A program made the translations under genes and the position numbers. The notes beneath the pieces are model-generated. The model worked only from the letters and a program-made list of their open reading frames with translations, did not search any database and was not told the origin of the DNA. Shown here one piece after another: positions 1 to 64,000 of a stretch of DNA of 64,000 nucleotides. This DNA comes from Haliclystus octoradiatus (Eukaryota; Cnidaria; Staurozoa; Stauromedusae; Haliclystidae), in NCBI GenBank assembly GCA_916610825.1, contig OU744446.1, positions 32,654,225 through 32,718,224 on the forward strand. The letters run 5' to 3'. The first letter of the stretch is position 1. Each line of letters opens with the position of its first letter.

Positions 1-79
1 CGCCTAAAGTTTTCTTCTGTACAAATAAATCTCGGAATTAAATATTTACGTTTGAATAATCCTTTTTGACCATTCATAG

Positions 80-3000
80 GTGTGAGTCTTCAAGCAGAAT
101 TCAAGCTACCTGATGATTGTCAAAGTGATGTTTTATGCGAACAAATCAAAGACATGATACGAAATGATGCACACTTACTTCTTAAAGGCAAATTCTCGTC
201 ATCTGGTGTTGAATTGAGAGCTACGTATTTAGGCAGAATTAAAGTTGGGAATCTCAATATAACGGAACTTTCATTGGTGGTTACCGTTGGAACATCTAAC
301 TCACTTTTTGTTGAAGTTGTGCTACTAATGACTGATCCAAATTTGAAGTTTAGAGGTGAGAAAGGATTATACGATCATCATATACAATCGTTCATTATTG
401 ATAATTTGATGATCATATAATTGTAAAACTATTGAAAGTTTATTCTACAATTAAACAAATAGTTCATACCTTCCGTGAACTATGCTCTGATAGCACCACT
501 CGAGTCACTTCAGGAGAAAACTCGAAGGCGAAAATTACTCGCCGAGGCGGCTCGTAATTTTCTGATGCCTTCTCGTTTTCTCCTTACGTGCTTCTCGTGG
601 TGCTATCAGAGCATAGTTCACGGAAAGTATGAACTATTTGGTTTAGAAAATAGCCAGCCCCGAGTTGTGACTGTTGGGGACGTTTTTTCATGGCATTTTC
701 TTATCTTTCAATCCATGATCAAGTATGTAATTCTCCTATTTTCATGACGTCACAGGAAGAAAGCTGAGTCAAGAGATGAAAACTTGCCTTTTTTTAATTT
801 AACTAAAAGCTATGAGGAAAATTGATATCGAGAAATTTATATTTCTCTTCTTGATATTAAAAGAATGGATGCTTAACATCGTTTTCTTACATAGTCATGG
901 ATTCTTATCTTTGAACAATATTTTCTATTTTTTATGTGTGTTATTCATTATGGAAAATGAATGGGAAAACTTGAAATGGAAAGAAAATGTTTCTTACCTA
1001 TAATTTGAAGAATTTCGTAAAAAGCCGTGAAAGCGTGAAGAAAGAAATAAAACAATGATAGATTTATTGACTAAATGTTTGCTAATTGCCTATTTAAAAG
1101 AGCAGATTATTGAATTTATGATAACTTTTTAGAATGTTGCTAACCTTCATTTGGAGAAATGGTTTAACTATTTGAAATTTTAGCGGTTGATTTTGAGTTG
1201 CCTATGTTATGGTTTTGGTAGTTTACGAAAAGCTTATCTTTCTACGCCAGGAATTTAGTTTTATACTCATATCTAGGAACTTGCAAAAATTGGCCATAAA
1301 AGGATGAGGAGATGTATTAATGAAATGAAGTTATGTTATGTTATGTTATGTTTTCACAATTATCAATAAAGTAAAAGTTACGCAAATGTTTTTGAATTGT
1401 TAATTTGTGCAAAATATTTCTATACACTTTAAACATGTTTGTTTACTGGCTCAGATGTTTCTCCTGCAAGCCATTTGATTTATTTTGAACAACTGAGAAA
1501 CTGCATGAAACAGCTAGTCACTCAATGAAATTGTATATGACTCTACAAATATTCACTGTATTTGCTTTTACTCTTTATTTCTTGCTAGTTTATAATGCCA
1601 TATTTAAATAATTATCGGTTGTTTGGTATTTTCATAAATTTCTTGAAATCGACTGAGTCAAGCTCGGCTATGGTGAAATGGCGTTATTGGCGTTAACCAA
1701 TCAAATTGCAAGAATAAATCGTAGCAGATCCTTGATATGTTCTAATATGACAATGACATGGTAACCGAACGTAATGTAACCATTTGATTACTTGGTTTAC
1801 ATGTTTGGAACTTTTAGGATAAACAATTTTCATAATTCCCGTCAAAATTTGACAATACAATTTTGGCAAGCTGAAGAAGAATAACTAAAAGTATATTATT
1901 AAAAAAATATTATCAACAAAAAGATGTCTCTAATATAAAAAAGACTGACAGTATGAAGTTTTCATTTCATCCGAGGAAATTATAATGAGCAAAAACATTG
2001 AATTGAGATTGAATGTCAAACCATTAAATCAAAATTGGTACAATACTTTCCTCAATATAAACAAACTTTGTTCTGAAATTGATTTATACTCGCCTTGGAG
2101 GCTCGAGCTTTGAACACTTCATTCGTGTTTCTCAAAGTTCCTCGTGTGGTAAATATGGATACAATGTAAGCGTGTGGTAACGCTTTAATAATACTTAAAG
2201 TTTCCTATTCTACATAATCCTACCCTCGCTCAATAATGATGAAACGTTGCAAATTACATCTATTATCGCTTTTTGTCTTCTTATCAAACTTATAAGGCAA
2301 AAGGTTTTGTATTAGACAAGTCTATTAGTGTAAAAGTATAAGTATAAGTATATTAGTATATAATAGATGTTTATCAAGTCTAAATGATTACGTTTCATCA
2401 GGATATTACAGGAATTACTTGAATGCAAATACCTTAACATAAATATTTTTCTATTTTGGTTTTTGCTAGGAAAAATTGCCGTAGGAGTCACCGGAAAAGT
2501 CGAATTGAGTGCCAAAATGCAGGGCATGTGGAATGAGCCATTCAAAGTGAAGAATCTTGCTATCGGCAATCTTGGTCTAGGCGTAGGAATTCAACCAGGA
2601 GTTCCCCTTCCTCTTCTAGGTATAGTTTATCAGAGCCTTTAAGTGTGTTTAAATTTTTAAAAGAGGAATCAATGACAATCTGTCGTATATATTCCAAGTA
2701 ACTTTATGTGCTTCATTTGCTACTGCTGCAGTAATCCATACGAAAAATAATGCCAAACCTCTACAGCTAGCGAAAATATTTCTATATCATTGGGAAATAT
2801 TAAACGTATACCAAATCCTAAATCCATCGAAAAAACTAGAAATGCCAGGGCAATTTCTCAAACTTCGAACATTCTGGAACATCTCATTTGCTCACTTTGA
2901 GAAGTTCCTTTTGTTTTGTCTGGTTGTCTGTGGTACGCACATGAACACGGCACCTACGACACATGATACACATAACAGTCATATAGTAATTAATCAATGT

Positions 3001-6000
3001 ACTTCCTTTTAATTTTTTTTTTTAATCAAAATTTCATTAATTTTATTTCCATATAGTATACAAATAATTCAAATTCTTAAAAACTATCATACATAAAAAG
3101 CAAATTACAAAGGTCTATATATGTACATACTTCAAAACTATAAACTAAAATAAATATTAAAGCTAATTTCAAAATCTAATTCTACTAATCTAAATCATTT
3201 TAATTAGTTTAAAATGCTAACATAAACACTTTTTATTGAATATAGAAATGAGTGGAGAAGTTAACTTTGGTAAACAAGGAAGTTCAAAGCTGATAAAGGC
3301 CAAAGGAGCATTTGGCTTTGATCCAACTGATCCGTTCAATAATTATTTTTATGCTAGTATAAATCATTTCAGTCTGGGTGCTATTAAAGATGCTTTTGAT
3401 TTAAACATGGATTTACCAGATGTTCTTCTTGATCTTGGATTCCCAGACGGTCTCACTCTCAGCTACGCTATGAGTCCGAGAGGTCAGTACATAATTAATA
3501 TGACAACTGTTATTTAATATGCTATATAGATCTAGATTGGAGATATATTGATGTTGTAGTCCAGCAAAACCGTAGAAATACTGTTATCAATGTGTCTTAT
3601 TTATCAACCCTTGTTTGTTTTTTTGTTGATATTATGTAAATGGTGAAGTTGGGCAGTTTGCTGACGCAGATTTTATACAATTACAAGCCAAAAGATAACC
3701 AATCCTTCCAACGTCTAGAATCACAAATTAATTTTGATTTTGCCATAATATCTCATCCTGGTTTGCTGAAAATTCCCTTTTACTTAATGTGAAAAAACAG
3801 AAGTCATGGCAATTGGCCACAAAAAAGTAACAAAAACAACGCTACCAACCTTGTCAATTGATAATCAACAGATTGGCTATGTAAAAAACATCTAGAATTT
3901 TGGGTGTGGTATTAGTCGCTGAAATGAGTTTCAAGCAGCATGTCGATGCCATATTAAAAACAGTCTCATATAGACTCTGCGCAATTGCAAAGATTAAAAA
4001 TTACATTCCACCAGAATTTTTCAAAACACTCGTGTAGTAAAAAATTCTAAATCCATGCCTCTATGCCATTGAAGTGCGATAAAACGCAACTTAGAAGAAT
4101 TCAGATTGGCAATAAAAACTGCGCAGCAAAACTGATAAACTGTTAAAGAAAATATGACAAAATGAATGGGTGTCTCGAAGACCTAGAATGGCTATCAATA
4201 AAAAACAACTCTTACTTACCAACTGTATGTACAGCACATCAATCAGAGTCAGGAGCGCTTGGTCCAAGTTTGAAAGAATTATTCAAGAAAAGCAGACATA
4301 ATATTCCACCGTCAATAAAAAGATTTGTACATTCTTCCACATGTCCGTGCAGACCGTGGCAAACGATCATTTAGCTTTCGTGGTGCGAAATTATTAAATA
4401 AATATTATAAATTTGATTCACTAATAAATCTAAATACAAGCAAGATCTTAAAACAGCATTAAAATCCGATCATCGCAATAAGACCTTATAAAAAAAATGT
4501 AAATAAATATGCTAACGGCCAATCTAATGTATTATAGTTGTTTATGTGTCTGTAATAAACTATCTCTATCTATTTATAGACGTAGACATAGACAGATGTA
4601 TTTAAGATACATAAACGGGCTTAGGCATAATTACTGACTAGATATATAGAATATGCTAATACAGAATATTATATAACAACCAAAGTAAGTTTATAACTCT
4701 ATCTATCTCTATCTTGTGTGTTCTGTATAGTATTCAAATTAAAATATAATAAAATTATAGACAATATTAAACTAGGTTGAATGAAATGAAACAAATAGAA
4801 GCAAAATCTACGGAACATCATCTTAACAGAAAGATATCAGCTGCAATATCAGCTCTAATGTTCACTGGAATGTTTAATATTTTCATGATAGTAGCAATAA
4901 TAAAAACAACTACAAAAGCTATAATGGTAATGGTAACATATTTTTTTTCTATATTATTCTTTGTTAGGTAAAAAGTTGGATCACCTTGGTGTAAAACTCA
5001 AACCAGGGCTGTCACTGTGTGGTAAATTGGTCTTATTCAAACTTCATCTGTACTGCGATATCAATATCCAATTCCCATTCAAAATGGAGATTGAAGTGAA
5101 AATGTCACCAATTCAATTTGCAAAAGGTTTAATTTCTTTAAGACGTTCAATGACTGATGGTGAGAATGGACCAATGTTCTATTCAAAATTAGATTTTACA
5201 ACAGTATCAGTACACGTTCGAGGGTATACAGCGTTGCTTGGAATTGGAACTGAGGTTGACATTGAGGTGTCAAACAGTGGATTGAGATTCTTTTTGGTTG
5301 GTAATCTGTTTAATTTAATTGCTATCAATGCAACACTCAAAGCATCCTACGGATCAATAGAGACTGCAAACTTTGAGGTGAGTAACATACAGTAAAATCC
5401 GGCAATAACTGTTCCGGATTTAATGGTATTCTGTGAATAACAGTAAGCCAAAAAAAGGCTGGAATGAGTAATCTACGGTCAAACTTACAACGGATATTTG
5501 GGATAAGTAATTACCGCTAACGGATTCTGCCAAAACCGGTAAAATGGTTTCTATCCCTAGCGTACCGTTGTTGCCGGATTCAAATGTTTATGTTTTGTTG
5601 TCATTTCCGCCTTGAACTGTACTTCAAAATCTGTAGAATCCTTGGAAAATTTTGCCGCATACATCTCTCATGCATATAGTGGCCTTGGATATGGAAAATA
5701 AAAATTATTATATTTTCAAATTAATAATTTAATCAATAATATGGGTTAAAATCCTACTTCACAGCAGGCTGCTTCTGAATAGTTTATGTTGATGATCATT
5801 CTCATTATAGCCAAAAGGAGAGCGACTAGAATCAATTAGGTTTAATGTGAATCATTACTATAGTGGTGATCTAGTAAATACATTTTGAGATTCGGATCAA
5901 TTATCAGAACGTATAGCAGAAACGGCTGATAATATGACAGAGGCATGCAGAGCATGAACTAGAGGGCGTGGTTCGAATCCTTGTCAATGCACATATTGTT

Positions 6001-9000
6001 TTCATATATCTCATTTTTCAGTGAATTTATGAAGTCCTCCAGCAAACATCCTTGTACCTACATCATCCCATTATACCTACTGCTGTAGTATCAATCACCA
6101 ATATGTAATTGACTGAAATGCATTATTATCATAATTGGCATTTAAAATGAAACAAAGCATCTTGCATTCAAATGTTGCATCTCCCTTTCAATATATATAT
6201 AATGTAGTGAAGGTGCCCAAATCGTATTTGTTATCGGAATGATGATTTCAATAGGTTTTTCACATATATAGGTTTCCGCGTGCCTTTCTACTGCTGTCGA
6301 TATCATTCATTCGGCTGCATCGCAAAAGATTCAAAATGTCGCTGAACATTCCGAAAGACTCCGAGATCAAGCAACAAAAAAGATGGGTGATGCAGAAGGA
6401 ATATTTGGTAGTGCCAACAAAAAGTTTGAAAAATTTCAACGGAAATTAGAAAAATTAGAAAGAAAATTAGATAAGAGTTGTGATAAAGTAGAACGTGTTG
6501 AAGAAATGCTACATACTTCCTGCAAGAAAATATGTCCAAAAAGTAAGATTCAAATATTCTTGTGAGGATATCAGTCAATTCATTCGATACAAAGTTAAAT
6601 GTTTCATCTTGAATGATTTCAATCTGAATAATATAGGTACAATCGTTAATCTGATATTTTTGCTCAGTCCGAACAGAAAAATATTGAGAATAGTATACAC
6701 CTGATTCCGGAGTATATAATGCCAGGCACTATAAACCAAAATATAATGAATATTCTGAAAATAGTCAGGTGCAACATTGATTAGCATAAATCCTAAATAT
6801 GTTTGCTGATTATTGTACTTCGACACATTTGCTTAATTTCTACCACATAATGTGTTTGGTTGGTGTTATGTATTGTGTAGAATGACGTATACAACGAATC
6901 TGTAGTTATCTGTAGTTAACATATATACGAGGCTGCCACGTTGACATAAAGAGTTGAGCATTAGCAAGATGCAAGTCATCACTGATATAGAGCTTTGAGA
7001 TTGTGAATATTAAACGTTACTGTTATCCCTAAGCCCTCGTGTGTTATTATACCTTGATACATAAAAGTTGGATAAAAAAATCAAATGTTTGGAAATTTTT
7101 TAGAAGTAATTGGAGTATGACCATATACTACGTGAAACATTGAGAACCATAACTTTATCTTTCCTCTCCAATAAAAACAATGCATTATGGAACCAATAAA
7201 CTTATGCTTGTAAGAGTTTAGGGTATTTTCTGTGTATAATTTGTGAAATTTGAATCATGATTATAGAATGTCGTGGTGGATATACGAAAAAGAAACGATG
7301 CAAAAAAATATTTCATAAATGGCTTCCATGTCCCAAATGGAGTGACTGTAAAAGTATGGGAAAAGACGTTCTTTGTCTAGCAAAATGTAAAGGTAAAAAA
7401 ATGACAGGAAAGGCAAAAGTAAGAGCAAAGAAGTTGGGAGTGAAGGTAAGGTTGAAATCATCAACTAGTTCCTGCCCCTTTTGTGAAGATGTAGTAGGTC
7501 GTCTAGAAACACAAATGTGTAAATTCTGTTTGCAATCAATTTTTAAAATTCTTTTTGCATCTGATACCTTTTTCTTGGGATTGGTTCTACGTTAGTACTT
7601 ACTGATCAACTCTAGATCATTTCCAGTCCTGTTCTATACCAATTGAAAAGGTCACTTTTGTGTAAAATATTTGACGAGTATGCTCAACAGGTGTGAATAC
7701 ATTGACAATAATTGACAACATGCATATAGAGACAGAATGGAGAATGATTACTTTTGATGCTGTAGATATTATTAATTTTTAATTAACATCGAAAACTTTG
7801 ATCTTGACAAATCACAAATTAATTCCCAGATATTTTCATATTTTAACAGGTGCTTCTGAAGGGAGTTAAGGCAGTTAAAAAACTTATGGCATTTGGAGAA
7901 AAAATAGTGAAATCAGCTAAAGCTATGCTTGATTATGCTAAAAAAGGACTAGAAATGATCGAGAAGATATCAGAAATTGGGAGAGGCATTATGAAAAAGA
8001 TTGGCGAATTAGGACTAAACGGATTATTCAAATTACATCATCTTTGCTTTAATACATCATTAGCAGCTGCTTCTGGAAAATGTTTTTATTTCTCATTAAA
8101 TGTAACAATTATGAAAACCAAAAATTTAGATATTAATCAACACGCATGCATCGGTCCAACATTAATTAAAGACTTATCAAAAGTTATATTACACAAGTTA
8201 TTTCCAAAAGTTAAAGGAATGAATGATATTGTTGGGAAAGCAAAAAAATTATTTACAAATGCACAAACAGAACGATCAACTCTTGATAAGGAAATTGAAG
8301 TAGAAAAAATGAAATGTTCTGGTGGTTTAGATAAATGTCGTCATGAACAATTAGATAATAGGATGGATGAGAACTCAGATGAACAAGAAAGTAAACAAAA
8401 TAATGGAAATGATAATTCAAATAAGGAAGAAGGAAAAGAATCTGGTAAATTGAAGGAAGAAAAAGAAGACAAGTTAGAAAACATCGAAGAAGATTGGGTT
8501 GACTTTGATGGTGTTGATACAGAGGATGCTGAATTTATGAAAGAATTATCAAGTAGAAAAATGGAAGAAAATGACAACAATGCAGGGAGTTTATCAAATC
8601 AAACACTTGGGTTAGAATTAGACGATGATGATGAAGACGAATTAGGTCTCGATTCAGATGATGATGATGATGATGATGATGATGAAGTAGATTGTCCTGT
8701 AACCCGTAGTGAAACGACTCAAATAAATCCAGATAAAAAGGATGAAGATATTAAACACAACACAATAAAGGATGAAAAACATAAACGATATCATAAAATT
8801 GCACATAGTTCATCACCTAGGGTTACTTTACAAGATGGTGAAACAATGTCAGCAATGAATGAAGATTCACCTTGGGAAGAAACAAGTTATTTATTAACAG
8901 ATCAACAGCAAATGGATTACACTGAAGACGACAAACTTCACCAAGGTTAGATTTTACGGTATACTTGTAATAAAAGTTTCTTCAGTTCATGAATGTTTTG

Positions 9001-12000
9001 CTTGTCAAGAGGAACAAAAAGAAATTTGACGACACGCTTCCTGAAGAAAGATTACTATCGCTTACAAAATTTATTGCATTTTTCTTGAAACCAGGATATA
9101 TAACTATAGCTTCATGATCTCAACTAGCTAAGCAATTTCCCTTTCACTGCAATATTAGATCATACTTTTAGCGTACATGCTAGCGGAAGTCATGTGGAGG
9201 GGATTCGTTCCGATCTATCAAAGAAATAAGAAGAGTTTGACCGCATAACTAGTAAATTTGTGGAGCTGTGATTTTATGTTTCCATTGCTTAACACGTCAC
9301 TATCTCCGTACGAATAGGCGCAATCTTGGTCTCAACCTGTCGCATCCAGAGCCATCTATTTACAAGAGTTGGGACACGCTTTCATGGGCCGCTATCGTCT
9401 CCAATTGGACAGATGCCAGTCACGTGATTTTTGGACGCCATCTTTGTTCTTTCGGAAACAGGTTCTCAATCATTTCAAGTAAAACGCGCGAAATAAATAC
9501 AATACAGAATATTTAAAAAAGTGCTCGGGTCCAGGCAAAAAGAAACAAAAATGCCATGAATGTCCCAACTCTTGTAAATAGATGGCTCTGGTCGCATCTG
9601 ATTGCCCATTTCCGTTTTTAGGAATGAGGAATGACCTTTCGCAAGAAGTTCATTTAGCTTTTTGGTCTGTCCGGTCACATGGTTCCTATCGAGGGACTTT
9701 TGATATAATCATATTTATGATAGAAAATAAAGTAAAGTTGTCTCACTTTGCTAATTGTGCTTCAGTTGCAAATCTCCTTGATAATTGGTGTAATATCTAC
9801 TCACACATTGATCCTCTCATTTCAAACGGAAGGGGATAAAACCTTGATGAGTACCGTAAATTGTATTCACCAAACAGGCATATGATGGGAGGGAACACAA
9901 CACAATGTTAAACAGACCAATTATTTCGAGAAGATGAATTGGGTCTGTGACACTGGCTATATTTCATCATTCAAGATACAAAATTCAGCAAATTAAAATT
10001 AATTAGTTAATTATGTAATTAGTAATAAAAAGTTTCTTCGAAAACCATTTTAGTATGAAAGATAGCGACAAAAAATCACGACTAAATTCGTTCCGACGTT
10101 TCGACAAAGGAACAATGCAAACGACAAACAGGCACGTGACTCTGAGCACGCAGAGCACGACGGTCAATTTTGCTCCTTTAAAAGAAGTCGTCAAGTAAAC
10201 ATAACGTTATCAAAAGCAAAGCAGTAGCTCTGTGTGATATTTATTGATTTACGTGTTAGGTAGAATATATTTTTCGTGTTTTCATGTTTCAGCTACAGCG
10301 AAAGTGGTTGCCAAGAGTGAATGTGGATCAGTATCTGATAACTTATACCACTTGATCAGATTAGGCAAAATTTATGCTCATTTTGTTTTCTCCTGGGATG
10401 ACCATCTAAAGAAAGTATCACGCTCAAATGAAAGAATAATTACTAGATGTGAAATACTCAGAAAGAACATCAGTGCTGAATGTGAGTATAGAATATGCTT
10501 CATAACTACAAGATAAGAAGTTAATTTACGCTTACCACCTATGTCATTCTCCTAAGATCTTGAGGTGTAAATTTGTTCTATAATCTACATTTCTACACTG
10601 CTATAAAATAGTGAATTTTATGTTAATTTTCCCGAAATTTTAAGATTTATGAATCTCACCTTCGACTTGCTTTGAAATATCTCATTCTAACTCAATCATT
10701 GAAAATGATAATCAATATTAAAACTGACGAAAGTTTAAATCAAAAATGATGATATATTTGTCATAAGAAGGTGGTTTGTGTGGAAAATTTAGAGGTGCTA
10801 TTTTTCATCATTTCGGAAGATATCATGTATTTTTCTGCAATTTCTACCTATTGTATGGAGTTATTATAAGTAGAATTTCTCATCTTAATTCCAGTAATGG
10901 TTATACGAACGAAGTGAAAACAAAGTTTTGTGTGCCCTCAAACCAAAACCGATATAGTCATACCTTGGTATTCGTCGTCCTCATATTTAGGAGAGCAATA
11001 TGATAAACATAATTTGAATATTTCTTTACATAAAGGTGATGAATCAATTTGTTCAGAAACAGAAAAAGAAAAATCACAGTTCTTCATAAATCTTATTAGA
11101 GAAAGTAAGTATATAATGCGTATTCAATCATGGATCGATAGCCTCTTCAGTGTTTTGAAGTATATTTCCCCAACGAACCAATACAATTTGATTCTCGAAA
11201 GAGAAGCATTGAAAATTATGATCAAGATCATGCGTGACATTCGCGTGATCAGCTGATCAGCTATTGTGAGTAGAGCCATCTATTTATTTAGGGTTTGGAC
11301 ATGAAGCTTTTGAGGCTCGAAAATCGCCATTTTCGTTCCATTGACAATGAGGTTTTTTGAACAGCATTTTTTTCGAATTCATGACACTATTTTGGCGGGC
11401 TTAGTTCAAATCTCGCGAGCCTGGTTTTGACGAGACGGATACGCGGCGCCGGCGCCCATAAAATCATGTGACCGGCATTTATCCAATGGAAGCCGAGAGC
11501 GGCACATCAAAGAGTATCCCGGCTCTTATAAATAGCTGGCTCTGATTGTGTGCGTTGAAGTTTTAGATTGCTTCGTGTTCAATTAGCAACGAAAGCCTTG
11601 CAAAAACGAGGACAACTATAAGTGGATTTTCGTAAAACAAAAAACACGATAATGATTATTATAAATCTTTCTTTTAATTTTGTTCATTTCTTTACCCTGT
11701 GATGTGAAATGAAGGGGCCTTCGGGAGAATCTTATTTCATTGACTGAAAAATCTTCTCTAAAACTATCTCCTTTTGACGTATGAGCCCCAAGGACATACT
11801 TTAGGAGTTTTTGATTTTGTAAAACTTTCAAATATGTAAATATCGCTAAAATTGGCTAAAATATAAAGTCACTCAGGTCACCTCCCCATGTTGGATGCAC
11901 GTCGTCGTCAGTCTATATATGTAGGTCTATGCGCTTGATAGATATTGCTTAATTACGTGGAATAAGCTAATACGACATGTTACGACATGTGCTGGACAAG

Positions 12001-13285
12001 AATTATGATAGTGCGTATCTGATATTTCCCTAAATTATTTTTGTTGTTGCATAGTTATTTATTTATCGACGAACTGGCCAGGATGGATGTTTTTTACCTT
12101 GGTGATTGGTTATATTAATATTTTAACTCAACAAGTTGTGTGTAATTATGGCGGATGCTGTTTCTGACGCAAATCAACCAAGGGTTGAACCCAAGATTTG
12201 TGGGGAAGTTCCTATATATAAGAACTGCATCTATAACCCTGAATTAATGCCACACCTTTAGGCTTATGACTGCCATGAATGTCTGTTTAACTAACAACTT
12301 TCATAATCTCATCAATCAATTTTCAAACAGGGCAAAGAAATCATGTCGTTCAACAAGAAACTCTACTGTCGACTATTTGGAATGACGAAGTGTCAGCATG
12401 GCAACGAAGATTAGATGAAATTAGCCAATCAGGCAATGGGGAAGGGATACAAACTTTCGTCGAGCAATGGTATAAAAAGTTGTTAGAAGAGAAACAAAAG
12501 CCCAAATCGTATAATATGAAGCGATCAATTACGAGTGCCGTGAATATTGCTCAGGTAAGTATAAAAGTCTTTATATTATATTGTATATGACAGTATACTG
12601 ATTTTCTGAAATTCTTTTTTGGTATTTACAATGTCTCTCATAAGGCTCATATGTTAACTAAATGTAGAGATTTATTATTAGGATTTTGATTGGATAACCA
12701 TTCTGTAGTTATAGATGGGCTGTCATGGTCACATATAGGGAGTGTTCTATAGGTCACGATTGACCAAGGTTGATTGCATTCAATGCAAATGATATAATGA
12801 TGAGATTCTTGAGGGGATCTAACGAACTGTAAAGCTTGTTCAGCAATTATGTTCGACATTCCAATTGTAGGCCTCAACCAAAAATCAAAAATCAAATTCG
12901 AATCGACATTTGAAGCGAATAATTAGAAGGCCTTCAGCTATTGGATCATGCCGTGGCACTCCGAACGTCTACTACCCGCTATTTAACGGCTATATTTGGT
13001 GTTGTAAAGTCATTCATGAAATTCTCAAATCAAAATAGAACATAGTTCGATGAATATTGCTGATTTTAAACCATAATCTAGTTAAAAATTTCCTTCTACT
13101 CACGGCAGTGTGGCATTCAAACAATCGAATTTATTGTTTTTTTTTTGTTTCAGGGTATGCTGAATTCATTTAAAGCAATCCAGCAATCTGATGGATTTTC
13201 TCTACACAAAAATATTGCAAGAGACATTGCTAAGAATATAAATCAGTCTTATTATGCTGCACAGCATTATTGTAAAAATAAATAA
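80..13285 (+). CDS. 3' part of a large multi-exon gene, family not recognised
   Basis: Exons read by eye: 80-355, 2470-2619, 3246-3482, 4968-5377, 6272-6542, 7267-7445, 7850-8945, 10293-10481, about 10918-11104, 12331-12554 and 13154-13285 (stop TAA 13283-13285). Phases agree across every junction except the one entering the ninth exon. The first four exons encode Gly/hydrophobic beta-rich repeats (such as GKIAVGVTGK and GLGVGIQPGVPLPLLG). Exon 5 is a charged coiled coil rich in KKFEKFQRKLEKLERKL-type heptads, exon 6 a Lys/Cys-rich segment, and exon 7 amphipathic helices followed by a strongly acidic low-complexity tail. The N-terminus lies before the window. The donor at 8945 (GTTAGA) is weak; without it the protein stops at 8950 and the later exons belong to another transcript. 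I do not recognise the family. Alternating beta repeats and Cys pairs could fit a secreted or matrix protein, but that is inference. Confidence 0.72.
356..2469 (+). other. Intron with hairpin element and pentamer microsatellite
   Basis: This 2.1-kb intron runs from the donor GTGAGA to the acceptor TTTGCTAG. Apart from the hairpin at 457-639 it contains a short (TTATG)n microsatellite near 1328-1352. No other feature is visible. Confidence 0.6.
457..639. repeat. Near-perfect hairpin element with TTCATACC ends
   Basis: The first about 40 bases (from AAATAGTTCATACC) return as the reverse complement at the other end (to GTATGAACTATTT) with one mismatch over 38 bases. The inner part is also a looser palindrome (GAGAAAACTCGAAGGC against GCCTTCTCGTTTTCTC). 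It lies in the intron after exon 80-355. A second, diverged copy is at 52451-52567. A small open frame inside it is a by-product. MITE-like; no clear target duplication was seen. Confidence 0.75.
3651..4575 (+). mobile_element. 5'-truncated LINE fragment (RT C-terminus and 3' end)
   Basis: It lies in the intron 3483-4967, in the orientation of the host gene. Conceptual reading with many stops and shifts follows the same order as the LINE at 58382-60450: a GQFAD-type start, a region matching its RLRAIAK/IPPE segment, an ELEWL-like block and a PRVNSDRGKRSFSFRGA-like block near 4344-4390. It ends near AATAAACTATCTCTATC. It is an older, more decayed relative of that LINE and is non-functional. 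Confidence 0.75.
5390..5580. repeat. Short inverted-repeat element next to a splice donor
   Basis: AATCCGGCAATAACT at the left is matched by the reverse complement CGTTGTTGCCGGATT at the right, and related CCGGTAAAA/CGGAT words repeat inside. It begins only about 12 bases after the donor of the exon ending 5377. It looks like a small DNA-transposon derivative; no target duplication was found. Confidence 0.45.
5581..7266 (+). other. Intron sequence around exon 6272-6542
   Basis: Two introns flank the coiled-coil exon. Near 5962-5990 there is a B-box-like GGTTCGAATCC after GGGCGTG, which hints at a tRNA-derived remnant, but no matching A box or acceptor stem could be drawn. The rest holds nothing I recognise. 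Confidence 0.4.
7850..8950 (+). CDS. Large exon of the unrecognised gene: helices plus poly-acidic tail
   Basis: This 1.1-kb open stretch begins at a good acceptor (TTTTAACAG, in phase with the exon ending 7445). Residues 1-75 of the exon are Lys-rich amphipathic helices (VKAVKKLMAFGEKIVKSAKA). Next comes a Cys-containing hydrophobic piece around LCFNTSLAAASGKCFYFSL, then about 200 polar residues heavy in E, D, K and N with a run of nine Asp coded by a (GAT)n tract near 8658-8686. Either the frame ends at TAG 8948-8950, or it splices at 8945 in phase 1 to the acceptor at 10292. The acidic tail resembles Ca2+-binding or disordered chaperone tails in composition only; no domain is recognised. 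Confidence 0.75.
   Translation: MLLKGVKAVKKLMAFGEKIVKSAKAMLDYAKKGLEMIEKISEIGRGIMKKIGELGLNGLFKLHHLCFNTSLAAASGKCFYFSLNVTIMKTKNLDINQHACIGPTLIKDLSKVILHKLFPKVKGMNDIVGKAKKLFTNAQTERSTLDKEIEVEKMKCSGGLDKCRHEQLDNRMDENSDEQESKQNNGNDNSNKEEGKESGKLKEEKEDKLENIEEDWVDFDGVDTEDAEFMKELSSRKMEENDNNAGSLSNQTLGLELDDDDEDELGLDSDDDDDDDDDEVDCPVTRSETTQINPDKKDEDIKHNTIKDEKHKRYHKIAHSSSPRVTLQDGETMSAMNEDSPWEETSYLLTDQQQMDYTEDDKLHQG
9347..9590. mobile_element. hAT-type MITE, copy 1, with 8-bp target duplication
   Basis: Perfect terminal inverted repeats of about 29 bases begin CAGAGCCATCTATTTACAAG. They are flanked on both sides by the same 8 bases GTCGCATC (9339-9346 and 9591-9598). An 8-bp duplication and CAG-starting ends are the known signature of the hAT superfamily. 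The element is 244 bp and has no transposase, so it is non-autonomous. It sits in the intron between 8945 and 10293. Confidence 0.92.
10293..11104 (+). CDS. Two downstream exons with a frame break between them
   Basis: Exon 10293-10481 follows a TTTCAG acceptor, encodes a 63-residue mixed segment (KVVAKSECGSVSDN and on) and ends at a GTGAGT donor in phase 1. The next coding stretch, clearly open from about 10918 to a GTAAGT donor after 11104 (GDESICSETEKEKSQFF), lies in a frame that no visible acceptor delivers. The best acceptor (TTCCAG, 10894) enters this frame only through a TGA at 10915-10917. A missed micro-exon, an assembly or sequence indel, or a broken gene would each explain it. Confidence 0.5.
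11271..11544. mobile_element. hAT-type MITE, copy 2, opposite orientation
   Basis: The ends read TAGAGCCATCTATTTATT at the left and AAATAGCTGGCTCTG at the right, flanked by ATTGTGAG (11263-11270) and ATTGTGTG (11545-11552), an 8-bp duplication with one mismatch. Reversed, its interior aligns by eye with copy 1 (shared ATGCCRGTCAC and GGACGCC/GGGCGCC words). The interior is unusually GC-rich for the region (CGGCGCCGGCGCC). Same family, other orientation, no coding capacity. Confidence 0.88.
12331..13285 (+). CDS. Last two exons of the unrecognised gene
   Basis: Exon 12331-12554 starts after AAACAG and ends in CAG before GTAAGT. It is open for 74 codons and encodes a Gln/Lys-rich helical segment (WNDEVSAWQRRLDEISQSG). 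Exon 13154-13285 follows a long T-rich tract ending TTTCAG and gives 43 codons ending HYCKNK then TAA. AATAAA occurs near 13472, in the right place for a polyadenylation signal. No conserved domain is recognised. Confidence 0.65.
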
Positions 13286-13845
13286 CATTAGTATGAAGCA
13301 TTCAACAGCAATATATGTAATAATGAATAATAATGTGATAGAGGCCATGGGTAAATGAATATGATGTGACAAAGTCAGCAATTCTTTCTAATATTTTACA
13401 CTGTGTCCGATCCAATATTCCACCCCTTGACATTCTGAATTGAATAGTACATCGTAACAATGAAAGGTGACAATAAAACAAGGATATCCAGGATTATACT
13501 AGATCGTTAAATACATTTTGTTTGTGCCTTTCAAATAGTACAGGCATCGGTTAAAGCCATACAGATCACAGCAGGTTATCAAAAGTTAAAAAGTTTGATG
13601 TTTCGATATTGCCGACACTCTCAGCATGTATATGTGATCAGAATGTTACTCTATAATAACTCAAATGACATACCTGCGTATTGCATTATCATTACTCTGA
13701 TGTCTAACTTCGCAGTTGGGTTCTGACATAAATATGGATGTACCCCCCAATAATCATTGCTAAATTAGAAGGCTAACGTTTTCAAATGAAACATCGATGC
13801 GCATAATAACTCCGCCTCGTGGAAATCAAATATAATTTATATTAG

Positions 13846-13989
13846 GTCACAGAGCAAAATTCCAAGCAACGGGGTGTATATAAAACCGATCACGAAGGAC
13901 ATCATTCGATGCGGGAAGAATGGCACGATTATTCCCCAAGCAAAGATCGAAAACCAGTGCAGGATATTACAGTATCTATTATATCATAA
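13846..13989 (+). CDS. Possible alternative last exon
   Basis: A TTATATTAG acceptor at 13845 opens exactly 47 codons ending TAA at 13987-13989, beginning VTEQNSKQRG and ending PVQDITVSIIS. The entry phase (0) is the one left by the exon ending at 12554, so it could replace the 13154-13285 exon. It has no stops in frame and is rich in charged residues, unlike the surrounding noncoding DNA. It lies between the usual stop and the convergent delta-catenin 3' end. A terminal exon of a separate small gene is the other option. Confidence 0.45.
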   Translation, partial: VTEQNSKQRGVYKTDHEGHHSMREEWHDYSPSKDRKPVQDITVSIIS

Positions 13990-14298
13990 ATTGGAGGTAT
14001 AATTTATAATCAAGAACTTTTCTCTAGATATTTTTCACACCCTTTGACACGCCCTGGATTTACGGTCGTGGACACAAGAAAACCATTAAATGATTAGACA
14101 TGAGTTTTGTATCAAACTTATGTGAATAATTGTTTACACTAAAAAACCTATATAGTTGATTAAAAAGAGGGTACCGTCTACTACAGTCATACCATATGGT
14201 CATACATATCTATACACGCAGTGAATTAATCATTAAAATTAAAATACAATTCTCGTTAGTTGATATACTCATAATGAGACTATATCTTTTATTTACAT

Positions 14299-14300
<2 letters not shown>

Positions 14301-14380
<80 letters not shown>
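14301..14380. repeat. (TA)n microsatellite between convergent genes
   Basis: About 80 bases of TA broken by one G at 14370. It lies between the 3' ends of the unrecognised plus-strand gene and delta-catenin. Small open frames on both strands here encode only Tyr-Ile repeats and are artefacts. Confidence 0.97.
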
Positions 14381-14706
14381 GGTTATATAACTCAAAATAC
14401 TGAAATAACCATGATAACAATAGATTATACTAACATAGTCTGAATGGTATACTAATTCTTTTTGCGTTACAAACAATATTATCCAAGTATAATATAATAT
14501 ATATATTTATATAACACCCTAAAAAGGTACTTGTCGTGAGACATCAATTCTAATATGAGACAATGAAAAACGCTCTTAGCGCATAATTAACCGTTTCATC
14601 AAATAATCGGTGAAAGCAGTGCACGGAGAATACTATGCAAATGATAGCGAATAGATCTCTCAGCTTTTATAAGCACTATTATCTATAGATGATAACATTA
14701 TTTTAT

Positions 14707-17700
14707 TTATACCCATGAATCTGTCTGGGATGCATCACGGTCAACAAGACGAATTTTATCTTCATCACCGTGTAGGATATTATTATCACCAGTGCGAGGT
14801 CCTCTTGGTCTGTCTATATTTCTGTTATTAGTAAAAAGTGGTTGCCGTTCACGATTAATCCCATCTATGCTTTCGTCATATTCATCTTCACGGAGATGAT
14901 TGACATCTCGCATTTCATACTCAGCACCTCTATTACGAGCTTCGTTTGCACGTTCGTCGTGATTGAGTTCTGCTGACGCTATAGGTTGACGATCACTCTC
15001 ATCGACTGTAACAAAACGACGTGCATCACGATCAACAGTTATCGGCGTAGGGCTATTATCCATTTCAGCAAAGGTATCACCTTGTTTCTTTGATTGTTTG
15101 AGGGTAGCTTGTTTATGTGCACGTTGATCATCAACGGCTTTGTTATGAGACCAGAATTCTTTCTTGATAACAGCTTGGATGTCTTTAAATTCCCACATGT
15201 GAAGGAGGACCTAATAACATGGAAAATAGCAACATTTAGGATTAGATTAAGTAATTAAATTGAGATGATGATGAGAATCATTTTTGAAGGAACTAACCCT
15301 GTTTGCTTCGAGAACGGTCTTTTGCGAATACGTTCTGTAAGGTTTCTCATTTTTATGATCAGCCTCACGGGTCAGAGCAGTTAGTTTGGGGATAGCACCG
15401 GCATCTCTTGCTGATCTGAAAATAGACAGACAAAAACAATTTCAGGAAAAATAAAAAATTAAAAAGAGCAGAAGAAATAGCAGAAACAACAGTAAAATAA
15501 ACATCCAGAAGAATGCATCTCAAACACTTACAAACAGTTGTTATAGTCTTTATGTGTAACGATTTGCAAAGTAGTAAGCACAGCGCATATTGTATTATCC
15601 CCAGGTTCATCCATGCCCTGTTTTGCTGTTGGCGGTGGTATGACACCAAGAAGATCTTTGACGGCGTATTTACCTAAACGAAATGATAATCAAAGATTAG
15701 ATCAACATTAAAGCATCAGCAAAGCGATCATTACTAAAGCCAAAGCTAAATAAACGCAACATTTGCCCTACACGAGCTCAACAATGTAGTGCACTTGTAG
15801 AGCAGATGTTGCGTAGGGTGGCGAAATGAGCCCAACAAGAGCTCTACACGAGCTCTACATCGATGTTAAACAACTATTGAGCAAATGTTGCATTCATTTA
15901 ACCGGAGCTTAATAATTGAAACAAGATGATAGACCTTACCGATGAGCTCTTTATTTTTTATATCTAAAGCGAGGTTACCAAGTGCCACGGCAACAGAACG
16001 TACAACGTATTCTTGTTCTAACTGAAGAAGATCAGCCATGGGTGGTAGGCCCTTTTCTCTTCTGACGTGGATGCGAAGCAAGGCAGACCACTGAAATCGA
16101 GACAGACAATGAAGAACACTTAAGACTTCACAAGAAATCAAGTAATTGAGAAGCTATTGCCATCATCCAAGTTTAAAATTGAGGATTTTCAGTTACAATT
16201 TTGCTCCCGAAATCCATTTTCATCAAATTGTAGGTCAACTCATTCGATGCAGCGGTCAATCACCTCTTAAAAATCAAGATTACTACAGTATAAAGTAGAA
16301 TAATCATATATTTAGAACATCAAGTCGTAAATAATTACTAAGAGTTTACATAATAATAATGAATAATAATTGAAATCAATGATATTACTATATATACATT
16401 TGAATCTATAATAATCGGCCCTTATCATGCTAAATATCTGATCTTTACGTTAGTAATCTTCATTTTTAAGAAGCAGTCGACCGCCCGCAGCCATCAAATG
16501 CTCTACAAAGCTGATTTTCAGGAGTATGGCGTAAACTGAAAATCCTCAATTGCTATACATTCCATTCGTGATCTACCCTTCAACTTAAATTCTACTTCGA
16601 CTGACATCATTATGAACGTTGGCTCTTTAGCGTAATAGTGCTACATTTGACGTTACAAAATAATAGGCAACTACTAAAGTACATTTGGTTGGGAAAAATT
16701 TCCTAAATGGATTGTAGTGGTTTAATCATGGTTTAATATTGCATTTACGTCATTGTATAATTGTCTCTTGTTATTCATTTCCTGTAAATCTATGTGTGTA
16801 AACTGTACCACGTAACCGTTCTCTTTTGCCTCTTACTATCTTACTGTACGGTCCCATAGTAGCCCTTAGCATCTCTCCTTGTAATGTCAGCAGGCACGGC
16901 CTACCATTATCATAATAAAGAGCAGCAACATTATATGAATTGTGTCGTTATTTAATCTCCTACATGATCATAATTTAAACTTGTGAATAACTTACGTTCC
17001 AACTACATGCTACTAAGTTATGAATAACAGCTGCGGACGCTTCCAAGACAATTGGGTTTCTTGATTTGTCAAGTAGATACACGTACATACTAACAGTATC
17101 AGGATCCCAGATGTGTTCAACACCAGACGGTATGCGGTCACGGCTAGGTCGAACGTATTCCGTGACCTCATCTGGAGTCTTGTTTGACGGTCGTTTCAAT
17201 GTGAATGGATTATATTTACGGCGATGTTTCGGTGGTTTGCGTTTCATATGTGCGCAACCGTAGGTCTTGACAGCATCGTACGGTCGGCCATCTTTTTTAG
17301 ACTTTCGATTTGCTCTTGCACTATTCGGTTCGTCTTCTGGCAGTAAGGGGGCAGGGGACATTGGTTGGGTCTTTTCAACAACTTTGATAGCATCAGGGTG
17401 AACGTCACGGTCAATCTCAACATCGATCTTGTATGATAAATTTCTTAATGTACAAACGATATTCTCAACGATCTGCAATGCAATGAATCAAATATTTCAT
17501 AAAATCTAAGGATCTCAGTGCAATATTCAGATTACGTTAACCATATCTATCATGTTTAGTAGCTTTCGTCACGTTTCATTTGTTCCCTTGTATTTTTGTT
17601 GCATTCACAATTCAAACAAACTGCAATAACACAGGCACCTATAAATATCAGCCATCTTCGATAGATGTCACTGTAGCAATGCTCAAAAACTATCTTCATT

Positions 17701-20700
17701 AAATCAAAGCTGTATATAAAGGCCATCTGAACATATCATGTCAATTACAGCTTGTCTTATCATCACACAATGAGGAAGATAGAGTTAGTGTATCGTAAAC
17801 TTGCCAATAATTGAATCAATCGAATCAACGCTTACAAGTCATAAAATTTAGGCATCCCAAAGTAAGCGGGACTTAGGGGCCAGTCAATTTATATTTCGAA
17901 TTCGGGGGTGCAGCAGTCTCAAAGGCATCTACTCTTCCATATTAAAAGCAATTAGTCATGCCCATCCTTGGAAATTCTGTTTGGATTTATGATTTTAATT
18001 TGAAAATTGTATTATTTGTCTTAAATATCAAAATAAATGAAACATATATTAGTGACTGACCTTGCTGTTAAGATCTTCGTGATTTTTAGCAATCGAGGCT
18101 CTCAACATCCAAACGAGTGCATCAACAAGACCATCATAACGACGTAATCGATCACGTGCCTCTGCACCAGCTGATGAAACGTTTCTTAAAACACCCAAAG
18201 CGTTTCTTAGTAAAGGGGAAAACATCAATTCACCAGGGATGCGACCTTCGTCAGCTAGCCTCCTATCCCATCCAGACAATGGCATGATAACAAGCAATGT
18301 GACAATCTCAAATGCTTCATGCAAAACTTCATATTTTATGGTCTGTAAGAAAAAAATTAAATTGATAAATAAGTTATTCAATTATCAAACAAAATAATGA
18401 GCAGCAATACCAATCAGAAGTTTATGCCTCAGTGTGACGATGTGCTGTACAATAGGTCAATATTCCATACGGATGTTAATATATACGTTAAAAAGAAGTA
18501 TATATTAATACTAGCAGATTAGCAGATTAGCAGTTATAATCAAACATCCAACGCAATGGACCCTGTTAAATTAAACTCTGCCGTTGCCTTTCTGTTCGAG
18601 TTTAGAACAATGTACGGGAGTCAAGGTTCAGTGTAAATAATAGCAAAATCAATGTTTTCGTTTTACTTTGGAGCTGATGGAAATCAGAATATCAGCAGTT
18701 GGGGTGGGGTGTGGGGGGTCAATCGTTTCATGCGAGAGAGATGTGTAACGTGAATGCCTTAGTCAACATTCTATCAGCATAAAATAGTAGATCAATGAAA
18801 ACTCAAATGCGAACAATTACTTACAGATGACGAAGACAAGTTATATAGGATACCAGTCACATGTTCACGAACCTACAATACACAAACATTGTCTATATTC
18901 TCCAATGTAATCATTACAAGAATCAAAGGCTGTATATCACGTCTATCAAGAGCATTGCAGCCTTATTTGTATCAGACCTAGCGATGGCATGATTGCAATG
19001 AAATCGGGATTACAGTTCTGTCAAATGATATGAAAATCGTTGAAAAACTGTTATTCAACAGCTAAACTGGTGTTTCTTTGACTTTGAAGAAAAGGAAAAG
19101 GATTCAAATCATTGTAGGAGCTCTCTCATTTAGATATTACATTACAAGGCACTGTATTGATGTACGAGGTTAGGTGCAGTAATAAAAAGAAAACCCTTAA
19201 AAAGTTTGTAGATACGATAGAGTTAAACCTGCAATAACAGTCACAGCTATAGAGCCAACCTGTATAAACTGACCACTTTAGTTAATTGCCACGCCACTTA
19301 ACACGGGAGACATTTCCATAGGCCAAATAAAGATAATTTATTTTTCCGAATCCATTGTTAATGCACGGTTCATGAATAGTTTTCACACACATTTCAGGGA
19401 AATTGGGACATTTAACTTGTCATCATGGACTGTGTTTACAGTGGTACACCTGCGAAAAACTTCACTGAGTTCATGAACAATGCATGAATTTTATTTGTGT
19501 CGGAGCTGATAAAAAGATGAGTTGATCTAAAAATCTTCAATGCCTGTTTTCAGGGTATCATTGAACAATTAAATAAATATACACTGCAGTGAAAGTTGTG
19601 AACGTTGATCTGAAAATTGTTCACAAGCTAACGTGGGTTGTGGGATAGAACTATTAAGAATACATACTTTATTTATTTTATAGCGGTGTGGAAAGTAAAA
19701 AAGTAAAAGTAATACCCACCTCCCATGATCGAGTTGATTGGAGTAATTTGACAGACACTTGGATTCCTTGACATTCTTGAATAGCAGACTATTGAATGAA
19801 GAAAAACCATTGTTATCACCACTTATTCAGTGCACGCCCAATAAGATGGGGATTCCACAATTTAAGTATTGCGCAATCAGGTTAAAATTTATACCAGAAT
19901 GATTGTTGGAATACACTAACACAAGTGCACAACTCTGACGAATACACAGGTGGAATCACCTCGCATTCAATAACTTGCTAGCTGCTGATCGGCTTCCTCG
20001 TAACAACAGAATCTGTGGATGGCAACGTGATGGCATCAGCATCAATAACATTGGATTCGATCAATTACATTACGACGTTCAGCAGCAAAAAGATGTACCA
20101 GATAAATGTTTACCCCACGTTTGTAGCAGAGTGATTTTTTCTTGGCTAGAGAAACCCTGGTATATTGGGTAACTTTCGTATAGCGTAATTCGAATGCCTA
20201 ACAAGTACAAATATCATTATGCTTGGATGGATATCGGGTATAGTAGAATCTCAGCCTAATAACCAAAGGTTTTCATGGAGCTGACATAGTTTATAGGCTA
20301 ATACAGTGTGATCTTGTTGGTAACTTGTGATAATGACCAGATCATGATATATTAACCAATGTGAAATATTCTACTTCTGATAACTGAAACTTGTTCTGAA
20401 ACATTAGTGATATTAACGGTGTTACACTGTAATCACAAAAATACCACTGCAAAAAACAGTTCAGGAGTTCATAAACAGTCCATGAGCGTTATATGGCCCA
20501 TTTTTATGAACTGTTCATGAAATGTTCAGAAACTGCTCATGAAGGTTCATGAACTGTTCATGAACAGTTTGTGAAGAGCTCATGAAAATTGGGGCCATTT
20601 AACGAGTATGAACTGTTCTCGTATGAGTATCTTCAAAAGTTAAGATAAAATTTGATAGTTAAAAAAACTCAGTAGATAGAGTAGCTCAAGCGGAAGGCTA

Positions 20701-23700
20701 CCTTATTATCATCCATGAAACGACCATAAGAGAGGTTTTTTAAAGCACCAGCGGCATTACGATGACAATCTTCGTTTTCATGCTCCATTAAACGGACAAG
20801 AAGTGGAATCATATCAAGTTCCCTGTTGGTCGAACAGAAATAAATATGATCTATCCTTCCATGAAATGTAGATGAGTTGACTAATTATATCCTTTGAAAA
20901 TCTCTAATTAAATTTGTTACCTCATCTTAATTTTGAGATCATCGTTATTGTAGCATAGATGTTGAATGTAGCCGGCAGCATTAGCTTTCAAAATCAAATC
21001 ATCAGTGCGCAAGAACATCAACAAATCAAGTAAATCAAGATCAAGATCTGCAGCAGTCTTACGTTCCTCTGAAAGGCAAACAGATCATGAGAATTAAAAC
21101 CTTTACTAACTTTACAGCCCTAGAAGCAATTGAGCATGTGATAGGCTATTCTACATTAAGGTTGGAAAAACATCACATATGCTCCAAGTTAAGGTTTAAA
21201 TGAAAAATACATCCCGATAAACTTCAAATAAACACCTTCAAGTAGTTGATTAACTTTAATTACTTTAGTTATCATGAGAGTAAACCTGAAATTAGTCCAA
21301 CATTACATTGCATTGAATAATGGTGTGACAGCAACCCCTATCAAAAATTCACTTAGTTCAAAAACCACATAAAATGTTCATCAGCATTAAACGGCCTGTT
21401 TATCACAAAATTCAACCGTTAAAAAGGGGGCAATAATAAGCTCATGCAATGTTTTCATAGGGGAAGTCATTGATAGATGATTTGCTAATTGGTTATACAT
21501 TCCAATTACGAAGACCGGCGACTGCGGTCGGTGCCTCCTAATTCTAAATGGAAACCAGGCTTTAACAGCCTATAACGTTTAATGTTTACAAACCTTCTGA
21601 GTATTGAAATTTCTCTCTCTTTATCATTGATCCGCTGTTATAATCTGTATGAGATGTATTTGCTGATGCCAAAGTGATTTGTTCGTCAACAAAAAATGAA
21701 TCTTCAGCAGCGGCTGCCGCTAAAGCACCAGCTGCAGCAGCACCTCCAGCACTTCCTGCCACAAATGCTCCTTGATTGGAAGAGGCAGCCTTAGATGAAC
21801 TACCTGCTGCATATGATGTATTATAGCTTTCATTGTATACATAATTATTTGACATTCCCTGGGCAGAGGCGCTTGCTGCATTTGAATTATGAGATGCACT
21901 GACATTATGACTACCATTAACTAATTGAGAGCTGCTGTTGCGGTGGCTACCAGCTTGACCAATGTCATACCCACTATTAGCTGACATGTTATTTTGTGCC
22001 TGTTCAACGACAACAGCATCTTCTCTTATGTCACGATTGTGTTGATTATGCATGTCTTTTCTGCGATCAATTGAGGCATATGCATTGGCATTGTAAGCAC
22101 CAGAGGAATGATTTTCTGAATGAGAACCTTGCTTCATTTTAGATCTATCCATTGACTGAGTTGAGTATGCTTTATGGTTGTAAGAGCGCTCATCAACAGC
22201 TGAGCCAGAAGATTTGTAACCGGATGCCTCACGGCGATGCAATGAATCATTGTAGTCATGGTTGCTGACAGCACTTTCAGAAGATGCCGTACTGAGTCCT
22301 CCATCGCGTCCATTGTTTTGTAGTGATTGCTGATTTGATATATGGCGAACCTCTATTCTTGATCCTTCTGTCTCTGGTACATCATCATCTTCATCCAATA
22401 CTCTAGTTGTTGTTGTTACAACCTTTCTGACTAGAACTCTTGAGCCTGTAAAATAAGAATTTAAATTATAGCCTTCCAGGTGAAAAAAGTGAAAGTCAAA
22501 GTTGACTATTATATTGATTGCATTTATCTGAATTTGCACTTATCCAAATTGTGGACTTGACCACAAAACATTTCATAAGGTTTTAATGCTAGGTTGCCGA
22601 TAAGAGGGAGTTGTATAAATTACACTGTATAAATTATAAATATTTAATACTCAAGGCATAGGGGATTCATCTCAATAATAGTATTTATACTTGTTGCTGA
22701 ATCGAAGCGTTTTAGCATATAGTTTTGATAGCTTACCATCAGCGGCAACCCTTTCTTCCTCAGATATCTCAGGAGTTGTATGTTCTAATATAGGCAGACT
22801 TGAATTGGAACTAGGAGTGTGTCTTGGCAAGGTACTAGAGTAGCTACCATTGTGGAAAGAACTTGCTGAGTTTTGATTTTTCGAATACGAACGATCATAT
22901 GTTGCATATTTCTGAGGTATGGCATATTCATCAATGCCGCCATTTGAAGAATTGACCTGATAATGAGGTACAGTTTTAGGTTCATCCGTTATTGTTGTTG
23001 TTTTTGTTGTGTATGTTGTAACAAGAGAACCATCGTTAGCTAGCGATGTTATAACTGATGAATTTGTTTGATTTTGTGGTGGCGGCTCCCTTGCGCTACC
23101 ACGTCCAGATATTGAACTCGAAACAGAAGAAGATCTTGGGGTTAATGTTCTTCGATCTGAAATAAGAGTAAAATAAATAATTCTACACCTGAAACTAATA
23201 TCAATTTCAATGCTATAAAACTGTTTAACTTATGAGGAGATAATTGAATTCAAGCAGAAAACTGAAAAAAACCCTCTGAAAAGTTTGAAGACTGTTCAAA
23301 AAGATGATTAAAAATAGAACATTCAGCATGTAGAAAAGCGTCATCTAGAGTCACTTGATATAGCTAACACCATCATACATTGCTTCCATGTAACGACTAT
23401 AGACAGCAATATTTTATTATAGACACCCCTGAAATGTATTGTAGTATATCACTTGCCTTGTTCAGTCCGGACCCCTGCGAAAAACAGTGGAGGAATTCAT
23501 TAACAGTTCATGAACGTTAAATGGCCCAATTTTCACAGGCATATTCATGAACAAGACATGATAATTGGTTCATTTAGCGGTCATGAACTGTTCATGAACT
23601 CCTGCACTGCTTTTCACAGGGAGATAGATGAAAACACTGCATAATTATTATTATCTCACTCTAAATCATAACCCCTGCGAAAACAGTTCAGGAGTTCATG

Positions 23701-26700
23701 AACAGTTCATGAACAGTTCATGAATGTTAAATGGCCCCAAATTGTCATGAACTGTTCATGAACTGTTCATGAACTGCCTGTGAGGGTTCACAAACAGTTC
23801 ATGAACAGTTCAGGAAAATTGGAGCCATTTAACGTTCATGAACTGTTCATGAACTGTTCATGAACTCCTGAATTGTTTATCGCAGGGGAATTATTAGGAT
23901 CAAATGGTATTTGATACTGCAGAGTTTAATTTTGCTTTGATGTTTACACGTCATACAATTTGATTTATACAGACTATGATGAACATCCTAGTATTATCAA
24001 AATTCAATCAATAGGAAATCCAATTTACCATTTATTCCGCCATTCATGTCAATAACTGCATTATCAATATTGGCATAGTCATCATCATAGCCATTCTGAT
24101 GTTGGTAACCATTTTGAATGACAGATTTGGTTGTTGTTTGCATTGAACTATGATGAGACATTTCTATGAAAAACAAAATACAACACTGATAAAACGTTGG
24201 CAAAAGAAGTAAAGTTGGAACGTTCTAAGGCTCAATTTAAAGATTGAATTTATGAACATTAAAAAACTGCGTTTGAACCGCTAATGAAATGATAATATAG
24301 CGTTGTTCATGAAATGTGCATAAATGGCCTTATGAAGTATTATAGGTGGCCATGGAAAGGTTCATAAACAGTTTACGGTTGAACTCATGACATTTATACA
24401 CAGTGGATATGAATACGTACCGCCTGATATTTGAGATATAGTTACAGTGTAGCCCCGTAAATACCACTAACTGTTAATATTGTGACCCCTTTGGTATTCC
24501 AGAGTAATAATAATTTATGAATGATGCAACCCCTATAAAAAGCAGTTCAGGAGTTCATGAACAGTCCATGAACGTTAATTGGCCCTCAAATTTTGATGAA
24601 CTGTTCATGAGCTCCTGAACTGATTTTCAAAGGGGAATAATAGACTATCTTTGAATTATTCTATTGTACTACAAATTATTATTATTCTGTAAACTGATGT
24701 CTTTGAATTATTTTATTGGATCAGAAATTATTATTACTCTGTCAATTGATTTTGAGACTGATGCCGGATCAAGTCTGCCTACAAAATTTCCAGGTGCACC
24801 ATGACAGTGATATTATAAAAGGTAAAGTGACATAGTATAAATTTCATGGATTGCTTTAAAAAATAGCCATGGCAACTCATATGATGTGTGTTATATTTGC
24901 ATAATTAATACAAATCAACCAACTTACCATTATCTTTTATACCACCGCCAATGTAGTTGGTCCTTCAATAATAACAACATAATCTTGATTAATTATAAAG
25001 CCTACTCAAAGATGTTCTGTCTGCAAATCATATGTGCACAGGTCACGAACATCAAGTGGACCCATTTTCACAAAGTTTTCATGGAAATCAAGCGATCCAA
25101 TATTCATTAAATTGTTATGAGCTGCTGATCAAGTGTGTGATGATCGCTATATGGCATTAAACTTGTAGTAGCATTTTTTATTCATTCCATTTATTTATTA
25201 AAACTTTGATTTCCATGACTGTACCTACACAAGTTTGCGGCACATTTGTTCAACGGAAATATTCTTCAATAATATGATTTAGGTGAATGAAATGCTCAAC
25301 ATATCGGACTTCGGACCTGTCAAATACTTCAGAACCCGGGTTAACTGAGCCGTGCACAATGCAATTAGTATTATTTTTGTATCAAAACGAGAAAATCTAA
25401 AACTCTCACTTGCAATAATTCTGCTGGAGAAATAGTGATACGAATTTGTGAATATGTCATAACTGAGGTCAACAAAACGTATCATTGAGGATGTTACTAA
25501 TATCAGTTGGAGAAGCTGCTTTTAGAATTCAATATTTCAATGTTTTAAGCTGTAGGCCTACATTACAATTTAGTTGGATTATTTACATAAAGGTAAGATA
25601 AATATTATGATCTCTTGAAAAATCTTGAGAACGCAAATTTGAGCTCTTATTACCTTAGTTCTCATTATTATAGCTTGATAATAGCCTAGATATATAGGTT
25701 AGCTTACGTCTAGGCTAACTTGCCTGATAGTCGCTGTATGGCATGAAACTCGAACTAACATTTTTGATTCATTTTATTTATTTATTGAAGCTCTGATCTA
25801 AGTTATCATTGAGCAATACCCTGGGAAAAACAGTTCAGGAGTTCATGAACTGTTCATGAACGCCACATGGCCAAATTTTGATAAACCTTCATGGACAAAT
25901 CATGAAAAATTTCTTGAAAATTGGGCCATTTAACGTTCATGAACTAGTTCATAAACTGTCCATAAACTGTTCATGAATTTCTGAGCTGTTTTTTTGCAGG
26001 GATGTGGCCTTACACATGTGCAGACAACTTCATCTTACAATTTATCCATGCATAACATATAGAGGTTAACTTAAATATAACCATACCCTTGATTGGAAAA
26101 TCCTCTCTCTTCTAGAACTTTCCTAAAAATAAAATTAGGAACAGCATAATTATAAAAGAATATGTCATCAGCTGGCCATACACAAACCGATTAAAATAGA
26201 AATTGCAAATTGTGACATGTAATTATCAATTGCACTTACAAGCAAGAATCCACGAGGGCACCAGATTGATCTTTTTCGTCATCGATGGCATTATTATTCT
26301 GTGCACGCCAGATAAAATCATCACCAGAACTAAGGAAACAGAAATAATGAAACACATTCAGAGGGAGAATTAGCTCAGAATGATGGCAGAGAAACTGAAC
26401 TTCTGATCTGATCATCTCTGATCGACTGCGGTTCAAATCCCCCGAAGGTCAACTTAGCCTTGATGTTACTGTTATCTAAAGCATCAAATGAGTGCTATCT
26501 AAGGATGGCGGATGGAACGTTCCAGAGGGAGTAGCATTGACAGTTGAGGCCCATCTTCTATGAAATCTGTTGAAGTTGATCTACAGTGTCGCGGCTGAGC
26601 TCAATAAAGAGCATTTAACATTGACTATTCCTCTCAGTTAGAAGTCACTTCCCTAGAAATAGAGGAGTAGTACGGGTGCCTTTGGCAGGGCGATACTACC

Positions 26701-29134
26701 TTAATTTCAATTAGGCCTACTACTTACCAACACATTCATATGCAAGTCAAAAATGCCAACAATGTCCATTAAATTTAGAGAAATTGTTCACAAATTATTT
26801 GTTCACAAGGATTTGTTCACAAAATAGATTTAGAACCCGATTAAGCAGAATTTTAGTAACTTCCACTTATTCAGTGAATATTAGTAAAAATTGTTTAGGC
26901 CTACAGATTAGACTTATTTATTAAATTTTATCATATTTATTAAATGTAATTCAATGTGTATTAGATTGAGCTAAATGATTGCAGGGGAGGTATTAGTATT
27001 TCTCGAACAAGGGGGCTAACACCCCCTAAGAGGGGGCTATCGATAGAAAATATTTGAAAAGCTGCTTCAAGAACATTACCAAAAATTTCCACTGGTAATC
27101 AAAACTTTCTTTCCTGGTAATGATTTGAGTATCCCTAACATAGGAGATTGCCCCCTGCCCCCTGCCACCATGTATGTCTGATATTCTGGAGCAAAATTAA
27201 GAATGAATGTACAAGTATAAACTTTCACTATATTTTGTAAGTACATTAGGACTTTGCAATTATAATACATCAAACATCAATGGAAGGGATCTCAACAGTG
27301 TGTGTGTTATAGAAACAAATACAATGGTAAGTTCATGTTTTCTTAGCCTAGGGATTACATTCTCAGAAATAAAAAGCCTCCAAAGAAGCCAAAGTAAACT
27401 GTAACTACGGCTGGATAAATGGATAAATGTCTTCTTTGTTTGTGAGAAACCATTGGTCTCAAATTCGCGAGGAATTGAAGGGAAAATCCTCAATTTTGCG
27501 GTAGAATTTCGTCAACAGCTTAACAGCAATTGTAGACAGATGTTGGAGTGGAGTGTCTGCGAGTATCAAACATCAAACAGTCGCTTTTCGGATTTGAATA
27601 ATTTTCAATTGAAGAGAATTGAACTGAGTCACGTCTTAAACTAAGCTTTTAAACTGTTTTGGTAGATAATCGAAGCGCCATTAAAATGTAGCTGTTTGCA
27701 AAATATAGTAAGTCACAGAAACATTTTAGAAAATAAACATCTAGTCTAAATGTACTAAACAAACAAAAACACAAATAGAGCACTTATTTCACAAAATATA
27801 AAAAAGGAATTCAAATTTACGTTGCAAATACACTTAAAATAATGGCATAAAGAAAATCGTCAGCTGGAATATTTTTTTGAACAATACAAATTTTTGAAGT
27901 GATGAACAATTAACAACACAACAATTCGTTTCCCAAATAGTTATTATATGTGATAAAGCAAAGCTAAAGATGGAATACATTTTCTATGTTCTTTATAAAA
28001 ATAGTTCAGTCAAAACATTAAATATAAACAATATTAAGAATAATATAAAATCAACAAGCATAATATCTATTTCAAAACAAAAGTTCAACATAATTGACTT
28101 ACCCAATACTCGATACACTGTTCGTTTCAGATCCAGCTCGACACTATATTAAAATACAGATATATATCAAGCCAACAGCATAGCGTCAGAAACAAATTTA
28201 AACTATATTTAATCCCGTCTGTTTAACTGCCAAACACCGCACCTTTAAAACACAACAAGGGATGAGAAAACTCAAAGCTATTTCGAACGAAATAAACGAC
28301 AGTGGAAAACTATAATGCTATTGTATAAATGGCAAAGCTTGAACGATTTTATTGTTAGCAGATCAATCTAGTATTGTTTTTTTCAAGCCGATGTCGACGT
28401 AGTAATGCAATGAATCTATAACAAACATGAGTAAAAACCCACATGTTAGGAAATAAGAGAGTTCTCCTCAAGTCTAACCACAATTACTATAAGCAGAAAT
28501 ATCCCGAATATAAGCTTGAGCTGTTTACAAACTACAAAATCTATCAAATTTATTTTCATTTCGCTTTAAACAACAGAACAACGCAAAATCTAAAGACAAT
28601 TAATTGACTACAAATCAGTGAAGTAAGTTTGAAAAGATTTACATTAATTTGTTCATTTTGAAAATATCAAACTTCGATTTATTTAACTGTGAATGGAGAT
28701 CAGAAAATTCTCACTGTCTCGCAACTTAAGAAAGGTTTTCACATGTTATAAACAAAACGCTTCTTACCTTTTCAAGCTGTAATGCGACGTTCTGTCTTTC
28801 AATCTCAAGATCTCGCGACAATTTCTCAAATTGTGCTTCCTACAAGCAAACAGAAATGATATAGCCACGTCGTTCTTCACCAATAATAAAAGCCACACAC
28901 TTTAAAAACTAGTTTCTCCCCTCTCCATGAGTAGAGAAGAATTAGCGATAAGCGTTGTCAGGGTGAAATATTGTGGTATGCAAATTACACCGAAGATAGG
29001 TACTTAAAAATGTTGCATGTGTGGTATTTGCCTTGATTTACCTGTTCTTTAACTGATTTTAGTAAATTAGCAGCATTTTCTTCAGCGCTGATTTCATCAC
29101 GATGAGTATCGTAGCCGCGGTCAACGAGGTACAT
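14707..29134 (-). CDS. CTNND: Delta-catenin / p120-catenin family protein (complete, 18 exons)
   Basis: Exons in transcript order: 29134-29042, 28839-28768, 28143-28103, 26329-26240, 24962-24928, 24163-24029, 23156-22737, 22445-21594, 21068-20921, 20822-20702, 19788-19720, 18872-18825, 18342-18061, 17472-16996, 16090-15940, 15673-15532, 15415-15298, 15210-14707. All phases agree, giving about 1265 residues, typical for delta-catenin/p0071. Residues 32-55 form the N-terminal coiled coil (EAQFEKLSRDLEIERQNVAL). A Ser/Asn/Thr-rich linker follows, then Armadillo repeats from about 580 to 1095 (LRTDDLILKANAAGYIQHLC, MPLSGWDRR, VENIVCTLRNLSY, ELIGKYAVKDLL), with a basic loop at about 858-900. The C-terminus is DSWV, the class of PDZ ligand found in delta-catenin, ARVCF and p0071 but not p120. 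By family it binds the cadherin juxtamembrane tail, stabilises junctions and modulates Rho GTPases. AATAAA overlaps the stop codon on the minus strand. Confidence 0.95.
15748..15899. repeat. Small inverted-repeat element filling a delta-catenin intron
   Basis: AAATAAACGCAACATTTGC at the left is mirrored by GCAAATGTTGCATTCATTT at the right. CTCTACACGAGCTC words repeat inside in both directions. At 152 bp it makes up more than half of the 266-bp intron between exons 15940-16090 and 15532-15673. MITE-like; class unknown. Confidence 0.6.
16091..16995 (-). other. Delta-catenin intron, nothing recognised
   Basis: About 0.9 kb of AT-rich DNA between two Armadillo exons. No open frame, repeat family or RNA gene was identified. 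Confidence 0.5.
17473..18060 (-). other. Delta-catenin intron, nothing recognised
   Basis: About 0.6 kb of AT-rich intron with no open frame or repeat that I can name. Confidence 0.5.
19200..19510. repeat. Two degraded repeat scraps in an intron
   Basis: Near 19215-19310 there is a decayed copy of the CAAACCTGTATAAA/GACCAC repeat also seen near 46350, 48180 and 57240. Near 19365-19490 are pieces of the TTCATGAA foldback family (GGTTCATGAATAG, CCTGCGAAAAACTTCA). Both lie in the intron between exons 18825-18872 and 19720-19788. Confidence 0.5.
20443..20620. repeat. TTCATGAA foldback element, copy a
   Basis: It starts CCACTGCAAAAAACAGTTCA and holds alternating GTTCATGAACTG and CAGTTCATGAAC units in both directions; the right end is degraded. 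It lies in a delta-catenin intron between exons 19720-19788 and 20702-20822. Confidence 0.75.
22500..22630. repeat. Reverse copy of the element at 53331-53514
   Basis: Read on the minus strand, words such as TTTGTGGTCAAGTCC and CAGATAAATGCAAT line up in the same order as TTTGTGGCCAAGTCC and CGGATAAATGCAAT in the 53-kb element. The ends are lost. It lies in a delta-catenin intron, opposite in orientation to the other copy. Confidence 0.55.
23472..23621. repeat. TTCATGAA foldback element, copy b
   Basis: It begins CCCCTGCGAAAAACAGTGG and ends CTGCTTTTCACAGGG, with the shared inner words GTTAAATGGCCCAATTTTC and its mirror. It is shorter (150 bp) than the full copy 51 bases downstream. Confidence 0.8.
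23672..23888. repeat. TTCATGAA foldback element, copy c (full length)
   Basis: It runs from CCCCTGCGAAAACAGTTCAG to its mirror CAATTGT..CGCAGGGG end. The whole 217 bp is one large inverted repeat. Each arm has three TTCATGAA units 11 bp apart, then GTTAAATGGCCCC, then more units; the loop is CTGCCTGTGAGGG. AA flanks both ends, consistent with a 2-bp duplication but weak. It lies in the intron between exons 22737-23156 and 24029-24163. Confidence 0.85.
24530..24635. repeat. TTCATGAA foldback element, copy d (deleted)
   Basis: CCCCTATAAAAAGCAGTTCA at the left and GATTTTCAAAGGGG at the right enclose only 106 bp. Most of the arms are lost, though the order of words is kept. AA flanks both ends. 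Confidence 0.75.
24928..24962 (-). CDS. CTNND: 35-nt micro-exon of delta-catenin
   Basis: It encodes TNYIGGGIKDN between an AAG acceptor and a strong GTAAGT donor. It enters in phase 2 and leaves in phase 1, and this is the only small exon seen that reconciles the exon ending 26240 with the exon starting 24163. Skipping it would shift the frame. The next exon has an in-frame ATG two bases after its start (MSHHSSMQTTTK), which could rescue a shorter protein without the coiled coil. Confidence 0.75.
25819..26001. repeat. TTCATGAA foldback element, copy e
   Basis: CCCTGGGAAAAACAGTTCAG at the left and CTGTTTTTTTGCAGGG at the right. It has internal AACGCCACATGGCC, its mirror GGGCCATTTAACG and several TTCATGAA units. 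It lies in the intron upstream of the micro-exon. Confidence 0.8.
26354..26690 (+). repeat. Possible tRNA-derived SINE
   Basis: TTAGCTCAGAATGATGG at about 26369 resembles a Pol III A box and GGTTCAAATCCC at about 26430 a B box, followed by about 250 bases of unrelated sequence. The A-B spacing is longer than in a tRNA and no stem can be folded, so this is not a tRNA gene. It could be a tRNA-headed SINE lying just upstream of a delta-catenin exon on the opposite strand. No second copy was found in the window. Confidence 0.35.
26691..28102 (-). other. Delta-catenin intron, nothing firm
   Basis: The intron between exons 28103-28143 and 26240-26329. It includes a C/G-rich patch near 27006-27035 (GGGGGCTAACACCCCCT, a small hairpin) and two perfect TAGGCCTA octamers near 26712 and 26896. 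Small open frames around 27.2-27.6 kb look random. Confidence 0.4.
29042..29134 (-). CDS. CTNND: Proximal first coding exon of delta-catenin
   Basis: ATG at 29134 starts MYLVDRGYDTHRDEISAEEN and runs 31 codons to GAACAG before the donor GTAAAT. The end (AANLLKSVKEQ) continues smoothly as a helix into the coiled-coil exon, as in delta-catenins where a KEQE/QEQQ heptad precedes FEKLTR. That makes this the likely conserved start. The donor is weaker than most in the gene. Confidence 0.8.
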
Positions 29135-31194
29135 GATCTCCAATGAACTCCACCACACAAATCACAGCAAAATTATGCAAAATTATTACGCCGCCTTCCT
29201 ATAAACCACATTGAGACGATTGGTATCATCCAATCTCATCCAACCGTGTCCACGATCAAAACAAACCAAATGTATCAAACATAAATGTAACAGTACAATT
29301 GTGATATAATACTGAAAATATATGTGAAAATGTCCCTTTTTGCTTGTGTAAATAATCTTGTCTAATATTTGTCATCTGTCGAAAATTAAAATATTCATGA
29401 TGACCGCGCAAAGGAAAGAGGGGCATGGGAACGTATAATTGGTTGATATGGCAACATGAGTTACAGCTTACGACTTGAATCCAGAGCTTTAAATCTTCAT
29501 ATTTTTTGTCAAATATAAGTTATGTACTAAAAGTGCATTGATCTATTTGGCTAGGACAATAGCACGTTGGTATTTTAAACCGCATAGTTATCTGTTCTGG
29601 ATCACCTTCGACCCTCTGAAGAAAGTATAGATTACAAAAAAAAAAGATAAAATATATACTTGTCTGCGCAACCTTCTCAGTGTCTAGCCTCATTTATAAG
29701 GAACGTATTGTCTACTGAAATCCCCACGAACACGCATTACTATAATAATACACTGGTTGCATATAGGCTATGGACCCGCTATAGGAGCAGCTAACATTTT
29801 CTCGTTTTTCAGTCCCATTTGAGTACGATTTGCAGTGAATTACTGAATATTAATAGTTAGTTGTTGATCTATATAGAACTTATTTACTCTTTTTCTATCT
29901 TTCATGTGATTCGTTCTGAATTCAGTTTACTTTGCCGCCAATGAACGCGGATAATACTACAGTGTATTTAAATGTGGGTTGTCTCTGCTGCTGTAGATGC
30001 ATTTGAAATACATTCACTGAAATGTGATTGATTCGAAATCATCAAAACATGGAGTACGAATGAAATGCCAATGACAATAACAAGTTTACTCCAAAGTCTA
30101 TTAATTGTGTACACGGGGGGGAAAGGTAAATTTTTTTAGGGTATGTTTAACCAGAAAAATGTTTGTGGTATAAATTTTATTTTAAACAAATGCAATTATT
30201 TTGTTCACTTTTTTAAGGTAATATGTTTTATATCTTTTTCCGCGTGTTCTGAAACAATTCTATGGTCAGCCTCCCAAAGGGTTCTATTTGAACAACCCGT
30301 CAAAGCGCAATGAAAGTTACCCCCGGGATTGTTTGCCAATGGAAATAGACGTTTATAAGTTAATCGATCAGATATGTACGATAATTAATCCTGGGAATTA
30401 ATTGCTGGTACAGTACATTATTATCATCAACAATTTTAGCCAGTGTTATACATCACTTGTCACTTTGCATTCAAAGTTTTTGCTTTTATTAATGTCAAGG
30501 TGAAATTATTCATTTAATACAAGCGTTGGAGTTGGTTTTGTTTTAAATATAGCTAACTTATTGTCGATATTGAATTGATAACATGCTGGGCTAGTCATCG
30601 ACATCAGATTGAGAACGCTGAGAAAAACGATCGTTTTAACAACAGAAAAGACAATCATCCTCTTGAAAGCATTAGGAAGTCATCAATAAGGTTTAGTTGA
30701 ATAACGGAAATGTGCGTCGAGTCAAATAGCGAGCATGTTGTTGTGAATTAACCCATTCATAATAAAAGGGCCAGGTACCAGCTTTATAAGTAAATATATA
30801 TTATACATGAATCCGTCATTAACGATTAATATCGTACGGAATCATAAATAAATATAATTATTATCAGTGTCCGATATATCATGTACCTTTAACCCTATTA
30901 ATTATAGTATCCTTTAATCCTTATAAGGTCCCTCAGTTGATACGATTTATCAATGATATCGACTGACGTGTATTAGCTACGCCAACATTTATCGAAAATG
31001 TAAATATCCCGAATGTTGCTTAACTGCATTTACCGTAATTAACACTTTCGCTAATGATATGATTATAATATTTACCCTAAATCTTAGTTGTACATGTCAT
31101 ACCTAGAGACTACGTTAAAGGTTGTCTTATTATACGATGATTAATCAGACAATGTCACTCAATTAGATATTAACAACTGGTATCTTAATCTCAC
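29135..31194 (-). other. 5' region of delta-catenin / intron after the distal first exon
   Basis: About 2 kb between the two candidate first exons. If the distal exon is used this is intron; if the proximal one is used, the promoter lies here. I saw no obvious TATA box near 29160-29200 and no repeat that I can name. Confidence 0.4.
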
Positions 31195-31335
31195 CTGATG
31201 AACTTGTGCGCTTGATGTATTTGACGTTGTTACAAAATTAGTACTTTGTTGATAACTTGATGATGACTTTGTTGCTCTTTTATAGCTATTATTATTATTG
31301 TGGTTATAAGCTCCACCAAAGTGATCAACTTCCAT
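31195..31335 (-). CDS. CTNND: Alternative distal first exon of delta-catenin
   Basis: ATG at 31335 opens 47 codons (MEVDHFGGAYNHNNNNSYKR to SSAQVHQ) and ends at a GTGAGA donor in phase 0. That phase fits the coiled-coil exon at 28839, which is also entered in phase 0 by the exon 29134-29042. Use of this exon would give a 1281-residue form with a Ser/Asn/Gln-rich N-terminus in place of MYLVDRGYDTHRDE. Vertebrate p120 is known to use alternative starts. Splicing into an acceptor just before the proximal ATG is less likely, because no pyrimidine tract is there. Confidence 0.7.
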
Positions 31336-32850
31336 ATTGTCTATAAAATTGTACGAGGAAATGTTCTATTGCTCATTCGAAAAAAAAACCTATTATTTCG
31401 CAGAAATCGCTTGGAAAAATAATATCGTATTATAATAATATTATGACCATCCGATGCTACAGATTTCAATAAAATAAATCATATCATGGGACATATTAAT
31501 TCATCCAAGTGATTCTTATAATATGAGTAAAAAACTTTGTCTATGTTTCAACGGATTGCTTGTCGAGTTATAGCGGCGACGGGCGGCATGTATAATTTCC
31601 GAATGAAAAAAATCTATTACTGTCGGTGAGAATTGCATTTGAATAGAAGACTCTCGATTCGATTCAGTAGATTGTTGGTGGTGTGCTTCTATGCCATGCT
31701 GAGAAGGCGAATACCCAACAACAAAACCTTGATTCAAACCAATGGAATGTGAACGGAATTCAAACTCAAACAATGACGAACGACTTGAACATAATTATGA
31801 CAAGTTATTTTCTATAAAACAGGTTTTGACATGTAGATTTCATATGAGCTGCATAGATTGTATATAAATTAATCAGAAATAGATCGAGATAATCAAATAC
31901 ATTATTTCATATCTTTTTCTACATATATAACTGAAAAACAAGCTGAAATTTTCGGCGTTCTGTATATTCCTGAAGAGTTAGCTATATATTAAGCAAGGGG
32001 ATTCATTAACATTTAACATGTAACAGTCGTTTTGATAACATATATATGAGAATTAGTAGAAATATAAAGACGTGTATCATTCATATGAAAAACAAGTAAA
32101 TATGTATTTAGGCTATTACGAATGACAACTAGATATGACTGTCTGATGATAGTTTTTATTGTTTTGAAAGTGCGCAGACTTCAAAAATGCAACTAAGAAA
32201 TTTCTAGTAATAAAGTTTTCATACTGTTGCTACCTGTTGCTACCTACAGAAACTTGCAAATCTGCGCATGTCAGTTGTCATCACTTGAAATGACTAAGAA
32301 TAAGTTATCTATCTTTATCATTTACACATTGAAGGCGATATATATTTGCCGAATCTCAATATAAATTTAACATTTCAATATTATCAAGGTTATGTTATAA
32401 GTTGAATTTTAATTCTTTGAGTCATTTTTAATTAACGAATGCGTAAGAATGTGCCCACGTAGAAAATGAATAGTTTATTTTATAAACATTACTTAATGAA
32501 CGCACAAATATTAATTCTCTCTTTGCTGGTAACCGGCTATAATAGTTTCAATCGTAGTTCACAGATCTCAATGAACTGCTCACAAAAACACAGAAGTAAC
32601 TTTCAAAAATAATTTATAAAAATAGAAATTTGAAGGTTGGAGTAAAATATATAGATTAGAATCATGAGTGGAATATTCAATTGAAATCTTGCTGTTATGC
32701 AATACTCGGTCGAATCCAGACCCTGTACTGTCCATTTACAAACGAACACTTGAAAATAGATTTTAAATGCTCAATATATTTATTGTAATCATTTGAAAAT
32801 TTGTTTTAAATGTATTCTTTTCCCGATTCTTTTGAAACTAAAATGAATGA
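31336..32850. other. Upstream of delta-catenin, no clear feature
   Basis: AT-rich. A minus-strand open stretch at 31516-31773 (from a non-ATG codon, about 85 codons, Ser/His/Gln-rich) lies just upstream of the distal first exon and could be 5' leader, but it shows no family signature. Confidence 0.3.
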
Positions 32851-32855
32851 ATTAC

Positions 32856-33178
32856 CCGGGGGTTTAACTCCAATATGATGGATATACGGGGATGTGCCAC
32901 TTTCTTTGGGTCCATATTCCAGCTGAGAAAAAACGTTTTGGTATGAGATTTCAAATTTTTAAGCTTTTGGGTATCCTATTTTTGACTTCTTTAAGAATTT
33001 TTGAAAAAATTTTGCGTCTGTATTTACTTAAAATCAATCGAACTGCTAGAACTTTTTGGGTAGCATTTTTGAATTAGTTTTGGGTAGCATCAACAGAATT
33101 TTTGGAACTTTTAGGTACTTCACCGTTTTCCAAAGTGGTACTCCCCCCGTCCCTGAAGAGCTGGAGTTACCACCCCAG
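32856..33178. repeat. Inverted-repeat element with GTAACTCCA ends
   Basis: The left end (CCCGGGGGTTTAACTCCA, then GGGGATGTGCCACTTT) is matched by the reverse complement of the right end (CTGGGGTGGTAACTCCAGC, then GGGGGGAGTACCACTTT). The arms are about 55 bases and imperfect. The middle holds two TTTTGGGTAGCAT words. It looks like a decayed non-autonomous DNA element. Confidence 0.55.
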
Positions 33179-33254
33179 GATGAATTAACGAATTAAAATC
33201 ACAGCATAGTTATCTACAATAAATTTCTGACCTAAATCTTTCCTATATTACAAT

Positions 33255-34900
33255 GTTACATTTTTATTTGTTTGTTCTTGTCATATAACACAATACAATA
33301 ATAGTAGGTACTGTTTGTACGACAGCTAGCGAGAATCTGATCTCAAACATACAAGGCGTATAACTTAACGCCACATGTGATTACATATAATATGATATTG
33401 AGGTTGATTACAAACTGAGGTTAAAGTACGTTATATCACAACTTCCCCGTTTCTAGTGTTAATTAATAACTGATTAAATAACTACGAATCAAATTCATAA
33501 TAGTTAGCGGATTAGAGTGTCTTGTAGAGCGACGCAACTCAGGCGAGGCTAGAATGTCATCATTAGGTAATTGATTATCAATCATTACTGTTATTGCTAT
33601 CATTACTAGTATGATCAGAAGATATGAGTTCAGTCGAATTACCTGTTGATCTTGTAGCTTCTGCAGCACCCAGAGCAGTGGGTGCGTCTATGGAGGCCGG
33701 AGGGAGTACTCGACCTATCTGATTTTCTGAAGCAAGAATCGTACGCCCCTCGGATTGCAACCATGCAAAGTTAGTGCCTTTCGAAACAACAAATTCGACG
33801 ACTTTTGTAGGACCACTAGGTAAGGAACGGTACAGAACATGCTCTCCTGTTGTAAACCCTGCCACAAAAAGGACTCTTAGGTTACGCCCTAGTAGGATTT
33901 CAGCAGGTGATTTACCCCTTGCTATTGATGTTATGCGATGCACTAACAATATTTTATTAAAAACACATCGATTGAAACTCGTGAGCTATGATGCTATGCT
34001 TTCATGGCCCGCTTAACAGTCTGAATTGACCGCTCCACCAAACCGTTGGCATGCGGAAAGTATGCGGTTGATTCGGATTTGTAACAGCCTGATTTTGATA
34101 GCCAACAGACGATCTCATCGTTGAAAAATTATCGCGCGTTATCCGAAACTAAATGTTTTGCCATCCCAAAACGGGAGAACAAAGAAGAAAAAATACGAAT
34201 ACTATTGGGCGTTGATCTACCAGGGCAACGAAATGCCTCGATCCAGCCACTACTTGCATCGACAATAATGAGTACATTTCCTATATCGACGATGTTCGAC
34301 GACGACGACGTTCCTGGACGATGCATTATTTCAAAATCAAAAGCCATGAGTTTGATCCCAACGACAGAGTCGCTCAGAGGCTGTCTACGGAAGGGGTTTA
34401 TTCGGGGCAAATAAATGTATCAACGCCTTATGATCTGCAATGAGGGTGAAGCGTCGACCCTGCAAAAGTTTCCTTAATCTCTCAACGCATTATATAATAC
34501 CTAAAGCCTCTTGTTCAGTTGCTGAATAGCTTTGCTCAGCTTGATTAAGAGAACATGAAACATAAATATCAGGCTTCCCATCTTGGTTAAAACCCCTACA
34601 ATGCAGCTCTCTGATGCATCAGTAGTTAATTTAGCCTCTTTAACAAGAGAGTATATGGTGGAACAAGTGGATTTCTAGACAATTCATTTTTTAAACGCTG
34701 AAATGCTCTGTCGCAATGGGTATCACAAACAAAAGGTACGTCTTTTTTGTGCAATTTATTAAATGGTCTAATTTTATCTGAAAAATTCGAATATCAAGCA
34801 ACCAAAAAAATTAGTCAGACCTACAAATGCTTCGAGCTCCTTTTTATTATTTGGTGCTCTAATAGAATTCAATTTATTAACAACAGGTTGACCAGTTGTT
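33255..34900 (-). mobile_element. Decayed Ty3/Gypsy pol remnant (RNase H, integrase, possible 3' LTR)
   Basis: On the minus strand, in order: an RNase H piece (YSATEQEALGII and RFTLIADHKAL near 34600-34430), a join straight into integrase (FDFEIMHRPGTSSS near 34340, then VDASSGW, VSDNAREF near 34140, and HANGLVERSIQ near 34050), and the integrase C-terminal part (33949-33578). Stops and shifts break it throughout, and part of the RNase H-integrase linker is missing. Just beyond, the minus strand reads ACGGGGAAGT then TGTGATATAACG at about 33440, which would fit a polypurine tract followed by a 3' LTR containing AATAAA. No matching 5' LTR was found. Non-functional. Confidence 0.75.
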
Positions 34901-35205
34901 GATTAACCTCTTACGACCTAGTTAGTAGCAACATGTTATTATCTTATAATTACTTAAAAAGAACATACTGTAGACAAAAGAGAATCCGAGCATATGGAAG
35001 AAAATTATTTTGGAGTTTCAGAATGAAAGAAATTCGACAGTATCAAATTGAACTATCAAACAATCCAATTGAGGTTTCCATAATGTATTGACTGTATCGA
35101 CTGTATCGTAGTATCAAACAAAAACATATATTTTTGCTACATCTAACTGTTGCTCTATTTATACAAGCTATTCCCGTCTTTGTTCTATACACTTCAAATA
35201 TATAT

Positions 35206-35356
35206 TGTTATAAGTCATAGAAGAGTCAGTTATATGTTTTTATATCTATTCAAGATGGCTACTCCCAAGAATGACAACATAGACTGCCATGAAGCAGCCT
35301 CTCATTCATTATAAGTCAGTGAGGCTAAGCAAGATCACAGAGTCTACATCATAACA
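35206..35356 (-). repeat. LTR (3' relative to the element)
   Basis: 151 bp starting TGTTATAAGTCATAG and ending ATCATAACA on the plus strand. It contains the shared words GTCAGTTATATG and AGTCAGTGAGGCTAAGCAAG. The left flank is TATAT, against TATAA after the other LTR. Confidence 0.85.
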
Positions 35357-36009
35357 TCTCCCCTTCCAACGATTGTACATTAATTTCTAGTTTACATGTA
35401 TCGAGAGGGTTTAGCTGCATGCCGTTCTGATCGTCTGACTTCGCAAGATGAGCCTGAACTTCTGCTGCTGTCTTTTTATCCACATCAGATTGTAGGCTCT
35501 GCGCACAAGTTTGTGAGTAACGGTATATGCTGCTTTTGTCAGGGTTTAAATGCGTCCTCGTACGACGTAAGATCTGACCAGATCCTGTTTCAATCAAATA
35601 CGATCTTGGTACTTCTGCATGGCGAATGACTGTTGCTGGTAGCCATTGCTTGCCATGTCTGTATCGAACTGATTGCACTGGCCACAGTATGTCTGATCGT
35701 CTTTTTGATCTTTAGCAGTACCACGCTGCAGTTCCTTGACATTTTGCCAATAATTTTCTGACATATTTAGCTTCCCACTGTTGAGGTAATAGTTGGGGGG
35801 GGGGGGACGAAATTTAGGTCGCTTCTCAGATTTCTTCCTTGTAGCAATAATGCAGGGGAGGGAAGGCCATCACCAAGTGGTGTATTTCTGATGCAAGATA
35901 TTGTTTTTTCCAAAGATTTCCCTTCTTCAGCCATTCTGCGTAGGTGAATTTTCACATTTTGTACATGTCTTTCGACTGCTCCGTTCGACTGTGGGTAAAC
36001 ACACAGCAA
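35349..36009 (-). pseudogene. Integrase C-terminal half, broken
   Basis: It begins at YPQSNGAVERHVQ, which carries the catalytic Glu of the DDE triad, then RNTPLGDGLPSPALLLQGR, a G-run with a frame break near 35796-35805, and the C-terminal basic domain (RYRHGKQWLPATVIR). It lies directly before the polypurine tract. The first two catalytic residues are not in this piece. Confidence 0.75.
35357..35368 (-). promoter_or_regulatory. Polypurine tract of the Gypsy element
   Basis: On the minus strand the 11 bases just before the LTR read GGAAGGGGAGA, the expected plus-strand primer for an LTR retrotransposon. Confidence 0.7.
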
Positions 36010-39000
36010 AATCCTTCGCGGCTATTTAGAGACAATAAAGGTGTCTTTCAAGAAATTATTCCTACAAAACAAGACCATTTGAAGTTTTCCGTGTGGTAAG
36101 GAATTTTGTGTTATATCAATGCAATTTTTCCTAAATTAATTAACATCTTAAGGAGTTGAATAGTAATTAGAATAAGACCAAAAAGCTTCGTTTTTATCAA
36201 TATTTTCTTCAATAGTTAACACCTTTTTCAATCTTTTGAGTAGAATCTGGCTATTAACTGATATAATTTTCTTGTTTCTGAATAGTTTCGTTCTACAAAA
36301 ACTACACACTTTCACACCCAGTATCCCTAGATATCTTTTATAAATAAATACTAATATCCCAATTCCCCTTATATCCAAATCCCTTTTTCATGAGCAAATT
36401 TATTTCAGTATCTATCCAAACACAATATGAACACAATCCTTTTAACTAATTTCGTAGTTATTATAATTCATACAATCAACTTTATAAGGAATGATTAACT
36501 CTAAGAAGTATAAAAAACGAAAGTATAATAAGTACAACTATATTTAAAAGAATAAGAATAAGAAGCATACAGTAAATATAGAGTTAAAACATCATCACCA
36601 GATTGATGAAGCATTAATTAATAAATTATTAAATTATTAAAGATAGCATATATACTATACTTTGTAGATAATGTAGGCTTAATTCTTAGTTCGTTGCAGA
36701 ATGTTCCAACAAAATTGAAGTGGACATGATCATCCAATCCATTCCATTCATCATCATCTTAAATTTATTCAGAATAGTTTATCCAACGTCTTGATATTGA
36801 CCTTGTATTGTATCTGCTAGGATAATCGCATCTCTGAAAAAGAAGTAAAATTCCATATAAGTGACAGCAAGATCAAAAGGCGAATTAGTCGAAACAACAC
36901 TGCTGTAGGATCGGAATTATTTAATATTGACGCTAAATCTGATTCTACTTTTGTCAGCTCAGAAACTGTTAATACATTCGAAAAATTATCCGAAAATCAA
37001 TAACTTGTTCATTTAACTAATCCGATTTCATTTGAATTTATGTGCGCAGGAATCTGATTCTATTTAGTCACAAATACTGTAGGCCTTTATTGACATATCT
37101 GCTGAGCAACTAACGTGGTAGATAAGTAGCCTGTTTGACTTCTGACAAAGAAGTAAACGTAACTATGCATTTCATACTATAATTGTCTATACTATCACAA
37201 ACGAAGAATAAATGAAATGGGAAGCTATTGGCTATTGGTAACTATATGAAACCTTTTGCTGTCGGCTTCGGCCTCTGGACCTCGGGTCCCTGTTCAGTAG
37301 ACTTTCTATAAAAACAATAACGTTTCATTATTTTGTTTTTCGTTTGATAGCCAATTAATTTATTAAATATTTGTTTTCATTTATTTAATTGTCAGGAGTA
37401 GATCAGTCTACAATATCAGTAGCTATATCTATAGGCATACAATGGTTACAGTATTTACTACTTTTTACTTGGATTCCTGCACACATAAGATAATAAATCT
37501 AAATCTATTACTTGTTGAGTTCATTTAATATGTTTTGAAATCGGGATAATGTAATTTTTAATGTTGGTAGACTGATAATTCACCTGCTTATTATTCAGTT
37601 GCAACACCGCTCATTGCGTGAACCAGGAACAGTATAAATAGATTCGTTCGAACTCAAAACAACAGATTTCCAAACGCTTGATCAGTTTATACGCCATCAC
37701 CTATTTAATAGAATATGTGGATACGTTTATAAAACAGTCTACAGTGTAAAGCAGGACTATGTAATAATAAGCATACGGGCATATACGAATAACAATTGTA
37801 AAAGAAAGACAAATCTGCCTGCAGTCAAAATTAAAAGATGCTCGGCCTAACATACCTTTTCATTCTGATTGCTTGATAGAAATCATTTTCTGACGACCGA
37901 AATTGTTGTATGCATCAGCGTGTTTGAGTAATATTAATTCTCCAATATAATTGCCAAGTAATACAGTATCAAATTTGTTAAAGGCATTGTAGTTTGTAGC
38001 CCGGTAGATGCTGAACACTGTCTTCAGCCTAAAGTCACGCTCAAAATTTCAATGTCAAAGTTTGCATAGCAAATTACCAACCGTCAATAGATGTGAAGTT
38101 TTTGGCAAGATTTCCAGCTGGGGTTTTGGCTAGATTCACACCATGGTCACACTGGTCTCTGTGATGTACCGCTCAGCGGAGTTGAAACCCAGCTTGATCA
38201 GTAATCATTGAAATTGTGACTCACGCAATAATTCCACATCTTGCCGCATGAATGTATTATTTTGCTCGATTGCAAATGTTAGATAGATATATATCATACA
38301 ACGGTCATTGGATATAGTAGATACTGCGTCAACTCGACCATGGTTTGCGAAAAGCTGTCATCATTGCAATCATACCGAATATGCTGTTTATTTTCTGTTT
38401 GATTAATATTTTCGAATTTTTTCAATTTATTTTGCTGAATGGCTGACCCTGGTTTTGTAACCCGTACTTTGAAGGCGACTAAAGAGCTATACAGTTACTT
38501 ACTAAAACGTGGTAAATGGAAATAAAACATTACAGTATTTACCGTGGCTATTACAATATGACTTTATTATTTTTTTGAATCTCTGAATGACATGGTCCCA
38601 GGTATAACATGGTGAAAATAATACAACTTGTTTACAACGATTCCTGCCTAAATCCACAGAACATATGTCAAGTTGGTTATTAGACGACTATATGATTTGT
38701 TAGAGACTGTCGTGCAAGAAGACATTCGTAATATGCTGTGTATTGTATTATCTTTAACTCATCAAGGCGATTCAAGGCGATGCAAGTAGGAATTTAACAG
38801 GTTTTCTAGACAATATCGAAATCATTTATAGCTATATCAAAAGCTCTATAAAATTGAAGATAAACCTTATATAACAGATTCAATTAACTATAAATACAAT
38901 GTAGCCATTGCATTATATCGAGAATAATTTAAAACGTTAAATTGCTTATCATAAATTACATCAATTATCAAATCAATATATTTCACGTTTCCATAACAAA

Positions 39001-39850
39001 ATATGCTCAAAGTCTAGAACAACAAGTAATATATACATCATTACTTGTAATTACATTTAATGATCACTAGGCCTACTTATACATTTGTGTACTTCATACA
39101 ATACTATTAAATATATGCCCATGCTAACAAAACTGCTATCGCCTTTTGACATAATAGATGCTAAATTGCTATAGATATCATCTAATTTTACTGTATTTCT
39201 TGTATGACCGTGGTATGGCATAGCTGTTGTATAAATTAATTTTGTTAGAGTATATTTTGTATAAAATTTATTTGCCAGTCTTTATTAGAAATAAAATACA
39301 TGCATGCATACAAACATCATACTGTTGTAACCTTGTTTTTACTCAAAAAAGTACATATAAACTACCATACAAAAGAGCGTTACTTTTTGGACCATTTCTT
39401 TCCCTCATTTTTAATACATTGACATAGATATAAAAGGATATGGACCATATCATTTTTTTTGCACAGTTTATTCTTTACGCAATTACAATGAAACATTAGA
39501 TACATAGAATCACTCTATGTTCAACGGTGAATTTATAATATCAAAAATATTTGTTTTATGGACATCAGCCTCAGTATATATTTCATCATTTTCCTGCTCA
39601 TTTCTAGTGATTGCAATTTATTTTCAATTTCTTGGTTAATTTTCACACAATGTAAACAAACAGCATCGCTCATATAGTGATGCGAATTAAAATATATCCA
39701 TACAACCATTTTTATTAATATATAGATATATAGAATCTACCTCAATTCCTTCATCGCATTTAACTGCAATAGGAGCAGCAAGCTAGATTATCTTGATACA
39801 AGACATAATGAGCTCAGACAGGTATGCGAGATTTTATATCTTTTTTTTAA
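36010..39850. other. 3.8 kb AT-rich DNA inside the Gypsy element, nothing recognised
   Basis: It separates two integrase pieces that should be adjacent. I found no open frame over 80 codons with family character, no terminal repeats and no RNA gene. A GC-richer patch at 37262-37295 (GGCCTCTGGACCTCGGGTCC) stands out. It is either host DNA between two partial elements or an unidentified insertion. Confidence 0.4.
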
Positions 39851-39855
39851 GATAA

Positions 39856-40443
39856 TTATGATCGGCGTCCAAGAAGTGTGAAATACCTGGTAAAACAGAG
39901 CTTGTTTGGACGAATTTTTTCTCTGAAATAAGACTTTATGGCTATGCCGTTTTTCAGTTTTTGCTGTGCAGGGCTTGATGTAATCTGTGCAACTTTCCTG
40001 TCTCTGCAGTATGTTCTGAGCTCTTGACTGCCAAATTGTGGTCCATTGTCACTTATCAATTGTTCTGGTATGCCATAATCAAAGAACAATTTATTCAGTG
40101 CTGTTTTGACATCATTTGTTTTGGTTTGGTTTAATTGAGTAACGCATGTCCATTTGGAATAGAGCTTTACTGCCAGTAGGTAGTGTTTTGTATCTAATTC
40201 AAAGAGACCTGCGGACATAGTTTGAAAGGGGTATTCAGGAATCGGGTATGGATGAAGATTTTCTTTAGCATTTGCATTTCTGTGTTGTTGGCATATTCCA
40301 CAGGCTTCTACAGTGTCCCTGATCTGGGCTGCGTAACCGGACCAATATAACGCAGACTTTGCTGCTTCCAAGCATTTCGAAAAGCCCATGTGACCATTGT
40401 GGATTTCTTTCAATGTTGACTGAATCATAGATGTTGGTACCAC
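39856..40443 (-). pseudogene. Gypsy integrase, N-terminal and core part, inactive
   Basis: The zinc-binding region (IHNGHMGFSKCLEAAKSALY, then CGICQQH) precedes the core. The first catalytic Asp, normally in a DLFE-type motif, reads GLFELD; the second Asp is present in SDNGPQF; the Glu position reads Ile in KNGIAIKSY. With two of three catalytic residues lost it cannot be active. It overlaps in content with the piece at 35349-36009. Confidence 0.8.
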
Positions 40444-40505
40444 AAATTGCTCATTTCTGAAAAGTAGGTTATTGAAGACACATAAGTTGTCCTTCTCTCT
40501 CCAAA

Positions 40506-40914
40506 ATGGTTTACAGAATTGGGAATTCTATTCTACTTCTCTGGTCATCCATTCTCTACGAACTTGATAGTAGTTTGGAGGGTTGGATCATCCTTGGTAT
40601 AGCCTGCTTTGCATCTTCTTGCTTGCCAGGTGCTATCACATCACAAATACGGATTTCTGCATCCGTGTCATCCTTGTATAAAGTGTCTTCGAATGCCCTT
40701 GAAATTGTGTCTGCTAAAACGTTTGAAACATTCAAATAAAGGGGTCCAGACACAGTCTCAATGATCCATCAGGTTTTGTGACCAACACGATTGGATATAC
40801 CCAAGCTGTTGGCTCTGTGACTTTAGCAGTCATGCTTTTGTTTTCCATTTTATCCAACGTTTCTATAAGCATGATCCTGAGACGAAATGGTACACGTATT
40901 GCTGCATGGAGCAC
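40506..40914 (-). pseudogene. Gypsy reverse transcriptase start fused to the integrase linker
   Basis: The RT finger motif (VLVTKPDGSLRLCLDP) breaks off around 40740 and is joined within a few bases to NVSNVLADTISRAFEDTLY, which normally follows RNase H. The palm with its YVDD box and all of RNase H are missing: an internal deletion. Confidence 0.75.
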
Positions 40915-40969
40915 TGGGCTCCAATCCTACTTCAGCAGCTGAATCCATCATTACAGTGAGTTCTTCAAT

Positions 40970-40984
40970 CTTACGCTGACACCA
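40970..40984 (-). promoter_or_regulatory. Primer-binding site, tRNA-Leu type
   Basis: TGGTGTCAGC on the minus strand directly follows the 5' LTR. Leucine tRNAs end in CTGACACCA, the complement. The sea urchin SURL elements of the Mag lineage are known to use this primer. Confidence 0.7.
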
Positions 40985-41134
40985 TGTTATAAGTCAAAGA
41001 AGAGTCAGTTATATGTTTTTATATCTATTCAAGATTGCTACTGCCAAGTCTGACCACCTAGACTGCCATGAGACAGCCTCTCATTCATTATAAGTCAGTG
41101 AGGCTAAGCAAGATGACAGAGCTAGATCACAACA
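40985..41134 (-). repeat. LTR (5' relative to the element)
   Basis: 150 bp from TGTTATAAGTCAAAG to GATCACAACA, the partner of 35206-35356. Most differences are point changes plus a short indel near the end. Confidence 0.85.
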
Positions 41135-41550
41135 TATAAGAACACGAGTTTTAATCAGAGCTCTCAACCTTAATTAAATAATTTTCGAGGTAAAATATAA
41201 AGATAGGTAGCCTATCTTCTTCAATTGAAAAGTAACATACAGGAACAATCTTGAATCGATTTGAAGATGAAACTTTAATGTATATATTTTTATTTCTTTT
41301 ACAAAATTCAGCATTGGGACTGACGACGAGATAGAAAGTCGAAACGTTGTCAATGTTGTGAATAACATTGCCTCAATCTATAAATTGAGTGTCCCCAATT
41401 TCATCGAACTCACGAATCAATGAACGAAAATAAAACTAAATAGTTCGCTGCGTCAAAGCATTATATATATATATATATATACCAACCAATTTAGTTTTAT
41501 AAAATATCACGTCAGACTCCTGCAATTTTCGTTTCCTCAATCATAGTTAA

Positions 41551-42499
41551 AGGGTCAAACCAGACCGGCAGCCTTTGCATTCAACTTTTTTCAAAATGGT
41601 GTCTCGCAGCCTTTTTATCAACGTCATAGCATTCCTCATAATTTCATTTGTGCTGTAGCAACCTTTTAATTTTGTATGGATATTTCTGAAAAACAACATG
41701 AAAACAGGAGCGAAACAATGCGAATTGAATAAGGATAATGAAAACTATGGTAATTATGTACGACCGTGTAACATTAACATCAAACCATGCGGAACAGTCT
41801 GAAATTTTTATCAAAACATACTCAAACAACAGAGAGAAATACAAGAAGGAATGGCAAAACTGATCAATAATAAAATACTATTTTAATTAATTTTGCTGTA
41901 GAAATTCATATATTTCATGGGTCCAGAAATTACATATGATGTTTATTTCATCTCGATCGAAGTTCCATAAATATCAAGTGTGATTGAAATTTGAAAATAA
42001 GCTGTTGATTTGAGGTTGTGAAAATGGAGCTTCGCTTTTTGTTCTTTGAAGGGATCTCGCATTGATTGGTTTGTAAACAGGAAAACATTGTCAAGTCTTC
42101 ACTCAGGTGTTCCTTTAGACAAAATTCCTTATACCAGTCTTTGCAAATCACGAAATTTAGGTAAAACTTTGTTATGGTTTATCGCCACAGCATATGAACA
42201 GATATCCTGATGTATAAGTGAAAGCTCTTGAGTTATCGGTAGCCTTCTACCTGCTCCTTCCCTTTTACCACCATGTTCTGGATCTTCAGGAAACTTGGCA
42301 TTCGTGTTATTAAAATTATCGAAGATTAGAAATAAAGAATACGCTAGTAAGTAAAGCTCTTGTTCAAGAATGGTTCAAAAATATTTTACGACAAACGCAT
42401 TCTAGATGAGGCAAAGCCATGTTTGGAAACGAGTGTTTGAATTTTACGTGCACTATTCAAAGTGTGCGCGCGCAAGGTTTCCCGGTCTGTTTTGACCCT
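41551..42499. mobile_element. TTAA-flanked DNA element with a fossil ORF
   Basis: It starts AGGGTCAAACCAGACCGG and ends with the near-perfect reverse complement CCGGTCTGTTTTGACCCT. TTAA flanks it on both sides (41547-41550 and 42500-42503). TTAA duplication is typical of piggyBac and Kolobok transposons. On the minus strand around 42330-42150 a broken frame reads HGGKREGAGRRLPITQELSL, then HQDICSYAV and LPKFRDLQRLV before stops, suggesting a decayed protein. At 949 bp it is an internally deleted derivative. The fossil protein's family is not known to me. Confidence 0.85.
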
Positions 42500-42529
42500 T
42501 TAATTGTTGTATGAAATTATAGATATTAT

Positions 42530-42660
42530 CATATTAATGTTCTTAAATTAGTTAATTTTACCCTTCTTATTTTTGGTTAGTTTATTACTACAAATTGTGA
42601 AGCGCTTAGAACATAACGCTATAAGCGCTATATAAATATTATTATTATTATTTTATTATT
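42530..42660 (+). repeat. 3' end of a LINE/SINE retroposon with (ATT)n tail
   Basis: GTGAAGCGCTTAGAACATAA, then ATAAGCGCTATATAAATATT and an ATT-repeat tail to about 42660. This AGCGCTATATAAATATTATT ending is common at the 3' end of CR1/L2-like retroposons and their SINEs in aquatic animals. The body is missing or very short. Confidence 0.55.
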
Positions 42661-43528
42661 ATGATTGGTTGAATGGTATGATTGATGATATTGCCTCCAG
42701 ACTTTAAAACATTGGATTGTGCGCCAAAACGAGAAACGCTTTCTGAGGTTAAAAAGACATGGTAGCAAAAATATATGGAATATTTTTGTAAACAAAATTG
42801 GAAAATCTCCATTCCATTTTCATCTTTGAATTTTGGCAGAATTATTTTAATGTTATTAACTACCAATTGGTCGATCTCTATCGTATTATTGCTCGATAAT
42901 TATTGTTCAGTATCCTATCGGTGTTTCGCACTGAAATGTATTTATAATTTATCTCTGTCGTGACTCTGACTGTCACTGACGTGACATTTTGTAGTCTGCG
43001 AGTTTGCGGATGCGCACGGCCGCCGCAACAGTCTGCCAGTGGGCATTGAGTAGACCTACCTAAATGACTCAAGAGTCTAGACATACATATGACAGATCAG
43101 ATTCGCATCTACTCGGCTCAAATAATAATTGGTTGGCCCAAGTTTAAAATGGTAAGTCGAAGCTTCAGATCATGGAGATAGCAACACATTTTGACAATAT
43201 ATGAAGTTAAGTTGTTTCTTTTTCTTTTCTTGTTTGTTAAGTGAACTGATTGAGTTGACTTCACCAAAGCTTTAATAAGTTGTATGATATGAGTAAACTC
43301 TTTACTCACTTAACACATAATTAATAATAATAAATTTTACTTATTAACTTTGAAATAAATTAGCCTATAGTGATGTAAGATTGTTAGACCTATAGGGTCG
43401 GAACTTGGAAGGAGGATACAGAAACACACAGTATATTAAACTGTAACTAAGATATAAAACACGTGTATTCTATACGACAATCAGCCAGCAAAAGTGTGTA
43501 ACAACCATAGACTTAGGCTACATAGACC

Positions 43529-44062
43529 GGTAAGGGTAAACTACCAAGCTGCAAACTCTTGCAAATTTACCAACCAAGCCCAAAATGACGAGATGGTCTT
43601 CTTATCTAGACCATTGACTTGTCAATCTGAAAGACTTCCAACCCCGTCTCAATGATTCTGCTAGGTCACATTGTTATTATCTTTGATGAATCTCACTGTG
43701 TTGGAAATCGTGCCAAGAAAATGCGAAAAATGGAATTTTAATTGGTGTGAACAACCCACCTTTCAGAAAGCACTGACTTTGTTATATACTATACCATGGA
43801 GTTATAGAAACTACATTCGAAAGAAAAAGTCGGAGTCATCATTTTCGCTTCAGCACAACTAAAAAGAAATCTTCACCATATTAATCCAACGCACTGAGAT
43901 TCATTAAAAATTATAACACAGTGAGCAGGCAGCATCATTGAGACGGGGGCCGAAACTCTATCAGATTGCCAAGTCAATGGTCCAGACAAGAAAACCATTT
44001 CGTCCTTTTGGGCTTGGTTGGTAAGTTTTCAAGAGTTTGCAGTTTGGTATTTTACCCTTACC
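43529..44062. repeat. Long inverted repeat (about 137-bp arms)
   Basis: The left arm 43529-43666 (GGTAAGGGTAAACTACCAAG to GTCTCAATGATTCTGC) is mirrored by 43926-44062 with about 85 percent match over its whole length. The spacer is about 260 bp and carries no recognisable gene. It could be a foldback transposon or an inverted duplication; no clear target duplication is visible. Confidence 0.8.
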
Positions 44063-45479
44063 ATAGAAAATACGCAACATGGGGAACAAAGATTGCTGGT
44101 GCAAAGGACTTATTTTAGCGTTCTCCTCATTGACATTTTAAAAATTATTTGATCTCTCCTATAGACTCTTTTGCAATCTAAACTCTAATCAATATGTTCT
44201 CACGGCCATAGAAGATAGTTTAAATAGGATATTCCTGCCAGCGAAGTGAGATTTGTTCATAGGATCACAATTATTTTCAAACATTTATGAATAATTTAAA
44301 ATCACACCGACAGACAAAGAACTATAAAAATTAAAAAAAAATCCCATTTAACTTCAGATATGATTAAAAAGTAGACATTTTAACTCATTATTGATGCAAC
44401 TTGAAATTGGTAGTCATAAATAGCTATTTTATCAATAAAAAATCTGTTTCATTCAGAAACAAAAATTGCTCAAAACGCGGCTTAAAATTTTGTGGTTTTC
44501 AAGCCTCTGTTTTGGTCCTTTGCGTCAGCCATCATGGATGCCCAAGGTCGCCATGCGTTTTCCGCGAAGTTTGGCAATGAAATCAGCAGTCTATGTAAGT
44601 CTATGGTAACAACAACCATGCAAAATGTATATAGCAATTACGAATCACATGACAATACGAAGCACGGATCATAACACTTTACTAATTATCACACAGCATC
44701 GCATCATCCGCATTCACCCAAACAATACAATCACATGAACAACCTAAAATATCACATGACATCAATAAATTCAACACATCCTAAACACAACATTTCACAC
44801 ACACATACATATATATAGGCCTATATATATAACTGAGACCAGGAAGACTTATTAAAATAGACGATATAACTAAATCCTACATGTGATAATTAGAATGTAA
44901 AGAGACAGTATGTAGGCTACCAATGTTTTGTTATTTCTTTGATCACATCTTGAGGTGAGAGATTGAAAATCACAAAATATATGTATATTTTTAAACTAAT
45001 TACATGTAATATAAATTAAATATGGCATTAAATTCACAGGCATCAATAGCACAAATTGTCAGCAGTTAGACGAAAAGTCAGGATTTTACAGAATATAGTT
45101 GGGTATTGTTATTGACTACACTTGATGTGCCGAATCGCAAGTATTTTGTGAATCAGGCAATCAAAAAAATGCATGCTTATTTTAATAAAATTACTATGGT
45201 GTTCTCAAACACTATATATGCCTACCATTAGAATTGCGAAAAAGTGATGAAACGGTCGATCCGCTATGTCAGTTGCTACGTTGAAATGTTAGAGGTGGAA
45301 AATGAAGCCAACATAACATGCACCACACCAGTCACATTCAACACAATGAACACATTGTAAACAATAGACAACGCCTCTGACAAGAAAAGATTTGTGGCTG
45401 AAGTACACACAGTCGCCAATCACCAACAAACTTTTCGCTGCTAAAAATCAGTCTTTATACTTGGCCAATAATACCATTG
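44063..45479. other. Intergenic, no clear feature
   Basis: AT-rich spacer upstream of the F-box gene. One TAGGCCTA octamer sits at 44816 in a TATATA context. A 60-codon open frame near 44492 shows no family character. Confidence 0.4.
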
Positions 45480-45720
45480 AAAACTGTTCATGAACATTAA
45501 ATTGCCCAATTTGTAGGAACCCATTGAACAGTTTAACATTAGCTTTCAATGAAAGAAGTTCATAAAAATTTGGCCATCCATGTTCATGAAGTGTTCATGA
45601 ACTGTTTATGTAGTTTTCATTAAGTGTTCATGAACCATTCATTAAGTGTTTATCAACTGTCCATGAACTAATTTATAAAGTGTTCATTAACAGTTAATGA
45701 ACTAACCAACTTTTTTCAGC
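45480..45720. repeat. Degraded TTCATGAA foldback element, copy f
   Basis: At least ten variants of GTTCATGAAC in both orientations (CTGTTCATGAACATTAA, TGTTCATGAAGTGTTCATG, GTGTTCATTAACAGTTAATG). The ends and palindrome are eroded. It lies upstream of the F-box gene. Confidence 0.65.
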
Positions 45721-46339
45721 CACTGTACCACTTAAATTTGATAACTGCTTAGTTTGTGGATTGGCTAATAATGTCATTTTCACTTCTGCTTGCGACTGGT
45801 AAATCAAGCATACCCTCTAGACAATTCTTCCTAAATTTGATGAAATAAAATTATATTAATGACTTGGAGTTGATTAGTTAATTTGTAACTTTTGATTTTC
45901 ACTATTTTACCTCAAGTTGTTTCCAAGAAGATAATGAAATGACTGTGCATTATTCACCTTAAGATCAAGACAATGCCTTTGGCGTATATTTGTTTCCTAT
46001 TCTTTATCACACCATTTACACTCTGTTACTATCTAACATTGAGCGCGATCATATGCAATTATGCATACATGTGTATCCGATTTTACGCTAAATATAACAA
46101 TTTTTTCAAATTACCAGTATTATTATTATTATAAGGGGTTTGTTGTATTGAATGATAGTGAAGAAAAAGTGAAAAAAAGTTGTATGCAACAAAAACGCTA
46201 GCATCCATTCTACATTTTTATTTCAATTGATGGTGTGCTGTATTTATTGATAATCTCTTTCATATTCAAATGTAGACAATCTAATTCAAGTCTAATTCTA
46301 TATTTGGAACTCAAATACATAAGTGGTAAACCTCTTATA

Positions 46340-46640
46340 ATTGTTACAGTGGAACCCGTATATAACGGCCAGCTACGAGAGGTAGATAAATTGACCACTA
46401 TAGACAGGTGGCCTTTATATACAGGTTCAATTCAATAGAAAATACTATTTCAGACATTGCAAAGGTGACCCCTATAGACATGTAGCCGCTGTACAGAGGT
46501 GACCGTTGTAACAGGTTTGACTGTACCTCTATACATCGACCACCTGTATATAGTGGTCACGCTGTGTATGTCTAACATAACATTTTTTATTGAATCAACC
46601 TTCTAAATAAGGGCCACCTGCAGATAGTGGTCAATTTATA
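46340..46640. repeat. Decayed repeat with GGTGACC/GGTCAC words
   Basis: CAGTGGAACCCGTATATAAC near the left, CAGGTTTGACTGTACCTC and then GACCACCTGTATATAGTGG further on. Related scraps occur near 19240, 48180 and 57240 (AGTCAAACG, ACCTCTATACA). Probably a DNA-transposon-derived repeat whose full form is not in the window. Confidence 0.55.
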
Positions 46641-46836
46641 TCAGTCATGTGAAAAAAGCTTGTAGCTTATCAAGTTTTCTTAATATGTTGATGATGATGA
46701 TGACACTTTTGTTGGCTTTTTGTTTCTAGGTATAAGATATTTAAAGAAATTGAGTATATGAAGAAAGGATATTCTCTATAATTTACGCTGTATCATACTA
46801 TCATTTGAAATTTCAGTACACAAAGCGTTTGAAGCC

Positions 46837-49800
46837 ATGGGTATAGACAAGGAAATTACTTCCGATGATAAACCTAATTCCACCACCTCAAATACATACA
46901 ATTTTCATGATCATTGTGTGAAATGTTTCAAATTTTTAAAATGCGAAGAAACACAATGCCCAATTAATCATTGCCAGTTCAACTGTGGTCTGATTCTTCA
47001 TTCATGTAAACAAGATGAACATAATTTAATTTGCATTAAAAAACCAACCAATTGTATCAATGCTTTTCACGGCTGTTTGTATATTGGCTCAAGGATATCT
47101 ATGTTAACTCATTTGAAAGTATGTCCTGCGTCAATTGTACGATGTGGAAGAACATGGAATAGATTACCATTGTACTCAAAGGTATGTGATGCAAACAACT
47201 CGGTTTATTGAGAGATGATAAAATTTCATTAAACATTAAACTTTAAACTCCAAGGACGAATGGGGAAATTTGAAAAATCCAAAACAAAGATTCGATCAAA
47301 TGTCGAACCTTCAATATAATACAAAAAAAAAAAAATTTGTTCTACTAAAAAGAAACTTTAAATTATCACTGAAAAAGCTACCGCAGGGCAGCGAAAATAT
47401 TATGATATAAATTTAAATATATATTATCTAATCACACTGTTGGTATAGTTGTTTCGTGTTATTTAGAATGGTTACCAAGTTACCCAACTACAGTTTATCG
47501 TACAAAACACGAGATCATATAAAGGTTTTAATAAATCAATTAAGTCAGTATAAATTAAATTTCAAAGTTATGTATATCATAGGCTACTAAAGACAGCTTA
47601 GAAGTCAAAGATAAGGTGTTGTCTATGAGTAATGGAGATAAGGTTTAAGCTATCTTTGACTTGACTTTGCTGCTGCTCTATACACCAGCATCAAGAACTC
47701 TTATTGGTGTTCTGTCACCAATAAAATGATATAATACTAATAGATAGATAAGCAGATAATAATTTATTTAAAGGCTTATAAATAATTTGATAACTTGTGC
47801 CTATATTAGGCCTACATCTATCAAGATATTACAGCGTAATTGTTATTCCAATTTAAAATAGTTGTTTCTTGATGCCTGGCGTCTGTGAGGTAGACACATG
47901 TAACTGTATGATACTTTGATCTTAGATTTGGGTTGTGTTAATATTTCACTGGTTTCTTCCTTATATTATTTTTACTGTAATAATCTTAGTGGCCGTATTT
48001 GTTGATCAGTTTGGCACCTAGGAAAGAGAATGAACATTTTTCCTAATATCCTTATAGAATACTGGAAGAATAATTAATAGCTTATAATTGATGAATTTAT
48101 TGATAAATTGTGCATTTGTAGGGATTGAGACATTATTTTCTGCAACAACGTTATAGAATTCTAATATAGGCTAGTCAAACCTGTTATAATTGTTACCTCT
48201 ATACATCGACCCCCTGTATATAGTGGCCACTCTTGGTATGTCTAAAATAATATCAATTATTAAATCTACCCTTTCAGTTGACATTGGCCTCGGCCTGCAA
48301 GGTCTTGGTTTCAATCCCAGATAGAAGCACTATCGCTTGGCGCCAGGGCTTGCCTGATATTGGGTTTGAGGTAATATGATAAATCCCCCAAAACTTCAAT
48401 ATAATATAACATTGATTAATTCAATTTTCTTTTTGTAGTCACGCAGTAATTCAGCCCTTTTCAAGCAACCCAATCCTCCTGTTACATACAATGACATTTC
48501 AATGCGACTAGCTCACCATGACCAACAGCAAGTTATTGAACGTTACAAACAACTGCTAGCAAAAGGAAAGAAGAATTTGGCAAAACGAGAGGGTCATAGT
48601 CAACTCAGCCAGCAGTCAATTGATTTACTAAAGCAACTGTTAGATGGTAACTCTATTGATGGTGAACCAACAAAGTTATCAAAACAACTTCATGGTTCTG
48701 TTGATTTTGATTCAATGCCATTTTTCAATCAAGAAGAAGCAACTGATGATTATCTATCACAGGCTGAGAGAGCTGTCAATGGAATAGAGCCGTTTCCTGG
48801 AGAGTATAACTCGTCTTGTAACCTAAACACAAGTACATTTTGGCCAGTTATAATTGGCTTGAAAATTGATATTGAATGGCTGTCACCCTTCAACCAGAGA
48901 GAAAGCTCTTATAGATTTGAATGTGGTCATATAATGCGAAGAGATCAATTTAGTCATCATGCTAAAATGATACATGACATTGTTGATGGCTATCTAGAGG
49001 GATGGCTGATTCATCGTTGTCCACTGTCACAGTATGGTTGTGGATTTTCTGAAGAAAGGTTATGCCCTTCCTCCCCTCTGTCAAAATTTATTTTCTCTGA
49101 TACAAATGGTTGTATTAGTCTTACTTCAAATCAACAGGTCATTGGTAAACGTAATCCGAGAAGTATCTTCTGTCTTCCTGAGATAGTACTCCAATTGATA
49201 TTTAGTAAACTTGATAATCACTCTTTTCGAAATCTCTCACTTACAAGTAGAAAAATGAGAATGATTTGTGAAGAATTGGTTTACACAAATGGAGTTGTGG
49301 AAGGTAAATGGGAGAAAAAAATTTATGAAAACAATCGCTTTTCATGGCAGATTACAAAAAAGGTTAGTGTTTATGACAAAGGCCTAATTAATTGACATTC
49401 TTTTTGTCTGCGTTAGATTGACTATGATCAAACACTGAACATGAACTGTTTCCTGCGAACGTTGGAAATTTTAAATTCATGAACTAGTTTTACAGGATAG
49501 TTTTGATACTTCCTATGTCAACAACAGTTAATGAGTTTATGAAAAGTTCATGAACGTTAAATGGCCCCAATTTTTCATGAACTGTTCATGAACTGTGCCC
49601 ATGAGAGAACATGACGATTGGGTCATTTAATGTTCATAGCTGTTCATGAACTGTTCATGAACTCCTGTACTGTTTTTCTTAGGGGCCACAACAAAATGTG
49701 TTTGAAATCTTATCAATCAGGTTGATGACTGGTTACAAAAGAACAAATAGGGTTTCGAAACCTGGCATGAATTAAGCGTGGATTTCACTTATCCTAATTA

Positions 49801-50689
49801 TACTTATGCCTGCTCCAGTGCAGTGTATAGAAAGCATATGTATGTAAACATACACATTGTTGTAAAAATTTAACAATTGCCCGGGCGTGGATTGTAAGGC
49901 GTGCAATCGCACGCACACGCCTCCGTGTGTGCCTGAACACTCCAACAAGTTTTTTAAAAAATGTTTAAAAAAAAAAAACATTCTGAATGATTTATTTATT
50001 ATTTTGTTATTATTTATTATTCATTAAACTTCAATTTGCTATAATGATTCTTATTCAACTTGCTGGACAATTATTTGAACAAAGACATAACAAAGATTTG
50101 TGTTGCCATGACAACAATAACCACGACGCATGATATCATGACAACAATCATTTGATGGTGTGAGATAACACATTTTGATTATTTTAGGCGTGCGTTTTAT
50201 AGCACCCGTGTCATCTGTATAATACAAACCGTTCATTGCCGCCTTTAGCATTACGTTGAATTTCTTCATAACTATGTAATTATTGATTAATAAGAACATA
50301 ATAATGATGCAACACTGTAAGTATCAAATCAACTTAGCATGTAGCCTGCTTGTAAATTTACTGTTTACAAATTTACATTTGACAGTGAGTCTGCGAGCAG
50401 GCTACTCAGTATGTTGTTCTCAATAACATCAATTACCGTTTTTATGCATTTCTTCTGGACTTGACATTCCCCATGCATACATGATAATTGGAATGTTTAT
50501 GTCATCTGCAATGTGTTTGTGTTGTTATAGGTTTGGTATTATACAACATCGTTTGCTTCAAATGATAAATTAGACTGGAACAATAGATTATCAAGTCAAC
50601 ATTCATTAGGTGAACATCTTAAAAATTGTCCATTCTTACAACCAAATATCAGAACTGAGCCTGTTAAATTAATAAATATGTTGAAATAA
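46837..50689 (+). CDS. FBXO30: FBXO30/FBXO40-type F-box protein with TRAF zinc finger
   Basis: Exons 46837-47181, 48439-49362 and 50531-50689, all joined in phase 0, give 475 residues. The N-terminus has the family's Cys-rich zinc-finger region (HCVKCFKFLKC, CGLILHSCKQDEHNLIC, HLKVCPASIVRCGRTWNR), matching the HSCK.DEH...C and CPASV.C..EWNRWP pattern of FBXO30. Residues about 357-400 form the F-box (SIFCLPEIVLQLIFSKLD), followed by the family C-terminus (GVVEGKWEKK, then HSLGEHLKNCPF). Such proteins are substrate receptors of SCF (SKP1-CUL1) ubiquitin ligases. The start ATG lies 19 bases after an acceptor-like TTTCAG, so a 5' noncoding exon is likely. It is shorter than vertebrate FBXO30/40 (about 710-745), mainly in the middle. 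Which paralogue it corresponds to cannot be decided. Confidence 0.9.
47182..48438 (+). other. First intron of the F-box gene
   Basis: 1.26 kb. It holds a TAGGCCTA octamer at 47807, a short copy of the GACC..CTGTATATAGTGGCCAC repeat at about 48175-48245, and GGTTTCAATCCCAG near 48310, which resembles a B box but has no partner. Confidence 0.45.
49426..49685. repeat. TTCATGAA foldback element, copy g, in an F-box gene intron
   Basis: GTTCATGAACGTTAAATGGC, then the mirrored arm with GGTCATTTAATGTTCAT and CTCCTGTACTGTTTTTCTTA at the right end. An eroded extra piece precedes it from about 49426. It lies 60 bases after the second coding exon. Confidence 0.75.
49686..50530 (+). other. Second intron of the F-box gene, remaining part
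   Basis: It contains a GC-rich patch near 49880-49935 (CGTGCAATCGCACGCACACG), a hairpin at 50341-50405 (GTAGCCTGCTT paired with AGCAGGCTAC), and an 82-codon minus-strand frame at 50051-50299 with paired Cys (CCHDIM, YCCHGN) that I cannot assign. Confidence 0.4.
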
Positions 50690-50875
50690 ATGAAGAACAG
50701 CAACCCTAGCAAATGGCAAGCATAGTTATTGAATGGTGGATCACACAGATTTCAGATGAGATATGTAATCTCGGAACAACACAATTCTTTAGATTTGTGA
50801 ACATTGCTCTCATTCCATAAAATACATGTCCATAAAATACATGTCCACAAAATACATTAATTTGTAGAGTTATCA

Positions 50876-51365
50876 TCCCCTGTAGAAAATATTTACGGAG
50901 TTCATGGGAACATTGACAGTTCAGTAAATGGTTTATTTTTCACTTTCCATTTAACATTCATGAACTGTTTTCACAGTAGTTGTGAGGTCCTGAATTGTAA
51001 TTTGCTTGTATAATTTTAAATTTCCAGTTGATTTTTTATTTATTTGCTACCATTTTATGACGTTCATTAAAATTTCTATGAAAAGAGAACATGCTGCATT
51101 ACGTTTCTACATTTCTATCAACCCTTGTAGAAAATATTTATGGAGTAGATGAACATTGGACAGTTTAGTAAATGGCCTGTTTGTCACTTGCCATTTAACA
51201 TTCATGAACTGTTTTCACAGTAGTTGTGAATTCCTGAATTGTAATTTGCTTGTATAATTTTAAATTTCCAGTTTGTATTTTATTTAGTTGCTATTATTTT
51301 ATAACGTTCAGTAAAATTTCTATCAAAAGAGCACATGCTGCATTACTTTTCTACATTTCTATCAT
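50876..51365. repeat. Direct tandem duplication, period about 245 bp
   Basis: Two head-to-tail units, from TGTAGAAAATATTTACGGAG (50881) and TGTAGAAAATATTTATGGAG (51126), each containing CATTTAACATTCATGAACTG and ending in CATTTCTATCA. Both carry a decayed TTCATGAA element, so the duplication followed insertion. It lies just downstream of the F-box gene. Confidence 0.8.
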
Positions 51366-52250
51366 GTTTATCTTTTTTTCTACATTTCTATTTCTATTTT
51401 GGGTGGCCCTATGCTTATTATGCCAATAAGTAATTATGCTCCAAGCTTTCCCGATTAAGCCCCTTTTAAACCGTTTGAATGTTATTTTCATTCCTTAACC
51501 GTCTGTTTGAAGTTCTACAGTTGCAGTCAAAGCTGCTTTAGGCTAAGTTTACACTATGGTTTACACGAGAGCAAAAACCCGGGTTTTCAAAAGTCTTTCA
51601 AAAGTGCACTTTCAAAAAGTTCTGATAGGGTATCAGTTACACAAGGCTATACTTTTCTAGTTTGTCTAAATAAAACGCTGTAACTCAATTATTTCTTATT
51701 GGTGTTTCGTTGAAATTGGATTTTTATAAATCTTCGATTCTGTGGCTTCAGATTGATATGTTTTTTTTTATTTAAATCATTCAAAACGACTTTTTTATTC
51801 ATATCTAATTAAAGTCCACATGAATTTACACTGCTTTTGTAAATAATATGTTTAATTCACGGTTTTATCTTGTATAAACAATTTCATTGGATAGTTTTAC
51901 TAAACTATAGTATTTTCTTCTAAACCAGGGCCTAGTGGTTGCCAATATTTATAGGCCGTATTGCCACGAAATGAAAGTGGACTTTTGCATTTATAAAACA
52001 GAACTACCCTGGTTTTGCAAAATCTGGTTTGAGAAACCCGGATTTCCTATCCTTACTCTCAAAAGTCCTGATAGGGTCGCTAAGCGGACTAGTTTCCTCT
52101 TGGGTTTCCTGTTTACGTCTAGATTAAAATTCACCCGGGTTTTGTAAATCCATTTGTCGTGTAAACACAGCCTTAGGTTTCAGCTCTATATTTCATAGCA
52201 GAAAGCTGACAAAATTGCACAACTGGACAGCCTGTTACTTATTTCCATTC
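51366..52250. other. Intergenic between F-box gene and APH1, no gene
   Basis: No coding features recognised. The sequence near 51545-51600 (GGTTTACACGAGAGCAAAAACCCGGG) and that near 52110-52170 (CCCGGGTTTTGTAAATCC then GTGTAAACACAGCC) look like eroded ends of one inverted-repeat element of about 620 bp. Confidence 0.4.
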
Positions 52251-52380
52251 CCCTGCAAAAAAATTTGTTGAGTTCATGAACTGTTCATGAACACGTTATT
52301 AACATTTCGTGAAGGTCTAATAGCCTGCTTTTCATAACATGTTTCAAGAACCGTTCATAGACTGCTTTCACAGAGGCTGT
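52250..52380. repeat. Eroded TTCATGAA foldback element, copy h
   Basis: CCCCTGCAAAAAAATTTGTT with GAGTTCATGAACTGTTCATG at the left and ACTGCTTTCACAGAGG at the right. The middle is diverged. Confidence 0.65.
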
Positions 52381-52450
52381 AACATTGAACAAACATTATT
52401 GATATCATGAGCTGAACAAACATTTTTGCAGGACTATATAAGTTCAAGGG

Positions 52451-52567
52451 TTATGGCGCACTCCAGTAATTTCAGAAAACTCGAAGGCACAAATAACTCT
52501 CTGCGGCAGCTTGTGACTTTCTGATGCCCTCTAGATTTCTCCTAGCATGTCCTCTTGTGTGCCATAA
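52451..52567. repeat. Diverged second copy of the hairpin at 457-639
   Basis: TTATGGCGCACTCCAGTAAT at the left is matched by a mirrored TGTGCCATAA at the right, with the shared words AGAAAACTCGAAGGC and GATGCCCTCTAGATTTCTCC in the interior. Confidence 0.6.
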
Positions 52568-53072
52568 GCTATGGCTCATAGGAAACTATATGCTAATTGC
52601 TTATTAGTTACTTATTACTATTAGTTATTACTTATTATTTTATTCTTATTATTTGTTTATTATTAATTCATAGCTGGTTTACTGTTTAGCCTACTTGAAT
52701 AGAAGATCACCCTTTAGGTCTCTCTCCATCAAGGTCTCTCGATGCCTGGGTTATTATGCATATTTCTAACGACACAATGAAGACACAATACATTAATGGT
52801 TTTTATTCAGTTAGTCGGCCTACAGATATCACTTATTATAACAATACAGTACCACCACAATACACCGAAAGAGTGGCAATGTTATGCATTATATTATTCA
52901 ACATTGAATTTAATAAACATAACGTTTACATATTTTTACTTAATTTTGAATATGAAATTATAATAAATTTTGTATCTAAACCATACAGTCTCTATGCAGA
53001 CATCATTCTCTTTTATAATACACATTACACAATATATCCAGCAGCTCAGTAAAAGTGTAAGGGTTAGTGCAT

Positions 53073-53278
53073 CCCCTGCGAAAACAGTTCAGGAGTTCAT
53101 GAACAGTTCATGAACAGTTCATGAACGTTAAATAGCCTCAAATTTTCATGAACTGTTCATGAACTGTCTGTGAGGGTTCATGAACAGTTCAGGAACAGTT
53201 CAGGAAAATTGGAGCCATTTAACATTCATAAACTGTTCATGAACTGTTCATGAACTCCTGAACTGTTTTTCGCAGGGG
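53073..53278. repeat. TTCATGAA foldback element, copy i (best preserved)
   Basis: CCCCTGCGAAAACAGTTCAG to CTGTTTTTCGCAGGGG, 206 bp. The left half and the reverse complement of the right half match at nearly every base. Each arm carries three TTCATGAA-type units spaced 11 bp and a GTTAAATRGCC block. It lies between the F-box and APH1 genes. Confidence 0.88.
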
Positions 53279-53330
53279 ATCAAGCTGATTTAGATATTTT
53301 TGCTTTTAAGTATAATTGAATCAGCAAGCA

Positions 53331-53514
53331 CAGTGTAACCCATTTAAGTGCGGCTCAGATAAGTGAATTCCCGCTTATCTGAAACCTGGCTTTGAAACCC
53401 TATAAAGTAATTTGTGGCCAAGTCCTTGTTAATTAATTTTAGATAACTGAAAATTCGGATAAATGCAATGGAAGCCCTTTACAATTTTGACTTGCACTTA
53501 AGTGAGCTACACTG
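53331..53514. mobile_element. Small DNA element with CAGTGTA ends
   Basis: CAGTGTAACCCATTTAAGTG at the left is mirrored by CACTTAAGTGAGCTACACTG at the right. No coding capacity at 184 bp. A reverse copy lies near 22500-22630. The target duplication is unclear. Confidence 0.65.
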
Positions 53515-53610
53515 TACTTCTCCGATACAGTCAATAAATGTGTCTCGCACTAGTGACTAATTAGTATGCACACTGAAAATAAATTAAAAATACTTATTTC
53601 ATTGCTGTTC

Positions 53611-56600
53611 TTATGATGACTGTTCTGGTCTAGTGAATAAAGATTCTTTCAGATTTTGAAACGAACCACCAACAACTCGAAATGCCCAAAATGCCATAAA
53701 CGTTAATGTTACATAACCAACTGCCAATGGTGCGATAAAAACTCCTTTACTGTTTAGTAAAGTCTACAAAGAAGAAATGTACAAACAATTCATGCAATAA
53801 ATATTTGAAGATTATGATAAAAATTTAACGAAACAATTGAGAATAAGAACAATTAATAGTTATCAATCAAAGATGAGGTAGACATTGGTTGATAATGATC
53901 AAGGTTATTATGTCAATATCTTTGTTACAAATGTATTTTTTTCGGGTTAGATAATATCATAGACTTCATAGACTGCCAATCTGTGATGTCACATGCATCC
54001 ACCATGGGGAGTCAAAATATGCAAGATGACTGACAATTACAACTGAGCGTGCGTTTTTACAGCTCTCTTGTCAATCCTTCTTCTCTTTGAGTGGCATAGA
54101 ATTTATTTGTTTTTAAGTAAATATTCTCAAGTTTGTTTTTCAATGTTTTTCAATTTCAACATATAAACATCATCTTTACTCACGCAACTGCTGAGACAGA
54201 AATTTTAGATTTTCACAAGGCGACACTTGTCTAGTGCAGTGTCAGCAAAATGGCTTTATGAGGTCCGCTACGCAGACTTAACAATTTCTTTAAAAATGTT
54301 TTTGTTGCACGCAGGCTAACATCACTACAAATCTTGAAACACTGAAATCTTACCCAAAAACTTAATGAATAGGGTACAATTCAGACTCTAGTAGCTTAAA
54401 ATACTTAATGTGCAGTTAAGTACATTTAATTTTTTCAGTGGAATCAAAAGAATCTAGGTTGAAGCTTCTGGTGATGTTTATGTTTTAAGTACCAAGTTTT
54501 CAGTAGCAATTCAAAGACACATAGTTTATCTTGGCAAGCAAATGTCTTACAGTACACTTCTTCTTACTGTACTAATTTTCTAGATACAAGTATAATCTGT
54601 TACAATCATAGTGGAAGCCATACATTCAAATGCATCACTTTGAAGTACAAATTTTCAGTACAAGCTATCATCCAATTGACTTTTAAATGCCACTGTAATA
54701 TTTCTAAAATAGTTACCTTATAGACATTGAAATTATTCAAAAATACTTAAAGCCCATATCCTAATATATTTTTGAACTCAAATTTTGAACTTATGATTTT
54801 TTTACTCATTAGAACAATAAAATCGAGAATGCAATTCAACTTTCAAACTTTCATTTTTTTTGTACCAGTCTAGTGTTCATGAGCACTTTAATGAACGTTC
54901 GTAAAGTTGATGAACAGTTCATGAACAGTTTTTCACAGGAAAATATATTTTTGATTGTGCATACCATTAGTGAAACAAGCAAATGAGAACCAACAACAGC
55001 TACAATGTTAATCCACTTTCCTCTTTCCATACCATCAAAGAAAAGAATTCCCCAAAACGTATTAAGAAGTATCAAGCAATTGGTAAGGAAAGCTAAAATG
55101 AAAACAAATCTGACAAATAATTAAAACTTTCACACATCAATGATAGATTTGTGTTATATTTATCATAATCGTCCTTAATGCAGAAACATTACATAAGATT
55201 ACATGGAGTCTTGGAAGGCCTACATAAAATCAAAAGGTTTCAAGTTGCTACGTTGGCAGGGTCCGGCAAAAGGTTCAGCCTTCTGGAATCCTAGAGGCAT
55301 TTCAACATTTTCTTCTGAATTTTTTGTTGATGTTTGACCAATAAATCATTAAAAATATCAATTTTCTTCTGAATTTTGTCTAGCCTTCCGGGATCTAGGA
55401 TCCCAGGATCCCCACTTTTGAAGGACCCTGTATGTTGGATTTCATTTTCAAGATTAGCCTATTTTCGATTTCAATTTTATTTTAACTCTGATTGTTAGTT
55501 TTAGGCTTCAATTCTTCAAATTCAAATATGAAAACAATTGCTCTGAATTTCGAAATGCTCAGTTATTTCGAAAATAAAATTTTGCTGGTTAAATAATTTT
55601 GTAACACACTGTTTCTTCAGATATAGCTTACCTGTAATTAGTACAAAATGTTGATGATCACCATACAATCCAATAGTACCTGGCCCAGTGATATCAGCTA
55701 ATACGTTAACCATAGCAAATAAACCACTCATGCAGCCAAACCCTAAGCCAGCCACTGAAAAATCAAATTCGAAAGTTGGATGGAATTTATGAATAGATGA
55801 ATAGATACTTATAGTGTGCTTCTTCCCTGTCAAAATTGACATTGAACATAGCCTACTATATTGGACATTTTGCACATTGTCATCTTAAATCTATTTTCTT
55901 TCATATTTCACCTCGTGTCTGCTCGAGTCCAGCATCGCTGTATAGTACAGACATAAGAAAATCAAAGTAAAAATAGACTGAAAATAGACTGAAACTTTGA
56001 ATAAGGACTTAACATGGACTGAAAAACTATTCAGAGTTAATAATTTAGACAGAAAAAGACTGAACAATTTCACGTATGATAGTATGAGTATTACCATTGA
56101 ATGTTGAAATTGACCGATCCTAGTGCACCAAAAAAAGTACATAACAATTTCTAGATTTTAGCTAAATGAGAAATTTTATAGATTACTTACCATAATGATA
56201 TCGATATTTTCTTAATGGAGAGTTACTTTGTGTAATTGTAAGCAAACCCTCTTCGGCTTTCCTGCAAACACAGATGCACAAGGACAAGAATAAAAAATCT
56301 AGTTGTAAGGTCAAACATTTAATAAAGATTCTACAGAAGCATTAACATCTTAATTCACATTCTTCTCATTTAAACTCAATTTTGAAATTTTATCTCTTGT
56401 TTAATGTTGCCCTTTACTTGTGTCCATCCATCCATCCATCCTATCGTCATCATTATCATCAATCATTAGTATCATTACATATTTAGCTTTCAAGTCCATG
56501 TTAGAAATTTTTTATCCAAATGGTAATCATATTATAATAAGAGACAAAGATGAGGCAAAGCCTTTTTCCGTTACTCGGAGTTTCACAAGTTTAATTGTGA

Positions 56601-59600
56601 TCTTCAGACAGTAATCAGTCAAAATGGTAATTCAAATCTAAATAAATAACTTTTCATTTGACAACCTGCTTAGCATTGCAGTATTTCCCCATACAATTTT
56701 TTACTGATTTCGACATTTGGTGGTGCCAGGTCTACATTTGAACTGCTAGTGTTTTGCATATAAATTTTGCTGCCACCTCACACCAACCAACCAAGCACCT
56801 AGGCCAAATATATGCACTTAGTAGGCCTATCATGACCAGATTGTTATGATCACAGGTTTCAGTTGCACTGCATTACATCAAGATATTGATATTAGCAGAG
56901 GCTACACTTTACCCTCGAAGGTACCCTTGAAAGTTACACTCAAACATTTAGGTTTAACTCTTAGCAGTTCCATCTTTTCACTACACCATTATGAGCAAGT
57001 GTGTAGTTTCTATCAGTTAAAATCAATTTACTTTATTTAATAATGCTACTTACTTTAACAACTTCCAAAATGCCAATCGAAATAACTCTTGAAAGATAAC
57101 AGAGAATGCCACACCAAATGCCAGGTGCTCTTTTAATGGAGAAACAACTGTCCACCATGTTGAAGATAATAGTAATGATACTAACCAAAAGAAAGCACTA
57201 CAACATGAAAAATAAATGCAGAATTCAAGCCTTGTGGTACAGTCAAACGCAATATACAGGTCACCTCTATACAGTAGCCTATATATAAAATAATTGTTAG
57301 AGATTTTATAGCTAGAATTTTCGAACTGGTACAATATTATGAATCTGATTTCCTACTGTACTAATACATGGGGAAGTTTGGGTCAAGTTTGCAGCTGTTA
57401 TCTCATTCAGTTTTCCAGCAAAATAGTTGAGTTATATATCATTAGAATCATATTTTCCAGTCATGGTTCGGAATTTATAAATTTTTGATAAGAATCTGGA
57501 CAATAAATATCTCAATAATGGTAACAATTTACAAAACGACATTTAGCTCAAGACATTTATATTTATTGAAAAGCGTGGTAAATGAGTTATTGGTCGTGTA
57601 GCATGCAAAATAAAAACAGAGAATTAAAGACAATTATAGGCTACGCTGTTTCAAGGTAAACCTAAAATTTAAATAACAATTACTGCATTAATTTTCTAAA
57701 GAACTATTGTACCACTTATATTACAGATGTTATTGTATATGTCTTTCTTTATTCGACAATATCTATCTTATTGTGGGATTCTCTTTGCTTGGTTTATGAA
57801 TTGAAATTGAATTTTAAATTGTGAATTCATGAATTGAAAATTCGCCGTCGAATGAGACTCCGACATTTGTTTTATTTTAGAAAAGGGTTACCACATGCTT
57901 GCAAATGTTTGTATTCATATTTACTAAAAATACTAACCCTTAGCCTACCACATTTATATAGGTGTTATTCTCGATGGTTTCAGAAACAAGCATCGGGACT
58001 GGGATAAAGGTTAGCCTTTGTGTTAGGCTGTATAATGTTGAATCAGATTAGACAAGTATACTGAATAACATGCTCTAAAATCGACATGTACTAAATAAAA
58101 AATATTGTAGTCTACTATCAACATGCTTAAGAGTCAACTTCAATGAAAACTTCCATTGTATAAACTTGATAGTGCTCAGACTGAAAATATTGTGTTTTGC
58201 GCTACAGATATGATCAAAACACCTAGGCCTACATTGTGCGTGCCCAGGAAAGAGTATGCTTACAGCAGTGCCATTGTGAAAAAATAAAACAAATAACATG
58301 AGGACACAGAGAGAAACTTTAGAATTTCTGCGCCCAGATAAAATGACTACAACAAATGCGCGTCTGGGAATCCAAACTATGAACTTTGGGTGACAATTGG
58401 ATTAAGAAACGATTTAAAAGAAAGAAATAAAGCTAGATACATTGCAATGACAAAAAAGCGTCCACAAGATTGGAAAAATTATCATGAACTCAGAAATAAA
58501 GTAAATTACAAATTAAGGAAAGCAAAAAAAGACTATAACAGAACAAAATTTAATGACTGTGGTGGAAGTGTAAAGGAGATATGGAATCAAGTTAAACGGT
58601 TAACAAAGAAACATAAACATAAATGCAACGCAACAACTAGGGAAGAGTTAAACGAAATCAATCAATTTTTCAGCGATGTAGGAAACAACATCAAAAGAAC
58701 CTCACATACAACCCCCAACTACTCTACGATAACGCCACTTCATCAATCATTTGAGCTATCACCTGTGACAGAAATTGACATCATCAAAGCAGTTGGTAAG
58801 TTACCAAACTGGAAATCACCAGGTAATGATGGACTCAATGGATATATTATAAAATCCGCGCTCCCTGCTATTGTCACTTATCTCAGAGATCTAGTCAACC
58901 TTTCAATAAAAACGTCTATATTCCCAACAAACTTCAAATTCACAATTGTCTCTCCTATTCCTAAAACACCAGCTGCCTCTACGCCTGATCAACACCGACC
59001 ACTTGCCCTTCTATCATTGCTATCAAAAATTTTAGAACGAATTGTATATTTCCAACTATATCCATACATTTCAAAACTGCTAAACAAATACCAGCATGGG
59101 TTCCAGTTCGGACGTTCAACTATCACTGCTTTATTGAACATTACTGAACATAATTATAAGACCATGGACCAACATGAACTTTAACTATTACTACTAATGG
59201 ATCTATCCAAAGCATTTGACAGTTTACAACATAGCATACTGCTACACAAACTCAAACTTTTTGGGCTGAGTGACGGGACACTATCATGGATGTCATCATA
59301 CTTGACTGATCGAGAGCAAGTTGTGAAAGTTGGAAATTTAACATCAGATGCAGTAAAGTTAACGTGTGGGGTACCACAAGGTTCCATACTTGGACCTTTG
59401 CTATTCCTAGTACATATGAACGATCTCCCAGATGCTATTTCAAACGGAATCCCTGGACAATTTGCTGATAACACACAAATGCTTTATACATTTAAACCTA
59501 ACTTACCTGGCTCTGTTTCATCAATACAACACAAAATCAATGAAGACCTTAGAACCCTAACATCTTGGTTCGATTCAAACTCACTCTTATTAAATGCAAA

Positions 59601-61175
59601 AAAGACAAATATATTAGCCATAGGCCACTAAAAAGTAAACAACTACGAATTACCTGAAATAGAATTAAACAACGGAAAATTAACATACGTAACAGCATCA
59701 CGAAACCTTGGTGTAATATTCGACAGTGAAATGACTTTCAAAAACCATATAAAGCAGATCATAAGAACAGCCTCCTATAGATTACGTGCAATTGCAAAGC
59801 AGAAAAAGTATATTCCACCTGAAGTATTTATGAGAGTTATAGAATCCAAAATTGTTGAACCAAGCCTTTATGCACTTGAAGTATGGTCGTCATATAACAA
59901 AACTCAATTGCATAAAGTACAGGTAAGTATTCAAAACTGGGCAGCCAAATTGATCGATGGTAGAAAAAATATGACACAATGCAGAACTTATTAAATGAAC
60001 TAAACTGGCTCACAATTGAAGACACTGTTGAACTTAGAACTGCCATCACATCTCATCGATCAGCTCTAGGAGAAAATGGCCCAAATTTAAAACGATTATT
60101 CAAAAGATCACAGTCTCCATATAACACACAAAAACAGTTATACATTCTCCCACGTGTCAATTCAGACCGTGGAAAGCGATCTTTTTCTTTTCGTGGTGCA
60201 AGATTTATGAACAAATATATCGATTTACATAATGATAGTAACAGCAAATATAGAGAGAAAATTAAATCAGCTTTATTAGAAAATCGACAAAATAAACCAA
60301 ATTAGTTAATAAAAACCAGGCTTCTAGTAACAACAGCAAAAACGAAATATCTGTTAGTTAAAGTATAAAATAAAAACGTAGATTCATACTTGTACTAAGT
60401 TGTTTAAAGGCCTTAAAATACACTATTCTATTCTATTCTATTCTAATCCAGACCTGACAAATGAGCTGAGATGTCAGATGCGTGTTTTGCTTTGCCGCTC
60501 AGTTCTTAGGTACGCATAACACATTTTTAGTCAGGTTCGGGGGAACTTTATTATGCCAGGATCGATCTCACAAGCATTCTGTTATCATATATTTGAGCTT
60601 TGTTGATGGTTGTGTGATCAGTCAATCAGTTGAATTCTACATTCTAACAATAGGCCTACAATGTCATTAGCTTGGTCATAATAGCTTGGTAAAGATGGAG
60701 ATGATATGTAAACATAGGCCTATATATAATTCATAAAAAATTATTTTAAAGATATTTGTTCAAGGCAGAAGAAAAGTTGAAAAACTGGTGAGCTGCTATT
60801 TCCCATCAACCCAACTCATTTGTTTTACTGTTGGAAGGTTCAGAAATCAAAACAAACATCTTGATCTTGTCTCAGCTCAGTGCTCAGTTGTCAGTTTCCC
60901 TTGAAGGATTAGAATATGTTGCCACGCCAAATTCCACAACCGTCATTAACGACACTAATATATGCCTATGCTATGGTTCGTATCTTGATTGAGCTCCGCT
61001 CAGCCTCCAGAAGACCTCAGCTCAGACCTCAGTCGTAGAATTCGATGCATTTGAGAACTTACCTAGTTATTAAGACAATCACTTGCTGAGCATCACGAGC
61101 AACAGTTATCGTAAATAGTGCCAGTGCTGGGCCAAAGGCTATTAAGGTGTAACCAAATAAAGTCATTAACGTCAT
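53611..61175 (-). CDS. APH1: APH1, gamma-secretase subunit (complete, 6 exons)
   Basis: Exons in order: 61175-61063, 57197-57054, 56261-56191, 55754-55632, 55092-54965, 53763-53611. All phases agree, giving 243 residues (human APH1A is 247-265). ATG at 61175 starts MTLMTLFGYTLIAFGPALAL, the first membrane helix. Further helices are AFFWLVSLLLSSTWW, FGVAFSVIFQELFRLAFWKL, the GxxxGxxxG helix AGLGFGCMSGLFAMVNVLAD (Gly112, 116, 120), NTFWGILFFDGMERGKW, VAVVGSHLLVSL and VAPLAVGY-type last helix, seven in all. APH1 is the multi-pass scaffold that assembles nicastrin, presenilin and PEN2 into the protease cleaving Notch and other stubs. Of the two conserved His, His187 is present (human 197) but position 161 (human 171) is Asn. 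The C-terminus ends FTRPEQSS. Confidence 0.96.
54870..54945. repeat. Scrap of the TTCATGAA family beside an APH1 exon
   Basis: GAACGTTCGTAAAGTTGATG, then GAACAGTTCATGAACAG and TTTTTCACAGG, ending about 20 bases from the splice donor of exon 54965-55092 on the minus strand. Only one arm remains. Confidence 0.65.
57198..58381 (-). other. APH1 first intron, part before the LINE
   Basis: A small scrap of the AGTCAAACGCAATATACAGG/ACCTCTATACA repeat at 57235-57285 and a TAGGCCTA octamer at 58224. Nothing else recognised. Confidence 0.4.
58390..60305 (+). pseudogene. LINE ORF2 remnant (reverse transcriptase)
   Basis: The reading frame from 58390 is open to the stop at 59182-59184, continues in the same frame to the stop at 59629-59631 and then to about 59990. 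The last part (59979-60305; DRGKRSFSFRGARFMNKY) is in another frame. The second Asp of the ADD catalytic pair is Asn. Decay is light: two stops and one shift in about 1.9 kb, so the copy is younger than other elements here. Confidence 0.88.
60424..60446 (+). repeat. (TTCTA)n tail of the LINE
   Basis: About four and a half pentamer units close the element. Several LINE clades end in a short tandem repeat instead of poly(A). Confidence 0.85.
60451..61062 (-). other. APH1 first intron, part nearest exon 1
   Basis: Two TAGGCCTA octamers at 60651 and 60715. A 45-bp stretch near 60985-61035 is rich in CAGCTC/CTCAG words. No gene recognised. Confidence 0.4.
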
Positions 61176-61980
61176 ATTTGCGAGTAATCTATGAGAAAAT
61201 CCTCATAAAAAATGAAGACCACAACTTATTTATTTTCAATTTCTCCGTCTCAGAGAAAAACATCAGTGAATCCTAATTTCCCGGAGTAGTTGAGTCGAAG
61301 TCATAATGGCGGATGAATCGATAAAAATAGTTCTGCGCAGAAGGGTGCGCGTAAAATCATGGTCAATTGGAATAGAAATCAATTTCTATTCTACTATGGT
61401 AAAATGGAATCAATACGATATATTCGAAGAATCCAACAATCAATGATCGGAAAAAATGTAAAATTTTAGGAAGTTATTTAGATACAGAAAAACTGATCAC
61501 TAAAGGAAAACTCTTACCTGTAAATAACATGAAAAATAATACAATGATACAAAAAAGGCGTATAGGGGTGCCTTCCAAATGAGGGGGAGGGCAAACTGTT
61601 TTAGTCGACAAATTTTACATAAAATTCATTCTCATTGTAGAATCCCTACAGTAAGCTTTACCAATAGCGATCACTTTGTCATGTTATTGATATGCTTCAC
61701 AGTGATTAAATGTTTGTGGAATTGTGATGAGGAGATATGGGGGAATTCAGAATTGTCGGTTTTCATTAATTTATTTCGCCAAAAGGCCGGCAAACCAAAG
61801 GAGAGTACTGAAACCCTCACTGACATGTAGCCTTAAAATATTTTGACATATACAAATTGCTAATGTGTAACAGAATAGTTAATAGTATAACACATGGAAT
61901 ATTGTGTAGATGTAAATACGCTAAATATGTTATAGATACTAAATACTTTTGCAAAAAGGGAAATCTAGGCCTCTCTTGAA
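61176..61980. other. Upstream of APH1, likely promoter side
   Basis: The 5' flank of APH1. An 83-codon plus-strand frame at 61579-61830 has no family character. I could not pick out a core promoter element with confidence. Confidence 0.35.
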
Positions 61981-61984
61981 CGAA

Positions 61985-62360
61985 TCAAAGCTATTGAAAC
62001 TTGAAAGATACCAGTAGCTCAGGCAAAGTGTTCCACCATGGAATTACTCTCTGAAGCAAAACTGACTTTTTACACTGGCTAATGTTGAAGGCATAACGGA
62101 GTAAGTGAAGTGAATGCGACCGGAAAGAGTATTTACCGGGTTATGTACTCTAAGAGTGTGTATTTACAAATGTAACGAGTTCATTAACAGGAACATCAAT
62201 ATATCCATGTACAATTTTAAATAATGTGCATAATATCTGCTTTAACAGGGCGTGTTTCAATAGAACAAATGTTTAATTTCTTCAATCTGTCATCACAGTC
62301 AGTATATTTCATGTTAGCCTTAGAGAAAACCCTACTCATAGATGACCTTTGAACATGTTA
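61985..62360 (-). mobile_element. LINE 3' fragment (RT C-terminal region), broken
   Basis: Read on the minus strand with a few breaks: DDRLKKLNICSIETRPVKAD, IIYKIVHGYIDVPV, then words resembling the SR..FTYSV, FCFR and PWWNTLP..FK.. C-terminal pattern of CR1/L2-type RTs. Stops and shifts make it non-coding. No 3' tail identified. Confidence 0.65.
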
Positions 62361-62501
62361 AAGGCACACGTCAGGAGATACGCATTACTATTTGTATTAG
62401 AAAAGATCTAGAATATGCCTAATTAGTTACAATCGCATGGAGCAGTGCACTCATGGTTTTAAATCAGGTGATAATAATATCCTAAGGTCTTATAATATAA
62501 C

Positions 62502-62575
62502 TATAATACAACACGAGGTAAAGACATGTATACATAAAAATATAATACAACACGAGGTAAAGACATGTATATGAG
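62502..62575. repeat. Direct repeat, two units, period 39 bp
   Basis: ATAATACAACACGAGGTAAA followed by GACATGTATA occurs twice, 39 bases apart. Short tandem duplication, origin unknown. Confidence 0.85.
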
Positions 62576-62939
62576 AGTGCTCAATATTTTTTAAGACAGA
62601 GCATAATATAGAATAGACACAAAGATGAGGCAAAAGCCTGTTCCGTAAAAGGAAAGTTTTACTTCATCGTTGTTTCAAATCTGTATACATAAAATTATAT
62701 ATTCAAATCCAAAATTACACATTTATACACAAAATTACACATGTAATAATGTAATTTTTACATTTCGAAAATGAGTTTATTACATAATATACCAAATACC
62801 ATCATAAGTCATAACAATATACCTGTGCAAATTTCACAACGAAAAATATGTTTTAAAGTAAGAAAGAAACCAACATATATATCCATACAACTTGAGACAT
62901 TTATGGTTGAAAAGGTGGTTCAATTTATTCATCCATGTC

Positions 62940-63260
62940 ATATAATTTGTGAAATTAGGAAAGGGCGACTCGATTTGATTGTAGAATTGGGAACGTAGGT
63001 CCTTTGGTTGAATGGACAGAAAAGCAGATTATGGGATTCATTATCAATCTCTCCTCTACTCCAAAACATGCACACTTTCAATTCAGGTGGCTCATTGGTA
63101 TAACGCCAAGTCTCGATTTTAACTCCAGTATTGAATATTGAGCTGCTCCTATCCGTAAGATAAAACATAGATATGCCATGATAGCTTATATAAGCTTTCT
63201 TGCTGGAAAGCTGCCATATGAGATTCTGATCATTGCAGACAAACATTCAGCTGTTGGATT
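62940..63260 (-). mobile_element. Retroelement C-terminal zinc-finger fragment
   Basis: The minus strand encodes ETWRYTNEPPELKVCMFWSR, then GEIDNESHNLLFCPFNQR. It fits the C..C...GE.E.E.HFL..CP.Y...R motif found at the C-terminal end of many invertebrate LINE-like ORFs, but the second Cys reads Trp. Decayed and isolated. Confidence 0.6.
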
Positions 63261-63599
63261 TTTCTCTTCAGGTATATGGTTATCGTTGCAGCTTTATAGC
63301 TAAGGATTAATTTAATCTTTACGGCCTCATCTCAGTGCAATATACAGTATTTGATGTGTGGAAGGATTGACGTTTTCAGTTGTAGGATATACGTTTGTCC
63401 TTTGGAATAAAGTTCTTCAATTTATTGTTGAAAGCACAACAGTTTTTATCGCAGTCATTGAGCATACATTCTTATAACATCCTCTTCATATTGTAATGCC
63501 TTTATACAGTCGTAGAGAACTAGCTAATTCCTCGAAAGTTCCAATGTTGTTAATATTACAATCGGTAACTGACCAGCAAACAAAAATGCAAATAGTGGT

Positions 63600-64000
63600 A
63601 ATGGATCAACAGCAATAAATGCAAAAGGCGTTGGCGGAAGCAATGAAGTCACAGGGTGAGTCACTTACTAATGGATTCAAGACCATGAATATGGGCACTT
63701 CAACTTCAAATGTTCATCAAGGCTCTTCTGATACACCAGCAAATCTTCAAACAACCAAACGTATATCAATGCCTGGAAACTTAAAAGTCCTGAAGGCATG
63801 AAATTGATAGATTTTCGTGACTGGGAAATCAGATTTAATGATTACGCTGTTACGAGATTACACCAAGAATGTGATTTAAATGCACGTCGAAGGTTTGTTG
63901 AGATCAACACACAACGAAGAGTGGACAAAAATGTGGACCCAAGAAATCATCAAAATAAAAGATACTGATGATATTGCCGAAATTATTAAGGCATTAAAAG
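63600..64000 (+). mobile_element. Gypsy gag-like remnant running off the window
   Basis: The frame from 63619 (MKSQGESLTNGFKTMN...) shifts near 63770, then continues as PEGMKLIDFRDWEIRFNDYA and VTRLHQECDLNARRR before a further break. The W-x-x-R-F-x-x-Y pattern is that of gag capsids of Mag-like Gypsy elements. It could be the gag missing from elements of the 35-41 kb type, but the strand is opposite. Confidence 0.55.

Follow-up and report, generated by a model that had tools for sequence, protein, structure and literature searches.

A dispersed family of foldback insertions built from 11-bp units in the stalked jellyfish Haliclystus octoradiatus

The genome of Haliclystus octoradiatus (Staurozoa) contains a foldback family consisting of thousands of short, dispersed, non-coding insertions. 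We read it as an insertion family because the copies are dispersed, have precise ends, are flanked by 2-bp target duplications, and lie in sites that were formerly empty. Very probably, the copies are non-autonomous foldback MITEs that are moved by cut and paste by a DDE transposase made elsewhere. The initial annotation of a 64,000-bp stretch of chromosome 1 (the window) had proposed a dispersed insertion family of near-palindromes of 11-bp units, and the genome-wide counts of the ends, the 2-bp duplication, and the empty sites all agree with that proposal. In particular, the 19-bp end has 1,233 exact matches in the genome and 8,584 matches with up to 3 mismatches, while the reversed pattern has 0 and 16.

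This is an interesting yet broadly familiar kind of mobile DNA, and it adds a large transposon family to a little-studied animal class. In a search of the literature (outside Repbase), no paper that we found printed the end or unit strings. Titles and the beginnings of abstracts on ISL2EU, foldback MITEs, Staurozoa elements, and cnidarian foldbacks contained nothing on this family.

Copies in the window

Using paired copies from other loci as blastn queries (E up to 1e-6), we found 12 merged stretches in the window, with a total of 1,913 bp, and none in the reversed window. As two copies were merged into one stretch, there are about 13 copies (no strand is assigned to any of them):

19357-19416, fragment (blastn)
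19449-19493, fragment with a CCTGCGAAAAAC end remnant (blastn)
20444-20621, foldback copy with a decayed right end, beginning where the initial annotation began the family
23472-23622, foldback copy of ~151 bp, final base of the right end altered; GA duplication at 23470-23471 and 23623-23624 (by eye)
23672-23888, full foldback copy of 217 bp; AA duplication at 23670-23671 and 23889-23890 (by eye)
24530-24635, foldback copy of 106 bp with decayed ends; AA duplication (by eye)
25818-26001, foldback copy with ends ACCCTGGG / TTTGCAGGG; AT on both flanks (by eye)
45481-45718, degenerate copy (blastn)
49512-49685, foldback copy with a decayed left end and no visible duplication
51190-51249, fragment (blastn)
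52250-52404, partial copy with left end CCCCTGCAAAAA (blastn)
53073-53278, full foldback copy of 206 bp with ends CCCCTGCGAAAACAG / CTGTTTTTCGCAGGGG; AT duplication at 53071-53072 and 53279-53280
54875-54941, fragment (blastn match 54875-54930; a degenerate right end extends to 54941)

The family had been placed at 20443-54945; copies do lie there, and further fragments lie beyond that range, at 19357-19493. The statement that at least ten copies share ends was too generous. We count about 7 recognizable ends in the window, because 4 have at most 3 substitutions (20444, 23472, and 25818 on the left and 53278 on the right) and a looser search that allowed one indel adds 23672, 53073, and 54941. 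Many copies are decayed or truncated.

As to the surrounding genes, Pfam finds an F-box at 48439-49395 and matches two exons to Aph-1; F-box and APH1 genes had been named in the initial annotation as well. Pfam also places an armadillo repeat in the exon at 16975-17487 (minus strand) and no domain in the exon at 18049-18381; from the open frames, read by eye, we take this gene to be delta-catenin. Five copies had been assigned to delta-catenin introns. By the same reading, this holds for the copies at 20444-20621 and 23472-23888, but those at 24530 and 25818 lie upstream of the first exon. If the intronic copies are transcribed, they would form long double-stranded RNA hairpins, which are a possible source of small RNAs.

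Architecture of the copies

Each copy has two facing CCCCTGCGAAAAACAGTTC ends with palindromic 11-bp units (GTTCATGAACA) between them, and longer copies also hold a GTTAAATGGCC block. The family end sequence is CCCCTGCGAAAAACAG, and convergent ends read CCCCTGCGAAAA / TTTTCGCAGGGG. The copies begin and end CCCCTGCG...CGCAGGGG (that is, CCCC/GGGG), and these terminal inverted repeats have precise ends.

The 11-bp unit structure that the initial annotation had described is borne out by the spacing. Across the window and loci L001-L068, successive TTCATGAA-like cores (at most 1 mismatch) are spaced by 11 bp in 405 cases. In the same sequences reversed, just 8 neighboring pairs of such cores lie within 60 bp of each other, and no pair is 11 bp apart. 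The two-unit 22-mer has 16,337 (overlapping) matches with at most 1 mismatch and none when reversed.

The copies also fold back, as expected of the foldback structural class, with long inverted repeats made of subrepeats. Among 61 copies, mean identity to the copy's own reverse complement was 0.815 versus 0.606 after shuffling. The two copies that had been called near-palindromes of 206-217 bp each fold into a single long hairpin (53073-53278, −136.2 kcal/mol, z = −19.3; 23672-23888, −158.4 kcal/mol, z = −24.2), and none of 200 shuffles of either was as stable. The two arms of a copy may resemble each other slightly more than arms of different copies do: likeness was 0.726 versus a permutation mean of 0.692, and 9 of 300 permutations equalled it. 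This comparison used 29 copies of 150 bp or more, with L105 and L110-L112 (a single insertion, repeated) among them.

At the other extreme, the smallest copies are only 55 bp and have one unit between two ends. That copies reach down to this size is a new observation, and these elements make the minimum substrate of the transposase directly testable. Total copy lengths are clumped, with peaks at 9.25 bp, 10 bp, and 11.5 bp (4 of 1,000 jittered sets reached the top peak) and none at 11.0 bp, so we saw no 11-bp ladder in total length. By eye, the long end pairs in L009 and L012 are not single elements but at least two copies, separate or truncated, and other sequence lies between these. Unit numbers vary among copies, and in L018 (75-619) an inner block is repeated about six times.

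Target duplications and empty sites

The target duplication had been put at 2 bp at most; it is exactly 2 bp, with a relaxed sequence, which is also new. Among 64 adjacent convergent pairs of ends, 45 have a perfect 2-bp duplication, versus 8.2 by shuffled pairing (the largest count in 1,000 shuffles was 17), and none has a 3-bp duplication. Without L110-L112, which repeat the insertion at L105, the count is 45 of 61. A strict set gives 27 of 35 (versus 5.1), again with no 3-bp duplications (0/35). The 45 duplications are AT (11), TA (9), AA (7), TG (5), TT (4), CA, AG, and CT (2 each), and GC, GA, and AC (1 each). The 19 pairs without a perfect duplication include L110-L112 and the copy nested in L105 (TT / CA). 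The relaxed 2-bp duplication of this family is unusually clear.

We also searched for empty sites for 61 copies. Among the matches listed, paralogous empty sites are clear for two copies:

46345-46454 (no strand assigned), empty paralogue of the insertion site of the 56-bp copy L040:601-656, within a different dispersed repeat
11454-11544 (no strand assigned), empty paralogue of the insertion site of L054:424-619, within a different dispersed repeat

For L040, 9 of the 15 paralogous matches listed join without a gap once one TG is removed. The other 6 lack 2 bases at the junction, and all of these are in DDE_Tnp_4 loci (L093, L094, L097, L098, L102, and L107). For L054, the sequence is CGCTCT[element]CTCGG where filled and CGCT-NN-CG (or CC) in all three paralogous matches listed. 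L048 has a weak candidate for an empty site, at 69-72% identity. The nested copy of L105 gave no empty site among its matches: the same copy is present in L110, L111, and L112 and partly in L103, and in L108 and L113 the 3' part differs from the L105 locus.

Relation to known elements

Like MITEs, the copies are short and non-coding, with precise terminal inverted repeats, a target duplication, and thousands of ends. Unlike in MITEs, the inverted repeat takes up almost all of the copy and consists of arrays of units, and we found no autonomous partner in the transposase loci read. Drosophila FB and sea urchin TU elements share the long inverted repeats of short subrepeats and the variable arm length; as described, however, their duplications are 8-9 bp rather than 2 bp.

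To account for these features, we propose that a DDE transposase acts in trans and would cut at the CCCC/GGGG ends. It would insert the copy at cuts staggered by 2 bp and would mildly favor AT-rich dinucleotides. The 11-bp arrays may be subterminal binding repeats for the transposase, by analogy with maize Spm, and the length of the arrays may vary through slippage or hairpin copying.

Candidate sources of the transposase

A search for a transposase with the same ends had been suggested, and it found no autonomous element in 41 transposase loci. These were 11 of the 36 PF02992 matches in the genome (~3-4 kb each, which covers little of the surroundings if elements are large) and, of the 150 DDE_Tnp_4 loci that were scored, 30 (PF13359, ~1.5 kb per side). 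Where end-like matches turned up in these loci, they belonged to a nested copy (L103 and L105) or, once, looked like chance (L100). Over the first 26.6 Mb of chromosome 1, we also saw by eye no DDE_Tnp_4 match that has convergent exact ends on both sides within 15 kb.

The initial annotation had doubted that the family fits a common superfamily, and the data bear this doubt out. Tc1/mariner elements duplicate TA, which is just 9 of the 45 perfect duplications. Harbinger duplicates TWA and ISL2EU duplicates AT, and the relaxed duplication matches neither; none of the 64 pairs has the 3-bp duplication of PIF/Harbinger. CMC (CACTA/Mirage/Chapaev) shares the duplication length, yet its expected first letters are different.

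It is possible, at somewhat under even chances, that a CACTA-like (CMC) transposase specifically mobilizes the copies, with CCCC in place of CAC being a divergence of the lineage. In maize Spm, arrays of subterminal motifs serve as binding repeats, and the arrays here are similar. CMC ends are expected to start with CAC, however, and these start with CCCC. CACTA elements have probably moved recently in this genome, as the PF02992 copies are ~98-99.7% identical over 0.3-3.5 kb. But the family end was found within 1.5 kb of none of 10 PF02992 loci, and it is also absent from L109, which covers 4 kb around an eleventh; no linked tnp2-type transposase was seen in these 11 loci. The 2-bp duplication falls within the 2-4 bp that PMC4482050 gives for CMC.

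A second possibility, to which we give a small chance, is a transposase lineage outside the described superfamilies. Its DDE enzyme would act on CCCC/GGGG ends with a relaxed 2-bp stagger and would bind tandem 11-bp palindromic sites that can vary freely in number (down to 55-bp elements). The arrays would also offer half-site repeats of the DR2/DR5 type at thousands of places, some of them intronic, that a dimeric host factor could use. If the autonomous partner has an unfamiliar transposase, then the number of animal transposon superfamilies would increase.

Third, the copies could derive from ISL2EU/Harbinger (PHIS) transposons, but this is disfavored and quite improbable. Such transposons are plentiful in this genome (150 DDE_Tnp_4 matches were scored out of 414 candidates), and 12 loci on five contigs (L080-L091) carry the same 525-aa open frame at ~99.9% identity (Pfam finds THAP, HTH_Tnp_4, and DDE_Tnp_4 in L082). 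ISL2EU also makes 2-bp duplications; according to PMC4482050, these are AT and the ends mostly start with GG, and the Harbinger duplication is TWA. In contrast, 34 of our 45 perfect duplications are not AT and the copies start with CCCC. Also, the shared sequence of a recently active ISL2EU-like family, as read in 7 copies, starts with ATAGAGCGTTTTCCCC, not CCCCTGCG; given this different start, we disfavor this one family, whose start is readable, as the source.

Half-site repeats and other motifs

The end region contains AGTTCA-GG-AGTTCA (DR2) and the arrays contain AGTTCA-TGAAC-AGTTCA (DR5), which resembles the class of DR2/DR5 half-site repeats. The initial annotation had suggested that a dimeric factor could bind the arrays. 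That the arrays are putative dispersed response elements of the nuclear-receptor half-site class seems very improbable to us. On both strands of the window, RGKTCA direct repeats occur as DR5 (17), DR2 (6), and DR7 (1), with none at DR0, 1, 3, 4, 6, or 8 and none in the reversed window, and all 17 DR5 and 6 DR2 repeats are inside copies. L001-L068 have 111 DR2 and 196 DR5 repeats and 0-6 at each other spacing (reversed: DR0 1, DR5 1, DR8 1), while L069-L109 have 2 DR5 repeats and none at other spacings (reversed: DR7 2). However, the match follows from the sequence of the unit, and because the motif was sought after the unit was known, the unit is likely to agree with one motif or another by chance.

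A precedent is the primate Alu, a family of SINE repeats that likewise spreads direct repeats of RGKTCA; here, by contrast, the copies are DNA-transposon-like and in a cnidarian. PMC1785376 describes RGKTCA repeats from DR1 to DR5 as receptor sites and reports that Alu drove DR2 to spread among primates. Approximate DNA-binding domains of human RARA and RXR, used as queries, gave 8 matches each. As identity to RARA peaks at 62% and the best-scoring RXR match has 63% over 73 residues, we saw no retinoic acid receptor (RAR) orthologue with these queries, and we rejected this receptor as the array-binding factor.

Three-unit heat-shock elements were rejected as well: the plus strand of the window has 3 and the reversed window has 0, and just the one at 20541 is within a copy. 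The TTCnnGAA pair occurs 78 times versus 22 reversed.

Finally, a tandem-repeat or satellite-like sequence spread by slippage, with no transposon, could explain the repeated inner block of L018 and the variable unit numbers, but the precise ends, the 2-bp duplications, and the empty sites speak against it, and we give spread without transposition a negligible chance.

Foldback copies in the window

The foldback family proposed in the initial annotation is real: when paired copies from other loci were used as blastn queries, 12 merged stretches (1,913 bp in total) of the window (G000:C1:32654225-32718224) matched it, versus 0 in the reversed window. One of these (23472-23888) comprises two copies, and the two best window copies fold into long hairpins. 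The further claim that at least ten copies share their ends is too strong, because only about 7 ends are recognisable (4 at ≤3 substitutions and 3 more once an indel is allowed); many window copies are decayed. We did not find the end and unit strings printed in the literature searched.

Open frames and Pfam matches place an armadillo-repeat gene (delta-catenin, as we read it by eye), an F-box gene, and APH1 around the copies. Two other open frames (39856-40527 and 58342-59184), one with Integrase_H2C2 and rve and another with a reverse-transcriptase match below the Pfam cut-off, are retroelement remains, to judge by these matches. The window also holds an inverted repeat at 43529-44062 (117-nt arms, 87% complementary, 300-nt spacer).

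Abundance and anatomy

The genome has 261,861,806 bases in 33 contigs, and chromosome 1 is 39,977,743 bp. (PMC9975415 describes 33 scaffolds for the Haliclystus octoradiatus assembly, with a longest chromosome of the same length.) The exact 19-bp end has 649 + 584 matches genome-wide and the reversed pattern has none; with ≤3 mismatches, the counts are 4,330 + 4,254 and, reversed, 7 + 9. Under a Poisson model of mismatches, and with indels left out, this ratio would correspond, as our own rough estimate, to some 11% divergence (around 2 changes in 19 bases) and a family of about 10,000 ends or 5,000 copies. The two-unit 22-mer with ≤1 mismatch has 8,154 + 8,183 overlapping matches (reversed, 0).

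Adjacent pairs of ends span 55 to 250 bp, plus one of 545 bp, and the smallest copies are a single unit between two ends. Core-to-core spacing is 11 bp in 405 cases, followed by 27, 26, 21, and 22 bp; in one copy (L018), the inner block is in about six repeats. Total lengths are clumped without a peak at 11.0 bp (in 4 of 1,000 jittered sets a peak was at least as high as the top one, which lies at 11.5 bp).

Target-site duplication

There is good support for insertion accompanied by a 2-bp target duplication. Among strict pairs, 27/35 have a 2-bp duplication, versus 5.1 by shuffled pairing; among loose pairs, the count is 45/64 versus 8.2 (maximum among 1,000 shuffles, 17), or 45/61 without L110-L112, which repeat the L105 insertion. 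A 3-bp duplication occurs in 0/35 strict and 0/64 loose pairs, which bears out the original suggestion of at most 2 bp. The duplicated dinucleotides vary, with AT and TA commonest; next to 128 distinct ends we counted TA 29, AT 25, AA 18, TT 17, TG 9, and others 30. The sampled loci L001-L068 carry 85 of the 1,233 exact ends and are weighted to one chromosome and to well-kept ends, because they were drawn from the first 100 listed, all on chromosome 1; the fuzzy end search also misses some ends.

To look for empty sites, we joined the flanks of 61 copies and compared them with the sequences sampled; among the matches listed, three copies were examined further. First, for L040, 9/15 paralogous matches are gapless after removal of one TG; the other 6, all in DDE_Tnp_4 loci, are short of 2 bases at the junction. 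(This 56-bp copy lies in a relative of a separate imperfect inverted repeat at window 46386-46639, with 115-nt arms at 76%, from a dispersed family around TGACCACTATAGACAGGTGG.) Second, for L054, 3/3 matches read CGCT-NN-CG (or CC) against a filled site of CGCTCT[element]CTCGG; the duplicated dinucleotide is therefore CT, and one base is missing from the left end. (L054 lies inside a relative of another dispersed repeat, with members at window 9347-9430 and 11454-11544.) Third, L048 has two weak empty-site matches (69 and 72% identity).

Candidate transposases

DDE_Tnp_4 genes are numerous (150 scored matches, from 414 candidates in the genome). Twelve loci (L080-L091) share a 525-aa open frame, and a further locus, L092, is 98.0% identical. 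Old foldback copies are nested in two DDE_Tnp_4 lineages:

L080-L091, e.g. L082:322-3507: ISL2EU-like transposon (THAP, HTH_Tnp_4, and DDE_Tnp_4 in one open frame by Pfam in L082)
L081-L092 (L082:2600-2810): nested foldback copy, degenerate
L105:2214-2381; also L110, L111, L112, and part in L103: nested foldback copy, better preserved

The ISL2EU-like transposon was probably active recently because its copies are ~99.9% identical on five contigs. The sequence common to seven of them starts with ATAGAGCGTTTTCCCC, which differs from the foldback ends. In our own reading, the nested copies would be hitchhikers, multiplied along with their carriers. By duplication length alone, the CMC superfamily would be the best candidate, as its target duplication is 2-4 bp (PMC4482050). 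CACTA-type genes have 36 matches in the genome, and the foldback end is absent from all 11 of these loci that we read.

Array motifs

The end and unit sequence gives AGTTCA repeats at 2-bp and 5-bp spacing. The arrays might have a second role, as putative response elements of the DR2/DR5 kind, and every DR5 (17/17) and DR2 (6/6) site in the window does lie inside a copy (DR7 occurs once in the window; DR0, 1, 3, 4, 6, and 8 do not occur there). However, we consider this very improbable: the half-site was sought post hoc, once the unit was known, and the matches to the human receptor queries have at most 62% identity to RARA, with the top-scoring RXR match at 63%, which leaves a retinoic acid reading without a visible receptor. 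Each query has only 8 nuclear-receptor DNA-binding domain matches genome-wide, of which 7 span nearly the whole domain in a single reading frame.
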